From Frigoribacterium sp. Leaf415 (GTDB lineage: Bacteria > Actinomycetota > Actinomycetes > Actinomycetales > Microbacteriaceae), in the NCBI RefSeq assembly GCF_001424645.1, contig NZ_LMQR01000001.1, positions 2,228,149 through 2,292,148 on the forward strand: a stretch of DNA of 64,000 nt. The letters are read 5' to 3'. The notes below the pieces were generated by a model. That model worked only from the letters and a program-made list of their open reading frames with translations. It was not told the DNA's origin and did not search any database. The number at the start of each line of letters is the position of its first letter. Positions within the stretch are counted from its first letter, which is position 1. Below are positions 1 through 64,000 of this stretch, piece after piece. Both the position numbers and the translations under genes were made by a program.

Positions 1-2
1 TC

Positions 3-551
3 GACGCGGGGGCCCACACCGTGACGATCCACGCCGAGACGCCCGTCGACATCGAGGGCCTGACCGCCTTCGACGGGGATCGCGACCGCGGCATCACGCT
101 CTTCGACTCGTCCCGCTCCGGCGCCACGGCCCGCACCTTCACGGCCGACCTGCCCGGGTACCTCGACTCGATCGCCGCGACGAAACCCGACCTCGTCACG
201 ATCACGCTCGGCGCCAACGACGCGTTCAGCCGCACGCCGGACCAGTTCGAGGACGACTACCGCACCCTGATCGACGGCCTGCAGAGCCTCGACGACCCGC
301 CGTCGGTCATGCTGATGGGCGAGTTCGTGCCCGGGACGAACCTCACCGAGGGCTTGGCCGGGGACGCGTCCGAGTACGACGCCGTCGTGCAGCGACTCGC
401 CCACGAGACCGGCAGTGCCTACATCGACCTCGCCGACGCGCTGCCGGCCGACGGGGTCGCCTCGTTGCTCTCGGCCGACGGGGTGCACCCGAACGACGCC
501 GGCCAGCGCGTCATCGCCGACTACGTGCTCGAGCAGCTCAGCGTCGGCTGA
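3..551 (+). CDS. SGNH/GDSL hydrolase, 5' end outside window
   Basis: C-terminal 182 residues of an SGNH-fold esterase/lipase. The frame is open to the window edge, so the true start and the block I GDS serine motif lie upstream. Visible landmarks are the block III motif GANDAF, whose Asn belongs to the oxyanion hole, and the block V motif DGVHPND with the catalytic Asp and His. The family hydrolyses ester bonds of lipids or acylated sugars; the substrate cannot be told. The gene is convergent with the next one, and two long hairpins follow it. Confidence 0.85.
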   Translation, partial: DAGAHTVTIHAETPVDIEGLTAFDGDRDRGITLFDSSRSGATARTFTADLPGYLDSIAATKPDLVTITLGANDAFSRTPDQFEDDYRTLIDGLQSLDDPPSVMLMGEFVPGTNLTEGLAGDASEYDAVVQRLAHETGSAYIDLADALPADGVASLLSADGVHPNDAGQRVIADYVLEQLSVG

Positions 552-590
552 GCCGCGGCACGGCTCGGCACGGCTCGGCTGGGCGTCGCT

Positions 591-654
591 GCGCCGAGTG
601 GGCAGAAGATGCTGCTCACACGTCGGCGAAGAGCATCTTCTGCCCACTCGGCGC
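591..654. terminator. Long inverted repeat, GAGTGGGCAG family, copy 1
   Basis: Two perfect 23-bp arms (591-613 and 632-654) containing CGAGTGGGCAGAAGATGCT flank an 18-nt loop. It lies between two convergent genes and probably works as a bidirectional terminator, although no T-run follows. Three related copies lie at 689-743, 27520-27576 and 27624-27679. Confidence 0.7.
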
Positions 655-688
655 CCGTGCCCGCCCGCGCTCGCCCGCACGTGACGTC

Positions 689-743
689 GAGTGGGCAGGA
701 GATGTCGCTCGCAGCCGGACGGAGAGCATCTTCTGCCCACTCG
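689..743. terminator. Long inverted repeat, GAGTGGGCAG family, copy 2
   Basis: Arms of about 17 bp (from 689 and ending at 743) repeat the sequence of the neighbouring hairpin, with one position that pairs as G-U in RNA. The second hairpin in the same convergent gap makes this a tandem pair of palindromic units. The rest of the gap (744-820) holds only a copy of the dispersed 10-mer at 776. Confidence 0.65.
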
Positions 744-820
744 AGCGACATGTCGGCAGAGGAGTGGGTGGACGAGGAGGCGCGGGCGCGTCACGAGGAC
801 GACGCCCGCCCCGGCGCGGC

Positions 821-1441
821 TCAGTCGAAGAGGCCGTAGGCGGCGTCGAGCGTCTCGTCGGTGCTGAGCGGGGCGGCGTCGCCCGCACCCGTCGCCGTGA
901 CGGCGATCAGGCCGTGCGGCGAGAGGATCGTGCTGGCCGACGCCGTGATGCCCTGCTGCGTCACCGTCTGCGAGAACGCCTGGCCGCCGAACGCCCCGAC
1001 GCGCGAGTCGTCGACGGTCTCGACCCCCTCGGTGCCCTCGATCTGCGAGGTCTGGGCGCTGATGTCGTCGGCGCTGAACTCCTGGCGTTGGGCGAGGACG
1101 ACGATCGCCGTCACGTCGGCCGCGTCGGTGGCCTCGGTGGTCGGGGTCGCCCACTGGCAGTTCGCCTGGTCGCCCGAGAACGTGCTGTCGTCGCGCAGCT
1201 CGAGTCCGTCCACCACGCCGCCGAGCGCCGAACCGACGTCGTCGCAGCTGGCGAGGTCGTCGAAGGTGCCCTCGCCGGACGCGGTCGACCCCGAGCCGCT
1301 CGAGCCGGCCGACGACCCGCCGGAACCGGCGTCGTCACCGCCACCCGCGCCTCCTGAGGTGCAGCCGGCGAGCAGCAGGCCGAGGGCGAGCACGCCCGTG
1401 GTGGTGGCCGTCACGGCCGCTCTGCGCGTGGTCGTGGTCAT
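821..1441 (-). CDS. Predicted lipoprotein, DUF3558-like
   Basis: 206 residues. I take the ATG at 1441, not the longer frame from 1594, because it is preceded by GAGGGAG and starts a clean lipoprotein signal: basic N-terminus, hydrophobic stretch and lipobox LLLAGC with Cys27. A Gly/Ser-rich linker follows, and just after the Cys it is partly encoded by the dispersed 10-mer (1345). The mature domain has a Cys pair (ASCDDV, ANCQW) and resembles small actinobacterial DUF3558-type lipoproteins on the outer face of the membrane. Function unknown. Confidence 0.75.
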   Translation of the reverse strand: MTTTTRRAAVTATTTGVLALGLLLAGCTSGGAGGGDDAGSGGSSAGSSGSGSTASGEGTFDDLASCDDVGSALGGVVDGLELRDDSTFSGDQANCQWATPTTEATDAADVTAIVVLAQRQEFSADDISAQTSQIEGTEGVETVDDSRVGAFGGQAFSQTVTQQGITASASTILSPHGLIAVTATGAGDAAPLSTDETLDAAYGLFD

Positions 1442-1577
1442 CGGGGACTCCCTCGTGATCTGCCTCGGACTCGCTGCGCCCGGTGCTGTCGTCACCCTAA
1501 CGAGGGGCACCTCCGAGGACCCCGACGGGGCCACCGCCGCCGCCATCACCGCCAGCGCCGCCACCGCCACACCGCCG

Positions 1578-1619
1578 ATGTGCCGTCGAACCACACATGT
1601 GCGTAGCTCGACGGCACAT
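1578..1619. terminator. Inverted repeat downstream of the photolyase gene
   Basis: 12-bp arms ATGTGCCGTCGA (1578-1589) and its complement (1608-1619) with an 18-nt spacer; flanking ACCAC/GTGGT bases add a partial outer symmetry. It lies about 80 bp after the photolyase stop codon on the minus strand and is probably its terminator. The rest of 1442-1696 shows nothing else. Confidence 0.5.
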
Positions 1620-1696
1620 GGGTGGTTCCACTCCGACCGGTGCTCGCGAAGGGAGGCGATGGCCCGGCCCCGACGCCGACGCCACCGCGCCGCGCG

Positions 1697-3265
1697 TCAC
1701 CAGGTCGTGCGGGTGCGCTCCTGCTCGACGACGGCCTCGCGGTCGGAGAGCCCGCGCAGCCCGGCGAACTGCTGGCCCATGCGCGGGTTGCCCGCGAGCA
1801 CCGGCTCGACGCGGTCGAGGAACGCCCAGTACCCGGCGGTCACCGGGCAGGCGTCCTCGCCGAGCCGCTTCTTCGGGTCGAACCGGCACGAGCCGCAGTG
1901 GTCGGTCATGCGGTTGATGTACGCACCACCCGACGCGTACGGCTTGGTCGCGACGATGCCGCCGTCGGCGTGCTGCGACATGCCCACGACGTTGGCGGGC
2001 ATCACCCACGGGGTGCCGTCGACGTACATGTCGACGAACCACTGGTTGAGGGCCGCCGGGTCGACCCCGCGCTGCAGGGCCCAGTTGCCGAGGATCATCA
2101 GCCGCTGGATGTGGTGGTTCCAGCCGTGCCGCCGCAGCCCGTCGAGCGTGTCGCTGAGGCACTCGGCCTCGACCGCCTCGACGTCGAGCCCGGCGAACAC
2201 CTCGGGCAGGGGCTGCGTCGCCCCGAGCGCGTTGCTCGTCGTCGCGAAGTCCTCGCCGAGGTGCCAGTAGAGGTGCCAGACCCAGTCGCGCCAGCCGACG
2301 ATCTGCCGGGTGAACCCCTCGACGCTGCGCAAGGGCGCGTCGCCGGCCTGGTACGACGCGACGGCGGCCTCGACGACCTCGCGCGGGTCGAGCAGTCCGA
2401 GGTTCATGGGGGCGCTGAGCAGCGAGTGCGCCATCGTCCAGTCGCCCGACAGGGTGGCGTCCTCGAACGGGCCGAAGTCGGGCAGCCGCACCTCGACGAA
2501 GTCCGTGAGTGCGGCCGTCGCCTCGGCCCGGGTCGCGGCGAACCGTCGAGGCGCGTCGTCGCCGACGAGCCGGACGACCCCCTCGCGCTCCCAGCGCTCG
2601 AGGTCGGCCCGCACCTCGGCGTCGATGTCGTCCTCTTCGGGCCACTCCTGCGGCGGCAGGCCGAGCGTGGCGGCACCCTTCGGTGGCTTCTCGCGGTTGT
2701 CGTGGTCGTAGTTCCACTGGCCTCCGACGGGCTGGGGGCCCTCCATCAGCAGGCCGGTGCGCTGGCGCACGGCCCGGTACCAGTCCTCCATCAGGAGGCG
2801 CGGTGCCGGTCGACCGCCGGACGCGCCGGTGGGTCGACCCGCGCCTCCTCGACGGGCGTCGTCGGCGTCCGCCGTGGCGCCTCCGGACCGGCCCGAGCCG
2901 CGACCGCCCTGGCGACCGGCGGCCCACTCGGCGAACTCGGCCTCGCTCGAGACGAAGCCGCGACTCGGCAGCACCTCGGCGCCGACCGACCGCACGAGGC
3001 GGCGGGCCCGGTACGACGTGGGATCGATCACCTGCAGGTCGTCCCGCCCCTCGAGTGCCTCGGAGTAGTGCTCGACCTGCCGGAACTCGACGCGGTCGCC
3101 CAGTTCGGCCGCCCGGTGCCGGATCGCCGACAGGATCAGCTGCAGCTTGGCGCGGTGCAGGGTGCGACCCTGCCACGACGAACGGCTCTCGATCAGCAGC
3201 ATCGGGTCGCCGTCGTCGAAGTGCGGGCCGAGCTGGTCGAGGAAGATCCACCGGGTGCGCTGCAT
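1697..3265 (-). CDS. FeS-BCP type photolyase/cryptochrome (PhrB/CryB-like)
   Basis: 522 residues, a normal length for the iron-sulfur bacterial cryptochrome/photolyase group, which holds FAD and a 4Fe-4S cluster and repairs (6-4) or pyrimidine-dimer UV lesions. The N-terminus (WIFLDQLGPHF) fits the Rossmann antenna domain. Cluster cysteines are visible: one in AECLSD, then C-x2-C-x12-C in DHCGSCRF...EDACP at about 457, 460 and 473. Residues around 115-157 are a Gly/Arg/Ala-rich linker containing two copies of the dispersed 10-mer (2794, 2839). ATG at 3265 is chosen because TACTGT stands 6 nt upstream, a leaderless promoter. Divergent from the Gls24 gene. Confidence 0.88.
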   Translation of the reverse strand: MQRTRWIFLDQLGPHFDDGDPMLLIESRSSWQGRTLHRAKLQLILSAIRHRAAELGDRVEFRQVEHYSEALEGRDDLQVIDPTSYRARRLVRSVGAEVLPSRGFVSSEAEFAEWAAGRQGGRGSGRSGGATADADDARRGGAGRPTGASGGRPAPRLLMEDWYRAVRQRTGLLMEGPQPVGGQWNYDHDNREKPPKGAATLGLPPQEWPEEDDIDAEVRADLERWEREGVVRLVGDDAPRRFAATRAEATAALTDFVEVRLPDFGPFEDATLSGDWTMAHSLLSAPMNLGLLDPREVVEAAVASYQAGDAPLRSVEGFTRQIVGWRDWVWHLYWHLGEDFATTSNALGATQPLPEVFAGLDVEAVEAECLSDTLDGLRRHGWNHHIQRLMILGNWALQRGVDPAALNQWFVDMYVDGTPWVMPANVVGMSQHADGGIVATKPYASGGAYINRMTDHCGSCRFDPKKRLGEDACPVTAGYWAFLDRVEPVLAGNPRMGQQFAGLRGLSDREAVVEQERTRTTW

Positions 3266-3271
3266 GCCCCG

Positions 3272-3277
3272 ACAGTA
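3272..3277 (-). promoter_or_regulatory. Leaderless -10 box of the photolyase gene
   Basis: TACTGT on the minus strand, 6 nt before the ATG. It matches the TANNNT-N6/7-start pattern seen at many genes of this window. Confidence 0.55.
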
Positions 3278-3430
3278 GACGCGGGCACTCAGCGGGTTGC
3301 CAGCATGTTCACCGTGACGAACGGGACGGGCACGGCGTCTCATTGACGTGCAGCCCGGGTCACGGCCCGCTCGCACGACGACCACCGCACGACCATCCGC
3401 ACGACTCCCCCAGCCGAAAGAGGACCCGAG

Positions 3431-3910
3431 ATGTCGAACACCGCCACTCCCACCCCTGCCACCACCTCGCGCGTCGACGGCGTCGCCCGTGTCGACGGTG
3501 CGTCGACCGTGTCGTCCGACGCCGCGGGCACCACGCAGATCGCCGACGGCGTCGTCGCCAAGGTCGCGGGCATCGCCGCCCGCCAGGTGCCCGGCGTCCA
3601 CTCGATCGGTGGCGGGGCCTCGCGTGCCGTGGGTGCGCTGCGCAACGCCGTCGGTCAGCAGGACCACGGCCAGGGCATCAAGGTCGATGTCGGCGAGACC
3701 CAGGCCGCGGCGGACCTCAGCATCGTCGTCGACTACCCCCTGTCGGTGCAGAAGGTCGCGGACGACGTCCGCCGGGCCGTCGCCGACGCCATCACGCAGC
3801 TCGTCGGGCTCGAGGTCGTCGAGATCAACATCGAGGTCAGCGACATCTTCATCGCCGGCCAGGACGACGACGACAAGGGCGACAAAGCCGACGCGCAGCG
3901 GGTTCAGTAG
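3431..3910 (+). CDS. Asp23/Gls24 family envelope stress protein
   Basis: 159 residues. A Ser/Thr/Ala-rich N-terminus is followed by the Asp23/Gls24 fold (from TTQIADGVVAKVAGIAARQVPGV to VEINIEVSDIFI) and an acidic tail. Members of this family sit at the inner side of the membrane and support envelope homeostasis under alkaline or cell-wall stress. The ATG at 3431 follows an AGAGGAC ribosome binding site. A 41-residue basic protein gene starts 113 bp downstream on the same strand and is probably co-transcribed. Confidence 0.85.
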   Translation: MSNTATPTPATTSRVDGVARVDGASTVSSDAAGTTQIADGVVAKVAGIAARQVPGVHSIGGGASRAVGALRNAVGQQDHGQGIKVDVGETQAAADLSIVVDYPLSVQKVADDVRRAVADAITQLVGLEVVEINIEVSDIFIAGQDDDDKGDKADAQRVQ

Positions 3911-4023
3911 TAGCTGCGGCGGTCGTCCCGACACGACCGTCTCCCGCACCATCGCGGGCCGCACCCACCGAGCCGACCGGCTCGACCGCACGACCCGTGC
4001 ACCATCGCCCCAGGAGGCACCCC

Positions 4024-4149
4024 ATGGCATCACTGCTCCGACGCTTCGCCCCGCTCATCGTGGGCTTCGTCATCAAGAAGATCATGAACAAGCGCGGCGG
4101 CGGCAACGGCCAGGGCGGCGGCTACCAGCAGCCCGGTCGGCGCCGCTGA
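4024..4149 (+). CDS. Small basic protein downstream of gls24
   Basis: 41 residues: one hydrophobic segment (FAPLIVGFVIKKIM) and a Lys/Arg/Gly-rich tail with GGGNGQGGG. AGGAGG lies just before the ATG, a strong ribosome binding site, which supports this very short gene. The C-terminus ends 27 bp before a strong hairpin. It may be a small membrane anchor or partner of the Gls24 protein. Similar tiny proteins next to gls24 are common in actinobacteria; this is from memory and not tested. Confidence 0.65.
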   Translation: MASLLRRFAPLIVGFVIKKIMNKRGGGNGQGGGYQQPGRRR

Positions 4150-4175
4150 CCCACAGCACGCCCCGCACCGCTTCG

Positions 4176-4220
4176 GACGCAGGAGGCGCGACTCACGCGA
4201 GTCGCGCCTCCTGCGTCTTT
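4176..4220 (+). terminator. Terminator built from two inverted copies of the dispersed 10-mer
   Basis: Perfect 18-bp arms (4176-4193 and 4200-4217), a 6-nt loop and TTT after the stem. Each arm contains GGAGGCGCG, nine bases of the dispersed repeat core. It ends the gls24 operon and is the best rho-independent terminator in the window. Confidence 0.85.
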
Positions 4221-4279
4221 CGTCGTCCCCGGGGTCCGGGTTCGGGCCCGGGCCCGGGGGGCGGCATCTCTCTCGCCTT

Positions 4280-4330
4280 GATCCGGTAGGTACCGGATCA
4301 GGGCACCGACGATCCGGTACCTACCGGATC
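4280..4330. repeat. Pair of 20-bp palindromes, GATCCGGTA family
   Basis: Two near-palindromes, GATCCGGTAGGTACCGGATC (4280-4299) and its reverse complement (4311-4330), in the convergent gap after the gls24 operon. A third, perfect member is at 27694-27713. Probable terminator or mobile palindromic unit. Confidence 0.6.
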
Positions 4331-4377
4331 AGGGAAAGTGCTGGCGTCCTGCGGTGTTGACGGCGAACGGCGGGGCC

Positions 4378-4468
4378 GGCGACCCGAGCGGCGCGCGGCT
4401 CAGGCGAGGCGGCGACCCGAGCGGCGCGCGGATCAGGCGACGCGGCGGACCGAGCGGCGCGCGAGCAG
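4378..4468. repeat. 33-bp tandem duplication of the 3' end of the MFS gene
   Basis: Copies at 4378-4410, 4411-4443 and, partial, 4444-4468 share GACCCGAGCGGCGCGCG. The stop codon of the MFS gene lies in the middle copy, so the last codons of the gene have been duplicated beyond its present end. Confidence 0.7.
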
Positions 4469-5731
4469 ACGGTCGCTCGCGAGCACCGCGACCAGCACCA
4501 CCGCGGCCACCACGATGTAGAGCACGGGCAGCGAGTCGAGCCCGGACCCGTCGAGCACGAGCGCGCCGATCAGCGCACCTCCACCGATGCCGGCATTGAA
4601 GCCGGTCGTGTAGAACGCGCTCGCCAGGTCGCGCATCCGCTCGGGGGCGACCTGCAGCATGCGCGTCTGGAACAGCGGCGGCAGCGCCCCGAACGTCACG
4701 CCCCACAGCACGAAGGCCACGAGCGACGGTACGAGCATCCCCTCGAACAGCAGCATGCCGGTCACGGCGAGACCGACCACGGCCACCCCGATGGGGATGC
4801 TCACCCGCGGCCGCGCCCCGAGGAACCAGCCGACCATGCCGAGCCCGACGGCCCCGGCGACGCCGAACGCGAAGAGCCACCCGGCGAGGCCCTGCTCGGG
4901 CACGCCGGTCGACCGCACGAGGTACGGCGTGATGTAGGTGAAGAACGAGTAGTGCCCGATCATGAAGACCGCCGTGATGACGCAGCTCAGCACGACACCG
5001 AGCACGCTCGGCTTCGGCAGCGCGCGACGACGACGGACGGCAGCACCCGTAGGAGGCGCGGTGCCGTCGACCAGCGTCGGGATCGCGTCGGTCACCGGCT
5101 CCGGCGTCGACTCGTGCGCCGTGCCCCGACCGACCGGCGGCAGGAACCTGTACACGAAGACCGCCCCGAGCGCCATGAGCCCGGCGAGGATGCCGAACGC
5201 CTCACGCCAGCCGAGGGCCTGACCGAGCGCCGTGCCGAGCGGGACGCCCAGCACGAACGCGAGGGTGCCGCCGCTCATCGCGACGGCGAGCGCCCGGCCG
5301 ACCTGGGCCCGCGGCACGAGGTGACCGGCGTAGGCACCACCGATCGCCCAGAACATGCCGTGGGCGAGACCGCCGAGCACGCGGCTCGCGAGCACGAGCT
5401 CGTAGGTGGGCGCGATGGCGGTCAGGCCCGCGCTGATCGCGAGGACGACGATCAGACCGACGACGATGAGGTGCCGGGGCAGGCGCCGGGTGAGGTGGGT
5501 CAGTCCGGTGCTGGTGAGGACGACCGTGAAGGCGAAGACGCTGACGAGCAGGCCGATGCTCGACTCGGTGACGCCGAGGTCGGCGCTCATCTCGGGCAGC
5601 AGGCCGGTCGGCAGCATCTCGCCCGAGATCGAGAGGAACGTGGCGACGGCGATGGCGATCAGGCCGGCCCACGGGAAGCGGGCGGACGGGGTGGACGAGG
5701 GCGCGGTGGGGCGCGGGGGTGCGAGTGTCAT
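4433..5731 (-). CDS. MFS transporter, 12-TM efflux type
   Basis: 432 residues with two six-helix halves typical of drug/sugar/nucleoside efflux members of the AraJ/YdhP group. Motifs include FPWAGLIAIAVATFLSISGEMLPTGLLP in helix 1 (shown in part), ASRVLGGLAHGMFWAIGGAY and a cytoplasmic loop after helix 6. That loop (PTLVDGTAPPTGAAVRRRR) is partly encoded by a dispersed 10-mer copy at 5052, in a place where extra residues would be tolerated. ATG at 5731 is the first Met in frame near the first helix; its ribosome site is weak. The 3' end lies in a tandem duplication. Confidence 0.82.
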   Translation of the reverse strand: MTLAPPRPTAPSSTPSARFPWAGLIAIAVATFLSISGEMLPTGLLPEMSADLGVTESSIGLLVSVFAFTVVLTSTGLTHLTRRLPRHLIVVGLIVVLAISAGLTAIAPTYELVLASRVLGGLAHGMFWAIGGAYAGHLVPRAQVGRALAVAMSGGTLAFVLGVPLGTALGQALGWREAFGILAGLMALGAVFVYRFLPPVGRGTAHESTPEPVTDAIPTLVDGTAPPTGAAVRRRRALPKPSVLGVVLSCVITAVFMIGHYSFFTYITPYLVRSTGVPEQGLAGWLFAFGVAGAVGLGMVGWFLGARPRVSIPIGVAVVGLAVTGMLLFEGMLVPSLVAFVLWGVTFGALPPLFQTRMLQVAPERMRDLASAFYTTGFNAGIGGGALIGALVLDGSGLDSLPVLYIVVAAVVLVAVLASDRLLARRSVRRVA

Positions 5732-5931
5732 GGAACCTGGGGTGGTCGGCGGGCGCCGTTCTCTCGACCCGATGGCGGCCACGGGCCGGCTGATCGTGAC
5801 GATCTGTCGGCGGCACGGCCCTCGCGACTCGTGCCGCTGGTGACCGTGGGTGACTCGGGGAGGATGGTGATCCCGACTGCGCGCTGTCGTGCACGCCCGG
5901 GGCCGGGAGTACCGCCCGACCGAGGTCGAGT

Positions 5932-6642
5932 CTACCCGTTGCCGTCCGGCCTGGCCAGGGGCGGGGGCGGGGGCGTCCCGTCGTCGCGGGCATCGACGTT
6001 GTCGGCGCGGTCGCGGTCGCGCTCGCGCTCGCGCTCGAGGAAGCGGGCGCTCGGCGGCTGTGTCTCGCGGGCGAGCATGAACACGACGACGATCTGGAGG
6101 AACGGGATCAACGCCCCGAGCCAGAACCAGCCCCACCCCCAGGCCCGGGCACCGTGCAGGCGCCGGATGGTCAACGTCGCCATGGGCACGAAGGTCATCA
6201 GGCACCACAGACCCCAGACCAGGGCGACCCAGGTCATGCCGCCCCAGGCCGGGCCGGCGGGCCCGAACGGTCCGATCGAGAACTCCCCGACCTGGAGGGA
6301 CGCACCCTGGCCCAGGCTGGTGCCCGGACCCGCACCGGCCGGGCGACCGAGGTCGACGACCGGCCAGGGCGCGAACAGCGACGAGCCGTAGGCGCCGATC
6401 GACCACGAGACCACACTCGCGCCGCGCACGAGCGACCCGACGCCGAGGTTGACCACGAGCCCGAGCACGGTCTGCAAGAGCCAGATCCACCAGAACTCGG
6501 CGCGGCCCGCCCGGGCGTGCACCACGTAGGCGTTGCCCACGAACCGGCGCACCGCCTGCATCGGCGTGGCCCCGGGCAGCGGCAGCCGGTCGACCTCGAA
6601 CCACGAACCTCTCGTCGTGCCTGCCGCCGTGACCCCGCTCAT
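5932..6642 (-). CDS. DUF805 family membrane protein
   Basis: 236 residues. The DUF805 signature is visible: AVRRFVGNAYVVHARAGRAEFWW, several hydrophobic helices and the late motif TIRRLHGARAWGWGWFW. Function unknown; the family is a small multi-helix inner membrane protein. The C-terminus is charged (ERERERDRDR), then Pro-rich. ATG at 6642 is supported by TAGCGT 7 nt upstream. The 200-bp gap 5732-5931 to the MFS gene holds no feature I can support. Confidence 0.8.
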   Translation of the reverse strand: MSGVTAAGTTRGSWFEVDRLPLPGATPMQAVRRFVGNAYVVHARAGRAEFWWIWLLQTVLGLVVNLGVGSLVRGASVVSWSIGAYGSSLFAPWPVVDLGRPAGAGPGTSLGQGASLQVGEFSIGPFGPAGPAWGGMTWVALVWGLWCLMTFVPMATLTIRRLHGARAWGWGWFWLGALIPFLQIVVVFMLARETQPPSARFLERERERDRDRADNVDARDDGTPPPPPLARPDGNG

Positions 6643-6649
6643 CCGTACG

Positions 6650-6655
6650 ACGCTA
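6650..6655 (-). promoter_or_regulatory. Leaderless -10 box of the DUF805 gene
   Basis: TAGCGT on the minus strand, 7 nt before the ATG. Confidence 0.5.
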
Positions 6656-6760
6656 CGCGGACCGGGCCCGCGCCTCCATCCCCCTGGCGGCCGAGATCGT
6701 GCGGACGGGAACCGAGCGTCCCCGGGAACGCACACCGCGCCTCCCGCGTTGACTGTCACC

Positions 6761-7150
6761 ATGAGCGCCGCGACCCCCGACCCGAAGACCTGCCGATCGT
6801 GCGGACGCACCATCGAGTGGCGCAAGAAGTGGGCGTCGAACTGGGACGAGGTCGCGTACTGCAGCGACGCGTGCCGCAAGCGCAAGGTGACGGCGCAGGA
6901 CCGGGAGCTCGAGCAGCGCATCCGCGACCTGCTGGCGGCCCGGGCGGCCACCTCGACGATCTGCCCGTCGGACGTCGCGCGGTCGATGCACCCCGACGAC
7001 GAGGACGCCTGGCGCGGCCTCATGGAGCCCGTGCGGCGCGCGGCTCGACGCCTGGTGGCCGCGGGCGAGGTCGACATCACGCAGGGCGGGTCGGTGGTCG
7101 ATCCGTCGACGGCGAAGGGTCCGATCCGCATCCGCCGGCACCGGTCGTGA
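6761..7150 (+). CDS. DUF2256 plus DUF3253 domain protein
   Basis: 129 residues. The N-terminal DUF2256 part has four cysteines in CRSCGR and YCSDACRKRK, a probable zinc ribbon. The C-terminal DUF3253 part resembles a winged helix: LAARAATSTICPSDVARS, then RRAARRLVAAGEVDITQGG. Fusions of these two domains are known in actinobacteria and proteobacteria, often near photolyase genes, and here a photolyase lies 3.5 kb away. A dispersed 10-mer copy (6735) lies just upstream. Confidence 0.78.
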   Translation: MSAATPDPKTCRSCGRTIEWRKKWASNWDEVAYCSDACRKRKVTAQDRELEQRIRDLLAARAATSTICPSDVARSMHPDDEDAWRGLMEPVRRAARRLVAAGEVDITQGGSVVDPSTAKGPIRIRRHRS

Positions 7151-7198
7151 GCCGGGCGGCGACGCCGCGAGCGGGACGCGCGGGGCGAGCGACGGGGA

Positions 7199-7744
7199 TC
7201 AGACGGGCTGCAACGCCGACCAGGGCTCGACGGGCAGGTCGACGCCGACGGGGTCTCCGGGGCGCAACTCTCCCCCGGCGAGCACCACACCCATGACTCC
7301 CGCCTTGCGGACGAGCTCGCCGGCCTCGTCGCGTCCGACCACGGCCTTCAGCAGGCCCGACTCGAAGCGGTCGATCTGCAGGCACGGGTTGCGGAGTCCG
7401 GTGATCTCGACCCGCGCCTCCTGACCGAGGGAGACCACGGTGCCGACGGGCAGGGCGAGCAGGTCGACCCCGTGGGTGGTGACGTTCTCGCCGAGGTCGC
7501 CGGGCCCGACGTCGTAGCCGAGGGCGGCCAACTCGGCGAAGAGCTCGGCGTGCATCAGGTGCACCTGCCGCAGGTTGGGCTGGTTCGGGTCACGGGCCAC
7601 GCGGGAGCGGTGCTGCACCGTGCGCCCGAGGTGCGCGTCGCCCTCGACGCCGAGCCCGACGAGCAGGGTGACCCGCTCGACGGGCGGCTTGCTGAACCGG
7701 TGGGCGTCGTCGACGTTGACCGAGAGGACGGAGGCGCGGGTCAT
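7199..7744 (-). CDS. MOSC domain protein
   Basis: 181 residues covering the MOSC beta-barrel found in molybdenum-cofactor sulfurases and YiiM-like proteins. Visible features: GVEGDAHLGRTVQHRSR, NLRQVHLMH, GDLGENVTTHGVDL and RNPCLQID with the conserved Cys that could carry sulfur or Mo-cofactor. The first codons (Met-Thr-Arg-Ala-Ser) are encoded by a copy of the dispersed 10-mer (7730), and a second copy (7412) lies further in. ATG at 7744 starts the conserved domain almost at once. It may serve the molybdenum enzymes 2-8 kb away. Confidence 0.83.
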   Translation of the reverse strand: MTRASVLSVNVDDAHRFSKPPVERVTLLVGLGVEGDAHLGRTVQHRSRVARDPNQPNLRQVHLMHAELFAELAALGYDVGPGDLGENVTTHGVDLLALPVGTVVSLGQEARVEITGLRNPCLQIDRFESGLLKAVVGRDEAGELVRKAGVMGVVLAGGELRPGDPVGVDLPVEPWSALQPV

Positions 7745-7820
7745 GTCGCCCAGTCTGCCCGCGTCGGGTGCCGGGGTCGAGGGTGCGGGCGGGGTCGGGG
7801 TCGGGAGCTGGGCCGGGCGG

Positions 7821-7888
7821 GGTCGCACCGCCGAATGAACATCGCACCGCCGAAGTAGGCGGTGCGATGTTCAGTCGGCGGTGCGACC
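7821..7888. terminator. Long inverted repeat, TCGCACCGCC family, copy 1
   Basis: 31-bp arms (7821-7851 and 7858-7888) with a single mismatch and a 6-nt loop; the arms begin with the motif TCGCACCGCCGA. It follows the stop codon of the minus-strand gene at 7921. Further copies are at 24867-24930 and 35354-35419, and a diverged one at 8826-8889. Confidence 0.7.
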
Positions 7889-7920
7889 AGGGCCTGGAGT
7901 GCGGGGTGCGGCCCGAGACC

Positions 7921-8424
7921 TCAGCGCGACGGCCGGTCGGTGCCGGGGGCTGGCCGCTCACGTCTCGACGGCGTGAAGCGTCTGCCCGAGAGCGGCGCGT
8001 AGGCGTACCAGCCGCCACCCGGGTGGCTCGCGGCGATCGCACGCTCCTCGGCCTCGACCTCCTCGGCACGGGCGTTCAGCGCTCGAGCGGCCCGAGCATT
8101 CGTCGGGGGTTCCGACGACCGGTGGACCTCGCGACCGTCGAAGACGAGGTGCACCTCGAACCCGACGCCGAGCTCGTCCGCCAGTCGGACGGCGAGGGCG
8201 GCACCGGTCCGCGCGAAGGTGCAATCGTCGGCTTCGGAGGGTGTCCCGACATCGGGGTCGAGTCGTGACCGGTGGAAGGCGTCCCACCCGTCCAGGTCGG
8301 CCACGAGCCCGGGAGACAGATGGACGTCCGAGTGGTCGACCGCATCACCGAGCCACAGGACGGTGCCTGTGAACCCCGCGAACATCCGCACGACGACGCG
8401 ACCTTCTTCGGACCGGACGGGCAT
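7921..8424 (-). CDS. Hypothetical protein
   Basis: 167 residues, no family recognised. No signal peptide or membrane helix. The middle (FEVHLVFDGREVHRSSEPPTNARAARALNARAEEVEAEE) is helical and charged, and the C-terminus is basic with an aromatic patch (GGGWYAYAPLSGRRF). ATG at 8424 has TAGGCT 6 nt upstream, a leaderless promoter, which supports it as a real gene. A long hairpin follows its stop codon. Confidence 0.6.
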   Translation of the reverse strand: MPVRSEEGRVVVRMFAGFTGTVLWLGDAVDHSDVHLSPGLVADLDGWDAFHRSRLDPDVGTPSEADDCTFARTGAALAVRLADELGVGFEVHLVFDGREVHRSSEPPTNARAARALNARAEEVEAEERAIAASHPGGGWYAYAPLSGRRFTPSRRERPAPGTDRPSR

Positions 8425-8430
8425 GGCGGG

Positions 8431-8436
8431 AGCCTA
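8431..8436 (-). promoter_or_regulatory. Leaderless -10 box of the 167-residue gene
   Basis: TAGGCT on the minus strand, 6 nt before the ATG at 8424; it touches the dispersed 10-mer copy at 8438. Confidence 0.5.
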
Positions 8437-8742
8437 ACCGCGCCTCCTCGGGTCGTCGAGCCTGGGCGCACAGGATCGGTCCTCCCCCTTGACGAGCAGG
8501 TCGACGATCTCGCATGCGTGGTCGGTACGCACCCTGAGACGTCGACCATCCGATCGCCGAACGAACTCGACTCCTGGCCCGAAGGTGAGGAGCAGCGATC
8601 GGGTGCGCCCGGGCGCGAACCGCGACCCGAGACCACCTGTACCGGTCGGGGACATGTCGATCTCACGACACGTCTCGACATCGTTCGCCGGGACGAACGC
8701 CGACCACCACCCCGTGGAAACCCTGATCCCGGTCGAGCCCAC
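8434..8742 (-). CDS. Small hypothetical protein
   Basis: About 102 residues from a GTG at 8742; the frame has a stop seven codons earlier. CAGGA about 10 nt before the GTG could be the ribosome site. The sequence TGWWSAFVPANDVETCREIDMSP followed by RSLLLTFGPGVEFVRRSDGRRLRVRTDHACEIVDLL (quoted in pieces) looks like a small beta-rich domain. No family recognised. The end lies inside the promoter of the next minus-strand gene. Confidence 0.5.
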   Translation of the reverse strand: MGSTGIRVSTGWWSAFVPANDVETCREIDMSPTGTGGLGSRFAPGRTRSLLLTFGPGVEFVRRSDGRRLRVRTDHACEIVDLLVKGEDRSCAPRLDDPRRRG

Positions 8743-8825
8743 GGAGACCGAGATCCTGCCCCATCAACGACCCAAGAACAATCCCGATCTGACCGTGATG
8801 TGAAGTTCCTCATTGCGAAAGAGCG

Positions 8826-8889
8826 TCGCACCACCGATCGAGCATCGAACCGCCGAAGTGCATGGTTCGATGCTCGATGGGTGGTGTGA
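8826..8889. terminator. Diverged member of the TCGCACCGCC inverted-repeat family
   Basis: 26-bp arms (8826-8851 and 8864-8889) with two mismatches and a 12-nt loop. The outer motif TCGCACCACCGATCGAGC resembles copy 1 at 7821. It follows the stop codon of the DinB-like gene. Confidence 0.6.
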
Positions 8890-8923
8890 AGCCGGAGCTC
8901 GATGGTGCCGGCCGGGGCACGGG

Positions 8924-9442
8924 TCAGCGGCGGACGTCGTGCAGGTGGTGCACGGGGTCGTGCACGAAGTAGCGGGCGAGCGAGTCGACCGTGAAGGCCG
9001 AGCCGTCGCTGCGCAGGCCGGTGCGACCGAGCCGGCCGTCGGGCACCGCCTCGAACGCGTCGGCCACGACGGAGGCGGCGGCCACGAGTTCGTCGGCCAC
9101 GACGACGGGCTGCTGGGCGGCGTAGTCGTCGTCGAGGGCGGTGGCGTCCTGGTCCCAGTTCGCGAAGGTCGGCGCGTTCTCGACCAGCATCAACCGGAGG
9201 CGCGCGTCGAAGACCCGGAACACGTCGCGCACGTGCGCCCCGTACTCGAGCGGCGACCAGGTGGCGTCGTCGGGCCGGGTGCGGGCGTCGGGCCGAGCGA
9301 GCTCGGCGGGCCAGGCGGCGGCGCTCGCGCGGACGAGGCCGGGCACGTCGCGGAACGCGACCTCGGCGGGGTCGAAGCCGCAGTCGGCGCAAGGGCGTTC
9401 GAGCACCCAGGTCCAGTTCTTCGTGTCGGGAGTGATCGGCAT
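8924..9442 (-). CDS. DinB-like (YfiT-type) helical-bundle protein
   Basis: 172 residues of the DinB superfamily: a four-helix bundle in which three His residues can bind a metal, used in thiol-dependent detoxification or as a maleylpyruvate-isomerase-like fold. Visible: TWVLERPCADCGFD, WSPLEYGAHVRDVFRVFDARL and the C-terminal FVHDPVHHLHDV. ATG at 9442 gives the usual length and has TAGCGT 7 nt upstream; the longer frame would run through a palindrome. Confidence 0.8.
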   Translation of the reverse strand: MPITPDTKNWTWVLERPCADCGFDPAEVAFRDVPGLVRASAAAWPAELARPDARTRPDDATWSPLEYGAHVRDVFRVFDARLRLMLVENAPTFANWDQDATALDDDYAAQQPVVVADELVAAASVVADAFEAVPDGRLGRTGLRSDGSAFTVDSLARYFVHDPVHHLHDVRR

Positions 9443-9449
9443 GGGACCG

Positions 9450-9455
9450 ACGCTA
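9450..9455 (-). promoter_or_regulatory. Leaderless -10 box of the DinB-like gene
   Basis: TAGCGT on the minus strand, 7 nt before the ATG. Confidence 0.5.
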
Positions 9456-9530
9456 GGACGCGCTGCCCGGGATGCGCCATCGAGATCCTGCCGACGTCGG
9501 TGCCCCCGGCGCCAACCGGTGGACCCGCGA

Positions 9531-9592
9531 TGAACCCGGTTTCGATCCGTGCACCCGGAAGCTTCCGGGTGCACGGATCGAAACCGGGTTCA
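9531..9592. terminator. 62-bp perfect palindrome
   Basis: 31-bp arms with no mismatch and no spacer, centred on GGAAGCTTCC (centre between 9561 and 9562). It sits about 50 bp after the stop of the MocA-like gene and is its likely terminator, though it could also be a mobile palindromic unit. No second copy was seen in this window. Confidence 0.75.
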
Positions 9593-9644
9593 CCGGGTCA
9601 GGTGCGCGGGCCGGCGGCCGGGTCGGGCGGGCGGGCAGGTCGGG

Positions 9645-10385
9645 TCAGGCGGGCGCGTCGACGTCGCGGCCGTCCCAGAGGTCGGAGCAGTCGACCGGCT
9701 CGGCGGCGTGGGCCCGCAGGTACGGGCCCGCCCCGCGATCCCCGGTGAGGGACGCCGCGAGTGCCGACCAGTGGGAGCGACCGACCACGACGGGGTGACC
9801 CGGGCGTCCGTGGAAGACGGACTGCCGCAGCGCACCCGGACCCAGGGGCACGTCGGCGGCCGGGGGCGTCAGCAACCGTGCGACCGCGGACGACGGCAGA
9901 CCCGGGTAGTCGACCAGCGTGACGAGGGCGAGCCGCGCCTCCTCGGGGTCCGACGCGGCGAGCGCCTCCAGCCCGGCGCGCAGCGACGCCGCGAGGCCGT
10001 CGGCCCAGTCGTCCGCGACGACGACCGACACCCTCGCCCGACCGTCGACCCCGAGGAGGCGCGGGTCGTCCGAGAACGCGCCCGTCGCCCCGTCCGACCC
10101 CGGCGACCCGACCGGCAGGAGGCGCGGGTCGGCGGCCAGCAGCGCTCGCGCCTCGGTCGCGCCCGCACCGAGCACGACGACGACGCGGTCACAGCCCCCG
10201 TCGAGCAGCGTCGCCACGGCACGGGTCAGCCAGGGTCCGCGCTCGTCGACCACGAGCGCCTTGGGGCGGCCCATGCGCGTCCCGGCACCGGCCGCGAGCA
10301 GCAGTCCGACCGAGGAGGGCGGGCCGACGGACGGCGGGTCGACCGGCGGCAGGCCGTCGGACGGCGGAGCGACGATCTCGGGCAT
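9645..10385 (-). CDS. MobA/MocA-like molybdenum cofactor cytidylyltransferase
   Basis: 246 residues of the NTP-transferase fold. The Gly-rich nucleotide loop LLLAAGAGTRMGRPKAL and the motif VTLVDYPGLPSSAV are visible, plus GRPGHPVVVG near the end. The MocA branch makes molybdopterin cytosine dinucleotide for xanthine-oxidase-family enzymes. Its position beside an XdhC-like gene and a PaoABC-type operon supports that role. Three dispersed 10-mer copies (9933, 10055, 10118) are in the coding region; two of them encode Asp-Pro-Arg-Leu-Leu. TAGCCT stands 6 nt before the ATG. Confidence 0.83.
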   Translation of the reverse strand: MPEIVAPPSDGLPPVDPPSVGPPSSVGLLLAAGAGTRMGRPKALVVDERGPWLTRAVATLLDGGCDRVVVVLGAGATEARALLAADPRLLPVGSPGSDGATGAFSDDPRLLGVDGRARVSVVVADDWADGLAASLRAGLEALAASDPEEARLALVTLVDYPGLPSSAVARLLTPPAADVPLGPGALRQSVFHGRPGHPVVVGRSHWSALAASLTGDRGAGPYLRAHAAEPVDCSDLWDGRDVDAPA

Positions 10386-10391
10386 GGCTGC

Positions 10392-10397
10392 AGGCTA
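10392..10397 (-). promoter_or_regulatory. Leaderless -10 box of the MocA-like gene
   Basis: TAGCCT on the minus strand, 6 nt before the ATG at 10385. Confidence 0.5.
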
Positions 10398-10504
10398 ACC
10401 GGACTGTCCACGCGGCGAACGTGCGGCGACGCGGTGTGCCCCGGGGCTCGGGCCGTGGCACCATCGAGACCTGGCGCCACCCGACGCCACCCCCGAGGAG
10501 TCCC

Positions 10505-11479
10505 GTGTTCGAGATCGCCGACCGCCTGCTGGCGCGACTCGACGCCGGCGAGCGCCTGGCAGTCGCGACCGCCGTGTCGGTTGTGGGCAGCGCGCCGCGC
10601 ACCGTCGGCACGTCCATGGCCGTCACCGTCGACGGCACCGTGATCGGCAGCATCTCGGGCGGCTGCGTCGAGGGCGCGGTCTACGAGATCTGCGCGCAGG
10701 TGCTCGACGACGGCACGCCGCAGCTCGAGACGTTCGGATTCAGCGACGAGACGGCGTTCGAGGTCGGGCTCAGCTGCGGCGGGCGCATCGAGGTGCTCGC
10801 CCGTGTCGTCACCCCGGACGACGCCGTGACGATCGCCGCCCTCCGCGACGCGGCCGCCGGGCGGGAGGCGTCGACCCACGTCGTGCTCGGGCCGGTCCGC
10901 ACCGGCGAGGTCGTGCCGACGATCGACGACTGCGAGGGTCTGCGGGTCTTCAGCGAGCGCTCGGTGCCGCCGCCGCGCCTCCTCGTCTTCGGGGCGGTCG
11001 AGTTCGCCGTCGCCCTCTGCAACGCCGGGGCGGTGCTGGGCTACCGCGTGACGGTGTGCGACCCGCGCCCCGTGTTCATGACCCGCGAGCGCTTCCCGTC
11101 GGCCGACGAGGTCGTCGTCGAGTGGCCGCCGAACTACCTGGCGCGCACCGACGTCGACGAGCGCACCGTCATCGCGGTGCTCTCGCACGACGAACGGTTC
11201 GACGCCGACCTGGTCGAGGCGGCGCTCGCGTCCCCCGCGGCGTACGTCGGGGCGATGGGTTCGCGGACGACCCACGACCGCCGCATGGCCGCACTGCGGT
11301 CGCGTGACGTGGGGCCCGACGCGCTGGCCCGCCTGCACTCCCCCATCGGGCTCGACCTCGGTGCCAGCACGCCCGAGGAGACCGCCGTGTCGATCCTGGC
11401 CGAGGTGCTCGCCGTCCGCTCGGGAGCCTCGCGGGCCCCGCTGCGCGACCGTGACGGCAGCATCCACCTGATCCGCTGA
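10505..11479 (+). CDS. XdhC/PaoD-like molybdenum enzyme maturation factor
   Basis: 324 residues with the XdhC/CoxI N-terminal domain (VSVVGSAPRTVGTSMAVT, GSISGGCVEGAVYE, LSCGGRIEV) and the C-terminal Rossmann part (PPRLLVFGAVEFAVALC, VAAMGSR-like YVGAMGSRTT, HSPIGLDLGA). Such proteins bind sulfurated Mo-cofactor and insert it into xanthine-oxidase-family enzymes. GTG at 10505 is preferred over the longer frame because GAGGAG stands 6 nt before it. Divergent from the MocA-like gene, convergent with the oxidoreductase operon. Confidence 0.87.
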   Translation: MFEIADRLLARLDAGERLAVATAVSVVGSAPRTVGTSMAVTVDGTVIGSISGGCVEGAVYEICAQVLDDGTPQLETFGFSDETAFEVGLSCGGRIEVLARVVTPDDAVTIAALRDAAAGREASTHVVLGPVRTGEVVPTIDDCEGLRVFSERSVPPPRLLVFGAVEFAVALCNAGAVLGYRVTVCDPRPVFMTRERFPSADEVVVEWPPNYLARTDVDERTVIAVLSHDERFDADLVEAALASPAAYVGAMGSRTTHDRRMAALRSRDVGPDALARLHSPIGLDLGASTPEETAVSILAEVLAVRSGASRAPLRDRDGSIHLIR

Positions 11480-11492
11480 CGCCGCCCGCGGT

Positions 11493-11528
11493 CAGGAGGC
11501 GCGGTGCCCGCCGACACCGCGCCTCCTG
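11493..11528. terminator. Bidirectional hairpin from inverted dispersed 10-mers
   Basis: 14-bp arms CAGGAGGCGCGGTG (11493-11506) and its complement (11515-11528) around an 8-nt loop, between the convergent XdhC-like gene and the PaoC-like gene. Both arms are full copies of the dispersed repeat. Confidence 0.75.
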
Positions 11529-11541
11529 CTCTCGAGTCCGC

Positions 11542-13674
11542 TCAGTACCGCGTCGGCAGGCCGGCGAGCAGCTTGTCGGGCTGGATCGGCAGGTCGCGCA
11601 CGCGGATGCCGGTCGCGTGGGCGACGGCGTTCGCCACCGCGGCGGCCGCGCCGACGTTGCCGATCTCGCCGATGCCCTTGCCGCCCATCGGGGCGAGGTG
11701 CGGGTCCTCCTCGTCGAGCCACTCGACCTCGATCGAGCCCACGTCGGCGTTGGCCGCCACGTGGTACGTCGCGAAGTCGTGGTTGCCGTAGTCGCCCTGC
11801 GTCGGGTCGAGCATGCCGTGCTCGTGCAACGCCATCGACAGGCCCATGGTCATGCCGCCGATGAACTGCGATCGGGCCGTGCGGGCGTTCATGATGCGCC
11901 CGGCCGCGAAGACGCCGACCATGCGCGGCACGACGACCTCACCCGAGTCGAGGTCCACGCGCGCCTCGACGAACTGGGCGCCGTAGGCGAAGCGCGAGTG
12001 GTCGCTCATCGCGGAGATGTCCTCCTCGATGTCGACGACGACCTCGAGACCTTCCGGAGGCACGGGCTGGCCCTGCGAGAGCAGCTCGGTCACCTGCCGA
12101 CTCGCCTTGGTCACCGCCCACCCCCACGACGCCGTGCCCGACGAGCCGCCGGCCACGCCTGCGGTCGGAAGCCGGCTGTCGGCGATGTGCAGGTCGACGA
12201 GGTCGAGGGGCACACCCAACTCGGACGCGGCGATCTGCGCCATCACGGTGCGGGCCCCCTGGCCGATGTCGGTCGCGTTGACGCCGACCTCGAAGCGACC
12301 ACCCGGCAGCGCGGTGACCCGGGCACCCGCGGGCATCACGCTCGCGGGATACGTCGCGGCGGCGACGCCCGTTCCGACCAGCCAGCGTCCGACCCGGCGC
12401 ACGCCCTGACGCGGGTCGCGGCCGTCCCAGGCGAACAGCTCGGACCCCCGTCGCAGGCACTCGACCAGGTGCCGGCTGCTGAACGGCTGACCGGTGTGCG
12501 GGTCGACCTCGGGCTCGTTGCGGACGCGCAGCTCGACCGGGTCGAGGCCCAGCTCCGACGCCAGCTCGTCCATGGCGGACTCGACGGCGTAGATGCCGGG
12601 TGCCTCGCCGGGCGCACGCATCCAGCGCGGCGTCGGGACGTCGAGTCGGGCGAGCCGGTGCGTCATCAGACGGCTGGGCGCGGCCCACAGGTGGCGGGTC
12701 GGCTCGGCGGTCTGTTCGGTGAACTCCTGAAGCGTCGACGAGTGCGACCACGTCTGGTGCGACAGCGCCGAGAGGTGCCCCTCGGAGTCGGCGGCGAGGC
12801 GGATGCGCGAGATCGTCGGCGTGCGGTACCCCGCGATCGCGAACATCATCTGTCGCGTGTAGGCGACCTTCACGGGACGACCGGTGAGCATGGTGCCGAT
12901 CGAGGCGAGGACGACGACCGGGCGGGCCGAGCCCTTCGAGCCGAAGCCGCCGCCGACGTGCTGGGCACGGACGCGCACGGCGGACGGGTCGAGCGAGAAC
13001 AGCGTGGCGAGAGACGTCGCGACGCCGCTCGTGCCCTGGTTCGAGTCGAGCACGTCGAGCTCGCCGTCGGCCCAGGTGGCGACCGTGGCGTGCGGCTCCA
13101 TCGGGCTGTTGAACAGGGCCGCCGTCTCGTACGTCTCGTCGATCACGACGGACGAATCGGCCATCGCCGCGTCGACGTCACCCTGCGAGGTGTCGGTCTC
13201 GAAGCCCGCGTTGACGGTCTCGGGGGCGTAGAGGCTGGGGTGGTCGGTGCTCAGCACGACGTCGATGCCGCCCTCGTCGTACTCGAAGGCGAGCGCCGAC
13301 GCGGCCTCGCGGGCGGTGTCGAAGGTGTCGGCCACCACGAGCGCGACGGGCTGGCCGCGGTAGGCGACCTCGGCCGACTGCAGGACGAGCAGCTCGCCGT
13401 CCTCGGCGTCCTCGAGGTGTGGAGCCTGCTCGTACGTGATGACGTCGTGCACGCCGGGCATCGCGAGCACCTCGTCACGGTTCGAGCCGGTGATCGTGCC
13501 GGTCGTCACCGTCGACTGCACGATCCAGCCGTACAGCACGCCGTCGGGCGTGTGCTCGTAGGCGTAGCGGGCGGCGCCCGTCACCTTGTCCCGGCCCTCG
13601 AGCCGGGCGACGGGGGCGCCGAGACCGGTGGGGACGCTCGTGTCGACCGGGGTGACGACGTCGACGGCGGTCAC
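11542..13674 (-). CDS. Aldehyde oxidoreductase molybdenum-binding subunit (PaoC/YagR-like)
   Basis: 710 residues, close to the usual 730 of PaoC. Xanthine-oxidase family large subunit: small-domain start GAPVARLEGRDKVTGAARYAYE, Mo-cofactor motifs HVGGGFGSKG, RAPGEAPG and GGSSGTASWG, and GGKGIGEIGNVGAAAAVANAV with the catalytic Glu near the end. It oxidises aldehydes, often aromatic ones, passing electrons through the FeS and FAD subunits. Start GTG at 13674 overlaps the stop of the FAD subunit by 4 bp (GTGA), so the three subunits are translationally coupled. Confidence 0.9.
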   Translation of the reverse strand: MTAVDVVTPVDTSVPTGLGAPVARLEGRDKVTGAARYAYEHTPDGVLYGWIVQSTVTTGTITGSNRDEVLAMPGVHDVITYEQAPHLEDAEDGELLVLQSAEVAYRGQPVALVVADTFDTAREAASALAFEYDEGGIDVVLSTDHPSLYAPETVNAGFETDTSQGDVDAAMADSSVVIDETYETAALFNSPMEPHATVATWADGELDVLDSNQGTSGVATSLATLFSLDPSAVRVRAQHVGGGFGSKGSARPVVVLASIGTMLTGRPVKVAYTRQMMFAIAGYRTPTISRIRLAADSEGHLSALSHQTWSHSSTLQEFTEQTAEPTRHLWAAPSRLMTHRLARLDVPTPRWMRAPGEAPGIYAVESAMDELASELGLDPVELRVRNEPEVDPHTGQPFSSRHLVECLRRGSELFAWDGRDPRQGVRRVGRWLVGTGVAAATYPASVMPAGARVTALPGGRFEVGVNATDIGQGARTVMAQIAASELGVPLDLVDLHIADSRLPTAGVAGGSSGTASWGWAVTKASRQVTELLSQGQPVPPEGLEVVVDIEEDISAMSDHSRFAYGAQFVEARVDLDSGEVVVPRMVGVFAAGRIMNARTARSQFIGGMTMGLSMALHEHGMLDPTQGDYGNHDFATYHVAANADVGSIEVEWLDEEDPHLAPMGGKGIGEIGNVGAAAAVANAVAHATGIRVRDLPIQPDKLLAGLPTRY

Positions 13675-14798
13675 GAGGCGCTCCCGTCGGTACCGGTGGC
13701 ATTCCGGGTGCCGGGCTCGACGTCGGCCGCGACGCGACGGGGCGACCCGTTGGCGCCGGTCGGGCGGAACGGCGACGGGTCGACGTCCTCGGCCGGGTCG
13801 TCACCCTCGTGGTCGAGGCCGGCCAACTCGCTCAGCACGCCCACGACGAGCCGGGTCAGCAGCGGCACCTTGAAGGCGTTCTGCTCGGTGGTGGTCGCGG
13901 CGGCCAGCTCGAGCTGCGCGGCGGCCGCGAACGAGGCGGGCGTCGCCGGGGAGCCGACCAGCGCCTCCTCGGCCTTGCGCGCACGCCACGGCACCGGCGA
14001 CGCGGCGCCCAGGGCGATGCGCACGTCGGTCACGAGACCGGCCTCGTCGACCGAGAGGGCGGCGGCGACCGAGCCGAGTGCGAAGGCGTAGGACCGGCGG
14101 TCACGCGCCTTGCGGTACGTGGAGTTCGTGGCGACCGGCAGGGACGGCAGCTCGACCGCGGTGATCAGCGCTCCGCTCGGCAGGTTCGTGTCGCGGGTCG
14201 GGTCGTCGCCCGGCTCGCGGAAGAACTCGTCGATCGGCAGGCGCTGCTCGCCGTCGACGGTCTCGAAGACGACGACCGCGTCGAGCGCCGCCAGGGCGAC
14301 GGCCATGTCGCCCGGGTGCGTCGCGATGCAGAGGTCGTTGACACCCAGGATGCCGAGTTCGCGCGACAGCCCCGCGATCGCACCGCAGCCCGTGCCGGGT
14401 TCGCGCTTGTTGCAGGGCTTCGTGGTGTCCATGAAGTAGGTGCACCGGGTGCGCTGCAGCAGGTTGCCGCCGGTCGTCGCCTGGTTGCGCAGCTGACCCG
14501 AGGCCGCGCTGACGAGGGCCCGTGTCAGCGCCGGGTAGCGGGTGCGGACGAGAGGGTGCGCGGCGAGGTCGCTGTTGCGGACCCCCGCACCGATGCGCAG
14601 GCCCCCGTCGGGCAGCTCGTCCACCCCGCCGAAGTCGACGCGGCTGACGTCGACGAGCAGGTCGGGACGCTCGACGCCGAGCTTCATCAGGTCGACGAGG
14701 TTCGTGCCGCCGCCCAGGGGCTTGGCGTTCGGGGCGCGGTCGAGGGTGGCGACGGCGGAGGCGACGTCGGTCGCACGCTCGTACTCGAAGGTCTTCAT
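13671..14798 (-). CDS. Aldehyde oxidoreductase FAD subunit (PaoB/YagS-like)
   Basis: 375 residues before the stop at 13671. FAD-binding motifs PLGGGTNLVDLMKLGVERP and RNQATTGGNLLQRTRC are visible. The segment TRCTYFMDTTKPCNKREPGTGCGA has the extra cysteines that bind a 4Fe-4S cluster in PaoB-type subunits, which separates this from ordinary xanthine dehydrogenase. ATG at 14798 overlaps the stop of the preceding gene (ATGA). A longer frame upstream would overlap that gene completely and is rejected. Confidence 0.9.
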   Translation of the reverse strand: MKTFEYERATDVASAVATLDRAPNAKPLGGGTNLVDLMKLGVERPDLLVDVSRVDFGGVDELPDGGLRIGAGVRNSDLAAHPLVRTRYPALTRALVSAASGQLRNQATTGGNLLQRTRCTYFMDTTKPCNKREPGTGCGAIAGLSRELGILGVNDLCIATHPGDMAVALAALDAVVVFETVDGEQRLPIDEFFREPGDDPTRDTNLPSGALITAVELPSLPVATNSTYRKARDRRSYAFALGSVAAALSVDEAGLVTDVRIALGAASPVPWRARKAEEALVGSPATPASFAAAAQLELAAATTTEQNAFKVPLLTRLVVGVLSELAGLDHEGDDPAEDVDPSPFRPTGANGSPRRVAADVEPGTRNATGTDGSAS

Positions 14799-15400
14799 CG
14801 GGTGGCTCCGTCGGTCGCGTCGGCGTCGTGCGCGCAGGCCGCGTCGTGCACGGCCGGGACGATGTTCATGTAGGCCCCGCACCGACACAGGTTGCCGCTG
14901 AGACGTTCGCGGACCTCCTCGTCGTCGAGGTCGATCTCGCCGTTGGTGATGTCGGTGGTGACGTGGCTCGGCATGCCGGCCCGCGCCTCCTCGAGCATGC
15001 CGACCGTCGAACAGATCTGGCCCGGCGTGCAGTAGCCGCACTGGTAGGCGTCCCGGTCGAGGAACGCCTGCTGCACCGGGTGCAGGGCGTCGCCGTCGGC
15101 GAGCCCCTCGACGGTGGTGACGTCACTGCCCTCGGCGCTGACGGCGAGGACCAGGCAGCTGTTGGTGCGTCGTCCGTCGACCAGGACCGTGCAGGCGCCG
15201 CACTGGCCGTGGTCGCAGCCCTTCTTCGAGCCGGTCAGGTCGAGGCGCTCCCGCAGGGCGTCGAGCAACGAGGTGCGGTTGTCGACCTCGAGCCGGTGCG
15301 GGCTGCCGTTGACGTCGAGCGTGATCGTCGTCGTCGGAACGCCGGGCGGGTTCGCGCCCGCGCTCGGTGGACTGGTTTCTACGCTGACCTGGGACACCAT
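14795..15400 (-). CDS. Aldehyde oxidoreductase 2Fe-2S subunit (PaoA/YagT-like)
   Basis: 201 residues with both 2Fe-2S domains: plant-ferredoxin type GCDHGQCGACTVLVDG, and the all-helical domain with QCGYCTPGQ and LCRCGAYMNI. The first gene of the operon. No obvious Tat signal: the N-terminus is short and lacks a twin-Arg motif, so the enzyme may stay in the cytoplasm, unlike E. coli PaoABC. TACCGT lies 6 nt before the ATG, a leaderless promoter. A copy of the dispersed 10-mer (14981) encodes part of MLEEARAGMP. Confidence 0.9.
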   Translation of the reverse strand: MVSQVSVETSPPSAGANPPGVPTTTITLDVNGSPHRLEVDNRTSLLDALRERLDLTGSKKGCDHGQCGACTVLVDGRRTNSCLVLAVSAEGSDVTTVEGLADGDALHPVQQAFLDRDAYQCGYCTPGQICSTVGMLEEARAGMPSHVTTDITNGEIDLDDEEVRERLSGNLCRCGAYMNIVPAVHDAACAHDADATDGATR

Positions 15401-15406
15401 GCGTGC

Positions 15407-15412
15407 ACGGTA
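15407..15412 (-). promoter_or_regulatory. Leaderless -10 box of the oxidoreductase operon
   Basis: TACCGT on the minus strand, 6 nt before the ATG at 15400. Confidence 0.5.
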
Positions 15413-15560
15413 TGCCCGGGGGCGGGCGGGTGCCCGCGTGCTGTCCCGTTTGCGAAGCGCGGAGCCGGGGGGCTGTCGACGCCCGCGTGGCGGGCCGAGG
15501 GGGGGTGCCGAGGAGGCGCGGGTCGGCCGCCGCGGACGGCCCGCCGACCGGCACCCCGCG

Positions 15561-15806
15561 TCAGTCGGCCTTGCCCGGGCGGACCTTGGCGGTGTCGGCG
15601 ACGTCGATGCGGGTGACGCCGTCGCCGCGGTCCTCGGTCGTGATGCGCGGGGCGGCGTCCGACTCGTCCGACTTCGGGGCGCGGGTCAGCTGGTCGTGCC
15701 GCTTCTCGTCGTCGGTCATGCCGGTCGGGTCGTGGTCGACCTCGTGCCCCGGGCTCGTGTCGCGGCCGCCGTCGTCGGGACCGTGGGCCTGCGTGTCGTC
15801 GCTCAT
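15561..15806 (-). CDS. Small acidic hydrophilic protein
   Basis: 81 residues, rich in Asp, Glu, Thr and His, with no hydrophobic segment; probably disordered. No family recognised. TACGGT stands 7 nt before the ATG at 15806, which supports expression. The 150-bp gap before the oxidoreductase operon holds only one dispersed 10-mer (15512). Low certainty as to function. Confidence 0.5.
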   Translation of the reverse strand: MSDDTQAHGPDDGGRDTSPGHEVDHDPTGMTDDEKRHDQLTRAPKSDESDAAPRITTEDRGDGVTRIDVADTAKVRPGKAD

Positions 15807-15813
15807 GCGCTCG

Positions 15814-15819
15814 ACCGTA
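15814..15819 (-). promoter_or_regulatory. Leaderless -10 box of the small acidic protein gene
   Basis: TACGGT on the minus strand, 7 nt before the ATG. Confidence 0.45.
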
Positions 15820-15846
15820 CCCGCGCCTCCTCGTCCGCGGAGCGCG

Positions 15847-16170
15847 TCACCCGCGACGCAGCCGCTCGACGGCGGACGACAGCACCGGCAGGTCGTGGTC
15901 GACGGTGTGCGCCACCACGGAGTGGGAGGTGTCGAAGTACCGGTGGGCGAGGAAGTCACGCATGCGAGCGACGTCGGTCCAGGGGATCTCGGGTGCCTCG
16001 CTCGTCGTCTCGGACGACAGCCCCTTCACCGCCTCGCCGATCTCGATGAGGCGGACCCGCACGGCGTCGAAGACGAGCCCGTCCGTGAGGTCGCCACGTC
16101 GCCGATGAGCCTCGACGGCGGCCAAGGCGGCGGCGATGTCGTCCAGCCGTGCCCGATCGTGGCGGCTCAC
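15847..16170 (-). CDS. HepT-like ribonuclease toxin (DUF86)
   Basis: 107 residues, the usual size of HepT. The catalytic R-x4-H-x-Y motif is present in full in MRDFLAHRYF. HepT is a HEPN-fold RNase; in the type VII system its Tyr is AMPylated by the MntA antitoxin. The start overlaps the stop of the antitoxin gene by 4 bp, so antitoxin is translated first. A single dispersed 10-mer (15821) follows the gene. Confidence 0.85.
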   Translation of the reverse strand: MSRHDRARLDDIAAALAAVEAHRRRGDLTDGLVFDAVRVRLIEIGEAVKGLSSETTSEAPEIPWTDVARMRDFLAHRYFDTSHSVVAHTVDHDLPVLSSAVERLRRG

Positions 16171-16697
16171 AGAGCGACCCCGTCGCGCGAGACCGCCTCG
16201 GCGACCTCGGGGGACAGGCCGTCGCGGGGCACGACGTCGACCACGACCCCGGCGATGTCGCTCGCCCGACGCGCAGCCGCCGCCAGCCCGAACAACCCGA
16301 GGCCGTCGGGCAGGTCGACGACGACGTCGAGGTCGCTGTCGGCGCGGTCGTCGCCTCGGCTGACGCTGCCGAAGACCTGGGGCGAGCCGAACCCCTCGTG
16401 CGCGAAGAACGATCTCAGTTCGGCACGATGTGGTTGCACGCTGCGTCCCACGGGCCCGACGAACGGGGACACGGTCGTGGACGTCCGAGGACGAGACGGC
16501 GTGAGCGTGAGCGCCAGGTCGAGGCCCGACGCCTCGAAGAGACGCTCGAGCACGGGCAACGACGGGGTCTTCGAGCCGTTCTCGTACCTCGAGACGGCGC
16601 TCTGCGGCAGCCCTGCCCTCCGCCCCACCTCGCCTTGTGTCAGCCGCGCGGCGACCCGCGCCTCGCGCAGACGCGAACCGACATCCGTGGTGATCAT
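16167..16697 (-). CDS. MntA-like nucleotidyltransferase antitoxin with XRE domain
   Basis: 176 residues. Residues about 5-60 form an XRE helix-turn-helix (SRLREARVAARLTQGEVGRRAG, AVSRYENGSKTPS); the C-terminal half is a minimal nucleotidyltransferase with the exact GSx10DxD signature (GSVSRGDDRADSDLD). MntA transfers AMP to the HepT toxin and so neutralises it. The fused DNA-binding domain should let it repress its own operon; the promoter overlaps an inverted repeat GATCG-N9-CGATC. Canonical MntA lacks the XRE part, so this is a domain-fusion variant. ATG at 16697. Confidence 0.85.
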   Translation of the reverse strand: MITTDVGSRLREARVAARLTQGEVGRRAGLPQSAVSRYENGSKTPSLPVLERLFEASGLDLALTLTPSRPRTSTTVSPFVGPVGRSVQPHRAELRSFFAHEGFGSPQVFGSVSRGDDRADSDLDVVVDLPDGLGLFGLAAAARRASDIAGVVVDVVPRDGLSPEVAEAVSRDGVAL

Positions 16698-16716
16698 GAT
16701 CGGACTATATACGATC
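16698..16716 (-). promoter_or_regulatory. Promoter and putative operator of the toxin-antitoxin operon
   Basis: TATAGT (16704-16709, minus strand) lies 6 nt before the ATG at 16697, giving a leaderless promoter. It sits inside GATCG-N9-CGATC, a good candidate site for the XRE domain of the first gene. This is one of the few AT-rich spots in the area. Confidence 0.55.
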
Positions 16717-16735
16717 GTGCATGGCGCGCGACGAG

Positions 16736-16795
16736 ACCCCAGGAAGCCGCCGAGACCCTCGCGCGCGGCGTGGGGTTTGAGCGGGTTCCTGGGGT
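16736..16795. terminator. Imperfect inverted repeat, CCCCAGGAA family
   Basis: Arms 16736-16758 and 16772-16795, both starting from ACCCCAGGAA, with several mismatches inside. It follows the stop of the secreted protein gene at 16808. A perfect relative lies inside the cutC coding region at 32090-32149. Confidence 0.6.
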
Positions 16796-16807
16796 TTCGG
16801 GGCCGCG

Positions 16808-18916
16808 CTAGCGGGTGAGGACGGCGAAGCCGCCGGGCTTCACCACGATCACGCTGCGGCCCTGCACGTCGCGCTGCTGCACGAGTCGGCCCTGCGCGTC
16901 GTACGACGACACCGACGACCGGGTGCCGCGCACGCCGACCGAGGCCGGCAGCGGCAGCCGCGAGGTCGACGACAGCAGCTCGGTCGTCGTCGCCCGCCCG
17001 TCGGCCGCCGTGCCCGCGAGCACGAGTCGCTGGACGAGCGGCCGCACGATCAAGCCGTCGACCACGGTCGCGGCGCGCCCGGCGGTCACGGTGATCGTGG
17101 TCGTACCCGCACCGATCGGCACCGGCAGCGTCTGGGGCAGCAGGGCCCCGGAGGCGGCGGTCACGCCCCGCGCACCGGCCTGCGTCGTCAGCGTCCCCAG
17201 GGGCACGCGTCCCGCCTTCCAGACCGACGTCGACCGCACGCCCTCGGCGGCGAGCAGCACCGGTTCGACGTGCCGCAACCCGGAGCCCGCGGGCACCGTG
17301 ATCGTCGCACTCTGCCCGGGCTCGAGCCGCAAGGCCGAGCCGCCGCCGTACTGCGACTCGCCCGTCCACGCCGAGTCGGGCGTGACGACCGTGCCCGTCG
17401 TGGACGCCGCCGTCTCGGCCTCGACCACCGTCAGGCCGTCACGCGACGTGACGCTCGTCAGCCCCTGCGCCTCGGCCGAGACGTCGGGGGCACCGTCGAG
17501 GGCGATCATCGACAGCAGGCCGTGGATCGTGCTCTCGGCGCCGCTGTTGCGGTTCACCGTGCCGTCGGCCTGCACGCCGTCGAACGTCACGCCGGTGGCC
17601 GGGTCGTACACGGGGGTGCCCGAACGGTTCGTGCCGAAGTACCAGCTCGCGGCGACGGCCGCGATCCGCTTCAGGCCCGGCGCACCCGCACCGGCGCCGG
17701 CCACGGCGAGCGCCGACTGCAGTCGCGAGTCGGCCCCGTAGGCGATCTGGGTCTGGTCGACGGGCGTCGGGTACCAGGCGTTGTCGGGCCCGCTCGCGGT
17801 GAGCAGCGTCGTCGTGAACGAGGTCTGGTCGAGCACGGCGGGCTTCAGCAGGTCGGGTCGGGCGAGCGTCGTCGACGCCCGGGCCAGGGCGGCGGGCATC
17901 TGCGACGACCAGGCGTGCCACATCGAGCGGGACTTCGCCCAGGGCAGCACGGCTCCGTACGGCCAGGTCTGCCCGTCGCCGGACGACATCGCGGCGACGC
18001 CCTCGGCGAGCTGCGTCAACGCGGTGCGCGAGGCCGCGTCACCCGGCACGACGGCCGAGTAGGCGCTCAGTCCGAGGACGGCCTCGGCCGAGGCGTCCGC
18101 GCCGGAGCCGATCAGCCACGCGGGCACCTTCGCCCCGTCGGCCACGTCGTACTGCCCGTAGCGGGCGAGCGTCTCGCGGTTCAGCGCCGTCACGCCGAGT
18201 TGCAGACGCTGCTGCAGGAACGCGGCGAACTCGGGGTCCTCGTCGGCGAACGCGGCGTATCCCTCGCCGAACGCCCAGATGCTGCGGGCGAGCCAGTAGC
18301 TGTTGCCGCTGTCCGACGGGTCGGGTAGCTCGACCGGCACCGGACTCTGGTTGAAGGTGCCGTCGGGCTGCATCCAGAGCACGACGTTGCCGGCGTCCTC
18401 ACCGGTGGTCGTCTGGAAGTACGCGGTCGCCCGCAGCAGTTCGTAGGCCTTCTGCCGGCTCGACTCCGAACCGGTCTGCTGCCAGTCGCGCAGGTACACG
18501 ACGGCCGTCCGCGAGACGTCGTCGCTGTTGAACGCGCCCTGCCCCCAGTACCCGGTCGCGGGGTCGAGCGGACCGCCGCCCACCCGGGCGAAGGTGCCGC
18601 CGTCGCGGGCGTCGGCGTAGGTCCACGGCAGGGTGAGCGTCGGCTCCGTGCTCTGACGATAGGTCGAGTGGCCGGCCTCGGGCACGGGCGTCGTCCGGTC
18701 GAGCAGGAAGTCCAGGTGCGCCAGGTTCGTCAGCGGCGCCACGGCCGGTGCGGCCGCCGGGGCGGCGGTCGGCGCGGTCGGAGCAGCCGTCCCGCTCGGC
18801 GCGGCCGCCGGACCAGGAGGCGCGGCGGCAGCCGGCAGCGCCCCCGTCACCCCCAGCACGGTCGCCAGGGCCGCGGCCAGTGCCGCGCCCGTCCATCGTG
18901 AGTTGCGTGCGATCAT
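16808..18916 (-). CDS. Large secreted protein of unclassified family in glycan locus
   Basis: 702 residues. A Sec signal peptide (basic start, then AALAAALATVLGVTGALPAAAA) is followed by an Ala/Pro linker containing a dispersed 10-mer (18816). Residues about 60-480 look like an alpha/alpha-toroid (WTYADARDGGTF, GYWGQGAFNSDDVSRTAVVYLRDW, DSGNSYWLARSIWAFGEGY; each quoted within limits). Such folds occur in glycoside hydrolases and polysaccharide lyases. The C-terminal 220 residues are beta-rich and may bind carbohydrate. I cannot name a CAZy family. AAGGAGG precedes the ATG. Last gene of the GH130/ABC operon, so a role in releasing mannose-containing glycans is an inference. Confidence 0.7.
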   Translation of the reverse strand: MIARNSRWTGAALAAALATVLGVTGALPAAAAPPGPAAAPSGTAAPTAPTAAPAAAPAVAPLTNLAHLDFLLDRTTPVPEAGHSTYRQSTEPTLTLPWTYADARDGGTFARVGGGPLDPATGYWGQGAFNSDDVSRTAVVYLRDWQQTGSESSRQKAYELLRATAYFQTTTGEDAGNVVLWMQPDGTFNQSPVPVELPDPSDSGNSYWLARSIWAFGEGYAAFADEDPEFAAFLQQRLQLGVTALNRETLARYGQYDVADGAKVPAWLIGSGADASAEAVLGLSAYSAVVPGDAASRTALTQLAEGVAAMSSGDGQTWPYGAVLPWAKSRSMWHAWSSQMPAALARASTTLARPDLLKPAVLDQTSFTTTLLTASGPDNAWYPTPVDQTQIAYGADSRLQSALAVAGAGAGAPGLKRIAAVAASWYFGTNRSGTPVYDPATGVTFDGVQADGTVNRNSGAESTIHGLLSMIALDGAPDVSAEAQGLTSVTSRDGLTVVEAETAASTTGTVVTPDSAWTGESQYGGGSALRLEPGQSATITVPAGSGLRHVEPVLLAAEGVRSTSVWKAGRVPLGTLTTQAGARGVTAASGALLPQTLPVPIGAGTTTITVTAGRAATVVDGLIVRPLVQRLVLAGTAADGRATTTELLSSTSRLPLPASVGVRGTRSSVSSYDAQGRLVQQRDVQGRSVIVVKPGGFAVLTR

Positions 18917-18952
18917 CGTCGACCGCCTCCTTCTTGTCAGTGATTCCTGGTT

Positions 18953-19000
18953 GACGTGGGTCCGTGCCCGACGTCGGTCCGTGTCGACGTCGGTCCGTGG
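18953..19000. repeat. Short direct repeat upstream of the secreted protein gene
   Basis: GACGTCGGTCCGTG and variants occur three times with about 17-bp spacing between the GH130 gene and the next gene of the operon. No function apparent. Confidence 0.5.
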
Positions 19001-19006
19001 TGGAGC

Positions 19007-20062
19007 TCAGGCCCGGTCGAGGCGGGCGACGCCGATCTTCGAGTCGGCCATGCCGTAGAACACGTACCGGACGCCGTCGACCTCCTCGATCGCGGTCGGG
19101 AACACCACGTTCGGCACGATGCCGTCGCGTTCGTCGGCGGTCTCGGCCTCGAGCAGCGGCACCTCCGACCGGGTGACGACGCGGGACGGGTCGTCGGCGT
19201 CGAGGATCATCCCGCCCGCGGCGTAGTTCACGTTCTGCTGTTGGGCGAACGCGTCGTCGATCACTCCGGTGACGCCGTGGTGCAGCAGCAGCCAGCCCTC
19301 GTCGACGCGCAGCGGGGGCGGCCCGCCGCCGATCTTCAGCTCCTCGAACGGGAAGGCGGGGCCGGCGACGAACCGGTGCTGCCCCCAGCGCGCCAACGCT
19401 CGCAGGTCGGCGGCGACCGCCTCGACCGGCACGTAGCTGATCCAGATCGAGTGCCGCCCGTCGGCGACGCCGGCCGGCAGCGGGCTGCCCTCGCCCGGCA
19501 CCGTCGCCCCGATGTGCCACATCGGCCGGTGCAGCACGGCGAAGCTGCGCACGCCGTCCGGCGCGGTGACCGGCGACGGGAAGAACACGGTGTCCTTGTT
19601 GTGGAACAGCCCGAGGTCGGTGTCGAGCTCGTCGACGTACTCGAAGGTGGCCGGCCCGAGCCGGCGCCAGTCGCGCAGGTCGTCGCTCACGGCGACCGCG
19701 GTGCGCGGCCCGAGCGGCCCGTAGGCGACGTAGGTCATCACGTGCAGCCCGAGCTCGTCGATCCACGTGACGCGCGGGTCCTCGACGCCGGCGTGGGTCG
19801 CGCCGCGTTCCCACCCGCGGTCGGGTGCGAGCACGATGCCCTCGCGGGTCACGCCCACGGGCACGCCGTCCTCGACGACCACCCGGGCCAGGCCGACCCG
19901 CGACACGTTGCCCGTGGCCACGAGCCGCGGCAGCAGGTACAGCTCGCCGTCGGGCCCGCGTCCCGAACCGGGGTTGAGCACTCCCTCGGCCTCGTCGGGC
20001 GAGTCGGGGTCGGGGGTCATCACGACGCCCAGGCGGGTCAGTCGGTACGGGAAGTCAGCCAT
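19007..20062 (-). CDS. GH130 family beta-mannoside phosphorylase/hydrolase
   Basis: 351 residues with the five-bladed propeller of GH130. Visible motifs: VLNPGSGRGPDGELYLLPRL at the start, GVEDPRVTWI with the catalytic-site Asp, GLFHNKDTVFFP, and HHGVTGV later. GH130 enzymes phosphorolyse or hydrolyse beta-1,2- or beta-1,4-mannosides; the exact linkage cannot be read. The C-terminal RYVFYGMADSKIGVARL is typical. ATG at 20062 gives the standard length. It follows the ABC permease genes after a gap with two hairpins, so it may be expressed at a different level. Confidence 0.85.
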   Translation of the reverse strand: MADFPYRLTRLGVVMTPDPDSPDEAEGVLNPGSGRGPDGELYLLPRLVATGNVSRVGLARVVVEDGVPVGVTREGIVLAPDRGWERGATHAGVEDPRVTWIDELGLHVMTYVAYGPLGPRTAVAVSDDLRDWRRLGPATFEYVDELDTDLGLFHNKDTVFFPSPVTAPDGVRSFAVLHRPMWHIGATVPGEGSPLPAGVADGRHSIWISYVPVEAVAADLRALARWGQHRFVAGPAFPFEELKIGGGPPPLRVDEGWLLLHHGVTGVIDDAFAQQQNVNYAAGGMILDADDPSRVVTRSEVPLLEAETADERDGIVPNVVFPTAIEEVDGVRYVFYGMADSKIGVARLDRA

Positions 20063-20092
20063 GGGAGGCCCTTTCGAGAGGCGAGAGGCGAC

Positions 20093-20129
20093 GGAGGCGC
20101 GGCGCGAGGGGGGATCGCACCGCGCCTCC
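20093..20129. terminator. Hairpin from inverted dispersed 10-mers, first of two
   Basis: GGAGGCGCGG at 20093-20102 and its complement at 20120-20129 with a 17-nt spacer. Together with the hairpin at 20180-20216 it separates the permease genes from the GH130 gene inside one directional cluster. Confidence 0.6.
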
Positions 20130-20179
20130 TGCGGTGGGGGCCGCCGGCACGGCGACCCGGTCTGGGGGCGGGGAGCCGA

Positions 20180-20216
20180 GGAGGCGCGGCGAGCGGTGAT
20201 CGCGCACCGCGCCTCC
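20180..20216. terminator. Hairpin from inverted dispersed 10-mers, second of two
   Basis: GGAGGCGCGG at 20180-20189 and its complement at 20207-20216; flanking CCGA/TCGG extends the stem. Lies 20 bp after the permease stop codon, a normal terminator position. Confidence 0.65.
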
Positions 20217-20235
20217 TCGGGCCGGGGGCGATCGG

Positions 20236-21126
20236 TCAGCCCTTCACGCTCGAGCCGACGTCGGTCGAGATGAAGTAGCGCTGGAACACGATGAACAGCA
20301 GCACGACCGGAGCGGCCAGCACGACGGCGCCCGCGAGGGTCGCGCCGAACGGGTTCGCCGCGGTCGCCGCCACGTTGCTGATGTAGTTCGCCAGCGACAC
20401 GGCGAGCGGCTGCATCGACGCCTCCTTGGTGATGAGGAACGGCCAGAGGAACTCGTTCCACGGGCCGATGAAGGTCAGCAGCAGGGCCGTGACCAGCGCG
20501 GGGCGCACGAGCGGCAACGCGATGTTCCACAGCAGCCGGAACTCGCCGGTGCCGTCGATGCGTGCCGCCTCGAAGAGCTCCTTCGGCAGCTGCAGGAAGT
20601 ACTGCCGGAAGATGATCACCGCCGTCGAGTTGATCGCGAACGGCAGGATCATGCCCAGGTAGTTGTCGCTCAGCCCGTAGTTGCGCGCGATGAGCACGTA
20701 CAGCGGGATGATCAACAGCTGGAACGGCACCACCTGCACCAGCAGCGCCAACGCGAAGGTGACCCCGCGACCGCGCCACTGCAGCACGGCCAGCGCGTAG
20801 CCGACCAGCACGCCGAACACGAGGGTGCAGGCGAGCACGCCGACCGTGAAGATGCCCGAGTTGAGCAGGCCGCTCAGCAGCCCGATGCGGCTGTCGATCG
20901 CGGCGTAGTTCTCGACCGTCAGGTTCGACGGGTGCGGGAACGCTCCGGCCACGGTCGGGTCGGGTTTGGTCTGCAGCGAGCCGATCACCATGTAGTAGAA
21001 CGGGAACAGGAACGCCAGGGCACCGATCGCCAGCACGACGCCTCGCAGCGTGGACTGGGCCCGGGTCAGGGGCGGCTTCTTCGCGATCCGCCGGGGGCGG
21101 GCGGTGGTCTCGTCGGAGACGGTCAT
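20236..21126 (-). CDS. Sugar ABC transporter permease, MalG type
   Basis: 296 residues, six predicted helices, CUT1 family inner-membrane subunit. The coupling motif EAARIDGTGEFRLLWNIALPLVRPAL contacts the ATPase. The protein starts with a charged cytoplasmic N-terminus; ATG at 21126 is 1 bp after the stop of the partner permease. It works with the permease and the binding protein upstream to import an oligosaccharide, probably a mannoside given the GH130 neighbours. Confidence 0.9.
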   Translation of the reverse strand: MTVSDETTARPRRIAKKPPLTRAQSTLRGVVLAIGALAFLFPFYYMVIGSLQTKPDPTVAGAFPHPSNLTVENYAAIDSRIGLLSGLLNSGIFTVGVLACTLVFGVLVGYALAVLQWRGRGVTFALALLVQVVPFQLLIIPLYVLIARNYGLSDNYLGMILPFAINSTAVIIFRQYFLQLPKELFEAARIDGTGEFRLLWNIALPLVRPALVTALLLTFIGPWNEFLWPFLITKEASMQPLAVSLANYISNVAATAANPFGATLAGAVVLAAPVVLLFIVFQRYFISTDVGSSVKG

Positions 21127-21127
21127 G

Positions 21128-22147
21128 TCAGTCCTCCTTTCCGCCGGCGAACCGGTTCTGCAGCAGGGCGATGACCAGCACGAGGATCACGAGCACGACG
21201 CCGATCGCGGCGGCCTGGTCGGGGTTCCCCTGCTCGATGCCCTTCTGGTACATCAGCAGCACGGGCGAGGTCGACGCGCCGTTCGGCCCGCCTCCCCCGG
21301 TCAGCAGGTACGGCTCGGTGAAGAGGTTCGCCCCCGTGACGGTCGAGACGAGCAGCACGAGCACGGTGGCCGGCCGGACACCCGGCACGGTGACGGTGAA
21401 GAACGACCGGATCGGGCCGGCGCCGTCGCTCGAGGCCGCCTCGTACAGCTCTTTCGGCACGTTCTGCAACGCCGCGAGGTACAGCAGGATGTAGAACCCG
21501 AGCTGCTTCCACGTGACGAACAGCGCGATCGAGGGCATCGCCCACGCCGAGTTGATCAGCCACGACGGCGTCGGGGCCAGCGGTCCGAGCACGTTGTTGA
21601 CCAGGCCGTCGCCGTTGAACAGGAACAACCAGACCGCGACGACCGCGACGCTCGCCGTCAGGTACGGCACGTAGAACGCCACCCGCAGGAAGCCCCGGAA
21701 GTGCGCGACCTTGTCGAGCGCCGTGGCGAGCACCATGCTCAGCACGACGGTCAGCGGCACGTTGATCACCAGGAAGACGCCGACGTTGCCGAACGAGCGG
21801 ATGACCGCGGGGTCGGTGAACGCGGTGACGAAGTTGTCGAGGCCAACGAAGGGCCGCGCGACGACGGCACCGGGCGCCGTGAAGAAGTAGTCGTGGAAGG
21901 CGATGTAGACCGCGTAGACCAACGGGTACGCGAACACCGCCAGCACGAACACCAGGTAGGGCGCGCTGAACAGCAGGCCGAGCGGGTGCTTGCCGAGCAG
22001 GCCGCCCCGCCGACGCCCGCGCGGGTCGTCGTCGCGGCGACGGCCCGCCCGGTGCCCCGAGCCGGGACCCCCCGAGGAGGCGCGGTGCGCCTCCTCGGCT
22101 CGTCCGGCGGTCGGCGACGCTGCCGCCGTCTCGTGCAGGGTGGACAC
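21128..22147 (-). CDS. Sugar ABC transporter permease, MalF type
   Basis: 339 residues, CUT1 family. The coupling loop YEAASSDGAGPIRSFFTVTVPGVRPA is visible. The cytoplasmic N-terminus of about 50 residues is extended by low-complexity sequence (AEEAHRASSGGPGSGHRAGRRR) encoded by a palindrome made of the dispersed 10-mer (22072-22098), a region where extra residues should do little harm. GTG at 22147 is 2 bp after the stop of the binding-protein gene. Confidence 0.9.
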   Translation of the reverse strand: MSTLHETAAASPTAGRAEEAHRASSGGPGSGHRAGRRRDDDPRGRRRGGLLGKHPLGLLFSAPYLVFVLAVFAYPLVYAVYIAFHDYFFTAPGAVVARPFVGLDNFVTAFTDPAVIRSFGNVGVFLVINVPLTVVLSMVLATALDKVAHFRGFLRVAFYVPYLTASVAVVAVWLFLFNGDGLVNNVLGPLAPTPSWLINSAWAMPSIALFVTWKQLGFYILLYLAALQNVPKELYEAASSDGAGPIRSFFTVTVPGVRPATVLVLLVSTVTGANLFTEPYLLTGGGGPNGASTSPVLLMYQKGIEQGNPDQAAAIGVVLVILVLVIALLQNRFAGGKED

Positions 22148-22149
22148 GA

Positions 22150-23451
22150 TCAGCCCTGCGCCGCGAGCTCGTCGATCTTGTCCGCGGCGTCCTTCAGCGA
22201 CGAGTCGACGTCACCCTTGCCGAAGATCACGCTGCTCGACCACGCGTCGCGGAAAGCCTGCAGCTCGGCCACGGTGTTCGGGCCGGCCGGCACCTCGACG
22301 GTGCGGGCGGCCTGGTCGCCGAAGAGCGCGTACGAGGGGTTCGCGTCGAAGTAGTCGGAGTAGGTCGAGGCCAGGTCGGTGCGGATCGGCATCTGTCCCG
22401 TGGTCTCGAGCAGGGCGCGGTCCTCGTCGCTGCTGGTCGAGAACTTCAGGAAGTCCCACGCCGTGCCCTGGTTCTCGCAGGCCGTGTACATGCCGACGTT
22501 CTTCGCGTCGCTGAACGTGTAGGTCTCGTCGGCACTCGTGCCGTCCTTGGTCGGGACGGGCACGGCACCCCAGTTGACGTCCTCGTAGACGGACACGGCC
22601 CACGGCCCGACGATCGACATCGCGGCCTCGCCGTCGGCGAACGAGTCGCCCGTGTACTGCTCCTGACCGGCCAGCCCCTGCTCGTAGAGCGAGCGCCAGA
22701 AGGTCGCGACGTCCTCGCCGGCGGTGTCGGCGAAGGTCGCCTTGCCGTCCTCGACGAGGCCGGTGCCGCCGGTCTCGGCCGCGTAGAGCGGCATGAAGTC
22801 GAACTGCGACTGGAAGAACTCGCTCGTCGGCGCCGGGTGGATGGCGTACTTCGAGACGCCCGCGTCGACCAGGGTCTTCGACGTCGCGAGGAAGTCGTCG
22901 TAGGTCGACAGGTCGGGGTTCTCGGCGTCGAGGCCGGCCTTCGTGAAGAGGTCCTTGTTGTAGAAGATCATCACCGGGTTCGACTTCCAGGGCAGCTGGT
23001 AGTACTTGCCGTCGGCGTCCTGGTACTGCTTCGCGAGGTCGCCGCTGCGCTCCTCGATGTAGCTCGCGCCGTCGTCGAAGCTCGACAGGTCGACCAGGCC
23101 GCCCTGCTTCTGGAACTGCCCGACCGCGCTGGGGGCCGTGTTGTAGACGAGGCAGGGAGCGTTGCCGGCCGTGATGGCGGCACCGATGACCTCTTCGCTC
23201 GACTTGCCGGCGGGGATCTCCTGACCCTTGACCTGCTCGTCGGGGTGGTCGGCGTTCCAGGCCTCGACCATGGCCTTGCCCCAGGTGACCTCCTGCTCGT
23301 TGTTCGAGTACCAGATCGTGATGGGGCCCTTGGCGGTGAGGGCGTCGCTCGAGGCTCCGCCGCCGCCGGAGCAGGCGGTCAGGCCGAGGGCGGCGACCAG
23401 GACGGTCGCGCCGAGGGTGGCGCGGCGGGTGAAGCGTGTGCGTCGTTGCAC
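22150..23451 (-). CDS. Sugar ABC transporter substrate-binding lipoprotein
   Basis: 433 residues. Lipoprotein signal with lipobox LGLTAC, then the CUT1 binding-protein fold: ITIWYSNNEQEVTWGKAMVEAW, NPVMIFYNKDLFTKAGLD, FADGEAAMSIVGPWAVS. It catches the sugar outside the membrane. GTG at 23451 follows AAGGAG at a good distance. First transport gene after the GH130-like gene. Confidence 0.9.
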   Translation of the reverse strand: MQRRTRFTRRATLGATVLVAALGLTACSGGGGASSDALTAKGPITIWYSNNEQEVTWGKAMVEAWNADHPDEQVKGQEIPAGKSSEEVIGAAITAGNAPCLVYNTAPSAVGQFQKQGGLVDLSSFDDGASYIEERSGDLAKQYQDADGKYYQLPWKSNPVMIFYNKDLFTKAGLDAENPDLSTYDDFLATSKTLVDAGVSKYAIHPAPTSEFFQSQFDFMPLYAAETGGTGLVEDGKATFADTAGEDVATFWRSLYEQGLAGQEQYTGDSFADGEAAMSIVGPWAVSVYEDVNWGAVPVPTKDGTSADETYTFSDAKNVGMYTACENQGTAWDFLKFSTSSDEDRALLETTGQMPIRTDLASTYSDYFDANPSYALFGDQAARTVEVPAGPNTVAELQAFRDAWSSSVIFGKGDVDSSLKDAADKIDELAAQG

Positions 23452-23488
23452 GGTGTTCTCCTTGGGTGGGGTGGTGCTGCGGGTGTGA

Positions 23489-24751
23489 CTAGGGGGTCGT
23501 GTGAGGTGCGGGGGCGTGCGGGTCGGCGGGGTCGGCGCGGGCCGCGTCGGCTCGGGCTGTGTCGGCGCGGTAGAAGTACAGGTCGCGGTGGCCGGCGGGG
23601 GCGTCCCAGCCCTGGGCGAAGGTCCAGCGGCCGCCGAGCTTCTGCAGGCCGCCCCAGCTGAGCGAGCCGCCCGGCGTCAGGGCGAGCTGGTCGACCGGGT
23701 GGTCGACGTCGTACAGCGCCTGGCTCGCCGCGAAGACCCCGTCGACGTCGTGGAAGACGTCGAGCACGAGGTGGCCGTCGCCCGTGACGATCGCGGCGGC
23801 GACCTCGTGCAGGTGGCCGCCGACGTCCGACAGGTCGAGGTACGGCACGGGCTCGAAGCTCCAGTGGCACAGGTCGTCCGAGCGGCCGACGTGCAGCACG
23901 CCGTCGAAGCCCTCGCTGACGAACATGAGGTAGTCGCCGGTGTCGTCGTCGCCGGTGCCTCCGCTGCCTCCGCCGAGGCGGACGGCGTTGCCGTGCTCGT
24001 CGCGCGGGATCACGGCGCCCTTGGCCCAGAGCCGCGTCTGCTCGTGGTCCGCGATCGGGCCGAGCTTCTCCCAGGTCACGAGGTCGTCGCTGACGGCGAC
24101 CAGCATGTCGATGCCGACCGCCTGGACGGGGTAACCGGGGCTCGGGTGGGCGACCCGCGCCTCCTCGGTGATCGGGAAGACGCCGTTGTAGAAGAGCCAG
24201 AAGCGGCCCTCGGCCCGGTAGACCTTGGGGTCCTCGGTGCCGAGCAGCTCGTCGTCGAGGGTGGGACGGACGACCGGGTTCGCCGGGTCGTCGACCCAGG
24301 TGGCACCGGGAGCGGGCTCACCCTCGGGCGTGAGCGCGAGGGTGGCGTGGCCGATGCGGCTGCCGAGGCTCTCCTTGCGGGGCGAGGCCCGGTAGAAGAG
24401 GTGCAGGGTGCCGTCGTGCTCGATCAGGCTGGGGTTGTAGAGGGACTCGCTGGTCCAGCCGAGACCGTCGGGGTCGGGCCATTGGGCGTCGAGCGTGAAG
24501 GTGAGGGCCGGGTCGACGGCGAAGGGGCCGACCGCCCAGTCGGTGCGGGCGGGCTCGTACGCGGCGGGGCTGGAGAAGGTCAGCTGCGAGAGCGCGCCGG
24601 TCAGCTCGTTGCGGTGGACGAGTGCCTCGTCGAGGACCGTCCGGAGGCGCGCCCGGGTCAGCGGCACGAGGTACGGCTTCGAGGCGGCGCGGGCCGCGTC
24701 GGCGTCGCTGATCGTCGCGTCGACCGTCGTCGCGTCGGCTGTCGTCGTCAT
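23489..24751 (-). CDS. GH130-like glycosidase (predicted glycosylase, COG2152 type)
   Basis: 420 residues with a five-bladed propeller pattern: SLYNPSLIEHDGTLHLFYRAS, LGTEDPKVYRAEGRFWLFYNG, RLWAKGAVIPRD, DDLCHWSFEPVPYLDL. It resembles the GH43/GH130 predicted glycosylases, and its EDPKV matches the EDPRV active-site region of the other GH130 protein here. First gene of the operon; a LacI operator lies 37-58 bp before its start. ATG at 24751 follows GGGAG. Probably attacks the imported oligosaccharide in the cytoplasm. A 10-mer copy (24155) encodes ITEEARV. Confidence 0.78.
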   Translation of the reverse strand: MTTTADATTVDATISDADAARAASKPYLVPLTRARLRTVLDEALVHRNELTGALSQLTFSSPAAYEPARTDWAVGPFAVDPALTFTLDAQWPDPDGLGWTSESLYNPSLIEHDGTLHLFYRASPRKESLGSRIGHATLALTPEGEPAPGATWVDDPANPVVRPTLDDELLGTEDPKVYRAEGRFWLFYNGVFPITEEARVAHPSPGYPVQAVGIDMLVAVSDDLVTWEKLGPIADHEQTRLWAKGAVIPRDEHGNAVRLGGGSGGTGDDDTGDYLMFVSEGFDGVLHVGRSDDLCHWSFEPVPYLDLSDVGGHLHEVAAAIVTGDGHLVLDVFHDVDGVFAASQALYDVDHPVDQLALTPGGSLSWGGLQKLGGRWTFAQGWDAPAGHRDLYFYRADTARADAARADPADPHAPAPHTTP

Positions 24752-24787
24752 CGGGGCTCCCACGTCGTCGTGTGCGGTCTCGCTCGC

Positions 24788-24809
24788 TTTACCGAAACGT
24801 TTCGGTAAA
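24788..24809. promoter_or_regulatory. LacI-family operator of the mannoside operon
   Basis: A 22-bp perfect palindrome with core ACCGAAACGTTTCGGT and flanking TTT/AAA, just upstream of the first gene of the operon. The central CG and the AAACGTTT core are typical of LacI/CcpA-type sites. The LacI regulator gene is the next gene upstream. Confidence 0.88.
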
Positions 24810-24866
24810 TCGAGAAGCTAGCACGGTGACGGCCCGACCGGAACCCCCTGCGGCCTCACCCCCCTG

Positions 24867-24930
24867 TCGCACCGCCGACTGAACGTCGCACCGCGCACGT
24901 CCACGGTGCGACGTTCAGTCGGCGGTGCGA
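24867..24930. terminator. Long inverted repeat, TCGCACCGCC family, copy 2
   Basis: Perfect 27-bp arms (24867-24893, 24904-24930), 10-nt loop; arms carry TCGCACCGCCGACTGAAC. Placed 18 bp after the lacI-type gene and before the operon promoter, it should insulate the two. Confidence 0.75.
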
Positions 24931-24948
24931 TCCGCGCGCCTGGCCGGG

Positions 24949-25977
24949 TCAGCGGGCGGCGGGGCCCGTCGACGCGCGGACCAGCAGCCGCGCGGGCTCG
25001 ATCTCGGCGTCGGTGACGGTCTCGCCCTCGACCGACGAGAGCAGGAGACGCGCCGCCTCGGCCCCGATCAGCCGCGGAGCCGTGGTCAGCGTGGTCAGCC
25101 CGGGGCGCACGTACGACCCGAGCTCGATGCCGTCGAACCCGGCCACGCTGACGTCGCCGGGGACGCGGGCCCCGAGCCGGTCGAGCTCGGTCATGAACCC
25201 GATCGCGGCCAGGTCGTTCGCGCAGAAGACGGCGGTGGGCCGGTCGTCGACCGGTGAGTCCGAGCCGAACAGGCGAGCGGCGGCCCGGGCTCCCCCGTCG
25301 TAGGTGAAGTCGGCCTCGACGACGACCCCGGGGTCGTGCCCGGCCGCCACGAGGGCGTCCCGCCAGGCGGCTCCGCGGCGCCGCGAGTGCACGAAGCGGC
25401 CGGGCCCGGCGACGTGCGCGAACCGCCGGTGACCGAGCGACACGAGGTGGTCGACGAGCTCGCCGATGCCGGCCGAGTCATCCTGGCGCACGGCGGGCAG
25501 GGGGAAGTCGCCGGCCGGGTTGACCCCGACGGCGGGCAGGTCGAGCTCGCGCACGAGGTCGACGCGCGGGTCGTCCACGGTCAGCTCGTTCAGGACGACG
25601 CCGTCGACCCGGCGCCCGGCCGCGAGCCGGCGGTAGCGGTCGAGCGGCTCGTCCGCAGCCGACCCCATCTGCAGGATGAGCGCGTACCCGCGCGGGTCGA
25701 GCACGGATTCGAGTCCGCCGATGAAGCTGCCGAAGAACGGGTCGGACTCGAGCACGAACGGGTCGCGGTGCACGACGAGCCCCACGGTGAACGCTCGTTT
25801 GGCACTGAGGCTGCGCCCCCGGACGCTCGGCACGAAACCGAGGTCGTCGGCGGCCTGGCGGATGCGTGCACGGGTCTGCTCCGAGACGCCGGGGCGACCG
25901 TTGAGGGCGCTGCTGACAGAGCTGATCGCGACGCCGGCCCGGGCCGCGACCTCGACGATGGTGACCCGCTCTGCCAC
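24949..25977 (-). CDS. LacI family transcriptional repressor
   Basis: 342 residues: HTH VTIVEVAARAGVAISSVSSALNG, hinge GRSLSAKRAFTVGLVV and a periplasmic-binding-protein-like sugar domain. It should bind the perfect operator at 24788 and be released by a sugar from the locus. The start is GTG at 25977: a dispersed 10-mer copy supplies GGAGG 6 nt before it, and the resulting length is normal. The longer frame to 26235 overlaps the divergent gene and is rejected. Confidence 0.9.
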   Translation of the reverse strand: MAERVTIVEVAARAGVAISSVSSALNGRPGVSEQTRARIRQAADDLGFVPSVRGRSLSAKRAFTVGLVVHRDPFVLESDPFFGSFIGGLESVLDPRGYALILQMGSAADEPLDRYRRLAAGRRVDGVVLNELTVDDPRVDLVRELDLPAVGVNPAGDFPLPAVRQDDSAGIGELVDHLVSLGHRRFAHVAGPGRFVHSRRRGAAWRDALVAAGHDPGVVVEADFTYDGGARAAARLFGSDSPVDDRPTAVFCANDLAAIGFMTELDRLGARVPGDVSVAGFDGIELGSYVRPGLTTLTTAPRLIGAEAARLLLSSVEGETVTDAEIEPARLLVRASTGPAAR

Positions 25978-26085
25978 GCCGCGCCTCCTCGTCCTCGCCT
26001 GTGCCGGTGCGCCTGTTCGCCCGCCGCGCCCCCACGATGCTACTGACCCGCCGTGGCCGCCACCCTCGCGGCGGCCGCCCGCCCC

Positions 26086-26091
26086 TAGGGT
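26086..26091 (+). promoter_or_regulatory. Leaderless -10 box of the DUF1304 gene
   Basis: TAGGGT, 6 nt before the ATG at 26098. Confidence 0.5.
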
Positions 26092-26097
26092 CGGGGC

Positions 26098-26514
26098 ATG
26101 CTCATCGTCTCGCTCGTCGCGGCCTCGCTCGCCGCCCTGCTGCACCTCTACATCTTCGTGATGGAGTCCTTCCTCTGGACCACCCCGCGGGTCCGCGCCA
26201 CCTTCGGCATCACCGACGACGCACAGGCCGAGCACACGAAGCCGCTCGCCTACAACCAGGGCTTCTACAACCTGTTCCTCGCGATCGTCACGATCGTGGG
26301 CGTCGTCCTCGTCGTCGCCGGAGGGGCAGGAGGCGCGGGCAGCGCCTTCGAGGCATCCGCCGCGGGCACCGCCCTGCTGGTCGCGGGCACGGGGTCGATG
26401 CTCGCCGCCGCGCTGGTCCTGCTCTTCTCCGACCGGACCAAGGCCCGGGCCGCGCTCACGCAGGGAGCCCTCCCGCTCGTCGCCCTCGTCACGCTGCTCA
26501 TCTCGTCGTACTGA
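26098..26514 (+). CDS. DUF1304 family membrane protein
   Basis: 138 residues, four predicted helices. The family signature HLYIFVMESFLWTTPRVRATFG and YNQGFYNLFLA is clear. Function unknown. A dispersed 10-mer copy (26339) encodes GGAGGAG in the loop after the second helix. ATG at 26098 with TAGGGT 6 nt before it. It lies 40 bp before purU, but purU has its own promoter box. Confidence 0.85.
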   Translation: MLIVSLVAASLAALLHLYIFVMESFLWTTPRVRATFGITDDAQAEHTKPLAYNQGFYNLFLAIVTIVGVVLVVAGGAGGAGSAFEASAAGTALLVAGTGSMLAAALVLLFSDRTKARAALTQGALPLVALVTLLISSY

Positions 26515-26542
26515 CCTGCCCGTCCGCCCCCGTCGGCCGCAC

Positions 26543-26548
26543 TACCCT
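26543..26548 (+). promoter_or_regulatory. Leaderless -10 box of purU
   Basis: TACCCT, 6 nt before the GTG at 26555. Confidence 0.5.
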
Positions 26549-26554
26549 GGGCGG

Positions 26555-27451
26555 GTGACCGACGTGACCGACGCCACCCGCGCCTCCTCCGCTCCCGCCG
26601 CCCCGACGACGCACTGGACGCTGACGCTCGTCTGCCAGGACCGGCCCGGCATCGTCCACGCGATCAGCGGCGCCGTGGTGCAGGCCGGCGGCAACATCAC
26701 CGAGTCGGCGCAGTTCTCGAGCCACGACACCGGCACGTTCTTCATGCGGCTGCAGGTCGAGGCCCCCGGCGAGCGCGACGCGTTCGAGGCCGCGCTGGCG
26801 CCCGTGCTCGCGCACTACGACGTGCAGGCGAAGCTCGACGTCGTCGGTCGCCCGACCCGCACGCTCGTGCTCGCGAGCAAGGCGGCGCACTGCGTCAACG
26901 ACCTGCTGTTCCGGCAGCGCGCCGGGCAGCTGCCGATCGAGGTGCCACTGATCCTGGCGAACCACGACGACCTGTCGGGGCTGGCCGAGTTCTACGGCAA
27001 GCGGTTCGAGCACCACCCGGTCACCGACCCCGAGTCGAAGGCGGCGTTCGAGGCCCGCGTGCTGCAGGTCGTCGACCGGTACGACGTCGAGCTGGTCGTG
27101 CTCGCCCGGTACATGCAGATCCTCAGCCCCGAGCTCTGCGCGGCGCTCGAGGGGCGGGCGATCAACATCCACCACTCGTTCCTGCCCGGGTTCAAGGGGG
27201 CGAACCCCTACCGCCAGGCGCACGCCCGCGGCGTGAAGTTGATCGGTGCGACGGCTCACTTCGTCACGAGCGACCTCGACGAGGGGCCGATCATCGAGCA
27301 GAACGTCGTCCGGGTCGACCACACCCGCAGCGCCCCCGAACTGATGGCGATCGGCCAGGACGAGGAGAGCCGCACCCTGACCCAGGCGGTCCGCTGGTTC
27401 GCCGAAGACCGCGTGCTGCTCGACGGCGCCCGCACCATCGTCTTCCGCTAG
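26555..27451 (+). CDS. purU: Formyltetrahydrofolate deformylase
   Basis: 298 residues. N-terminal ACT domain (LTLVCQDRPGIVHAISGAVVQAGGNI) and C-terminal formyltransferase-like domain with the catalytic INIHHSFLPGFKGANPYRQA and GATAHFVTSDLDEGPII. It hydrolyses 10-formyl-THF to THF and formate, balancing one-carbon pools. Start GTG at 26555 with a leaderless promoter. The first 18 residues (DATRASSAPAAPTT) are extra relative to the family; a dispersed 10-mer copy (26578) encodes the TRASS part. Confidence 0.93.
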   Translation: MTDVTDATRASSAPAAPTTHWTLTLVCQDRPGIVHAISGAVVQAGGNITESAQFSSHDTGTFFMRLQVEAPGERDAFEAALAPVLAHYDVQAKLDVVGRPTRTLVLASKAAHCVNDLLFRQRAGQLPIEVPLILANHDDLSGLAEFYGKRFEHHPVTDPESKAAFEARVLQVVDRYDVELVVLARYMQILSPELCAALEGRAINIHHSFLPGFKGANPYRQAHARGVKLIGATAHFVTSDLDEGPIIEQNVVRVDHTRSAPELMAIGQDEESRTLTQAVRWFAEDRVLLDGARTIVFR

Positions 27452-27519
27452 GCCCGCGCGGGCACAGGCCTCGTCGGCTCCAGCCCCCTCCCGTGCGCCC
27501 GGCGCCCGACGCCCGACGC

Positions 27520-27576
27520 CGAGTGGGCAGAAGATGCTGCTCACGGCCCCGTGACGAGCACATCCTGCCCACTCGA
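27520..27576. terminator. Inverted repeat, GAGTGGGCAG family, copy 3
   Basis: Outer arms CGAGTGGGCAG and complement, inner part less well paired (GCTCACG/CGTGACGAGC). First of three palindromic units in the 304-bp gap 27452-27755 after purU. Confidence 0.55.
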
Positions 27577-27623
27577 CCCCGTGTCACGGGTCCCGGCCAG
27601 TGGCCGCCCGACCGTTCGGCCGC

Positions 27624-27679
27624 CGAGTGGGCAGAAGATGCTGCTGCCGCGCCCGCGAGGAGCATCTCCTGCCCACTCG
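27624..27679. terminator. Inverted repeat, GAGTGGGCAG family, copy 4
   Basis: 19-bp arms CGAGTGGGCAGAAGATGCT (27624-27642) and complement (27661-27679) with one position able to pair as G-U. Second unit in the gap after purU. Confidence 0.65.
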
Positions 27680-27693
27680 CCGCTCCGCAGCTC

Positions 27694-27713
27694 GATCCGG
27701 TACGTACCGGATC
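27694..27713. repeat. 20-bp perfect palindrome, GATCCGGTAC family
   Basis: GATCCGGTACGTACCGGATC, no spacer. Related to the pair at 4280-4330. It stands 30 bp before the promoter box of the next gene, so an operator function cannot be excluded. Confidence 0.65.
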
Positions 27714-27743
27714 AGAGACAGGCCGCACAGCACACACCGGCCG

Positions 27744-27749
27744 TACGCT
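27744..27749 (+). promoter_or_regulatory. Leaderless -10 box of the DUF2568-nagA pair
   Basis: TACGCT, 6 nt before the GTG at 27756. Confidence 0.5.
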
Positions 27750-27755
27750 GGACGC

Positions 27756-28151
27756 GTGACTCCGACCGACCCCGCACCCTCTCCCGCCCCGGCCCGAGGC
27801 GGCCCGGTCGCCGCCCTCGACGTGGTGCGGTTCGTCACGCTGATCCTCGCCTTCCTGAGCCTCGGGTTCTGGGGCTACCTCGCCTGGCCGTTCCCGTTCC
27901 CGTCGCTGGCGTTCATGATCGGGGCGCCCCTGTTCGCGATCGTCGTGTGGGGCCTCTTCCGCTCACCGCGCGCACCGATCCCGACCGACGCCGTCGGCAA
28001 GGCGCTCGTCGAGATCGCGATCATGGGCGCCGTGGTCGCGGCCTGGGCCATGCTCGGCTACCCCATCGTCGCCGTGGCGTTCGCCGTCCTGGCCGGCGTC
28101 ACGGGCGTCCTGGCCTTCCGTCGCGAGAACCGCCGGGGGGCCCGCCGATGA
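27756..28151 (+). CDS. DUF2568 (YrdB-like) membrane protein
   Basis: 131 residues, four predicted helices (ALDVVRFVTLILAFLSLGFWGY, AFMIGAPLFAIVVWGLF, LVEIAIMGAVVAAWAML). Family of unknown function. GTG at 27756 is chosen for the promoter box 6 nt upstream; the frame further up runs through palindromes. Its stop overlaps the nagA start by 4 bp, so the two are translationally coupled. Confidence 0.78.
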   Translation: MTPTDPAPSPAPARGGPVAALDVVRFVTLILAFLSLGFWGYLAWPFPFPSLAFMIGAPLFAIVVWGLFRSPRAPIPTDAVGKALVEIAIMGAVVAAWAMLGYPIVAVAFAVLAGVTGVLAFRRENRRGARR

Positions 28152-29533
28152 CCACCACCCTGTTCACGGACGCCCGCAAGGTCGACGCCGACGGCGAGGT
28201 CGACGGCTTCTGGATGCTCGTCGACGGCGACGTCATCGTCGCCACCGGTTCGACGGTGCCGGGGTCGCGCGCGGCGGCCGAGGTGACGGGCGCGGTCGAC
28301 GCGACCCGCGCCTCCCCGGGGTCGTCCTCGGGTGCACCCGACGACCCGACCGCAGGAGGCGCGGTGCCACCCCCGGCGGATGTCACGGTCGACCTCGCGG
28401 GCGCCACGCTCACCCCGGGGCTGATCGACCTGCACACGCACGGCGGCGGCGGGCACGCCTTCGACGGCGGGCCGGACGACCTCGACGCCGGTCTCGCCCT
28501 GCACCGCCGGCACGGCACGACCCGTTCACTGATCAGCCTCGTCGCGAACCCGGTGCCCGTGCTGTCCCGGTCGCTCGGGCTGGTCGGCGACCTCATGCGC
28601 CGTGACCCGCTCGTGCTCGGGGCCCATCTCGAGGGGCCGTTCCTGGCGCCCGACCGGCGGGGAGCCCACGCCCCGCACTTCCTGCTCGAACCCGACGCGG
28701 CCACCGTCGAGAGCCTGCTCGAGGCCGGCGACGGCATCGTGCGGCAGGTCACCATCGCCCCCGAGCTGCCCGGCGGGCTCGACGCGATCGACCGGCTCGT
28801 CAGCTCGGGCGTGGTCGCCGCCGTCGGGCACACCGAGGCCGACTTCGACCTCGCCCGCGCGGCGTTCGACCGCGGCGCGAGCCTCGTGACCCACGCGTTC
28901 AACGCCATGGCCGGCATCCACCACCGCGACCCCGGGCCGCTCGTCGCGGCGGTCGGCGACGAGCGCGTGACGATCGAACTGATCCTCGACGGCGTGCACG
29001 TGCACCCGGCCGTCGCCGACCTCGTGCTGCGGTCGGCCCCGCGGCGGGTCGCCCTCATCACCGACGCGATGGCCGCGGCCGGAGCCGCCGACGGCGACTA
29101 CCGCATCGGCGAACTCGCGGTCACGGTCGAGCACGGCGTCGCCACGCTCACCGGCACGTCGACCATCGCGGGCTCGACCCTGACGCAGGACGCCGCCCTG
29201 CGCATCGCGGTCCTGCAGACGGGGCTCTCGGCCGTCGACGCCGTCGCGGCGCTCACGCTCGTGCCGGCCCGCGTGCTCGGCCTCGACGCCGGGGGCAGGC
29301 GAGTGGGCACGCACGCCGCGCAGGCCGGCGTCGCGCGCACGGCGCAGAGCCCGGCGCTGGGCATCGCGCCGGCCGGTGCCGCACGCACGGCGCAGGGTGC
29401 GGCGCAGGCCGCCGCGGCCGGGCCGCCGCTCGGCCGGCTGGCCCCCGGGCACGCCGCCGACGCCGTCGCGTGGCACGACGACTGGACGGTCGCAAGGGTC
29501 TGGGCCGCCGGCCGCGAACTGCCCGTCGGCTGA
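28148..29533 (+). CDS. nagA: N-acetylglucosamine-6-phosphate deacetylase
   Basis: 461 residues; typical NagA is about 380-400. Amidohydrolase motifs: TPGLIDLHTHGGGGHAFDG, HLEGPFLAPDRRGAHAP, VGHTEADFD, THAFNAM, LILDGVHVHP, LITDAMAAAG. It deacetylates GlcNAc-6-P, feeding NagB (47.9 kb away). Two expansions explain the extra length: residues about 50-77 (VDATRASPGSSSGAPDDPTA, two dispersed 10-mers at 28306 and 28355), and near residue 385-430 an Ala/Gly-rich repeat (GVARTAQ...GAARTAQGAAQ). ATG overlaps the previous stop. Confidence 0.9.
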   Translation: MTTTLFTDARKVDADGEVDGFWMLVDGDVIVATGSTVPGSRAAAEVTGAVDATRASPGSSSGAPDDPTAGGAVPPPADVTVDLAGATLTPGLIDLHTHGGGGHAFDGGPDDLDAGLALHRRHGTTRSLISLVANPVPVLSRSLGLVGDLMRRDPLVLGAHLEGPFLAPDRRGAHAPHFLLEPDAATVESLLEAGDGIVRQVTIAPELPGGLDAIDRLVSSGVVAAVGHTEADFDLARAAFDRGASLVTHAFNAMAGIHHRDPGPLVAAVGDERVTIELILDGVHVHPAVADLVLRSAPRRVALITDAMAAAGAADGDYRIGELAVTVEHGVATLTGTSTIAGSTLTQDAALRIAVLQTGLSAVDAVAALTLVPARVLGLDAGGRRVGTHAAQAGVARTAQSPALGIAPAGAARTAQGAAQAAAAGPPLGRLAPGHAADAVAWHDDWTVARVWAAGRELPVG

Positions 29534-29585
29534 TCTCCGGCACCGCCCCGCCCAGCCCAGCCCCGCCCAGCCCCGCCCCTCACGA

Positions 29586-29653
29586 CACTGCACCGCGATT
29601 CGTGCACGACACCGCGACTAGTTGCGGTGTCGTGCACGAAACGCGGTGCAGTG
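29586..29653. terminator. 34-bp-arm inverted repeat between nagA and the acyl-CoA synthetase gene
   Basis: Arms 29586-29619 and 29620-29653 with two mismatches and no spacer, in the convergent gap; contains TTCGTGCACGACACCGC. Probable bidirectional terminator. Confidence 0.72.
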
Positions 29654-29690
29654 AGTCGGAGCCGTGGGCCGTGGTGCTCGTCGAGCAGCC

Positions 29691-31469
29691 CTACCCCTTC
29701 AGGTCGGGGAAGTCCGCCTCGCGCCACTCGGCCGCAGCCCGCTCGCCCGACCGGGCCAGCGCCTCCTCGCGGTCGCGCAGCTCGACGCGGCGGATCTTCC
29801 CCGAGATCGTCTTCGGCAGCTCGGCGAACTCCACCCGGCGCACCCGCTCGTAGGCGGGCAGCGACACCCGGGCGTGCGCCAGCACGGCCCGCGCGGTCTC
29901 GGCGTCGGGCGCCCACCCCTCGGCCAGGGTCACGTACGCCTTGACGATGTTCAGCCGGGTGTCGTCGGGAGCCGGCACGACCGCGGACTCGGCGACGGCC
30001 GGGTGCTCGATCAGCATGCTCTCGACCTCGAACGGCGAGATCTTGTAGTCCGACGACTTGAAGACGTCGTCGGTGCGCCCGACGAACGTGATCATGCCGT
30101 CGGCGTCGCGCACGGCCACGTCGCCGGTGTGGAACAACCCGTCGCGCATCGACGACTCGGTGCGGGCGGCGTCGCCGAGGTAGCCGGTCATCAGGTTGAC
30201 GGGCCGCGTGGTGAGGTCGAGGCAGACCTCGCCCTCGTCACCGACGACGCCCGTGACGGGGTCGACCAGCACGACCTCGACGCCGGGCAGGGCGCGCCCC
30301 ATCGAGCCGGCCTTGATGGTGCCGCCCGGCGCGTTCGCGACGATGGCGGTCGTCTCGGTCTGCCCGTACCCGTCGCGGATGTCGAGACCCCAGCCCTGCT
30401 GGACCCGCCCGATCACCTCGGGGTTGAGCGGTTCGCCGGCCGACAGCGCCTCGCGGAGGGCGCTCGGCCGCGAGCCCAGCGACGACTGGATCAGCATGCG
30501 CCACACGGTCGGCGGCGCACAGAACGAGGTCACCCGGGCGCGCTCGAGCTGGTCCCGGAGCTCGGCCGGCCGGAAGCGCCCGTAGTTGTAGACGAACACG
30601 GTGGCCTCGGCGGTCCACGGTGCGAAGAAGCAGCTCCAGGCGTGCTTGCCCCAGCCCGGCGACGAGATCGTCATGTGCACGTCGCCCGGCTGCACGCCGA
30701 GCCAGTAGGTCGTGGTCAGGTGCCCGACCGGGTACGAGGCGTGCGAGTGCACGACCATCTTCGGCTTGCTCGTCGTGCCCGACGTGAAGTAGACGAGGCA
30801 GGCGTCCTCGGTCGCGGTCGCGACGTCGGGGCGAGCCCAGGAGGCGCGGTGCGAGTCCCCGAAGGACGTCCAGCCCGCGGGGGCCTCGTCGCCCTCGGGG
30901 ACGACGGCGATCCGCGTGACGGCCTCGACCCCCTCCACCCCGGCGAACGCGGGGGCGTCGGACGCGTTGGCGATCACGTGCCGGACGAGCCCCCGGTCGA
31001 TGCGGTCGGCGAGGTCGGCACTGCCGAGCACGGTCGACGTCGGCAGGATGACCGCGCCCACCTTCATCACGGCGAGCATCGCCTCCCACAGCTCGACCTG
31101 GTTGCCCAGCATCAGCATGACGTGGTCGCCCATCGCGACGCCGAGGTCGTGCAGCCAGGCGGCGACCTGGTCGCTGCGGCGGCGCATGGCGTCGAACGAC
31201 ACCCTCTGCTCGGAGCCGTCCTCCTCGACGATCCACAGCGCCGTACGCTCGTTGTCGCGCGCGATCACGTCGAACCAGTCGGTCGCCCAGTTGAAGCGGT
31301 CGCCGACGTCCGGCCAGCGGAACTCGTCGCTCGCCCGGTCGAGGTCGTGCCCGAGCCCCAGCAGGTGGTCGCGGGCCGCCCGGTAGGCGGCGGTGGCCGG
31401 GGCCTCGGTGGGTGCGGGTGCGTCGGCGGGTGCGGCGGGCGTGTCGGCGGATGCGGGTGCGTCGGACAT
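29691..31469 (-). CDS. AMP-dependent acyl-CoA synthetase
   Basis: 592 residues of the adenylate-forming (ANL) family, closest in layout to medium-chain acyl-CoA or acetyl-CoA synthetases. Motifs: P-loop-like YFTSGTTSKPKMV, GYGQTETTAI, FHTGDVAVRDADGMITFVGRTDD in pieces, hinge KISPFEVES and the catalytic-Lys region PKTISGKIRRVELR. Activates a carboxylic acid to its CoA thioester; substrate unknown. ATG at 31469 precedes an Ala/Pro-rich lead; the longer frame to 31568 crosses a palindrome and is rejected. A weak box CATGAT lies 6 nt upstream. Confidence 0.87.
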   Translation of the reverse strand: MSDAPASADTPAAPADAPAPTEAPATAAYRAARDHLLGLGHDLDRASDEFRWPDVGDRFNWATDWFDVIARDNERTALWIVEEDGSEQRVSFDAMRRRSDQVAAWLHDLGVAMGDHVMLMLGNQVELWEAMLAVMKVGAVILPTSTVLGSADLADRIDRGLVRHVIANASDAPAFAGVEGVEAVTRIAVVPEGDEAPAGWTSFGDSHRASWARPDVATATEDACLVYFTSGTTSKPKMVVHSHASYPVGHLTTTYWLGVQPGDVHMTISSPGWGKHAWSCFFAPWTAEATVFVYNYGRFRPAELRDQLERARVTSFCAPPTVWRMLIQSSLGSRPSALREALSAGEPLNPEVIGRVQQGWGLDIRDGYGQTETTAIVANAPGGTIKAGSMGRALPGVEVVLVDPVTGVVGDEGEVCLDLTTRPVNLMTGYLGDAARTESSMRDGLFHTGDVAVRDADGMITFVGRTDDVFKSSDYKISPFEVESMLIEHPAVAESAVVPAPDDTRLNIVKAYVTLAEGWAPDAETARAVLAHARVSLPAYERVRRVEFAELPKTISGKIRRVELRDREEALARSGERAAAEWREADFPDLKG

Positions 31470-31520
31470 CCCGCCATCATGCACCCCGCCCCATGCCGGG
31501 CCCGGCATGAGCCTCCCGGC

Positions 31521-31586
31521 CCCTCGAGATGTCACGACTTGCCGCTCACCCATGAACATGAGCGGCAAATCGTGACATCTCGAGGG
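31521..31586. repeat. 26-bp-arm inverted repeat in a divergent promoter region
   Basis: Arms 31521-31546 and 31561-31586 with one mismatch and a 14-nt loop; begins CCCTCGAGATGTCACGA. Unlike the other long hairpins it lies between two divergent genes, so it is not a normal terminator. Operator or mobile palindromic unit are the alternatives. Confidence 0.72.
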
Positions 31587-31655
31587 ACGGGGGCGGGGGC
31601 AGGAGGCGCGGGTCGGGTGACCGGGAGCGCCCGGCAGGCGGGCGGGCCGCTCGCC

Positions 31656-31661
31656 TAGGGT
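31656..31661 (+). promoter_or_regulatory. Leaderless -10 box of cutC
   Basis: TAGGGT, 6 nt before the ATG at 31668. Confidence 0.5.
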
Positions 31662-31667
31662 CGTGAC

Positions 31668-32570
31668 ATGACGAACGACGCGACCCGCGCCTCCTCATCC
31701 GCAGCCACGTCCGCCCGCTCGCGGCCCGCCCTCGAGATCGCGGTGACCAGCGCCGCCGGAGCCGTCACGGCCCGCGACGGCGGAGCCGACCGCGTCGAAC
31801 TGTGCAGCGCCCTCGAGCTCGGGGGCGTCACCCCGTCGCAGGGGCTGGTCGAGGCGACCGTCGCGACGGGCGTGCCCGTGCACGCGCTGGTGCGGTGCCG
31901 TCCCGGCGGTTTCGTGTACGACGCGGACGAGCTCGACGTGATGGTGCGCGAGATCCGGGCGCTCGTGCGGTCGGGCGTGGCCGGCGTCGTCGTGGGCGCG
32001 CTGCGCGAGGACGGCTCGCTCGACGTCGACGCCGTCCGCTGGTTCGTCGAGGCCGCGCTCGACGCCGCGGCACATCAGCCGCGCACGACACCCCAGGAAC
32101 CCGCCGAGACCCCAGCTCGCGCCCCGGGGTCTCGGCGGGTTCCTGGGGTCTCACCGCTGGAGCCGCGCCCGCTGGAGATCACCGTGCACCGGGCCGTGGA
32201 TCGGGCGGCGGACCCGGTGGCGGCGGTGGCGGCGCTCCCGGGGCTGGGCGTGACGCGGGTGCTGACGTCGGGCGGGGCGTCCAGGGTCGGGGCGGGTCTG
32301 GCGTCGGGGGTGCTGCCGCGCATGGTCGAGGTGGCCGGCGACGTGCAGGTGATGGCCGGGGGCGGGGTGCAGCTCGGCGACGTCCCGGCACTCGTGGCCG
32401 CGGGGGTCGACGCCGTGCACCTCTCGGCGAAGCGGGCGCAGGCCGTCCGCGCCTCCTCGTCCCGGTCGGGGACGACCGTGTCGCTCGGCACCGAGGCGTC
32501 GACCGACTCGTGGTTCGAGACCGACCCCGAGCTGGTCCGCGCCGCCCGTCACGCCCTCGACCAGGCCTGA
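31668..32570 (+). CDS. cutC: CutC family copper homeostasis protein with in-frame palindrome
   Basis: 300 residues; CutC is usually about 240-250. The TIM-barrel core is intact in order: LEIAVTSAAGAVTARDGGADRVELCSAL, GGVTPSQGLVEA, VHALVRCRPGGFVYD, ITVHRAVDRAADPVAAVAAL, LGVTRVLTSGGASRV, QVMAGGGVQLGDV. Residues about 135-167 (HQPRTTPQEPAETPARAPGS and on) are extra, and are encoded by a 60-bp perfect hairpin (32090-32149). The N-terminus is extended by DATRASSSAATSARSRP, including a dispersed 10-mer (31685). Role in copper handling is by family name and not well proven. Confidence 0.87.
   Translation: MTNDATRASSSAATSARSRPALEIAVTSAAGAVTARDGGADRVELCSALELGGVTPSQGLVEATVATGVPVHALVRCRPGGFVYDADELDVMVREIRALVRSGVAGVVVGALREDGSLDVDAVRWFVEAALDAAAHQPRTTPQEPAETPARAPGSRRVPGVSPLEPRPLEITVHRAVDRAADPVAAVAALPGLGVTRVLTSGGASRVGAGLASGVLPRMVEVAGDVQVMAGGGVQLGDVPALVAAGVDAVHLSAKRAQAVRASSSRSGTTVSLGTEASTDSWFETDPELVRAARHALDQA
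32090..32149. repeat. Perfect 24-bp-arm palindrome inside cutC
   Basis: Arms 32090-32113 and 32126-32149 without mismatch, 12-nt loop, starting ACCCCAGGAACCCGCCGAG. It is read through in frame in cutC. The related element at 16736-16795 lies between genes. Confidence 0.85.
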
Positions 32571-32700
32571 GGCCGCGGCCGACCGCGACACGGCCGCGCA
32601 CCGGCGACGCGACCCGTCCCGGTGTCCCGACCCGCGCCTCCTGCCCACCTCCGGCCCACCTCGACGACCGCCCCCGGTCGCGGGGGTGCACAGTGGAGCG

Positions 32701-33681
32701 ATGACATCGACGTCCCTCCTCGTGATCGGCGGCACCGGGCAGATCAGCGCCTCGGTCGTGCGACAGGCCCTGCGCGACGGCCTGGCCGTGACCGTGCTGA
32801 ACCGCGGCAGCACCACGATCCGGCCCGTGCCCGCGGGCGTCGAGCAGCTCGTCGCCGACGTCCGGGACGAGGAGGCGCTGGTCGCCGCCCTCGACGGACG
32901 TCGCTTCGACTCCGTGGCCGACTTCCTGACGTTCACGCCCGACCAGCTCGCGTCGATGTTGCGGGTCGTGGCCCCGCTCACCGATCAGTACGTGTTCATC
33001 GGCTCGGCCTCGGCGTACCAGAAGCCGCCGGTGTCGTTGCCGATCACCGAGGCGACGCCGCTGTTCAACCCGTGGTGGTCGTACTCGCGCGACAAGATCG
33101 CCTGCGAACGCCTGCTGCGCGACGAGCACCTCGCCGGGCGGGTGCAGGCGACGGTCGTGCGCCCCTCGCACACCTACGACGAGACGGCCGTGCCGTTGCT
33201 CGGCGGCTGGACGACCATCGAGCGCATGCGACGTGGAGACCCGGTCGTGCTGCACGGCGACGGCACCTCGCTCTGGGCGCTGACCCACTCGGCCGACTTC
33301 GCCCGCGCCTTCGTCGGGTTGCTCGGGCACCCCGGAGCCCTGGGCGAGGCCTTCCACATCATGTCGCCCGAGCTGCTCACCTGGAACATGATCGCCCGCG
33401 ACCTCGCCGACGCCGCGGGGGCGTCGCTGCACGTCGTCCACCGCACGACGCAGGTGCTCACCGACGAGGTGCCCGAGTGGACGGCCGACCTGTGCGGCGA
33501 CCGCAGCCACCCGGCCGTGTTCGACACGTCGAAGATCCGCGCGTTGGTGCCCGGTTGGGAGGCGCGGGTCCCCTTCGCCGAGGGAGCCCGCCAGATCGTC
33601 GCCTGGCACGACGCCGACGCCTCGCGCCGCACGGTCGACCCCTGGGTCGACGACGCCTACGAGCGGCTCGTCGCGCTGTAG
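32701..33681 (+). CDS. NAD-dependent epimerase/dehydratase family protein
   Basis: 326 residues, extended SDR fold: LVIGGTGQISASVVRQAL nucleotide loop, VFIGSASAYQKP, YSRDKIACERLL with the Tyr-x3-Lys pair, and VVRPSHTYDET. Acts on a nucleotide sugar or similar substrate, unknown. ATG at 32701 with GGAG upstream; a GTG at 32686 is possible. The 130-bp gap before it contains a dispersed 10-mer (32632). Confidence 0.8.
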   Translation: MTSTSLLVIGGTGQISASVVRQALRDGLAVTVLNRGSTTIRPVPAGVEQLVADVRDEEALVAALDGRRFDSVADFLTFTPDQLASMLRVVAPLTDQYVFIGSASAYQKPPVSLPITEATPLFNPWWSYSRDKIACERLLRDEHLAGRVQATVVRPSHTYDETAVPLLGGWTTIERMRRGDPVVLHGDGTSLWALTHSADFARAFVGLLGHPGALGEAFHIMSPELLTWNMIARDLADAAGASLHVVHRTTQVLTDEVPEWTADLCGDRSHPAVFDTSKIRALVPGWEARVPFAEGARQIVAWHDADASRRTVDPWVDDAYERLVAL

Positions 33682-33742
33682 CCCGAGGCCCGGACCGAGG
33701 AGCAGCACGAGGTGCCGTGCGGCTGTCGTGCCGATCCGTCGC

Positions 33743-35281
33743 TCAGCGGGCGTTCCATGCGTCGACGAGCGCCTGGGTCCGGGCGCGCGACCGGTCGGGG
33801 TCCTCGTCGCGACCACCCGAGGCGTCGACGTCGGCGGTCGTGAGGCGGGCTGCCGACACGAAAGAGACGAAGAACCGCTCCGACGCCTCGTCACCGGCCC
33901 TGCCCGCGAAGCGGTACGACACGGCGGTACCGTCCGCCGCATCGGCGGTGGCCGCGACGAGGGCGGCGAGCCCGGTCTCGTCGAACCGATCGTCCACGGA
34001 GACGTCGAGGGCGCCGTCGTCACGGACGTAGGTGAGGCCGGCCCTCGGGTCGTCGAGCAACCCGAGGAGTCCGGGCAGCACGTCGACCACCCGGGACGCC
34101 GGAGCGTCCTGCACGTCGACGCCCCCACCCCGAGGAGTCCCCTTCGCGTCCCGCGCCGTGAGGCTCAAGCCCAGAGTCACCGACCCCGCACCGGGTGACC
34201 CGGCGACGGCCTCCTGCAGTCGGACCGGCAGGGAGGGGTCGTCCGACGACGCCGTGAGTGACGACGGGCCGACCGCCACGTGGGACCAGGCGACCTCCCC
34301 GACCAGGGCGTCGAACAGCGACCGTCCCGGTGACCCCGGCCCGCCCGCCGTGCGGATCTCGACGTCGTCGTAGGCGAGTCGGAGGTCGCCGACGCTCTCG
34401 GCACCCGGGACGGCACGAACGATGTCGTCGACCGGATCGACGTCCGACAGACCCGCGACACCGATCGTGGCCGAGACCGCACCCGGTACGACTGCGGCAT
34501 CGGGGTCGACCGCCGTCTGGTCGTCGGTGCTCCACGGGGTGACGGCCCACCCCTCCACGCCGTCCACCGCCTCCAACCCGTCCAGCCAGGGCAGCACGGG
34601 GGCGATTCCTCCGACGGTGTCCTCCACGGCAGGACCCGACACGCTCCGGGTGCCGGCCACCTGGTCCGAAGAGGACGACGCGCGAGCCCGGGCCAGCCCC
34701 TCGGCGGATGCCTCGACGCCGCCCGCGGGCGCCACGACGGTCAGCGTTCCGCCGGCGGGCACAGTCGGGGCCCAGGTGTCCCAGACCGTCGAGACCCGCG
34801 CCTCCGGTCCGCGCCGGACGACCACCGTCGAGATGCCCCCCAGGTCGACGTGGACGTCGACGCCGACCACGTCCGGGTCGGCGGCCGACTGGGCGACGAG
34901 CGCGAGCGACTCGTCGAGCTGGCCGGGCTCGTCGGGGACGACGAGCCCGCCGGTGGGTCCGTCGACGGACACGTCGAACCGGTCGTCGGGGCGATCGTCG
35001 ATCCAGGACCACACGGCGCGAGCGACCCGGTCGACGTCCTGTGCGTCGGAGTCGTCGTCGAGCACGACCCGGGCGTTGCCGACCGAGTCGTCGGAGAAGG
35101 GGTTGGCCGCGTTCGTCAGCACGGCGTCCTGGTCGGTCACCCGGGCGACCCCGTCGAGCGCCTCGGCCCACGCCGTGAACTCACGGAGCGGTCCCACCGC
35201 GTCGGGCCGGTACACGCAGCCGCTCGTCGCCAGCACGGCGAGTGCCACCACGGCGAGGACGACCTGCCTGCTTCGGATCAC
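33743..35281 (-). CDS. Large predicted lipoprotein of unknown function
   Basis: 512 residues. GTG at 35281, signal VVLAVVALAVLATSGC with lipobox Cys at about residue 22. The mature part is acidic and appears to hold repeated alpha/beta units (VDRVARAVWSWIDDRPDDRFDV, VDVHVDLGGISTVVVR, DDIVRAVPGAESVGDLRLAYDDVEI; each quoted shorter than the full unit) suggesting three or four similar domains. No family recognised. TAGGGT stands 6 nt upstream. A 10-mer copy (34796) encodes EARVS. It lies next to, but is not in, the two-component operon. Confidence 0.68.
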   Translation of the reverse strand: MIRSRQVVLAVVALAVLATSGCVYRPDAVGPLREFTAWAEALDGVARVTDQDAVLTNAANPFSDDSVGNARVVLDDDSDAQDVDRVARAVWSWIDDRPDDRFDVSVDGPTGGLVVPDEPGQLDESLALVAQSAADPDVVGVDVHVDLGGISTVVVRRGPEARVSTVWDTWAPTVPAGGTLTVVAPAGGVEASAEGLARARASSSSDQVAGTRSVSGPAVEDTVGGIAPVLPWLDGLEAVDGVEGWAVTPWSTDDQTAVDPDAAVVPGAVSATIGVAGLSDVDPVDDIVRAVPGAESVGDLRLAYDDVEIRTAGGPGSPGRSLFDALVGEVAWSHVAVGPSSLTASSDDPSLPVRLQEAVAGSPGAGSVTLGLSLTARDAKGTPRGGGVDVQDAPASRVVDVLPGLLGLLDDPRAGLTYVRDDGALDVSVDDRFDETGLAALVAATADAADGTAVSYRFAGRAGDEASERFFVSFVSAARLTTADVDASGGRDEDPDRSRARTQALVDAWNAR

Positions 35282-35287
35282 GCCTCG

Positions 35288-35293
35288 ACCCTA
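35288..35293 (-). promoter_or_regulatory. Leaderless -10 box of the 512-residue lipoprotein gene
   Basis: TAGGGT on the minus strand, 6 nt before the GTG at 35281. Confidence 0.5.
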
Positions 35294-35353
35294 GCGCCGG
35301 GCGATCGCGGCCTTCGCGCCGCTCGACCCGCGTCTCGGGCGACCGGCCCCCTC

Positions 35354-35419
35354 GTCGCACCGCCGACTGAACGTGGCACCGGCCACATCGGCGGTGCGAT
35401 GTTCAGTCGGCGGTGCGAC
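35354..35419. terminator. Long inverted repeat, TCGCACCGCC family, copy 3, overlapping a stop codon
   Basis: 28-bp arms (35354-35381, 35392-35419) with two mismatches and a 10-nt loop. The right arm encodes the last codons (Arg-Thr-Ala-Asp) and the TGA of the histidine kinase gene, so the element has become its 3' end. Confidence 0.75.
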
Positions 35420-37094
35420 GCAGCGCGGGCGCGGGCGCGGCGGTCGGGGCGCCGGCAGCGGCAGCCGGCTCCGAGCCGGCCTGCCCCACGCCGAGGGGCA
35501 GCGTCAGCCGGAACACCGCGCCGGGCCGGCCGGACCCGGACGCCTCGCAGACCAGGTCGCCGCCGTGGGCCCGGGCGAGACCGCGGGCGATGGGCAGCCC
35601 CAGGCCCGCGCCTCCGTCCCCGGACCGCCGGGCCTCGTCGAGCCGGACCAGTCGGTCGAACACCCGCTCGCGGTCGACGTCGGGCACGCCCGGGCCGTCG
35701 TCGGACACGAACACGGCGACCTCGTCGGCCCTCGACGCGTCGAGCCAGAGCGTCACCTGACCCGTGCCGGCCGTCGCCCGGGCCGCGTTGTCGACCAGGT
35801 TGCCGACGATCTGCGAGACCCGCTCCGCGTCGGCGGCGACCACGACGGGGCCGTCGGGCAGCACGACGCGCAGGTCGAGCGACGGCCGCCGCAGCCGGTG
35901 GCGTTCCACGTCGGCGAGCAGCGACGCCCCGAGGTCGACGGGGGCGACGTCGAGCGAGATGCCCTGGTCGACGCGGGCCATCAGCAGCATGTCGTCGATC
36001 AACCGGGAGGCGCGCTCGGCCTCGCGCACCACGTGCGTCGCCAGCCGCTCGCGTTCGTCGGCCGTGCCGGGCGACCGCACGAGGGTGTCGGCCGCGGCGC
36101 GCATGCCGGCGACGGGGGTGCGCAGTTCGTGGGCGGCGTCCGACACGAACGCCCTCACCCGTGTCTCGGCGTCGAGGGCCGTCCGCTCGGCCCCCTCGAC
36201 GCCGTCGAGCATCTCGTCGAAGGCGACGGCGACCCGACCGATCTCGGTGTCGCGTCGGGCCGGTCGCAGGCGTCGACCGCGGTCGCCGTGGGCGATCGAC
36301 CGGGCGACGGTCGTCATCCGGTCGAGCGGCCGCAACGTCGCCCGCACCACGAGGGCGAGGCCGATCGCCGCGATCAGCAGGAACGCCGCGGAGGCGCCGA
36401 TCATCACCCAGCGCAGCTGCACCAGGGTCTCGCCCACCGACCGCGAGTCCGTGGTCAGCGTGATGGTGGACCCGTCGCTGAGCTGCGAGACGAGCGTGGT
36501 CACCTCGTCGTCGCTCCGCACCTCGGACGAGGTGACGGTCGTCGCGTCGGACGAGGAGGCGCTGCCCGCGTCCCCGGAGTCGGTGCCGGTCGCGCCCGTG
36601 CCGGTCGCGCCGGTGCCGGTGCCGTCCTGCGTGTCGGTGCCCGCGCCTCCTCGTCCGTCGTCGAGGCCCGAGGCCGGGCCGCCGCGACCGGGGCCTCCCT
36701 CGCCGAGTGAGGGCGGACCGTCGCGCAACTGGTCGGGGCTCGGGCCGGCGACGATGGCGTCGCCGTTCGCGTCGCGGATGACGACCGAGAGTCCCTGGGC
36801 CGAGAGCCGGTCGGCGAGTTCGTCGCCGTCGACCGTGCCCACCAGGGCGGCGGCGGCCGCGGCACGGTCGGACAGCCGGTCGACGACCTGGGCGCGGAGC
36901 CGCTGGCCGAGGGTGAGCTCGACCGTCACGGCGAGCGCCGCCAGCAGGACGGCAAGCAGCAGCAGCACGGCGACGACCGTGCGGACGCGCAACGAGCCGG
37001 TGCGCAGCCCGGGGGCGGCGGTGTCGGGGGCCGACGCCGCGCCTCCTCGGGGGTGGTGTCCCGTCGAGAGCGCGGCGGGGCGGCGGCGCGTCAC
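35403..37094 (-). CDS. Sensor histidine kinase
   Basis: 563 residues. Helix 1 (VRTVVAVLLLLAVLLAALAVTVEL), an extracytoplasmic domain, helix 2 (WVMIGASAAFLLIAAIGLALVV), HAMP, H-box SDAAHELRTPVAG, N-box NLVDNAARAT, G-boxes DDGPGVPD and GGAGLGLPIARGLARAHGG. The sensor domain carries a low-complexity insert (GGPGRGG, then TDTQDGTGTGATGTGATGTD) with a 10-mer copy (36641); another copy (37037) lies in the N-terminus. GTG start overlaps the regulator stop by 4 bp. Signal unknown. Confidence 0.9.
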   Translation of the reverse strand: MTRRRPAALSTGHHPRGGAASAPDTAAPGLRTGSLRVRTVVAVLLLLAVLLAALAVTVELTLGQRLRAQVVDRLSDRAAAAAALVGTVDGDELADRLSAQGLSVVIRDANGDAIVAGPSPDQLRDGPPSLGEGGPGRGGPASGLDDGRGGAGTDTQDGTGTGATGTGATGTDSGDAGSASSSDATTVTSSEVRSDDEVTTLVSQLSDGSTITLTTDSRSVGETLVQLRWVMIGASAAFLLIAAIGLALVVRATLRPLDRMTTVARSIAHGDRGRRLRPARRDTEIGRVAVAFDEMLDGVEGAERTALDAETRVRAFVSDAAHELRTPVAGMRAAADTLVRSPGTADERERLATHVVREAERASRLIDDMLLMARVDQGISLDVAPVDLGASLLADVERHRLRRPSLDLRVVLPDGPVVVAADAERVSQIVGNLVDNAARATAGTGQVTLWLDASRADEVAVFVSDDGPGVPDVDRERVFDRLVRLDEARRSGDGGAGLGLPIARGLARAHGGDLVCEASGSGRPGAVFRLTLPLGVGQAGSEPAAAAGAPTAAPAPALRRTAD

Positions 37095-37759
37095 GCGCTC
37101 ATCCGGTAGCCGAGGCCGCGGACGGTGTGGATCAGGCGGGGGCCGCGGGTCTCCATCTTGCGGCGCAGGGCGCTGAGGTGCACCTCGACGAGGTTGGGGT
37201 CGTAGTCGTCGTAGCCCCAGACCTGAGTGAGGATCTGCGTCTTCGAGACGGTGCGTCCGCGACTCTCGGCGAGGAAGCCGAGCAGGCGGAACTCGGTCGC
37301 CGTGAGGTCGAGCGGTTCGCCGCCGCGCGTGATGCGGGCCGCCTCGGGGTCGAGCACGAGGTCGCCGATCTCGATCACCGAGGGGATGCGACCGCGGCGG
37401 CGCAGGACGGCCGTGACCCGGGCGATCAGCTCGGCGACGGCAAACGGCTTGACCACGTAGTCGTCGACGCCCTCCGAGAAGCCGCGCAGCCGGTCGTCGA
37501 CCTCGTCGCGGGCGGTCAGCATGACGACGGCGGCGTCGGACGAGGTGCGGATGGTGCTCGCCAGGCGGATGCCGCTCGCCCCGGGCAGCATCCAGTCGAG
37601 CACGACGAGGTCGGGCACGAACGCCTTCAGCTGCTCGGGCAGGTCCGCGCCGTCGGCCAGACCGTGCACGGCGAAGCCCTCGGCGCCGAGCGCGGTGACG
37701 ACGGCGGTGCGGATGGTCTCGTCGTCGTCGATCACGAGGACGCGGGCGGGGCTGAGCAT
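37091..37759 (-). CDS. OmpR-family response regulator
   Basis: 222 residues: receiver domain with acidic pocket VLVIDDDETIR, phospho-acceptor Asp in PDLVVLDWMLPG, Lys in YVVKPFAVAELIARV; winged-helix output domain with LDLTATEFRLLGFLAESRGRTVSKTQIL and VEVHLSALRRKM. Pairs with the kinase encoded immediately downstream. ATG at 37759 with TACCGT 7 nt upstream. Confidence 0.92.
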   Translation of the reverse strand: MLSPARVLVIDDDETIRTAVVTALGAEGFAVHGLADGADLPEQLKAFVPDLVVLDWMLPGASGIRLASTIRTSSDAAVVMLTARDEVDDRLRGFSEGVDDYVVKPFAVAELIARVTAVLRRRGRIPSVIEIGDLVLDPEAARITRGGEPLDLTATEFRLLGFLAESRGRTVSKTQILTQVWGYDDYDPNLVEVHLSALRRKMETRGPRLIHTVRGLGYRMSA

Positions 37760-37766
37760 CCTCCGC

Positions 37767-37772
37767 ACGGTA
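37767..37772 (-). promoter_or_regulatory. Leaderless -10 box of the two-component operon
   Basis: TACCGT on the minus strand, 7 nt before the ATG. Confidence 0.5.
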
Positions 37773-37793
37773 GGGGCCCTCGGTGGGTGGAAG

Positions 37794-38348
37794 CTATGGA
37801 CGGGCTGGAGGCGCGGTGTGGGTCGGGTCGTCGGTGACGTCGAGGTCGGGGTCGAGGTCGGGGTCGAGGTCGGGGTCGAGGTGGGCGAGGACGAACGGAT
37901 CGACGCAGCCTCGGGCGAAGCCACGGATGCGTCGGTCGATGTCGCGCTGCAGGAGGACGGCACCGATGCGCTCGGCCACCGGCGCCAGCCACCTGGGCTT
38001 GCACGAGAAGTTGTAGCGCCACACGGCCTCGGTCGAGGTCGGGTCACCGTCGACCTCGCGGAACCGCCATCCCCCGCCGAGGCGCTCGAAGAACCACGAC
38101 CCCTTCGTCATCTTCATCCCGACGTTCGTCGGCGGGTTGTACGAGACGTACTCGCTCTCCATCCGGAACCCGAACCGCTGCACGGTGAAGGTCCGGACCC
38201 CCTTGGCGGCCCGTGTCGCTCCGCCGACGAGGTACTGCCGCCGGATGAAGGGGTCCCACCGCTTGCGTGCCTCCCCCTGGGTCTGGGACACCGCGAAGGC
38301 GACGCGCACGTCGACGGGGACGACACACCGGGACTCGACGACAGGCAT
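37794..38348 (-). CDS. SRPBCC-fold (polyketide cyclase-like) protein
   Basis: 184 residues. The first 140 fit the START/SRPBCC hydrophobic-pocket fold: RCVVPVDVRVAFAVSQTQGEARKRWDPF, FTVQRFGFRMESEYVSY, ERLGGGWRFREVDGDP, VWRYNFSCKPRWLAPVAERIG. Ligand unknown. The tail has a 4-residue tandem repeat (LDPDLDPDLDPDLD) from a 12-bp DNA repeat, and ends in a dispersed 10-mer (37807). ATG at 38348. Confidence 0.72.
   Translation of the reverse strand: MPVVESRCVVPVDVRVAFAVSQTQGEARKRWDPFIRRQYLVGGATRAAKGVRTFTVQRFGFRMESEYVSYNPPTNVGMKMTKGSWFFERLGGGWRFREVDGDPTSTEAVWRYNFSCKPRWLAPVAERIGAVLLQRDIDRRIRGFARGCVDPFVLAHLDPDLDPDLDPDLDVTDDPTHTAPPARP
37839..37886. repeat. 12-bp tandem repeat, four units
   Basis: GTCGAGGTCGGG, three exact units and one variant, coding for Asp-Pro-Asp-Leu units in the C-terminal tail of the SRPBCC protein. 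Prone to slippage in multiples of four codons. Confidence 0.85.
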
Positions 38349-38488
38349 GGGTTCATCGTCGCACCTCGGGGCGTCCGGGCGACGGCTCGCGACTGGTCAG
38401 TGGTCGAGAGCGCGTCGACGATCGTTCGAGTCGTAGTGTTCTCCCCACACGGGGGTGCAGTCGTACCGCCCGGAAGAAGGGGGACTCC

Positions 38489-38743
38489 ATGTCGGACATC
38501 ATCTCGGTCGCGGAGCACAAGAAACGCGTCCGGTTCAGGCTCCGCCTCCAGTTCGTCGCCTTCGGCGCGGCCCTGGTCGGCCTGATCTGCTTCGGGATCG
38601 TCCTGCAGGCGAACGTGCAGAGCGCGGTCCTCGGCGGCATCGGTCTCGCCGGTCTCGGCGTCGCGATCATCTTCTACGTGTGGTCCCTGATCTACGGCTT
38701 CATGATCGCCGCGAAGCGACCCACGCCCCCGAACCTCCGCTAG
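38489..38743 (+). CDS. Small two-helix membrane protein
   Basis: 84 residues: charged N-terminus (AEHKKRVRFRLRLQ) then two helices (FVAFGAALVGLICFGIVLQA, GGIGLAGLGVAIIFYVWSLIYGFMI). GAAGGGGG precedes the ATG at 38489. No family recognised. The stop overlaps the end of the convergent TetR remnant by 4 bp. Confidence 0.65.
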   Translation: MSDIISVAEHKKRVRFRLRLQFVAFGAALVGLICFGIVLQANVQSAVLGGIGLAGLGVAIIFYVWSLIYGFMIAAKRPTPPNLR

Positions 38744-39249
38744 CGACGTCGGTCGCCGCCGAGACCCGCAGGCACGATCTGCTCCACCAGGAGGTTTATG
38801 CGCGCCTCCTGGAGGTCGGGCCGCAACCGGGCACCGCGCTGCAACACGACGAGGCCGTGCAGGCCGGCCCAGAACGTCTCCGTCAGCAGCTCGACGTCGT
38901 CGTGCCCGGCTCGCGGTTCGAGGACGGCCCTGAGTTCGGCGAAGGCGGACGAGGGTGCCGGGGCGGAGCCGTTTCCGAAACGCAGGCGTGTCGCTCTGCC
39001 GAACATCGCCTCGTAGACGGCGGGGGCGTCGGTCGCGAAGGCGGCGTAGCGGCGGGCGACGGCGGTGGGCGCATCACCCGGCGCGACCGTCGTGCGCGCC
39101 TCGTGCAGACCGGCCGCGAGTTCGGCGAAGCCCTCGAGGGCGACGGCGTCGGCGATCTCGTCGAGCGAGGCGAAGTGCTTGTAGATGACCGATTGGCTGT
39201 ACTCGATCTCGGCCGACAGGCGGCTCGCCCGGGGCGCCCCGTCGACCAT
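38740..39249 (-). pseudogene. TetR regulator with WHG domain, N-terminus lost
   Basis: About 169 codons from the first in-frame ATG (39249), but the homologous part begins only at RLSAEIEYSQSVIYKHF (from about 39228), the second half of a TetR helix-turn-helix. The first helix and start of a normal TetR protein are missing. The C-terminal ligand domain is of the WHG type (TETFWAGLHGLVVLQRG). The missing part is replaced by the 5' region of an oppositely oriented TetR gene, so a rearrangement joined two regulators head to head. Confidence 0.65.
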
Positions 39250-39822
39250 TCGCTCGACGACGCCGTCCTGGCCACGACGCTGGATCTCATCGCGGAGAAC
39301 CCGCTCGAAGGCGTCACCCTCGATGCCGTCGCCGCTCGGACCGGCAGAGCCAAGACGACGCTGTACCGTCGCTGGGCCACGAAGGACGCCCTGGTCGTTG
39401 CGGCGGTCCGCTCGATGGGCCGCCCGCCCGAGGCTGAGCACCCCCCGCGCCGAGGCTCCCTCCGCGCGGACCTGCTGGCGGTCGTCGACTCGCCTTGGCT
39501 CGGCGGGACGGCGAGGCGACTCGCACTCTTCGCCGGCCTCGCGACGACGGCGAGCCACGTGACGGGCCTCGATGCGGTCGTCCGGACCGAGATCACCGAG
39601 CCCTACGTCGAGATCTATCGGCGACTCCTGACCCGGGCGATCGACGAGGACGAGGCACCCGAAGAACTCCGGAGTCGGGTCGACACCCTCGCCGCCGTCA
39701 TCCCCGCGATGAGCAGCCTCCGGTTCGGGCTCGACCACACGACCACGGGACGCGAATTCTTCGTCGCCGTCGTGGACGACGTCGTCCTCGCAGCCGTCCG
39801 CGGTACACGAGCCACCGCCTAA
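39193..39822 (+). CDS. TetR family regulator, start uncertain
   Basis: About 209 residues if a TTG at 39193 is used; no good ATG or GTG or ribosome site is seen. HTH: RPGRPVDHSLDDAVLATTLDLI then VTLDAVAARTGRAKTTLYRRW. The C-terminal part (LRADLLAVVDSPWLGGTARRLALFAG and on) fits the TetR ligand domain. The conserved sequence starts within a few residues of the junction with the opposite TetR remnant, so the original start codon has probably been lost or changed. Confidence 0.7.
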   Translation: MAVLDLGRQAARPGRPVDHSLDDAVLATTLDLIAENPLEGVTLDAVAARTGRAKTTLYRRWATKDALVVAAVRSMGRPPEAEHPPRRGSLRADLLAVVDSPWLGGTARRLALFAGLATTASHVTGLDAVVRTEITEPYVEIYRRLLTRAIDEDEAPEELRSRVDTLAAVIPAMSSLRFGLDHTTTGREFFVAVVDDVVLAAVRGTRATA

Positions 39823-39913
39823 CCACCTGCCGACACCGGCACAACCGACCGCCGCGGCGTGGAAAGATCAGGACCGACCTGTCGACCCCGATCCCCGAAC
39901 CCCGAGGAGCACC

Positions 39914-40192
39914 GTGCTCGCACGCGACGTGACCGAGAAGAGATTCACCCCGACCCGCTTCCGCGAGGGTTACGCGATGGACGACGTGGACGCGTTCCTC
40001 GAGCGCATCCACGCGACCCTCACGGCCTACGAGCAGGGGACCGCCGTCGATGTCCTGGCGGACGTCGACGTCGTGAACGCACGATTCCAGCCGACGAAGT
40101 TCCGGGAGGGGTACAGCCAGGACGAGGTCGACGATTTCCTGGACGAGGTCGTCGCCGAGCTGAGGCGCCGCGAATCGGCCGGAGGCCGCTGA
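39914..40192 (+). CDS. Protein with two DivIVA N-terminal motifs
   Basis: 92 residues. The DivIVA lipid-binding motif occurs twice: EKRFTPTRFREGYAMDDVDAFLERI (residues about 8-32) and NARFQPTKFREGYSQDEVDDFLDEV (about 55-79). In DivIVA/Wag31 one such motif binds curved membrane and is followed by a long coiled coil; here the coiled coil is absent. GTG at 39914 follows CGAGGAGC. A small DivIVA-domain protein of unknown role, perhaps at the pole or septum. Confidence 0.8.
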   Translation: MLARDVTEKRFTPTRFREGYAMDDVDAFLERIHATLTAYEQGTAVDVLADVDVVNARFQPTKFREGYSQDEVDDFLDEVVAELRRRESAGGR

Positions 40193-40205
40193 CCGCGTCT
40201 GGCTT

Positions 40206-40249
40206 TCGCGTCAGCCGCGCTGTCACGCCGTCGCGTCAGCCGCGCTGTC
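40206..40249. repeat. 19-bp direct repeat
   Basis: TCGCGTCAGCCGCGCTGTC at 40206-40224 and 40231-40249, between two convergent genes. Arms of weak hairpins can be drawn but no strong terminator. Confidence 0.7.
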
Positions 40250-40252
40250 GCG

Positions 40253-40507
40253 TCAACCGCGGGCGTGGCGCACGTACGCGACGATCGCGTTGGCGTGACC
40301 GTGACCCAGGCCGTGCTCGGACTTCAGCCACGACACCACCTGCATGTGCGTGTGTTCGTCCTCGTCGAGGCGTTCGGCGGTCAGGTCGAGCCACTGCTGG
40401 ATCGGGCGACCGTGGGTGCGCTCGATGCTCGGGAAGTACGACGCCGGGCCCGTGACCTTCTGGCCGTCAACCGGCGGATCGGGTGCCAGGACTCGTCGCT
40501 CCGCCAT
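40253..40507 (-). CDS. DUF4287 protein
   Basis: 84 residues, nearly all one DUF4287 domain: TGPASYFPSIERTHGRPIQQW, and SWLKSEHGLGHGHANAIVAYVRH at the end. Function unknown; common in actinobacteria. ATG at 40507 with TACCGT 6 nt upstream. Confidence 0.8.
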   Translation of the reverse strand: MAERRVLAPDPPVDGQKVTGPASYFPSIERTHGRPIQQWLDLTAERLDEDEHTHMQVVSWLKSEHGLGHGHANAIVAYVRHARG

Positions 40508-40513
40508 GCGGTG

Positions 40514-40519
40514 ACGGTA
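40514..40519 (-). promoter_or_regulatory. Leaderless -10 box of the DUF4287 gene
   Basis: TACCGT on the minus strand, 6 nt before the ATG. Confidence 0.5.
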
Positions 40520-40557
40520 GCAGCCGAGGGCGCCGTGTCGAGATCCTTCGCGTGCCC

Positions 40558-40563
40558 TAGGGT
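40558..40563 (+). promoter_or_regulatory. Leaderless -10 box of the 398-residue gene
   Basis: TAGGGT, 6 nt before the ATG at 40570. It faces the DUF4287 promoter 40 bp away. Confidence 0.5.
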
Positions 40564-40569
40564 CGCCTC

Positions 40570-41766
40570 ATGTCGAGGGAACGTCGGAGGCGCCAACTCG
40601 TCGCCGGTGGCGTGACGGCGACCGTCTCCCTCGTGGCGTTCGCCGCAGGCGACCTGGTGGCGGCTGCCTGGCCGTCGGCATCGGGGCCCGTCGGCGCCGT
40701 CAGCTTCGGGGCGTTCCTGGTCTCGCTCTGGTTCTTCCTCACGGTCATCGCCGAGCGGGATGGCCCGCGGTCGACGCCCTCCGAGGCCATGACAAGGACG
40801 GTGCTGCCGCCGATCCCTGCGACCGACCCGGTCTGGCGCATCCGGGAGGAGCGGTTCGTGCCGATCTTGCGACGCGTCGGTGTCGACGAGACCCTCGACC
40901 TGCTGCTCGTCCACGATCGTGGTGAGAACGCACGGGGCGACGAGCGCCAGATCGTCGTCGCGCTCTCCGCCCGAGATCTCGTCACGATGTCGAGTGCCCT
41001 GCGGGCCGTCGTCGTCGACCCCCACCTGGTCGACACCGACAGAGTCATCGGCGTGTCGTCACGGGAAGCCCTCGCCTGGGCGCGTCGAGCGGATCGAGCC
41101 GCCCGTGACGCGCCCGCACCGGGACCTCTCGGCGTCGAGTCGGTGGGGGTCCGCCGCATCGGCTGGACAGCCTGGGCCCTCGAGCAAGATCACCCGGTCG
41201 GGGTCGGAGAAGCACCGGACGCCTGGTTCGTCATTCCGGTCGACCAGCTCGAGTTCGTCACGAATGCGGTCCGGCACGCGGCCCGGACGGCATCGCCCGC
41301 CGGTTCGCCAGGAGTCGACGTGCCGGAACTCGACGAGGGGATCGTCAACGAGGTGGCGTGGCGTCTCACCCGCGTCCTCCGAGATGCCCGGGAATCCGAC
41401 CCGCGCCCCGTTCCCGCGCTTCCCGTCGGTCGGCGCGTGTCACCCCGGCCCATCCGGGCCGACGTCACCTGGATGCTCGATGCGACCGACGTCCAGACTC
41501 GCCTGATGCCGGGCTGGAGCTATCGCCCGCTGGTCTGGCTCGGCTCCGGCCGGCCCGACTTCGATGCCGGCGAGGCGACCCTCGACGGAGTGCTCGTGGG
41601 GGCCGTCTGCTCGTGGGTCGGCGGCGACGACAGCAAGGACCGGGTCGAGCTACGGTTCTGGGCCGAGGTCGACCTCGGCGACCTGGTCACGCGGGGCAGT
41701 CCGGTGATGCTGCTCGAGGGGCAGCGCACCGTGGCCCGAGGAGTCGTGGCCGACGACGCGACTTAA
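40570..41766 (+). CDS. Hypothetical membrane-anchored protein
   Basis: 398 residues. Two helices near the N-terminus (LVAGGVTATVSLVAFAAGDLVAAAW, VGAVSFGAFLVSLWFFLTVIA) are followed by a 330-residue cytoplasmic or outer domain, Arg/Asp-rich with conserved-looking blocks (VWRIREERFVPILRRVGVDETLDLLLV; APDAWFVIPVDQLEFVTNAVR). No family recognised. The codon use is less GC-extreme than in the neighbours, and no dispersed 10-mer is present. Confidence 0.6.
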   Translation: MSRERRRRQLVAGGVTATVSLVAFAAGDLVAAAWPSASGPVGAVSFGAFLVSLWFFLTVIAERDGPRSTPSEAMTRTVLPPIPATDPVWRIREERFVPILRRVGVDETLDLLLVHDRGENARGDERQIVVALSARDLVTMSSALRAVVVDPHLVDTDRVIGVSSREALAWARRADRAARDAPAPGPLGVESVGVRRIGWTAWALEQDHPVGVGEAPDAWFVIPVDQLEFVTNAVRHAARTASPAGSPGVDVPELDEGIVNEVAWRLTRVLRDARESDPRPVPALPVGRRVSPRPIRADVTWMLDATDVQTRLMPGWSYRPLVWLGSGRPDFDAGEATLDGVLVGAVCSWVGGDDSKDRVELRFWAEVDLGDLVTRGSPVMLLEGQRTVARGVVADDAT

Positions 41767-41868
41767 GCCCCGCTTCAGATTCGGTTCCGAGAGTGGTGTG
41801 TGCCGGCGGGAACGCCCCGACCGCCAGCCGCCTCGCGGCTCGCCCGGCACCCCACATCTGGAGACACC

Positions 41869-42759
41869 ATGGCGAAGGACACCACCCCCGACGGCCGCGA
41901 CGACCGTCGCGACGAGAACACCCCCTCGCAGGACGACGCGTGGGCCGAACGGTTGCGCCGCGAGGACGAGGACCAGGACGCCCGCGCCACCACGGAGCTG
42001 CCGGCCGCGACGCCCGGGCAGCCGACGGCCCCGACCACGCCGATCGTCGCCGACGACCAACGCACCCGAGAGCTGCCCGCGGACGGCAGTGCGTTCCGGA
42101 CCGCGTCGTCGGCGGAGGCCGCCGGGACGACCACCCGTCGCCGCCCCACCAAGCGCCTGCTCGTCGGCATCGGCATCGCGGCGGCCGGGCTCGCCCTGGT
42201 CGGCACCAGCACCGCCGTCGCCGTGTCGAACGCCGGGAGCTCGACCAGTGCCTCGTCGACCGCGACTCCGGGGCAGGACGACGCGGCGAACCAGGGCGAC
42301 GGCTCACGACAGGAGCCCGGAGGCCGAGGCTCCGACGACGGCGCCACCGGTGCCCCCACGGACGCTCCGACCCCGCCGGCCGTGGGCGACGACTCGGACG
42401 GGAGTGCTCCTGCCGAGGGCACCGGCCCTGACGGGAAGGCCCTGCCGACCCCGGGCACCGGCCCCGACGGTGAGGCCCTGCCGACCCCCGGCGACGGCCC
42501 CGACGGTGAGGCTCTGCCGACCCCCGGCACGGGCCCCGACGGCAAGGCCCTGCCCGAGGCCCCCGAGGGCGGGCCTGCGGCTGGCGGGCCGAAGGGTGGC
42601 CCGGGCCACGGCCCCGGCGAGAAGGGCGGCCCGAAGACGGACTCCGGCGACACCGAGGACGACTCCGACCGCCCCACCCCGCCGACCGACGCGCCCACCC
42701 CTCCCGCGGACGCGCCCACGTCGAGTGACTCACCCGCCGAATCCGACTCGGGTAGCTGA
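41869..42759 (+). CDS. Acidic Pro-rich single-pass membrane protein with repeats
   Basis: 296 residues. A disordered, charged N-terminal 105 residues, one helix (RLLVGIGIAAAGLALVGTSTAVAVS), then an Asp/Gly/Pro-rich outer part containing four tandem 12-residue units GPDGEALPTPGT (about 42418-42555). Likely a cell-envelope protein whose repeats span or bind the wall; function unknown. ATG at 41869 follows CTGGAG. Confidence 0.62.
   Translation: MAKDTTPDGRDDRRDENTPSQDDAWAERLRREDEDQDARATTELPAATPGQPTAPTTPIVADDQRTRELPADGSAFRTASSAEAAGTTTRRRPTKRLLVGIGIAAAGLALVGTSTAVAVSNAGSSTSASSTATPGQDDAANQGDGSRQEPGGRGSDDGATGAPTDAPTPPAVGDDSDGSAPAEGTGPDGKALPTPGTGPDGEALPTPGDGPDGEALPTPGTGPDGKALPEAPEGGPAAGGPKGGPGHGPGEKGGPKTDSGDTEDDSDRPTPPTDAPTPPADAPTSSDSPAESDSGS
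42418..42555. repeat. 36-bp tandem repeat, four units, in coding region
   Basis: Units coding for GTGPDGKALPTP and variants in the 296-residue membrane protein. Units differ at a few codons, so they are not very recent. Confidence 0.75.
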
Positions 42760-42803
42760 CTCGACGACCCGTCGAGCAACACCGACCCCGAGCGGTCCTG
42801 GCC

Positions 42804-42809
42804 TAACCT
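42804..42809 (+). promoter_or_regulatory. Leaderless -10 box of the 76-residue gene
   Basis: TAACCT, 6 nt before the ATG at 42816. Confidence 0.5.
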
Positions 42810-42815
42810 CGTGAC

Positions 42816-43046
42816 ATGAGCGGTGCCCGGTCGAGACCCACACGGTTCCTGACGATCGCGATCGGTTGCGTCGCAGCCCTCGTCGCGGGTGTCGTGGTGG
42901 TCCGCACGGGCCTCACCCTGGTCGACGAGTGGATGCCCGCCGGCCCGCAGGCCGAATGGTCGTACCTGCTCGTCGCGCTGCACGGACTCTCGGTGTGGCT
43001 CGGCTGTTCGGCCCTGGCGGTCGTGGCCGCACTCAGAACCGAGTGA
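42816..43046 (+). CDS. Small two-helix membrane protein
   Basis: 76 residues, helices FLTIAIGCVAALVAGVVVVRTGL and SYLLVALHGLSVWLGCSALAVVAAL with a short loop. No family recognised. Its 3' end overlaps the convergent D-amino-acid enzyme gene by 14 bp. Confidence 0.65.
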   Translation: MSGARSRPTRFLTIAIGCVAALVAGVVVVRTGLTLVDEWMPAGPQAEWSYLLVALHGLSVWLGCSALAVVAALRTE

Positions 43047-44544
43047 CGATGCCGCCCTCGACCACGGGTGGCACACCGCGGCGGTCGGCCGAGCCCCGCA
43101 CCGTGGCGATCTCGTTCCACTTGTCGATCGTGGTGCAGGGGTGCGAGACGCCGAGCCGCACCAGGTCGCCGACCTGCAGCCCCGACGACGGCTCGAGCCG
43201 CAGGAAGGCGTGCTGGTCGTTCAGCGCCGACACGTGCGACCCGTCGAGAACCCCGGGGAGGCGCCGGTCGGCCGCCTGCGGACGCCACGCCTCGAGCGGC
43301 ACCGGGAACCCCTCGTCGTCCGACGTGTCGCGACGCCCGACGTTGAGCAGGGCCAACCCGGGCTCGGGACGGGACACCACGGACGCCCACAACTCGAGGG
43401 CCGGCAGGAACGAGGGCCCGGCCGAGGCCTCGGCGCCGGGCCCGGTCGGGGACGAATCGGCGGGCTCGGCGTACGGCTCCTCGGACCGCTCGGCCCCGAA
43501 CCCCTCGGCCGCTCCGTCGAACCCGGTGAGCTCGCCGTCGGTCGGACCGCCCATCTCGCGATCGGCCTGCGACCCCGCGGAACCGTCGCCGACGACCACC
43601 GTGACGTCCGCGTCGACGCCACCCGCGCCTCCTGCGGTCGTCGGCCCGGTGTCGCGGGCGAACGGCGTCAACCGGCGGTAGAGGTCGTGGTCGTGGGCGA
43701 CGTACGAACCCGACCGCAGCACGACGCGTGTGCGCGGCCCCTGCAGCCCCGACGGGTCGTGCCGGTCGCCGAGCACGGCGACGACGCGGTCGAAGTACAC
43801 GCTGCCGCCGGCGGTGAGCACCACGTCGTGACCGGACGTCAGCCACGGGTCGAAGGCGGGGGCTCCGATGCCGTCGAGCACGTCGAGGAGGCCCCGCAGG
43901 TACTCGTCGACCACGGCGATGCCGGCCGCGTCGACGTCGTGAGTGAGGGCGCCCTCGTAGCCGGCCACCCCGGCCAGGACGAGGTGCGGTGAGGCCGCTA
44001 CGGCCTCGGCGACGAGCAGGGCCTCACGCACCGAACGGGCTCCGGTCCGACCGAGCGGCGACCCGAACTCGACCAGCACGGCGAGCGGACGCTCGGCCTC
44101 GGCCCGCGCCAGGGCGGCGTCGACGAGCCGCACGGTCTCGACCGAGTCGACCCACATGAGCACGTCCGTGCCGGGTGCGGCTAGCGCCGCCAGGGTCGCG
44201 GGCGCGAACGCGGTGCCGGCCAGGATGACGTTCGGCACCAAGGCCTCGCGGGCGACGGCGACCTGGAACGCCGTCGCGAGCGTGATGCCCCAGGCCCCGG
44301 CGTCGAGCTGCCGCCGCCAGATCTCGGGCGCCATGGTGGTCTTGCCGTGCGGCGCCAGGTCGACCCCGGCCTCGCGGCACCAGGCGGCCATGGTCACGAC
44401 GTTGTGATCGAGGGCGTCGAGGTCGATCGTGAGCAGCGGGGTCGCGAGGTCGATCAGCGGGACGGGCCGGGGTTCGCGGCCGAAGCCGACCTTGGTGATC
44501 GACGTGACGGCGGGGGCGGGCGGGGTCGAGGGTGACGTGGTCAT
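43033..44544 (-). CDS. D-threonine aldolase/D-serine dehydratase-like PLP enzyme
   Basis: 503 residues; relatives are about 380-430. Alanine-racemase-like N-terminal barrel with the PLP-binding Lys in LAPHGKTTMAPEIW, and C-terminal domain ending in SHPCTTIDKWNEIATV, whose His and Cys bind zinc in the DSD1 family. These enzymes deaminate or cleave D-amino acids. Between the two lies an insert of about 85 acidic, Gly-rich residues (about 43400-43650) with a 10-mer copy (43623). ATG at 44544. Divergent from a RidA gene, which handles the reactive enamines such enzymes release. Confidence 0.83.
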   Translation of the reverse strand: MTTSPSTPPAPAVTSITKVGFGREPRPVPLIDLATPLLTIDLDALDHNVVTMAAWCREAGVDLAPHGKTTMAPEIWRRQLDAGAWGITLATAFQVAVAREALVPNVILAGTAFAPATLAALAAPGTDVLMWVDSVETVRLVDAALARAEAERPLAVLVEFGSPLGRTGARSVREALLVAEAVAASPHLVLAGVAGYEGALTHDVDAAGIAVVDEYLRGLLDVLDGIGAPAFDPWLTSGHDVVLTAGGSVYFDRVVAVLGDRHDPSGLQGPRTRVVLRSGSYVAHDHDLYRRLTPFARDTGPTTAGGAGGVDADVTVVVGDGSAGSQADREMGGPTDGELTGFDGAAEGFGAERSEEPYAEPADSSPTGPGAEASAGPSFLPALELWASVVSRPEPGLALLNVGRRDTSDDEGFPVPLEAWRPQAADRRLPGVLDGSHVSALNDQHAFLRLEPSSGLQVGDLVRLGVSHPCTTIDKWNEIATVRGSADRRGVPPVVEGGIVTRF

Positions 44545-44682
44545 GGTGCCTTCCGACGGGGCGGGTGGGGTGGTGCTGCGGTCAGACCGTGTGTCGGTGC
44601 CTGACGGTAGTTTTGCAGTCACCCCCGACACGCGACACATCACGTCGGGTCCACAGACCATCGATCAGAGAAGAGCAGACCT

Positions 44683-45087
44683 GTGAGCGAGAAGACCGAA
44701 GTCCGCACCGGCGGCGCACCCACCCCCATCTCGACCTTCTCGCAGGGCGTGCTGAAGAACGGCTTCCTCAGCGTGTCGGGCCAGGGCCCGCAAGACCCCG
44801 CCACGAGCGAGTACCTGCACCCCGGCGACCTGACGTCACAGACCGTCCGCACGCTCGACAACGTCAAGGCGATCGTCGAGGGCGCCGGCGGCACGTTCGA
44901 CGACGTCGTCTCGCTGCGCGTCTTCCTGACCACGCGCGACGACTTCGCCGAGATGAACGCCGCGTACGAGACCTACCTGCTGCAGAACGTCCCGAGCGGC
45001 GTGTTCCCCACCCGCACGACGGTGTTCGTCGAGCTGCCGCACGAGGCCATGCTCGTCGAGATCGACGCGCTCGCGATCCTCAGCTGA
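44683..45087 (+). CDS. Rid family (RidA-like) deaminase
   Basis: 134 residues: SVSGQGPQDPATSEYL, TVRTLDNVKAIVEGAGGTFDDVV and NVPSGVFPTRTTVFVELPHEAMLVEIDA (in pieces), with the conserved Arg of the substrate pocket in FPTRTT. Rid proteins hydrolyse 2-aminoacrylate-type enamine/imine products of PLP enzymes to 2-oxo acids and ammonia. GTG at 44683. It is divergent from the D-amino-acid PLP enzyme, sharing a 138-bp promoter region. Confidence 0.87.
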   Translation: MSEKTEVRTGGAPTPISTFSQGVLKNGFLSVSGQGPQDPATSEYLHPGDLTSQTVRTLDNVKAIVEGAGGTFDDVVSLRVFLTTRDDFAEMNAAYETYLLQNVPSGVFPTRTTVFVELPHEAMLVEIDALAILS

Positions 45088-45279
45088 CGCCCTGCGGCCC
45101 TGCGGCCCTGCGGCTCAGCGGCTCAGCGGCCCTGCCGCGCGGCCGCACTGCCGCACTGCCGCGCGTCGAATGCGGGCGAGTTCGTGTGTTCCGGGCCGGC
45201 ACGATCGCCCGTCCACCCCGAACACGCCCGTGTTCAGAGGGCCGCGGCGTCCAGGCGGCACCACGGCAGGAGGCGCGGG
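45088..45279. other. GC-rich intergenic region with short repeats
   Basis: Contains reiterated CCCTGCGG, GGCTCAGC and CCGCACTG units (45088-45165), a partial inverted repeat around the doubled motif GTGTTC (45184, 45230), and one dispersed 10-mer (45269). It lies between convergent genes; no coding potential that I can support. Confidence 0.55.
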
Positions 45280-45906
45280 TCAGCCCGCCGCGCCGGTCAC
45301 GACCACAGTCTTCCGTGACCACGTCGAGACGGTCAGCTGGGCCAGCATGAAGCGCGCCACGTCGGCCCGGGTCACGTGGCTGCCTGCCCCCTGGGGCAGC
45401 CGCTCCCCCGTGGCGAGCGACCCGGTCGCCGGGTCGTCGGTGAGGCGCGTGGGGTAGACGAGCGTCCAGTCGAGGCCGCTCTCGCGCACCTCGGCGTCGG
45501 CGACCTCCTTGGCGGCATAGACCTTGCCGAGCATGGTGTGGAAGAACATCTTCTGCAGGGTGTTCGCGTCGGCCTGACTCTCGCCGACGCCGAAGGCCGA
45601 ACAGACGACGAGGCGGTCGACCGCGGCGTCACGCATCGCCGGCAGCAGGGCGCGGCCGACCTCGACCTCGACCGGGTGCCGCATGTTCCGCGAGCCGACC
45701 GCGTTGAGCACGGCGTCCTGGCCGGCGACCGCGGCGCGGACGGCCTCGGCCGAAGTCGCGTCCCCGGTGAGCACCCGGACGCCGTCGGTCACGTCGAGGG
45801 TGGACGAGTCCCGGACGAGCACCGTCACCTCGTGCCCCGCCGACAGGGCGACCCGCAGGACGTGGGAGCCCGTGCCCCCGGTCGCTCCCAGCACCAGAAC
45901 CTTCAT
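45280..45906 (-). CDS. NAD(P)H-binding atypical SDR protein
   Basis: 208 residues. MKVLVLGATGGTGSHVLRVAL nucleotide loop (first part), VTVLVRDSSTL, DAVLNAVGSRN, VCSAFGVG, and the late region LDWTLVYPTRLTDDP. Atypical short-chain dehydrogenase/epimerase (BVR-B or YwnB-like). ATG at 45906; the ribosome site GGAGG, 4 nt away, comes from a nine-base match to the dispersed 10-mer. Confidence 0.82.
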   Translation of the reverse strand: MKVLVLGATGGTGSHVLRVALSAGHEVTVLVRDSSTLDVTDGVRVLTGDATSAEAVRAAVAGQDAVLNAVGSRNMRHPVEVEVGRALLPAMRDAAVDRLVVCSAFGVGESQADANTLQKMFFHTMLGKVYAAKEVADAEVRESGLDWTLVYPTRLTDDPATGSLATGERLPQGAGSHVTRADVARFMLAQLTVSTWSRKTVVVTGAAG

Positions 45907-46193
45907 CGCGCCTCCTGTCGTTCAGGAAAGCGAACACCGCCCGGCCAAGAGCGGGCCGAGAACAGGCCGAGAGCTCCACCGCCGAACCTTCACCCGCTCG
46001 AACCCGACCCCCGGGCACCCTGGATGCGCGCCGAACCCGACCTCCGGGCACCCGGATGTGTGCAAATCCCGACATCTTCGGGCCGGCACGCCGCTCATCT
46101 TCCCCCCGAGGCGGCAAGTCGCCCGCCGGTTGTCGCGATGTGCACACGTCGGCGGCAAATCCGGGGGCGGGGGCTGGGCGTGCGGGGCGCGGG
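45907..46193. other. 287-bp intergenic region
   Basis: Holds a direct repeat with GAACCCGACC, CCGGGCACCC and GGATG at 45999-46024 and 46033-46057, and loosely inverted motifs ATGTGTGCAAAT/ATGTGCACAC. No gene or clear promoter seen. Confidence 0.5.
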
Positions 46194-47846
46194 TCAGCGG
46201 AGGCGGCGGCCGGCGGCCCAGAGGCCGATCAGCCCCGAGGGGCCGAGGCGCGGCGTCGCGTAGGTGGCCCGGTCGGCGTAGGCCCTGGGATCGATCAGCT
46301 GCAGGTCGGCGACGGCCCCGGGGTCGATGCCGAGCGCGCCTCCTGCACCGCCGACGGGCGCACCACCAGCCACGCCGCGACCGCCCAGCCCGAACCGCGA
46401 GGAGGCGCGGGTCGACATGCGTGCGATCGCTTCGCCCCGGGACAGCACGGCCCGCGGCCCCGACCCGGCGTACTCGTCGAGCACGCGCGAGAACGTGCCG
46501 TACAGCCGCGGGTGCACGGTGCCGGTCTCGCGCGGCAGACCGTCCGACCCGACCAGGGTGTGCGGCCAGGCCAGGGCCGTCCGCATGCCCTCGAGGTCGG
46601 TGTGGAACACGATGACGGTGAGGGCGCCCTGCTCGGCGAGGACGAGGTCGGCAAGCACTTCGCGCGGGTCGGCACCGACCGACGCGGCGATCTCGGCCAC
46701 CGACCGGCCCTCGAAGGCCGCGTGCTCGGGTCGCGTGAACCCCGCCAGCGAGATCCGTGCGGGGCCGATCGCGGCGTACTGGTTCTCGAGCGTCGTCTCG
46801 GCCCAGGGCTCGAGCAGCCCGTCGAGCACCTGACGCCGCGAGCGCGTGCCGGGCCGGAGCGCCTCGAGCAGGCTCTCGACCCCGCGGTCGGCCGTGGCCG
46901 GAGGGAACAGCGACGCGACCGTCGTGCTGCCCGCGTCGTACGGGTAGACGTCCGCGCTGACGTCGACCCCCGAGTCGCGCAGGGCGTCGAGGTGCTCGAC
47001 GATCGCGGGCATGCCGCCGACGTTCCGCGGTCCGGTCACCTTGAGGTGGCTGATGTGGACGGCGGCCCCGGTCTCGCGTCCCAGCGAGGCCAGCTCGTCG
47101 ATCGAGTCGCGGAGACCGTCGGCCTCGTTGCGGACGTGGGCGACCAGCAGCGTGCCCCGCACCGCGCACTCCCCGGCCAGGGCGACGAGCTCGGGCCGGT
47201 CGGCGGCGTCGCCGGGTGCGTACATCAGGCCGAGCGAGACGCCGAGGGCCCCGGCGTCGAGCGCGTCACCCACCGACGCCGCGATGAGCGACCGCTCGGC
47301 GGCGTCGGCCGGACGTCGCTCGAAGCCGAGCACGCCCGCCCGCAGCGGTGCGTGCGGCACGAGGGTCGCCGCGTGCAGGCCGAACCGCCCGTCAGCGTCG
47401 CCGTCGGCCAGCGTCCGCACGTAGTCGGCGAACGTCGCCCATCGTCGCGCAGGGAACCCGCCGAGCACCGGCCGCGAGTAGTCCTCGAGCGAACGGTCGT
47501 CGGGATCGGTCGGCGACGGTGCGACGCCCTGGCCGCAGTTGCCGACGATCGTGGTCGTCACGCCCTGCCCGGTCTTGGGCGCGACCCCTCCCGGGCGGAA
47601 GAGCGCCGCGTCGTCGTGCGCGTGCACGTCGACGAACCCCGGCAGCACGTCGAGCCCGCTCGCGTCGACCACCTCGACACCGTCCGGCACCCCGGACGAG
47701 GAGGCGCGGTGCCCGTCACCGACGGACGTCACCGCCCCGACCCCCACGGCCGTGACCACCCCGTCGCGCACGACGACGTCCGCGACGCGACCCGCGCCTC
47801 CGGACCCGTCCCAGACCGTCCCGCCCGCGAGCACCACCGTCGTCAC
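46194..47846 (-). CDS. N-acyl-D-amino-acid deacylase (D-aminoacylase)
   Basis: 550 residues of the amidohydrolase superfamily: VLPGFVDVHAHDDAAL with the first metal-binding HxH, TIVGNCGQGVAP, HVRNEADGL, VHISHLKVTG, and VGSDGLPRETGTVHPR. It releases D-amino acids from N-acyl-D-amino acids, as found after peptidoglycan turnover. GTG at 47846. Three full dispersed 10-mers (46401, 47700, 47802) encode linker-like parts such as MSTRASSRFG and SVGDGHRASSSGVPD. Confidence 0.87.
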   Translation of the reverse strand: MTTVVLAGGTVWDGSGGAGRVADVVVRDGVVTAVGVGAVTSVGDGHRASSSGVPDGVEVVDASGLDVLPGFVDVHAHDDAALFRPGGVAPKTGQGVTTTIVGNCGQGVAPSPTDPDDRSLEDYSRPVLGGFPARRWATFADYVRTLADGDADGRFGLHAATLVPHAPLRAGVLGFERRPADAAERSLIAASVGDALDAGALGVSLGLMYAPGDAADRPELVALAGECAVRGTLLVAHVRNEADGLRDSIDELASLGRETGAAVHISHLKVTGPRNVGGMPAIVEHLDALRDSGVDVSADVYPYDAGSTTVASLFPPATADRGVESLLEALRPGTRSRRQVLDGLLEPWAETTLENQYAAIGPARISLAGFTRPEHAAFEGRSVAEIAASVGADPREVLADLVLAEQGALTVIVFHTDLEGMRTALAWPHTLVGSDGLPRETGTVHPRLYGTFSRVLDEYAGSGPRAVLSRGEAIARMSTRASSRFGLGGRGVAGGAPVGGAGGALGIDPGAVADLQLIDPRAYADRATYATPRLGPSGLIGLWAAGRRLR

Positions 47847-47900
47847 GAGGGCACCGCCGCCGTCACGAGGGCACCGCCGCCGTCACGCGAGCACCGCGGT
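47841..47900. repeat. 20-bp tandem repeat across the D-aminoacylase start
   Basis: CGTCACGAGGGCACCGCCGC twice exactly (47841-47860, 47861-47880) and once with changes (47881-47900). The GTG start codon at 47846 is inside the first unit, and each unit repeats the start context. Confidence 0.8.
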
Positions 47901-47919
47901 CATCGCCAGGAGGGCCGGG

Positions 47920-48705
47920 CTACTCGAAGCGCTGCCACACGGGCTTGTTCGCGTACGTGTAGCGGTAGTAGTCCGCCAGCTGCAGGTCGGCCGCGGCGGC
48001 CTCGTCGACCACGATCGTCGCGTGCCGGTGCAGCTGCAACGCGCTGCCCGGGCACATCGCGCTGAGCGGCCCCTCGACCATGCCCGCGACGGCCGCCGCC
48101 TTGGCCGTCCCCTGCGCCACGAGCACGACCTCGTGCGCGTCGAGGATCGTGCCGAGCCCCTGGGTCAGGCAGTGCGTGGGCACCTGTGACGGGTCGTCGA
48201 AGAAGCGTGCGTTGTCGGCTCGGGTCTGCGGCGCGAGCGTCTTGATGCGGGTGCGCGAGGCGAACGACGAGGTGGGCTCGTTGAAGCCGATGTGCCCGTT
48301 CGCGCCGATGCCGAGGATCTGGATGTCGATGCCGCCCGCGTCGACGATGGCCTGCTCGTAGTCGACGACGGCCGCCTCGATGTCGCTCGCTCGGCCGTCG
48401 GGCACGCGCACCTTCGACGCGTCCATGCCCAGCGGCACGACGACGTCGCGCTCGATCACCGACGCGTAGCTCTCGGGATGCTCGAGCGGGATGCCGACGT
48501 ACTCGTCGAGCGCGAACCCGGAGGCGCGGCCGAAGTCGAGCTCGCCCGCCGCGACCCGGGCCGCGAGCGAGGCGTAGATGCCGGTCGGCGACGACCCGGT
48601 CGCGAGGCCCAGCACGGCCTCGGGCTCGCGCTGCACGACCGACGCGATCTTGAGGGCGGCGACGCGGCCGACCTCGTCGGAGTCGCGGACGATGATGATC
48701 TCCAT
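47920..48705 (-). CDS. nagB: Glucosamine-6-phosphate deaminase
   Basis: 261 residues, normal NagB length. VLGLATGSSPTGIYASL phosphate loop, FALDEYVGIP with the catalytic Asp, GIGANGHIGFNEPTSSF with the catalytic His, and VVLVAQGTAKAAAVAGMVEGPL. Converts GlcN-6-P to fructose-6-P and ammonia, the last step of GlcNAc catabolism after NagA. ATG at 48705 with GGAG. It follows the GH20 gene by 24 bp in the same direction. Confidence 0.94.
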   Translation of the reverse strand: MEIIIVRDSDEVGRVAALKIASVVQREPEAVLGLATGSSPTGIYASLAARVAAGELDFGRASGFALDEYVGIPLEHPESYASVIERDVVVPLGMDASKVRVPDGRASDIEAAVVDYEQAIVDAGGIDIQILGIGANGHIGFNEPTSSFASRTRIKTLAPQTRADNARFFDDPSQVPTHCLTQGLGTILDAHEVVLVAQGTAKAAAVAGMVEGPLSAMCPGSALQLHRHATIVVDEAAAADLQLADYYRYTYANKPVWQRFE

Positions 48706-48729
48706 GGGGGTCTCCTTGCTGACGCGGCG

Positions 48730-50451
48730 TCAGGTGATGTTCGCCACGACCGACGCGATGTACGCCTCGCGTTCTTCCCGCGAGGCCGGCCGTCCGGGCA
48801 CGCCCGGACGCTGCTGCCACGGTAGCGGCCCCGACTCGTGCCGGTACTCGACGCCGATCGCGTCGAGGCGTCCGAGGTGCACGGCGAGGCGTGTGGAGAA
48901 GTCGTCGAAGTCCCGCGGTTCGGTCGTCCACAGCGCCTCGGCGACGGCGCACAACCGGGGGAAGGCGAAGAAGTCGACGGTGCGGGGCGAGTCCATGTGC
49001 TCGGTCCAGATGTTGGCCTGACCGCCGAGCACGTGGCGGGCCTCGACCTCGTCGAGGACGGCCGGCACGGGCTCGAACGCGTACACGTCGGCGAGGGTCA
49101 GCGGGATCGACACGGGGATCGGCTCGTCCGGCCCGTCGGACTGCCGGTAGTCGAGGTAGACCTGGTCGTCCGGGCAGGCGACGACGTCGTACCCGCGTCG
49201 CGCGGCCGTGACGGCTCCGGTCATGCCCCGCCACGACGCGACCGTCGCGCCGGGCGACATCGTCGCGTTCCCCTCGAGGATCTCGTCCCAGCCGAAGGTG
49301 CGTCGCCCGGCCGCCGTGAGATGCGCGTCGAGCCGCCCGATGAACCACGCCTGCAGCTCTTCCTCGTCGGCGAGCCCGCGTTCGCTCATCAACTCCTGCG
49401 TGCGCGGGTCGGCCTGCCACTGGGCCTTGGGACACTCGTCGCCGCCGATGCCGATCCAGGTGCCCGGGAAGAGCTCCATGACCTCGTCGAGCACGTCGGT
49501 GTAGAAGTCGACCGTCGACTGCTCGGTGTTGAGGACGTCCTCGAAGATGCCCCACTCGGTGCCGACGGCGATCTGTCGCGGCTCCGCGACGGGCGTGCCG
49601 CCGACCTCGACGGCGCCGACGCCCAGGTGCGGGTACGCCGTGATCGCCGCCATCGAGTGGCCCGGCACGTCGACCTCGGGCACGACCGTGATGTGACGGG
49701 CGGCGGCGTAGGCGACGACCTCACGGATGTCGTCCTGCGTGTAGAAGCCGCCGTGCGGTCGACCGTCCTGGGTCGCGTCCGGCCCGGCCCCCACCTGCGT
49801 CGACTCCCGCCAGGCACCGACCGAGGTGAGGCGCGGATACTTCGTGATCTCGATGCGCCAGCCCTGGTCCTCGGTGAGGTGCCAGTGCAGCGTGTTCAGC
49901 CGGTGCAGCGCCATCAGGTCGACGAACCGCAGCACGTCGTGCTTCGGCAGGAAGTGCCGGGCGACGTCCAGGTGCGTCCCCCGCCACCCGAACCGCGGCC
50001 GGTCCTCGACGTCGACGGCGGGCACGACCCAGTCGACCCCGGTCACGAGGGCCGACCGGTACACGGCCGCGGGCAGCAGCTGACGCAGCACATGCGCCCC
50101 GTGGAACGCGCCGGCCGCGTCGCCACCGGTGATGCGCACCCCGGCGGGTCGCGCCTCCAGCCGGTACGCCTCGGCCCCGAGCGAGGCGTCGAGGTCGAAC
50201 GAGATGCCGGTGCCGTCGGCGCTGCCCTCGCGCAGCGGCAAGCCGGTCGCCAGGCGCAGCGCCTGCTGCAGCCAGGCGACGACGCCCGCCAGCTCGTCGG
50301 GCGCCGAGACACGCGTCGCCTCGTCGAGGCGGAACGCCCCGGAGGCGCGGGTCAGCCTCGCCGGGCGGGGCACGATCGCGACCGGTGCGGTCTCGGGCGT
50401 CCCGGTGCCGGCCCGCGAGGTGGCCGAGGGGGTCGAGGATGCGTTCGTCAC
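48730..50451 (-). CDS. GH20 beta-N-acetylhexosaminidase
   Basis: 573 residues. N-terminal GH20b domain, then the barrel: RGTHLDVARHFLPKHDVLRF, TLHWHLTEDQGWRIEI, VVPEVDVPGHSMAAI and IGIGGDECPKAQW with the catalytic Asp-Glu pair, ARHVLGGQANIWTEHMDSP late. No signal peptide, so it acts on imported chitobiose or N-glycan fragments in the cytoplasm. GTG at 50451, 4 bp after the permease gene. A 10-mer copy (50341) encodes LTRASG before the first strand. Confidence 0.92.
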   Translation of the reverse strand: MTNASSTPSATSRAGTGTPETAPVAIVPRPARLTRASGAFRLDEATRVSAPDELAGVVAWLQQALRLATGLPLREGSADGTGISFDLDASLGAEAYRLEARPAGVRITGGDAAGAFHGAHVLRQLLPAAVYRSALVTGVDWVVPAVDVEDRPRFGWRGTHLDVARHFLPKHDVLRFVDLMALHRLNTLHWHLTEDQGWRIEITKYPRLTSVGAWRESTQVGAGPDATQDGRPHGGFYTQDDIREVVAYAAARHITVVPEVDVPGHSMAAITAYPHLGVGAVEVGGTPVAEPRQIAVGTEWGIFEDVLNTEQSTVDFYTDVLDEVMELFPGTWIGIGGDECPKAQWQADPRTQELMSERGLADEEELQAWFIGRLDAHLTAAGRRTFGWDEILEGNATMSPGATVASWRGMTGAVTAARRGYDVVACPDDQVYLDYRQSDGPDEPIPVSIPLTLADVYAFEPVPAVLDEVEARHVLGGQANIWTEHMDSPRTVDFFAFPRLCAVAEALWTTEPRDFDDFSTRLAVHLGRLDAIGVEYRHESGPLPWQQRPGVPGRPASREEREAYIASVVANIT

Positions 50452-50455
50452 GGGG

Positions 50456-51409
50456 TCAGCCCTTCACGGCGCCGGCGGACATGCCGGTCACCAGGTTGCG
50501 TTGGATGATCATGAAGAAGACGACGACCGGCAGCGAGAACAGCACCGAGGCCGCCATCTGCCCGCCGAAGTCGGTACCGCTGGTCGGCGTGCTGAACGAG
50601 GCCAGCCAGACCGGCAGCGTGTACATCGACTGGTCCTTCATGAACGTGTAGGCCACGAGGTAGTCGTTCCACGCCGCGATGAAGGCGAAGATGCTGGTCG
50701 CGATCATGCCGGGCAGCACGAGCGGGAACATGATGCGCGTCAGCACCTGCCAGGTGCTCGCGCCGTCGAGCTGCGCCGCCTCCTCGACCTCGACCGGGAT
50801 CGCCAGGAAGAACCCGCGCATCACCCAGATCGAGAACGGCAGCGTCGACGCGACGTACGCCAGGATGAGCCCGCCGTAGGTGCCGAGCAGCCCGAGGCTG
50901 TTGAAGATCAGGAACTGCGGGATCAGCAGGGCCGTCGCCGGCAGCATCTGCACGATCAGGATGAACACCATGATCGTGCGCCGCCCGCGGAACCGGAACC
51001 GCGACAGGGCGGCCGAGGCGAACAGGCCGAGCACGATCGAGAAGACGACGGCCCCGACCACGACGATCACGCTGTTGCGCAGGTTCGTGAAGAAGTCGGA
51101 CTGCGTGACCGCGACGACGAAGTTGTCGAGGGTCGGGTTCTGCGGCCAGAACAGCGGGGTCGCCGTCATCACCTCGGGGCGCGGCTTGAACGCCGTGTTC
51201 ACCATCCAGTAGACGGGGAACAGCCAGACGAGGCTGAAGACGATCGCGATCGCGTTGCTGACCCAGCGGGGCTTCCGGCGGCGACGGGTCGGGCGGGCGG
51301 TCGACGGGCGGCCGGTGCCGTGGCCCGAGCGCGCCTCCTCGGTTCTCTCGTCGCGTGCGACGGTCTCGGACGTCGTGTTGCCGACGCCGGCGGGTGCGGT
51401 CGTGGTCAC
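50456..51409 (-). CDS. Sugar ABC transporter permease, MalG/DasC type
   Basis: 317 residues, CUT1 family, six helices after a 45-residue charged N-terminus. Coupling loop VEVEEAAQLDGASTWQVLTRIMFPLVLPG (in part) is clear. GTG at 51409 overlaps the stop of the MalF-type gene (GTGA). Forms the membrane channel for the amino-sugar importer. Confidence 0.9.
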   Translation of the reverse strand: MTTTAPAGVGNTTSETVARDERTEEARSGHGTGRPSTARPTRRRRKPRWVSNAIAIVFSLVWLFPVYWMVNTAFKPRPEVMTATPLFWPQNPTLDNFVVAVTQSDFFTNLRNSVIVVVGAVVFSIVLGLFASAALSRFRFRGRRTIMVFILIVQMLPATALLIPQFLIFNSLGLLGTYGGLILAYVASTLPFSIWVMRGFFLAIPVEVEEAAQLDGASTWQVLTRIMFPLVLPGMIATSIFAFIAAWNDYLVAYTFMKDQSMYTLPVWLASFSTPTSGTDFGGQMAASVLFSLPVVVFFMIIQRNLVTGMSAGAVKG

Positions 51410-52407
51410 AGGTCTTCTCCGGATCGGACGAGGTTGCGGACGTAGAACGCGGTCAGCACGACGAGCAGCAGGGTGGTGACCACCGAGATGGCGGCGCCCT
51501 GCCCGATGTCGAAGCCGACGAACGCGGTGACGTAGGTGAAGACGCCGAGGGTCGAGGTGGCGTCGTCGGGACCGCCGGCCGAGACGAGCCAGATCTGGTT
51601 GAAGACGTTGAAGTCCCAGATGATCGACAGGATCGTGATCAACAGCAGCGTCGGCTTGAGGAAGACCAGGGTGACGGTGCGGTAGACGCGCCACTCGCTC
51701 GCGCCGTCGAGTCGCGCGGCCTCTTTGTACTCGAGCGGGATCTGCGTCTCGGCGGCGTACATGGTCAGCGCGATGAACGGCACGGCCTGCCACACGATCA
51801 GCAGCCAGATGCTCGTGTAGGCGAGCGCGGCGTCGTTCGACCAGTCGACGTTGGTCATGTCGCCCACCAGGCCGGTCTGGGTGAGCAGCCAGTTCACGAC
51901 GCCGTAGCCGGGCTGGAACAGCCACTTCCAGACGATCGACGACGCCACGTTCGGCATCGCCCAGGCGAGGATCAGCACGACCGTCACCGTGTAGCGCATC
52001 GGCGTGCCGAGCCGGGTCAGCAGGTGCGAGACGCCCGTGCCGATCAGGACGCTGCCGCCGACCATCGCGGCCGTGAAGACCAGGGTGCGGACGAGCGACC
52101 ACCAGAAGTCGGTGTCGGCCAGCAGGGTCGCGTACTGCTGCACGCCGACCGAGTCGTAGGCGCCGGTGAAGAGCGAGCGCTGGTCGTAGTCGGTGAACGA
52201 GGTGAAGACCAGGAAGACGATGGGCGCGACCGTGACGGCGAGCAGCACGATGCCCGCGGGCGACAGCAGCCAGAGCGGGGCGAGCTGGCGCTTCTTCCCT
52301 GGCCGCACCGGGGCCTTCCGCTCGTTCTTCGGGCGCCTGCGGCCCTTCTGGTCGGGCGCCGCGCCGGGCGGGGTCTCGGTGAGACCGGGGGCGATCGAGA
52401 GAGCCAC
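51406..52407 (-). CDS. Sugar ABC transporter permease, MalF/DasB type
   Basis: 333 residues, CUT1 family. N-terminal basic segment, six helices, coupling loop YKEAARLDGASEWRVYRTVTLVFLKP. GTG at 52407 after GAGGA. Partner of the permease above and of the lipoprotein encoded upstream. Confidence 0.9.
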   Translation of the reverse strand: MALSIAPGLTETPPGAAPDQKGRRRPKNERKAPVRPGKKRQLAPLWLLSPAGIVLLAVTVAPIVFLVFTSFTDYDQRSLFTGAYDSVGVQQYATLLADTDFWWSLVRTLVFTAAMVGGSVLIGTGVSHLLTRLGTPMRYTVTVVLILAWAMPNVASSIVWKWLFQPGYGVVNWLLTQTGLVGDMTNVDWSNDAALAYTSIWLLIVWQAVPFIALTMYAAETQIPLEYKEAARLDGASEWRVYRTVTLVFLKPTLLLITILSIIWDFNVFNQIWLVSAGGPDDATSTLGVFTYVTAFVGFDIGQGAAISVVTTLLLVVLTAFYVRNLVRSGEDL

Positions 52408-52548
52408 GGTTCCTCTTTCGGTTCGAGTCCAGGAGGTGCGGGTCGAGGGGGTGGGAGCGTCGCGCGGTCAGGTGGTCGCGCGACGCCCCCGGGGGCAGCA
52501 GGGGGCTGCCGGTGCTGCCGGTGGCTCGGTGCTGCCGGTGGCTCGGTG

Positions 52549-53877
52549 CTAGTCGTTCAGCGCCTCGTCGGTGGCCTCGTCGAAGGACTTCGCGGCCGCC
52601 TCGGGCGACTTCGAGCCCGAGACCACCGAGGAGAAGAGCTGGTTGATGCTCTTGTCGCCCTCGAGGGCCGCCCAGTTCGCGCTGGCCGGCGTGGCCTTCG
52701 AGTTGAGCGCGGCGTCGAAGAAGCCCTTCTGGATCGGCGTCACCACGCTGCCGGCTGCCTCGATGCCCTCTTCGCTGTTCGGGATCCAGCCGTCGTTGCC
52801 CACGACCCATTCACTCTGGATGTCGGGGCTCGTGGCGATCTTCGTCCACTGCAGGGCCAGGTCGGAGTTCTGGCTCTTGGCCGCGATGCCCCAGTCCGAT
52901 CCGCCCAGCATGACCGGCTGCGTCTCACCCGACTTGCCCGGCATCGGGAAGGTGCCGAAGTCGTCGTCGGTCAGGGCGGGGTTGGCCTTCTGGATCAGGT
53001 CGATCGAGCCATTGGTGTGCAGGATCGTCGCCGTCTTGCCGTCGGCGAAGACCTGCGTCTGGTCGGGGGCGTCGGTGTCGAGGGTCTGCGACGCGGGCGT
53101 CGAGTAGGCGTTCTGGAACTCGGTGAAGTCGGCCAGGCCCTGCTGCGCCTCGTCGCTCTCGAGACCGGCCTTCCAGGTGCCGTCGCTCGACGTGGCGATG
53201 TCGCCGCCGGCGTCCCAGACGAACTGCATGCCCGCGTACCAGTACTGGCCGGGCAGGTAGAAGGCCGAGAAGTCGGACGCCGTGTTGGCGGCCTTCACCT
53301 TGTCGAGGTCGGCCGTGAGCTCGTCGTAGGTGGTGGGGGCCTCGGTGATGCCGGCCTCGGCCCACATCGTCTTGTTGTAGATGACGGCGCGGGCACCGGC
53401 GAAGCCCGGCACGGCGTACAGCGAGTCGTCGACGGTCGCGGGCTCCTCGAGACCGGTCAACCAGGTCTGCCCCTGCTTCAGGTCGTCCCGGTACGGCGTC
53501 AGGTCGAGGAGCGCGCCGTTGGCGGCGTAGCTGGCGACCTGCGTGTTGCCGAGGTCGAGCACGTCGGGCGGCGTGCTGGTGGCGAGCGCCGTGCTGATCT
53601 TCGTGGTGATGCCGTCCCACTGCTGGATCTGGACGTCGACGTCGGCGCCCGTCTGCTCGGTGAACTCGGCGTTGATGGCATCGATCGTCTCGGGCGTGTA
53701 GTCACCCGTCATGACCCAGACCGTCAGGGTCTTGCCCTCGCCCTTGGTGGTGGGTACGGCCTGGGGCTCGTCGGACGAGCTGCCGCCCGTGCCCGAGCTC
53801 GAGCAGGCGGTCAGGGCGAGTGCCGCAGCCAGGCCCAGGGCTCCGACCGCCGTGTAGCGTTGGATTCGCAATTTCAT
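52549..53877 (-). CDS. Sugar ABC transporter substrate-binding lipoprotein (amino-sugar locus)
   Basis: 442 residues. Signal with lipobox ALTAC, then LTVWVMTGDYTPETIDAINAEF, DVLDLGNTQVASYAANGAL, ARAVIYNKTMWAEAGI, FADGKTATILHTNGSID. CUT1 binding protein; the GH20, NagB and ROK-kinase neighbours suggest chitobiose or another GlcNAc saccharide. ATG at 53877 gives a clean signal peptide although GAGGAG touches the start codon directly. Confidence 0.88.
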   Translation of the reverse strand: MKLRIQRYTAVGALGLAAALALTACSSSGTGGSSSDEPQAVPTTKGEGKTLTVWVMTGDYTPETIDAINAEFTEQTGADVDVQIQQWDGITTKISTALATSTPPDVLDLGNTQVASYAANGALLDLTPYRDDLKQGQTWLTGLEEPATVDDSLYAVPGFAGARAVIYNKTMWAEAGITEAPTTYDELTADLDKVKAANTASDFSAFYLPGQYWYAGMQFVWDAGGDIATSSDGTWKAGLESDEAQQGLADFTEFQNAYSTPASQTLDTDAPDQTQVFADGKTATILHTNGSIDLIQKANPALTDDDFGTFPMPGKSGETQPVMLGGSDWGIAAKSQNSDLALQWTKIATSPDIQSEWVVGNDGWIPNSEEGIEAAGSVVTPIQKGFFDAALNSKATPASANWAALEGDKSINQLFSSVVSGSKSPEAAAKSFDEATDEALND

Positions 53878-53899
53878 CTCCTCGTCGTCGAAGCGGGGA

Positions 53900-53955
53900 T
53901 GCCGCATCGCTGTGGTCCCGGCCCGCGCTCGCACAAGCGTCGGGTCGGGAATGCG
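53900..53955. promoter_or_regulatory. Possible regulatory inverted repeat upstream of the amino-sugar ABC operon
   Basis: TGCCGCAT and ATGCGGCA stand about 40 bp apart in the 172-bp gap between the ROK repressor and the binding-protein gene. They might be operator half-sites or a weak terminator. Confidence 0.3.
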
Positions 53956-54049
53956 GCACGGGCCAGGGCCCTCGCCGCCTCCGGGGGTGGGCCCCCGAGG
54001 TCTGTGGTGGGGCGTTCGCCCCGGGCGGCCGACGAGCCGCTCGCCGGGG

Positions 54050-55237
54050 TCACGTCAGCCCCAGTTCGGCCTGCAGCACGAACGACGCCGCACCCCGCAG
54101 GGCGAGGTCGGTGCCGCTGCCCGCGATGCTCATGGTCAGGCCGTTGCTCACGGCCGACAGCGTGCGCTGCCGCACGGTGTCGCGGGCGGCCCGCAGGAGG
54201 GCGCCCTCGACCAGGTCGGCGGGGCCCGACAGCACGACCTCGTCGATGTTGAGCGCACTGATGATGGGGGCGAGCACGAGGCCCAGCGCGCGCCCGGCGT
54301 CGTGCAGCACCGCACCCCGCGACCCCTCGTCGTGCTGCAGGAGGCGCGCCCTCAGCTGTGGGGCGGCCAGCACCTCCTCGAGGCAGCCGCGTCGACCGCA
54401 CGCGCACACGTCGCCGTTCTCGTCGACCGTCACGTGCCCGATCTCACCGGCCGAGAACTGGTCGCCCTCGACGAGCGAGCCGGCGACGACCAGCCCGACG
54501 CCGACACCGTGGTCGATCGTCACGACCATGAGGCTCTGCCCGGCCGGGGCTCGCCCGCCTGCGCCCTGCCCGGCCGCGCCGTGCCCGGCTGTACCCTGCC
54601 CGGCCGCGCCCTGCCCGGCCTTCTCGCCGAAGGTGCGGATGCCCACGGCCGCGGCGTTGGAATCGTTGCCGACGTGGACGGGCAGCCCGACGTGGTCGGC
54701 GAGCCGGGACCGCAGGGGCAGGTCGTACCAGCCGAGGTGGACGGCCGTGCGCACGACGCCGTCGTGGTCGACGATGCCGGGGGTCGCGACGCCGACACCG
54801 AGCAGCGGGCGGGTCGTGCGTGAGCCGAGGTCGTCGACGAGTCGTTCGACCAGGGACACGGCGGCCTCGCCGACGGCACCCTCGAGCTCGACGCTGGCGC
54901 GCTCGACGACCCCGCCCCGCAGGTCGACGACGGCCCCGACGAAACGGTCGGCGCTCGACAGGTCGACCGTGACGATGTGGAAGGCGTCCGACTCGATGCC
55001 GACGAGCGTCGCCGGTTTGCCGACCCTGGCGTCGTCGCGGACGCCGAGCTCGCGTGCGATGCCGACGTCGATCAGTTCGGCCACGAGGGCGGAGACGGTC
55101 GGGCGCGTCAGGCCCGAGCGACGGGCGAGGTCGGCCCGACTCATCGAGCCGTCGCGGTAGAGCGCCTCGAGGACCAGCGAGCGGTTGTGCGCGCGGACGG
55201 GTGGCTGCTGCTGCCGGGTGATCGTCGTGGTGGTCAC
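54050..55237 (-). CDS. ROK family transcriptional repressor (NagC/Mlc-like)
   Basis: 395 residues. MarR-like HTH (VLEALYRDGSMSRADLARRSGLTRPTVSALVAEL), then a ROK sugar-binding domain with GVGVATPGIVDHDG, NDSNAAAVGIRTFG, GEIGHVTVDENGDVCACGRRGCLEEV (zinc CxCGxxGC). Residues near the sugar site contain an unusual insert (GQGAAGQGTAGHGAAGQGAG) from a 15-bp tandem repeat. GTG at 55237 is chosen because GAGAGGA precedes it; an ATG at 55261 is possible. It should control the amino-sugar genes on both sides through the two sites at 55335 and 55460. Confidence 0.87.
   Translation of the reverse strand: MTTTTITRQQQPPVRAHNRSLVLEALYRDGSMSRADLARRSGLTRPTVSALVAELIDVGIARELGVRDDARVGKPATLVGIESDAFHIVTVDLSSADRFVGAVVDLRGGVVERASVELEGAVGEAAVSLVERLVDDLGSRTTRPLLGVGVATPGIVDHDGVVRTAVHLGWYDLPLRSRLADHVGLPVHVGNDSNAAAVGIRTFGEKAGQGAAGQGTAGHGAAGQGAGGRAPAGQSLMVVTIDHGVGVGLVVAGSLVEGDQFSAGEIGHVTVDENGDVCACGRRGCLEEVLAAPQLRARLLQHDEGSRGAVLHDAGRALGLVLAPIISALNIDEVVLSGPADLVEGALLRAARDTVRQRTLSAVSNGLTMSIAGSGTDLALRGAASFVLQAELGLT
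54538..54622. repeat. 15-bp tandem repeat in the ROK repressor gene
   Basis: Reiterated CTGCCCGGCCGCGCC units coding for GQGAA/GQGTA/GHGAA in a surface loop of the sugar-binding domain. Confidence 0.75.
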
Positions 55238-55334
55238 GGGCGCGTCCTCTCGTCTCGGCATCGTCGCCGACCTCGGACCCGGTGAGAGGGCCCGTCGGCA
55301 GCGGTGCCGGGCGGCGTCGCCGTGGTGGCGTGCC

Positions 55335-55357
55335 GTTAGTAAATGGGCCTTACAAAC
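55335..55357. promoter_or_regulatory. ROK operator site 1
   Basis: GTTAGTAAA-N5-CTTACAAAC, an inverted repeat with half-site GTTWGTAAR. AT-rich island about 100 bp upstream of the ROK repressor start. Confidence 0.65.
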
Positions 55358-55459
55358 ACGTGTCAAGGTGCGTGGCGGCGAGTTTACGCACACGAAACAC
55401 CGGCGGTCAACACCCGAAACATCGTGATCCGTCCGGGCCGATTCCCTTGCCGAGACCTG

Positions 55460-55478
55460 GTTCGTAAGCTTTACTAAC
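55460..55478. promoter_or_regulatory. ROK operator site 2
   Basis: GTTCGTAAGCTTTACTAAC, inverted repeat with the same half-site as site 1, just upstream of the small leader ORF and the ROK kinase gene. The pair of sites in the divergent region fits joint control of both directions. Confidence 0.65.
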
Positions 55479-55482
55479 AAAC

Positions 55483-55581
55483 ATGTCCACGACCGCCACC
55501 GTGTCCGTCACCGTGCCTCCCGGCGCTCTCGACGACGCGCCGGCAGGTGCCTCCGGGGCCGGATCGACGGGGCGGCCGTGA
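55483..55581 (+). CDS. Small upstream ORF coupled to the ROK kinase
   Basis: 32 codons from an ATG at 55483 right after operator site 2; its TGA overlaps the GTG of the kinase gene (GTGA). The peptide (MSTTATVSVTVPPGALDDAP and on) has no recognisable domain. Since the kinase GTG has no clear ribosome site, this ORF may deliver ribosomes to it by coupling. It could also be a non-translated leader. Confidence 0.4.
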   Translation: MSTTATVSVTVPPGALDDAPAGASGAGSTGRP

Positions 55582-56504
55582 GGGTCGGCCTCGACATCGG
55601 CGGCACCAAGATCGACGCGGTCGTCGTCGACGGGTCCGGCGCCCCCGTCCACCGTCTCCGCCTGCCGACGGGTTTCGGCCCTGACGCCGTGTTGGCGAAC
55701 GCGGCCACGGCGGTCACCTCGTCGGCGGATCGCGTCGGCGTCGCCGTCGGGGCCTTCGAGTCGGTCGGCGTCGGCATCCCCGGCCTGGTCGACGGCAGCA
55801 CCGGTCGCGTGCGTCACGCGGTGAACATCGGCTTCGACGACGTCGCCGTGGGGTCCACGTTGAGCACCCGGCTCGGGGTGCCGGTCCGGGTCGAGAACGA
55901 CGTCAACGCGGCCGCCCTCGGCGCGTACCTCGCCATGTCGCTGTCGGGTTCGGTCGGCTACCTCAACCTCGGCACCGGCCTCGCCGCGGGCCTCGTCGTG
56001 GACGGCGAACTCTGGCGCGGCTCACGAGGCGTCTCGGGCGAGATCGGGCACGTCCCCGTCGACCCCGGGGGCGAACTCTGCCCCTGTGGGCAGCGCGGGT
56101 GCCTCGAGACCGTCGCGGCCGGCGCCGCGGTGTCACGGCACTGGCCGACCGAGGGGGCGTACCCGGCCGTGGCGCTGTTCGCGGCGGCCGACGCCGGCGA
56201 CCCCGAGGCCGTCCGCGTGCGTGCCGACCTGGCGGCGGGGGTGGCGGCCGCGGTGCGCCTCCTCGTCCTGACGACCGACGTGGACTCGGTCGTGATCGGG
56301 GGCGGACTCAGCAACCTCGGTCGCCCCCTGCTCGACGACGTCGCCGGGGTGCTCGACCGGTGGGCGGCGAGGTCGCCGTTCCTCGCCTCGCTCGAGCTCT
56401 CGTCGCGCATCGAGCTGCTGCCGCCGGGGTTCCCCGTGGCGGCCGTGGGCGCGGCCACGGTCGGAGCCCGCGGGACGGCCACGGCGACCGCAGCCGCCGT
56501 TTGA
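55578..56504 (+). CDS. ROK family sugar kinase
   Basis: 308 residues: phosphate motif VGLDIGGTKIDAVVVDG, GVGIPGLVDGSTGRVRHAVN, VENDVNAAALGAY, GTGLAAGLVVDGELWRG, GEIGHVPVDPGGELCPCGQRGCLETVAAG with the ROK zinc ligands, and VVIGGGLSNLGRPLL. Phosphorylates a hexose such as GlcNAc, glucose or mannose; the GH20/nagB surroundings favour GlcNAc. GTG at 55578 inside the overlap with the leader ORF. Lacks a DNA-binding domain, so it is an enzyme, not a repressor. Confidence 0.88.
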   Translation: MRVGLDIGGTKIDAVVVDGSGAPVHRLRLPTGFGPDAVLANAATAVTSSADRVGVAVGAFESVGVGIPGLVDGSTGRVRHAVNIGFDDVAVGSTLSTRLGVPVRVENDVNAAALGAYLAMSLSGSVGYLNLGTGLAAGLVVDGELWRGSRGVSGEIGHVPVDPGGELCPCGQRGCLETVAAGAAVSRHWPTEGAYPAVALFAAADAGDPEAVRVRADLAAGVAAAVRLLVLTTDVDSVVIGGGLSNLGRPLLDDVAGVLDRWAARSPFLASLELSSRIELLPPGFPVAAVGAATVGARGTATATAAAV

Positions 56505-56547
56505 CCGCCACCACGGCGCTCTGCCCCCACACCCCTGTGCTGCCACA

Positions 56548-56595
56548 CCGCCACGCCGCCACGCCGCCACGCCGCCACGCCGCCACGCCGCCACG
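56548..56595. repeat. 8-bp tandem repeat, six units
   Basis: CCGCCACG repeated six times without change in the convergent gap between the ROK kinase and the alpha-mannosidase genes. Likely variable in copy number; no coding role. Confidence 0.9.
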
Positions 56596-56666
56596 AGGTG
56601 ATCACAGCACCAGGGGAAAACCTGGCGCCGTGACCATCTCGTGGTGCAGTGCCCGCCGGTTCAGCG

Positions 56667-59600
56667 CTACGCCCGGGCCACCCGGAGCGTCACGATCTCG
56701 AACGGGCGCAGCGTCAGCTCGACGACAGAACCCGCGGCCCATCGACCCGCCCCGGCGGTGCCCGGCTCGAGCTCGCGCTCGATCAGGTCGGTTCGCCACG
56801 CACCGCCGAACCCGCTGTCGGCGTCGACCGTGACCGTGGTCGCCGCCCGCGCGCCGCGTGCCTCGTAGAGCCGCACGATCAGGTCGCCCGAGCGGTCCTC
56901 GGCCAGCTTGACCGCCTCGACCAGCACGGCCGGCGACGACGACGTGACGAGCGGAGCCACGGCCGCACCGGACGACCCGTCGACCCGCCGGACGGGCAGG
57001 TTGAGGCGGTAGCCCGCGGTCGCCGCGTCGAGCACGTCGGGCGCGACCCGCACCGACGAGCGCAGCACGTGCCACCCCTGGTCGGCGTGGGGGTCGGGGA
57101 AGGTCGGCGCCCGCAGCAGCGACTGCCGCACGAGCGTCGTCGTGCCGCCGTCACCACCGTCGGCCGTGTCGCGGGTGCTCCGCGTGATGTCGTGGCCGTA
57201 CGTGGCGTCGTTCGCCACGGCCACGCCGAAGCCGGGCTCGGCGACGTGCACCCAGCGGTGCGCGACGGTCTCGAACCGGGCGAAGTCCCACGACGTGTTC
57301 TGGTGCGTCGGGCGCTGCACGTGACCGAACTGCACCTCGGAGGCGGCCCGGTCGGCGTGCACGTCGAGCGGGAACGCCAGCTTGAGCAACTTCTGCCGCT
57401 CGTGCCAGTCGACCTCGGTCTGCACGTGCAGTTCGGCCTCGCCGTCGTCGAGCCACCAGCGCTGCACGATCGTCGAGTCGCCGACGCGGCGCGTCACGAC
57501 GAGGGCTCCGCCGTCGGCGACTACCGACTCGGCCTCGACCAGGTCGGTGCGGACGTTCTTGTAGGCCTGGTCGACGTCCCACGCGTCCCACTGGTTGGGG
57601 GTGTCGCGGAAGAGCTGCAGCAATCCGAGCCGCGAGCCCGGGGCGACGAGGTCGCGCCCCGACGTCGCGTCGACGAGCGAGGTGACCAGGCCGTCCCCGT
57701 CGAACACGGCGCTCACGAGTCCGTTGTCGAGCACCCACCCGCCGTCGGAGGCGACCGGCGTCACCGACCCGACCCCCGCCTCCTGCGCCTCACCCGCGGC
57801 CGAGCCGGCCGAGGCGTCGACCCCGGCGGCCGGGACCGGCCCGGCGTTGAACGTGGTCGTCGCCGACCCCGACCCGGCGAGCGCCCGCTGGGCCGACCCG
57901 ATGATCGCCCCGAGCTGCTCGGCGACCCGGGCGTAGTGCCGTTCGGCCTCGTGGTGCACCCAGGCGATCGACGACCCGGGCAGGATGTCGTGGAACTGCT
58001 GCAGCAGCACGACGTGCCAGATCTGCTCGAGTTCGTCGTAGGGGTAGTCGAGCAAGCCGCGCGCCGTCGCCGTGGCGCTCCAGAGCTCGGCCTCGCGCAG
58101 CAGGTGCTCGCTGCGGCGGTTGCCCTGCTTGGTGCGGGCCTGCGAGGTGTAGGTGCCGCGGTGGAACTCGAGGTACATCTCGCCCGACCAGACGGCCGGG
58201 TCGGCGAGTTCGTCACGTGCCTGCGCGAAGAAGGAGGCGGGGGTGCCGACGGTCACGCGCGGTGAGCCCTCGAGGTCGCCGGCCCGTCGCGCGGCCGCCA
58301 TCATCTCGCGGGTCGGGCCGCCGCCGCCGTCGCCCCAGCCGAACGGGACGATCGAGACGTTCGAGTACCCCTTCTCGGCGTAGCCGCGCTCGGCGTGGGC
58401 GAGCTCGGCCGGCGAGAGGTCGGAGTTGTAGGTGTCGACCGGCGGGAAGTGCGTGAAGACCCGGCTGCCGTCGATGCCCTCCCAGAGGAAGGTGTGGTGC
58501 GGCATGCGGTTCGTCTCGTTCCAGGACTCCTTCTGGGTGAAGAACGAGCTGGCGCCGGCCGCGCGAGCGATCTGCGGCATGGCGCCCGTGTAGCCGAACG
58601 AGTCGGGCAGCCAGACCTCGTCGGCGTCGACGCCGAACTCGCGGAGGAAGAACCCCTTGCCCGCGACGAACTGACGGGCGAGCGCCTCACCGCCGGGCAT
58701 GTTCGTGTCCGACTCGACCCACATGCCGCCGACGGGTACGAACCGGCCCTCGGCGACCTTCTGCTTCACCCGCTCGAACAGCTCGGGGTAGCGCTCCTTC
58801 AGCCAGGCGTACTGCTGGGCGCTCGAGGCGGCGAACACGAAGTCGAGATCGTCGTCCATCAGCGCGACGACGTTCGAGAAGGTGCGGGCGACCTTGCGCT
58901 GCGTCTCGCGGACGGGCCAGAGCCAGGCCGAGTCGATGTGCGCGTGGCCGGTCGCGACGACCCGGTGGGCGCTCGCGTTCGCCGGCGCCGCGAGCACGTC
59001 GGCGAGCGCGGCCCGCCCGGCCGTCGCCGACCCCGCGACGTCGGCGTGGTCGACGACGTCGCACATCCGGTCGAGGGCCCGCAGGATCTCGTGCCGTCGC
59101 GGCGAGGTGAGCTCGAGGGTGCGCATCAGCCCGACGAGCGTCCAGACGTCTCGGTCGAGTTCGGCGACGACCTGGTCGCGTTCGGCGAGCACGATGCTGC
59201 GCAGGGCGTAGATCGGGGCGTCGCCGGCGGTCTCGGGGTCGCCCAGCGGTGTCTCGCCGTGGAAGTCGTCGCCGCCGATGTCGGGGTTCGACGCGGCCTC
59301 GACGTAGACGTCGATCGTGCTGCCCGGGGTGACGCCCGCGCCGATCGCGGTCAGCGGCACGTAGCCGTTGTACGGCTCGATCGCCTTGACGATGGTGCCG
59401 TCGGGTCGCCAGACGAGACCCTCGGCCTGGAACCCGGGTTGGCGGATGCTGAAGCCCAGGTCGACGACGAGCTCGAGGATGGTCGCGGGGTCGGTGCCGA
59501 AGTCGTCGGGCACCGTCCCCGTGACGTGGAACCACGTGGTGCCCCACGGGCGGCTCCACGGTGAGCCGACGGCGAACGGCTCGTACGTCTGCGAGACGGC

Positions 59601-59741
59601 CTCGGCGAAGGGGACCGGCTCGCCGGGCGCCTCCCAGGCCGTGATCGTCAGCGGGACGGCCCGGCGGTAGACCGCCGGTGTGATGCGGTCGCGGACGAAG
59701 CGGTCGATGCGGGCCTCGACGAGGACGGTGTTGTCGTGCAT
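56667..59741 (-). CDS. GH38 alpha-mannosidase
   Basis: 1024 residues, typical of bacterial GH38. Zinc-binding start of the catalytic domain ATGHAHIDSAWLWPVRET; nucleophile Asp region EVWLPDSFGYTGAMPQI; QKESWNETNRMPHHTFLWEG; later THFPPVDTYNSD and QQFHDILPGSSIAWVH, followed by the beta-sandwich C-terminal half. It removes alpha-linked mannose from glycans in the cytoplasm. ATG at 59741 with AGGAG. First gene after the permeases of the same locus, 94 bp apart. Confidence 0.93.
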   Translation of the reverse strand: MHDNTVLVEARIDRFVRDRITPAVYRRAVPLTITAWEAPGEPVPFAEAVSQTYEPFAVGSPWSRPWGTTWFHVTGTVPDDFGTDPATILELVVDLGFSIRQPGFQAEGLVWRPDGTIVKAIEPYNGYVPLTAIGAGVTPGSTIDVYVEAASNPDIGGDDFHGETPLGDPETAGDAPIYALRSIVLAERDQVVAELDRDVWTLVGLMRTLELTSPRRHEILRALDRMCDVVDHADVAGSATAGRAALADVLAAPANASAHRVVATGHAHIDSAWLWPVRETQRKVARTFSNVVALMDDDLDFVFAASSAQQYAWLKERYPELFERVKQKVAEGRFVPVGGMWVESDTNMPGGEALARQFVAGKGFFLREFGVDADEVWLPDSFGYTGAMPQIARAAGASSFFTQKESWNETNRMPHHTFLWEGIDGSRVFTHFPPVDTYNSDLSPAELAHAERGYAEKGYSNVSIVPFGWGDGGGGPTREMMAAARRAGDLEGSPRVTVGTPASFFAQARDELADPAVWSGEMYLEFHRGTYTSQARTKQGNRRSEHLLREAELWSATATARGLLDYPYDELEQIWHVVLLQQFHDILPGSSIAWVHHEAERHYARVAEQLGAIIGSAQRALAGSGSATTTFNAGPVPAAGVDASAGSAAGEAQEAGVGSVTPVASDGGWVLDNGLVSAVFDGDGLVTSLVDATSGRDLVAPGSRLGLLQLFRDTPNQWDAWDVDQAYKNVRTDLVEAESVVADGGALVVTRRVGDSTIVQRWWLDDGEAELHVQTEVDWHERQKLLKLAFPLDVHADRAASEVQFGHVQRPTHQNTSWDFARFETVAHRWVHVAEPGFGVAVANDATYGHDITRSTRDTADGGDGGTTTLVRQSLLRAPTFPDPHADQGWHVLRSSVRVAPDVLDAATAGYRLNLPVRRVDGSSGAAVAPLVTSSSPAVLVEAVKLAEDRSGDLIVRLYEARGARAATTVTVDADSGFGGAWRTDLIERELEPGTAGAGRWAAGSVVELTLRPFEIVTLRVARA

Positions 59742-59835
59742 GGGATCAGTCTCCTGACGGGCGCGCCGAGGCGCACGGTGGGGCGGGTCGTTCTGTGGAT
59801 CGAGAGGGCAACGGAGGCACTGGTGGGGAGGCGCG

Positions 59836-60672
59836 TCACCCCTTCACGGCGCCAGCCAGCGCGTTCGAGCCGCCGAGGGTCCGCGAGACGAGCACGTACA
59901 ACGCGATGACGGGCACCGAGTAGACGATCGAGAACGCCGCGAGCTGGCCGTAGGCCACCGAGCCGTACTGCCCGAAGAAGTTGAAGATGCTCACGGCCGC
60001 GGGCTGCTTGTCGGGGCTGAGCAGCAGCACGAACGGCACGAAGAAGTTCCCCCACGCCTGGATGAACACGAAGATGAACACCACGGCGATGCCCGGCCGC
60101 ATGAGCGGCACGACGATGCGCGTCAGGGTCGAGAACATCGAGGCCCCGTCGGTCCACGCGGCCTCCTCGAGCGAGATCGGCACCGAGTCCATGAAGTTCT
60201 TCGCCATCCAGATCGCCATCGGCAGGCTGGTCGCGGCGAGGAAGAACACCGTGCCGCCGATCGAGTCGATCAGGTTCAGCGAGACGAACAGGCTGTAGAC
60301 CGGCACCATCATCGCGGTGATGGGCAAGCCGGTGCCGAAGAGGATGCCGTAGAGGAACGGCTTGTTGATGCGCATCCGGTACCGCGAGAGCGGGTACGCC
60401 GCGAGGATCGCCACGACGACGGTCACCAGGGCGCAGCCACCCGACACGATGAGGCTGTTGGCCAGCGGCACGAACGAGATCTCGGGCGTCAGCACGGCGG
60501 TGAAGTTGTCGAGCGTGAACTGCGACGGCACCTTGGCCGACAACGTCGCCGACGGGTCGAACGAGGCCAGCAGCAGCCAGGCGAGCGGCACGGCGAAGCA
60601 GATCGCGATGACGATCAGCACGGCGTTCGAGACGGCCTTCATGCTGCGGCCGCTGGGTGAGGTCATGGCCAT
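59836..60672 (-). CDS. Sugar ABC transporter permease, MalG type (mannosidase locus)
   Basis: 278 residues, CUT1 family, six helices; coupling loop EEAAWTDGASMFSTLTRIVVPLMRPG. Ends GGSNALAGAVKG, a usual C-terminus. ATG at 60672, 2 bp after the stop of the MalF-type gene; a second Met two codons later is possible. Confidence 0.9.
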   Translation of the reverse strand: MAMTSPSGRSMKAVSNAVLIVIAICFAVPLAWLLLASFDPSATLSAKVPSQFTLDNFTAVLTPEISFVPLANSLIVSGGCALVTVVVAILAAYPLSRYRMRINKPFLYGILFGTGLPITAMMVPVYSLFVSLNLIDSIGGTVFFLAATSLPMAIWMAKNFMDSVPISLEEAAWTDGASMFSTLTRIVVPLMRPGIAVVFIFVFIQAWGNFFVPFVLLLSPDKQPAAVSIFNFFGQYGSVAYGQLAAFSIVYSVPVIALYVLVSRTLGGSNALAGAVKG

Positions 60673-60674
60673 GG

Positions 60675-61661
60675 TCAGTCGACCTCCGGTTTCAGGGCCC
60701 TGATGTAGATGATCGAGAAGACCGCGCCGACGAGCAGCATGATCGTGGCGATGGCCGTGCCGAAGCCCAGCTGCGAGAACTGGAAGGCCTCTTGGTAGGC
60801 CAGGATCGGCAGGGTCGTGCTGTTCGTGCCCGGCCCGCCGCCGGTCATCACGTAGATCAGCGTGAAGACCGAGAGCGTCTGCAACGTGGTCAGCATGAGG
60901 TTGGTCGAGATGCTGCGTCGGATGACCGGCAGCGTGATGTAGACCAGGCGCTGCCAGCCGGTGGCGCCGTCGACCTCGGCCGACTCGGTGATCTCGGGGG
61001 GCACCTCCTGCACCGCCGCCGAGTAGACGAGCATCGAGAACGCGGCGCCGCGCCAGATGTTGGCGAGGATCACCGAGAGCATCGGCATCGCGTAGAGCCA
61101 GTTGGCGCCGGTGATGCCGAACCACGACAGGACCGTGTTGAGCGTGCCCGCGTCGTTGAAGAACGCGTACGCCGCGAAGGCGGCGACGATCTCGGGCAGC
61201 ACCCATGCGGCGATGACGAACGTGCCGACGATCGAGCGCACGACCTTGTGGCCGTTCCGCATCAGCAGGGCGAGCCCCAGGCCGACGACGTTCTGCCCGA
61301 CCACGGCCGAGAAGAAGACGAACGCGAGCGTCAGCAGCACCGACTTCGGGAAGTCCGGGTCGGCGAACAGCTCGGTGTAGTTGCGGAACCCGATGAACTC
61401 CGACCCGCCGGCGGCGTAGCCGGTCAGCGAGGCGTCGGTGAACGAGCCGTAGAAGCTCGAGATGACGGGCCCCAGCAGGAACAGGGCCAGCAGCACGAAC
61501 GCCGGGACGAGCGGCAGGGTGCGGGCGCCGGTGCGCAGGGCGCGCGCCTTCGACGCACCCGCCCGGCGACCCGGCTTCTCGCCGTGGGGCCCGGGGCCGG
61601 GCCCGGAGGCCCCCGGTCGGCCGCTCTCACGGCCGACCGGGGTGGGGGCGATGGTCGCCAT
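60675..61661 (-). CDS. Sugar ABC transporter permease, MalF type (mannosidase locus)
   Basis: 328 residues, CUT1 family. Basic cytoplasmic N-terminus, helix LPLVPAFVLLALFLLGPVISSFYGSF, coupling loop ITESAEVDGATGWQRLVYITLPVI. 4 bp after the binding-protein gene. Together with its partners it should import mannose-containing oligosaccharides for the GH38 enzyme. Confidence 0.9.
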   Translation of the reverse strand: MATIAPTPVGRESGRPGASGPGPGPHGEKPGRRAGASKARALRTGARTLPLVPAFVLLALFLLGPVISSFYGSFTDASLTGYAAGGSEFIGFRNYTELFADPDFPKSVLLTLAFVFFSAVVGQNVVGLGLALLMRNGHKVVRSIVGTFVIAAWVLPEIVAAFAAYAFFNDAGTLNTVLSWFGITGANWLYAMPMLSVILANIWRGAAFSMLVYSAAVQEVPPEITESAEVDGATGWQRLVYITLPVIRRSISTNLMLTTLQTLSVFTLIYVMTGGGPGTNSTTLPILAYQEAFQFSQLGFGTAIATIMLLVGAVFSIIYIRALKPEVD

Positions 61662-61665
61662 CCGG

Positions 61666-63054
61666 CTAGTCCCCCGCCTTCTGCGTCTGGTCCTCGCCGA
61701 CGATGCCGACCAGTTGGTCGTCGAACGCGGCCGCCGCCTCCTCGGGCGACTGCTGCCCGGTCATGACGGCCTCCATCGCGACGGTGATCTCGTTCGAGAT
61801 GCGGCTGTAGTCGGTGGTCGCCGGACGGAAGTGCGTCACCGGCACGATCGACGAGAAGAACTCGAAGGTCGGGTTGCTGCCGACGTACTCGGGGTCCTCC
61901 GCGACGTCGCTGCGCACCGCGATCTGGCTGGCGGCGATGTCGTAGCTCTGCGAGCCGTCCTTGTCGAGGGCGTCGGCGATGAACTCGAACGCCTTGTCGG
62001 GGTTCTTCGTCTTCGAGCCGACGGCCAGCGTCCAGCCGCCCGACATGCTCGTGGCGCCGGGCTTCGCACCGTCCTGGGTGGGCATGGGCGCCTGGCCCAT
62101 CACGTCGTTCCACTCGGGCCACGGGTTGGTGCCGGTCTCGAGCCAGGTGCCGCTCATCCACGAGCCGTCGAGGGCGATGGCGAGCTTGCCCTGCGGGAGC
62201 CATTCCCCACCGACGATGGTGGCGATGTTGGTGTCCAGCGCCTCCTCGGGTTTCGGCCCGATGCCGCCCTGGTAGACGTCCTCGATGAAGCCGAGCGAGT
62301 CGACGAAGCCCTGCGAGTCGGTGAGCCACTTGCCGGTCTCGTCGTCGTAGAGGGTGCCGGTCGGCGTGCCGTAGAGCAGCATCTCGAAGCCCTGCATCGT
62401 CGCGCCCTCGCCCTGCGGCTTGCCCGAGTAGACGTTGAGCGGGACCACGTCGGGCACCTTCGCCTTGACCGTCTCGGCCGCGTCGAGCACGTCCTGCCAG
62501 GTCTTCGGCTCCCACGGCACGGGCAGGCCGGCCTGCGCGAAGAGGTCCTTGTTGTACCAGAGGGCCCGTGTGTCGGTGCCCATCGGGATGCCGTAGGTCT
62601 TGCCGTCCTCGCCGACGCCGGCCTCTTTGGCGTTCTCGTAGAACTTGTCCCAGTCGTCCCAGGCGTCGGTGTACTCGTCGAGCGGCAGCAGGTAGCCGGC
62701 GGCCGCGTCGCTCTTGACCTTGAACGTGTCCTCGTACATGACGTCGGGTGCGGTGGCCGCCGACCGGTTCATCAGGGCGAGCTTGGTGAAGTAGTCGTCG
62801 TTCTGTGCCGCGATGGGCACGAACTCGACCTTCATGCCGGGGTTGGCCGCCTCGAAGGTCTTGGCGGTCTCCTTCATGTGGGCGTCCATCTGGGTGAACG
62901 TGCCGAACTTCTGGTATGCGACCTTGATGGTGTCGGAGTCGCCGCTGCCGGCACCCCCCGAGCAACCCGAGGCCAGCAGGGCCGTGGCGACCGCCGCGGC
63001 GGCGACGGCCAGTGCGCGCCTGCGCCCCCGGGCCGAGGTGAACGTGCGTGACAT
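61666..63054 (-). CDS. Sugar ABC transporter substrate-binding lipoprotein (mannosidase locus)
   Basis: 462 residues. Signal with lipobox LLASGC, then IKVAYQKFGTFTQMDAHMKETAKTFEAANPGMKVEFVPI (in part), GTDTRALWYNKDLFAQAGLPVPWEP and MSGGWTLAVGSKTKNP. ATG at 63054 after AAAGGAGC. First gene of the operon; an AT-rich inverted repeat 60-80 bp upstream is its probable operator. Confidence 0.9.
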   Translation of the reverse strand: MSRTFTSARGRRRALAVAAAAVATALLASGCSGGAGSGDSDTIKVAYQKFGTFTQMDAHMKETAKTFEAANPGMKVEFVPIAAQNDDYFTKLALMNRSAATAPDVMYEDTFKVKSDAAAGYLLPLDEYTDAWDDWDKFYENAKEAGVGEDGKTYGIPMGTDTRALWYNKDLFAQAGLPVPWEPKTWQDVLDAAETVKAKVPDVVPLNVYSGKPQGEGATMQGFEMLLYGTPTGTLYDDETGKWLTDSQGFVDSLGFIEDVYQGGIGPKPEEALDTNIATIVGGEWLPQGKLAIALDGSWMSGTWLETGTNPWPEWNDVMGQAPMPTQDGAKPGATSMSGGWTLAVGSKTKNPDKAFEFIADALDKDGSQSYDIAASQIAVRSDVAEDPEYVGSNPTFEFFSSIVPVTHFRPATTDYSRISNEITVAMEAVMTGQQSPEEAAAAFDDQLVGIVGEDQTQKAGD

Positions 63055-63112
63055 GGTGCTCCTTTGCTCCAGTCGCGTCGGCGCCGGGCTGCTCTGCCCG
63101 ACCGCGATGCGA

Positions 63113-63133
63113 TTACTACATCGTATGGAGTAA
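63113..63133. promoter_or_regulatory. Putative operator of the alpha-mannosidase operon
   Basis: TTACTACAT-CGT-ATGGAGTAA, a 21-bp inverted repeat with one mismatched position, in the only AT-rich stretch between the ROK gene and the binding-protein gene. Likely bound by the ROK regulator whose gene ends at 63285. Confidence 0.65.
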
Positions 63134-63184
63134 CTCGTGTCAAGATCTTCTCGCGCAACGGTCCGGTAACGACGCGACGGCCGA

Positions 63185-63274
63185 GGAGGCGCGGGTCAGG
63201 ACGGCAGGAGGCGCGGGTCACGACGCCAGGAGGCGCGGGCCACGCAGGAGGCGCGGGCCACGCAGGAGGCGCGG
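63185..63274. repeat. Five-copy tandem array of the dispersed 10-mer
   Basis: GGAGGCGCGG starts at 63185, 63207, 63229, 63247 and 63265, all in the same direction, spacing 22, 22, 18 and 18 bp. The last unit spacers share CACGCA. It fills the region between the ROK gene stop and the operon promoter. Confidence 0.9.
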
Positions 63275-63284
63275 CTCGGCCCCG

Positions 63285-64000
63285 TCAGGCGCGGATCAGC
63301 AGGGCGGACGGTCGCGGCGAGAACGTCTGGTCGAGCACCAGGCAGGCCGCTCCGACGGCCGCGACGTCGATGCCGATCGACGACTCGACGAGCCGGATCG
63401 GGTGCTTCGGGATCAGCGCGGGGTCGTCGCGGAGCGCGGCCGGCAGCACCGCGAGGACGTGCCGCGACAGCGGCGCCCAGAACGGCCCGCCGAAGACGAC
63501 CTCGTCGAGGTCGAGCAGGTTGACGATGGTCACCAGGGCCCGGGCGAGGTGTCGCCCGGCGCCGTGCAGCACGTGCAAGGCCCCGGCGTCGCCCTCGTCC
63601 GCCTTGCCGACCAGGGCGACGAACGCCTCGTCGATGCGACGCATGTCGACGTCGTCCCCGCTGTGCGCCGCCTCGGCGAGCGCGTCGTCCGACACGTCCC
63701 CCTCGACCAGCACTCCCGTGGCGACGGCCTCGCGCACGAGGGCGTGCGGCGTGATCAGCTCGCCCACGCAGCCGATCCGTCCGCAGGTGCAGCGGTGACC
63801 GTGGTCGTCGACCATCACGTGCCCCGAGTCCCCCGCGTTCGCGCTGGCCCCGCGCAGCACGTCGCCGCCGAGCACGAGCCCGGTGCCGTAGCCGGTGCCG
63901 TAGTAGACGAAGGCGAAGTCGCTGCGCTCACCCGCGCCTCCGTCGCTCAGCCAGAGCTCGGCGACCGCGCAGGCCGTGACGTCCTTCTCGAGCAGGACCG
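63285..64000 (-). CDS. ROK family protein, N-terminus outside window
   Basis: Last 237 residues; the frame is open to the window end. ROK domain with FVYYGTGYGTGLVLGGDVLRGAS, SGHVMVDDHGHRCTCGRIGCVGELI (zinc ligands) and DLDEVVFGGPFWAPL. The position upstream of the alpha-mannosidase operon and the weakly conserved active-site area suggest a repressor rather than a kinase, but the HTH part is not in the window. A 10-mer copy (63932) encodes SDGGAGE. Confidence 0.82.
   Translation of the reverse strand, partial: VLLEKDVTACAVAELWLSDGGAGERSDFAFVYYGTGYGTGLVLGGDVLRGASANAGDSGHVMVDDHGHRCTCGRIGCVGELITPHALVREAVATGVLVEGDVSDDALAEAAHSGDDVDMRRIDEAFVALVGKADEGDAGALHVLHGAGRHLARALVTIVNLLDLDEVVFGGPFWAPLSRHVLAVLPAALRDDPALIPKHPIRLVESSIGIDVAAVGAACLVLDQTFSPRPSALLIRA

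Follow-up and report, generated by a model that had tools for sequence, protein, structure and literature searches.

The window analysed here is a stretch of 64,000 nucleotides from the genome of Frigoribacterium sp. Leaf415, in which the 10-bp word GGAGGCGCGG recurs within and between genes. An exact-copy search yielded 55 copies between positions 776 and 63941, 28 on the plus and 27 on the minus strand. According to the gene calls made for this analysis, 33 of the 55 are coding and 22 intergenic. All copies are listed below, together with findings from the alignment to five sister species.

776..785 (+), intergenic word
1345..1354 (-), coding word
2794..2803 (+), coding word; opposite-strand word 45 bp downstream
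2839..2848 (-), coding word
5052..5061 (+), coding word
6668..6677 (-), intergenic word
6735..6744 (-), intergenic word
7412..7421 (-), coding word
7730..7739 (+), coding word
8438..8447 (-), intergenic word
9933..9942 (-), coding word
10055..10064 (+), coding word
10118..10127 (+), coding word; identical in 5/5 aligned sisters
10973..10982 (-), coding word; identical in 5/5 aligned sisters
11495..11526, inverted word pair (11495 +, 11517 -); hairpin flanked by two convergent genes whose 3' ends are each 15 bp away
14981..14990 (-), coding word
15512..15521 (+), intergenic word
15821..15830 (-), intergenic word
18816..18825 (+), intergenic word
20093..20129, inverted word pair (20093 +, 20120 -); hairpin
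20180..20216, inverted word pair (20180 +, 20207 -); hairpin; both words are gaps in sister G008
22076..22085 (+), coding word, followed by an 8-base inverted partner (GCGCCTCC)
24155..24164 (-), coding word
25979..25988 (-), intergenic word
26329..26338 (+), coding word
26578..26587 (-), coding word
28306..28315 (-), coding word
28355..28364 (+), coding word
30840..30849 (+), coding word; identical in 5/5 aligned sisters
31602..31611 (+), intergenic word; adjoins a long palindrome
31685..31694 (-), coding word
32447..32456 (-), coding word; 5/5 sisters share one difference, G10C
32632..32641 (-), intergenic word
33558..33567 (+), coding word; identical in 5/5 aligned sisters
34796..34805 (-), coding word
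35606..35615 (-), coding word
36641..36650 (-), coding word
37037..37046 (-), coding word
37807..37816 (+), coding word (low-scoring gene call)
43623..43632 (-), coding word; identical in 5/5 aligned sisters
45269..45278 (+), intergenic word
46401..46410 (+), coding word
47700..47709 (+), coding word
47792..47801 (-), coding word
48520..48529 (+), coding word
50341..50350 (+), coding word
63185..63274 (+), five tandem words (63185, 63207, 63229, 63247, 63265) in 18-22 bp units, intergenic
63932..63941 (-), coding word; identical in 5/5 aligned sisters

An earlier note on this DNA had counted 53 copies where about two were expected. The over-representation holds, with the exact count corrected to 55 against an expectation of 1.67 and a maximum of 6 among 100 dinucleotide shuffles. 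A comparison of 10-mer counts with Markov models, which the same note had proposed, places the word first in the window under both a Markov-5 (4.0 expected) and a Markov-3 model (0.7 expected). It is also the top 10-mer under the Markov-5 model in a sample of 444 kb, comprising the window and 19 further stretches (241 copies vs. 17.6 expected). Under a Markov-7 model, whose expectation for the word is set by its own 8-mers, it is third in the 444 kb after two overlapping words (241 vs. 162.6). The genome of 3.42 Mb contains 1,725 copies (867 plus, 858 minus), and the word read backwards, used as a control, is found 67 times (37 plus, 30 minus). The density is one copy per 2.0 kb in the genome and higher, one per 1.16 kb, in the window; the spacing is random (CV 1.03). 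The 30 one-mismatch variants, pooled, are not depleted (222 seen vs. 228 expected), and the excess is thus not explained by any single mutational step.

The looser consensus around the word reads A-GGAGGCGCGG-[GT]-[TG]-C-G (A-GGAGGCGCGG-K-K-C-G) and is alike in coding and intergenic copies. An extended motif had been proposed before and was recovered, except for the S at position -2, where information is scant. Outside about -6 to +17 there is little information. This speaks against a mobile palindrome (REP/MITE), for which a conserved element longer than the word would be expected.

All 16 Frigoribacterium species are enriched in the word (842-1,725 copies; reversed word 41-148), with slight drift in its flanks between clades of the genus. 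Among 299 Microbacteriaceae genomes from 78 genera, enrichment outside Frigoribacterium is found only in genus g29 (up to 688) and in one g51 species (399), and the rest of the sample lies near the reversed-word level. Equal enrichment across the family, which the earlier note had named as grounds for abandoning its reading, is absent from this sample. The 11-mer form occurs 1,239 times in the present genome and at most 29 times in each of 296 other genomes of the order.

Within the 444 kb, the word is five-fold denser in intergenic (1.79/kb) than in coding DNA (0.36/kb), and 71 of 101 intergenic words lie closer to a gene 3' end than to a 5' end. Its occurrence in different phases, on either strand and as inverted pairs was seen as previously described. 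Closely spaced inverted pairs, among them 14 exact ones 20-28 bp apart that form hairpins, occur near gene ends, where a role as terminators is predicted. Word-bearing protein stretches are less conserved than the gene mean (0.77 vs. 0.85), and the residues encoded by the words are better conserved than these flanking stretches. Genes shared by all lineages carry the word at 0.47/kb, and those present in some lineages at 0.92/kb. Species-specific genes contain 8 words in 26.8 kb (0.30/kb) and are not clearly depleted.

When compared with the five sister species, coding words are identical in 108 of 139 cases (0.78), against 0.39 for matched 10-mers, which did not exceed 0.56 in 1,000 draws; without matching, all coding 10-mers reach 0.45-0.53. 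Fourfold sites ending in G or C are changed in 27 of 372 cases inside the word and in 1,200 of 6,938 beside it. Across 18 species pairs the direction of this conservation agrees in 18; in 10 of them conserved coding words are not above the largest null draw. The 55 words aligned to five sisters gave 146 identical, 18 one-mismatch, 18 multi-mismatch, 50 indel and 43 unaligned cases. Intergenic sites often differ between species by an indel and not by a substitution, and several units of the tandem array at 63185..63274 are gaps in each sister species. The word at 32447..32456, for which all five sisters share the same single difference, probably arose in this lineage through a base substitution.

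Genes for ComEA and ComEC are present in 16/16 species, and matches to ComEC also assign the genome to the genus Frigoribacterium. The present genome has a Tad locus, and a like-scoring Tad-type ATPase is found in all 16. The search for com and pil genes was less uniform for the operon of the Neisseria-like type IV pilus (T4aP), which was found in only 13/16 species. The three species without it make up a single clade, and all of them retain the word at high density; the T4aP pilus hence seems unnecessary for keeping the word. ComEC and pilus-type ATPases are not confined to genera with the word. One tad cluster was found in this genome, and its pilin-like gene matches DUF4244 and no named Flp family. 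A literature search returned no open-licence PMC paper combining Frigoribacterium with natural transformation.

Uptake sequences have been described for species of two families, Pasteurellaceae and Neisseriaceae (PMC7811141, PMC5031613). The profile of the present word resembles that published for Neisseria, where the DNA uptake sequence (DUS) is documented to be conserved, to sit at permissive positions and to form terminators as inverted pairs, and where recently acquired genes are described as lacking it (PMC2397512). Shared with the Neisseriaceae DUS are a core of 10-12 bp, copies on the order of a thousand per genome in coding and intergenic DNA, inverted pairs at gene ends, clade restriction, conservation above the surroundings and permissive placement (PMC2397512, PMC5031613). 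Unlike that system, Frigoribacterium is a high-G+C Gram-positive, its word is unrelated in sequence, and three word-keeping species miss the type IV pilus operon. The Pasteurellaceae USS is similar in abundance and in favouring coding positions under weak constraint (PMC7811141); it differs in machinery and phylum, and the Frigoribacterium word flanks are without clear A/T-rich helper tracts. In Micrococcus luteus, transformation depends on a Flp/Tad pilus, and ComEA, ComEC and a Tad-type ATPase are likewise found in an actinobacterium; two tad clusters are needed there, compared to the one found here, and the phrase 'uptake sequence' is absent from the main text of that paper (PMC4322843).

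The word most likely represents an actinobacterial uptake-sequence system specific to the genus Frigoribacterium, a reading to which we attach modest confidence. The comparative hallmarks of such a system that are seen here (abundance, symmetry, placement, conservation, clade restriction and machinery genes) lend partial support to the earlier note, whereas the missing T4aP operon in the three-species clade and the unclear depletion in species-specific genes do not. In such a system, GGAGGCGCGG would be a genus-specific tag preferred by a putative surface DNA receptor. A type IV-like filament may capture word-bearing free DNA, which would then pass via ComEA and ComEC to recombination. The filament would most likely be a Tad/Flp pilus as in Micrococcus luteus, a better candidate than the T4aP pilus. 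Biased uptake in competent cells and recombination could then act as a molecular drive, spreading the word and repairing it at any position that the protein allows. At gene ends, copies may have been co-opted as inverted pairs to serve as terminator hairpins.

A bolder version falls slightly short of an even chance: Frigoribacterium would have the first Gram-positive uptake-sequence (self-recognition) system and the third independent origin, acting via a Tad/Flp pilus or ComEA instead of a ComP-type T4aP pilin, and its word would either derive from a terminator-stem word that it shares with g29 or be the source of it. If true, Actinobacteria would add a third independent case and indicate that uptake of sequence-tagged DNA evolves time and again and in cells with different envelope types. 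It would also provide a system in which some species naturally lack the T4aP pilus operon, and the long-standing question of drive versus benefit could be tested across the 16 species, some of which lack parts of the machinery. If the word does not serve uptake, a genus-specific 10-bp word at ~1,700 sites still requires a new explanation.

One such explanation is a site for a genus-specific intracellular chromosome protein (a nucleoid organiser or a segregation, repair or recombination factor) that is selected at ~1,700 positions. DNA conservation at synonymous sites, random spacing and symmetry between strands suit a non-directional binder equally well. However, inverted hairpin pairs near gene ends and placement in permissive protein segments are not naturally explained, and we know of no 10-bp chromosome-protein site at one per 2 kb. 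This alternative is considered unlikely, albeit the strongest of those weighed.

Less probable still is a stereotyped terminator stem, as in g29, that multiplied as a selfish repeat or through gene conversion, with the coding copies as by-products. Most copies in two g29 genomes lie between genes (21 of 28 in G206, 12 of 15 in G245), largely as hairpin arms, and arm-and-loop hairpins are present in G206 and G304 sequence. These stereotyped hairpins share the same or an overlapping core with those of Frigoribacterium; they differ in their outer flanks (GACT, GGACGG) and in the rarity of coding copies (0.03-0.06/kb as a raw density). The g29 arm words differ from the Frigoribacterium word but are located in hairpins. 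In Frigoribacterium, 14 of 15 close plus-minus pairs have a spacing of 20-28 bp, and intergenic hairpins and the tandem array differ by indels between species. Against a terminator origin, the exact pairs 20-28 bp apart number only 14 in 444 kb (28 of 241 words), and a loose partner rule for inverted words performs no better than its control. Moreover, coding copies have the same short consensus without a longer conserved element and are conserved individually.

Chi, KOPS or another polar replication-linked motif, raised earlier as an alternative, is very improbable. The word is short, abundant and G-rich, but single words are evenly split over 18 stretches (93 plus, 98 minus) without strand heterogeneity (p = 0.92), the positions of these stretches relative to the origin not being fixed, and inverted pairs are present. 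For Chi of RecBCD, the RecC family PF04257 is missing from all 9 genomes tested (E. coli alone was positive among 14 controls), a result that concerns the RecBCD route and not AddAB or AdnAB.

Codon use, codon-pair preference or base composition is a negligible alternative: one phase, GAG-GCG-CGG, does consist of G+C-ending codons, but codon-pair bias alone could not produce intergenic copies, and other Microbacteriaceae genera lie near the reversed-word level apart from g29 and one g51 species. Synonymous shuffling of the 444 kb, which refutes synonymous codon use as the cause, leaves 14.7 coding copies compared to 140 observed, and each of the six phases exceeds the null mean. The loss of enrichment under a model of codon bias, which the earlier note had named as refuting, is thus not seen in the sample.

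The over-represented 10-mer of the window (hereafter, the word) is present in 55 exact copies, 28 on the plus and 27 on the minus strand, versus 1.67 expected; no other 10-mer in the window is as strongly over-represented. The over-representation described in the earlier note is thereby borne out, while its count of 53 copies is corrected to 55. In a 444 kb sample along the Leaf415 genome, the word is the top 10-mer under a Markov-5 model and ranks third under a Markov-7 model, after two words that overlap the word itself. Whole-genome counts are 867 + 858 for the word and 37 + 30 for the reversed word (the same letters read backwards, used as a control). All 16 Frigoribacterium genomes examined share this pattern, with 842-1,725 copies of the word versus 41-148 of the reversed word. 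The 11-mer AGGAGGCGCGG occurs 1,239 times in Leaf415 and at most 29 times in each of 296 other genomes of the order, a draw that includes no other Frigoribacterium and no member of the genus g29. A comparably strong word of the same kind was not found in 40-kb scans from each of ten other genera, a small sample.

A survey of the Microbacteriaceae covered 299 genomes from 78 genera, among them 8 genomes from Frigoribacterium. Enrichment is graded in g29, presumably Curtobacterium, with 688, 673, 220, 598, 456 and 216 copies of the word; one further g29 genome is hardly enriched (79 copies). Besides g29, one species of the genus g51 is enriched (399 copies of the word versus 142 of the reversed word). 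In the g51 species G065, the additional copies lack a conserved flank, and their density is no higher in intergenic than in genic DNA. The top word recovered from G065 (stretches L060-L062 and L083-L089) is TTTCACGTGAAA, with a count of 12; being a palindrome, it is counted on both strands. We take it to be the parS core, and its recovery is an unplanned positive control for the word scan.

Conservation of the word was analyzed by alignment to five sister species of 86-89% identity. Coding words are identical to the sister species in 108 of 139 comparisons. For 10-mers matched by gene, phase and G+C, the mean identical fraction is 0.39 and does not exceed 0.56 in 1,000 draws; for all coding 10-mers, unmatched, it is 0.45-0.53. 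G/C-ending fourfold sites are changed at 27 of 372 positions inside the word versus 1,200 of 6,938 beside it, summed over five related, non-independent species. In 18 species pairs, near and far, conservation is above the null mean in all 18 and beyond all 500 null draws in 8; this test covers few sites and scores words from both species, such that each shared copy is counted twice. At the protein level, 30 of the 33 coding words of the window were covered (G006, a near duplicate of G005, was left out). Conservation of the protein segments that flank coding words is below that of their own genes (0.77 vs 0.85, p = 0.011), and the word-encoded residues are more conserved than these flanks (0.86, p = 0.0045, 30 words).

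The DNA uptake sequence (DUS) of Neisseria is described in passages of Treangen and colleagues (PMC2397512) as conserved, sited in permissive regions and frequently forming inverted terminators. The Frigoribacterium word matches this combination of conservation, permissive placement and inverted pairs, as far as those passages describe it. They also portray recently acquired Neisseria genes as free of DUS; in Frigoribacterium, a weak test (G005 and G006 counted as a single lineage, G010 excluded) revealed no clear depletion of the word in accessory genes. Judged from sequence, the word is somewhat more probably than not an uptake sequence. Many of the traces expected of uptake would also be left by an intracellular chromosome protein that binds the word; we hold this to be unlikely. 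Among the matches listed from the open-licence PMC literature, there was no prior report of uptake sequences in Actinobacteria or Gram-positive bacteria, and none was apparently relevant to the word itself, judged by titles and abstract starts. A search of the same literature for Frigoribacterium and natural transformation found no paper.

The word is denser in intergenic than in coding DNA (1.79/kb vs 0.36/kb). Intergenic copies are concentrated downstream of genes: 71 of 101 lie nearer a gene 3' end, and the density is 2.6/kb where the two neighbouring genes converge, 2.3/kb where they are in tandem and 0.6/kb where they diverge. Of 32 neighbouring word pairs at most 60 bp apart, 15 are plus then minus, 14 of these at a spacing of 20-28 bp, in agreement with the inverted pairs at gene ends reported earlier. 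A loose rule for hairpin partners (at most two mismatches) was uninformative, the control partner being matched about equally often. Spacing is random once words less than 100 bp apart are merged. Terminator spread as the origin of the word appears improbable. The inverted pairs of the window fold as hairpins, and an obvious T tract is absent from them. The flank consensus is alike for intergenic and coding copies. One tandem array was found in the window:

63185-63274, five words in units of 18-22 bp; in every one of the five sister species, several units are opposite alignment gaps

At another locus, a segment of low G+C (L009:4001-10000, 53-66% per kb) contains no words, and the high-G+C DNA downstream has several.

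In the g29 genomes G206 and G245, most copies of the word lie between genes (21 of 28 and 12 of 15, respectively), with species-specific outer flanks (GACT and GGACGG, respectively). Its coding density there, 0.06/kb in G206 and 0.03/kb in G245, is near the shuffle null of 0.04/kb, which was computed on the Leaf415 genome. In G304, another g29 genome, hairpins whose inner stem varies are framed by the arm word GGACGGGAGGC. Genome-wide, this arm word occurs 584 times in G245, 395 times in G304 and 4-11 times in seven Frigoribacterium genomes. The hairpins of G304 (L052-L054) are stereotyped and intergenic, with a constant outer arm of 11-12 bp and an inner stem that varies yet remains paired. 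A terminator stem may have turned into an uptake word in Frigoribacterium; alternatively, an uptake word may have decayed in g29, surviving where terminators keep it.

Codon use was addressed by synonymous shuffling within 387 genes of the 444 kb, called with a purpose-written simple codon-score caller (L020, 1,455 bp, was left out of gene-based counts). It is rejected as the cause, since 140 coding copies are observed versus 14.7 after shuffling (maximum 23 among 30 shuffles). The word is above the null mean in all six phases, with observed/null means of 34/1.5, 26/4.9 and 1/0.07 on the sense strand and 53/4.6, 13/3.2 and 13/0.4 on the antisense strand. The 30 one-mismatch words, pooled, are not depleted (222 seen, 228 expected). 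A few are scarce (A3C 20/39, G1C 6/17 and G7C 1/13, seen/expected), and most of those altered at position 9 or 10 are enriched. The word's excess of ~131 is thus unexplained by any single mutational step, the biggest deficit being ~19 (A3C), and single-step conversion is rejected. Conservation outside the 10-mer is limited mainly to A at -1 and [GT][TG]CG at +11 to +14, so no longer element is being copied, and a longer mobile element is rejected. A Chi or KOPS reading is disfavoured by the even strand split of single words (93 plus, 98 minus; main contig, 18 stretches, origin not located, no heterogeneity) and by the absence of the RecC family from the 9 genomes searched. The C2 and C3 stretches were left out of the strand test, and L007 and L008 entered the heterogeneity test as a single row. 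Family-wide composition is rejected by the 299-genome survey.

A second word, CCGGATGCG, is commoner than its reversed control in the majority of 77 genera, a comparison flattered by the TAG stop in the control, and reaches 1,108 copies in G100. It is rejected as a family-wide ancestral dialect, there being no excess in two Frigoribacterium genomes (62 vs 96 in G000, 74 vs 86 in G009). The related CCGGATGC(G) is abundant across most of the 77 genera (e.g. L193-L194, L201-L217). Three other genomes were sampled; in two of them, an excess of CCGGATGC goes with strong depletion of its neighbour CCGGACGC (coding copies seen vs expected: 4 vs 17.7 and 5 vs 18.1; third genome 17 vs 26.1). The pattern suggests either another word system or a hot spot for C-to-T change at a methylated site, and points to the hot spot more than to an ancestral dialect.

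Candidate uptake genes are present throughout the genus. ComEA (SLBB + HHH_3) adjoins ComEC in Leaf415, and both families are found in 16 of 16 species. The best matches of the Leaf415 ComEC protein, at up to 95% identity, are to Frigoribacterium sp. records, in keeping with the genus. A Tad locus encodes an ATPase, a T2SSF protein, a DUF4244 pilin-like protein (in which a Flp-like EY motif is visible by eye) and TadE, next to a gene that is topA-like by eye. Leaf415 also carries a type IVa-like pilus operon (L050:1-14300), adjacent to a gene that is rpoC-like by eye. Pfam confirmed PilB, a second T2SSE ATPase, PilC, a pilin, one minor pilin and a prepilin peptidase; a further minor-pilin-like protein, a PilX-like protein and PilM/N/O were assigned by eye. 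Such an operon with minor-pilin-like proteins in an actinobacterial host is an observation in its own right, as is its complete absence from one three-species clade.

The operon was looked for and is wholly absent in G002, G007 and G014, which form one clade (support 0.99 and 0.999, tree of 17 partly sampled genes). These species retain 1,415, 1,421 and 1,562 copies of the word, respectively, and their top words are the same as elsewhere in the genus. Shared coding words number 10 of 15 for G007-G014 (against a null mean of 3.2 and a maximum of 8 over 500 draws), 4 of 5 for G007-G002 (largest null draw 4) and 6 of 7 for G014-G002 (largest null draw 6), with shared copies counted twice and few sites in all three pairs. 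The most parsimonious reading is a single loss in their common ancestor, and the word has therefore probably been maintained without the type IVa pilus, whose role as the necessary machine is weakened. A Tad-type ATPase is still present in all three species, and transformation of Micrococcus luteus requires Tad pili, according to the portion of that study consulted (PMC4322843). For these reasons, we prefer a model in which Tad/Flp pili, ComEA, ComEC and a putative receptor would together take up word-bearing DNA.

In Leaf415, comEC and the holA gene that follows it (DNA polymerase III delta) form a single in-frame ORF of 1,160 codons (L006:12620-16102). The same single ORF is found in 6 of 10 Frigoribacterium records. 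Among 61 other records, there is one case (L119); three have no comEC match, and the remainder show a stop or frame change between the genes.

Distinct from the 10-mer, long near-perfect palindromes of ~60-75 bp, belonging to several sequence families, are dispersed in genomes of the genus. They match both strands and occur in the window as follows:

27517-27687, two copies of one palindrome, between called genes
29563-29653, palindrome, between called genes
31524-31616, palindrome, between called genes
32086-32152, palindrome, inside a called gene
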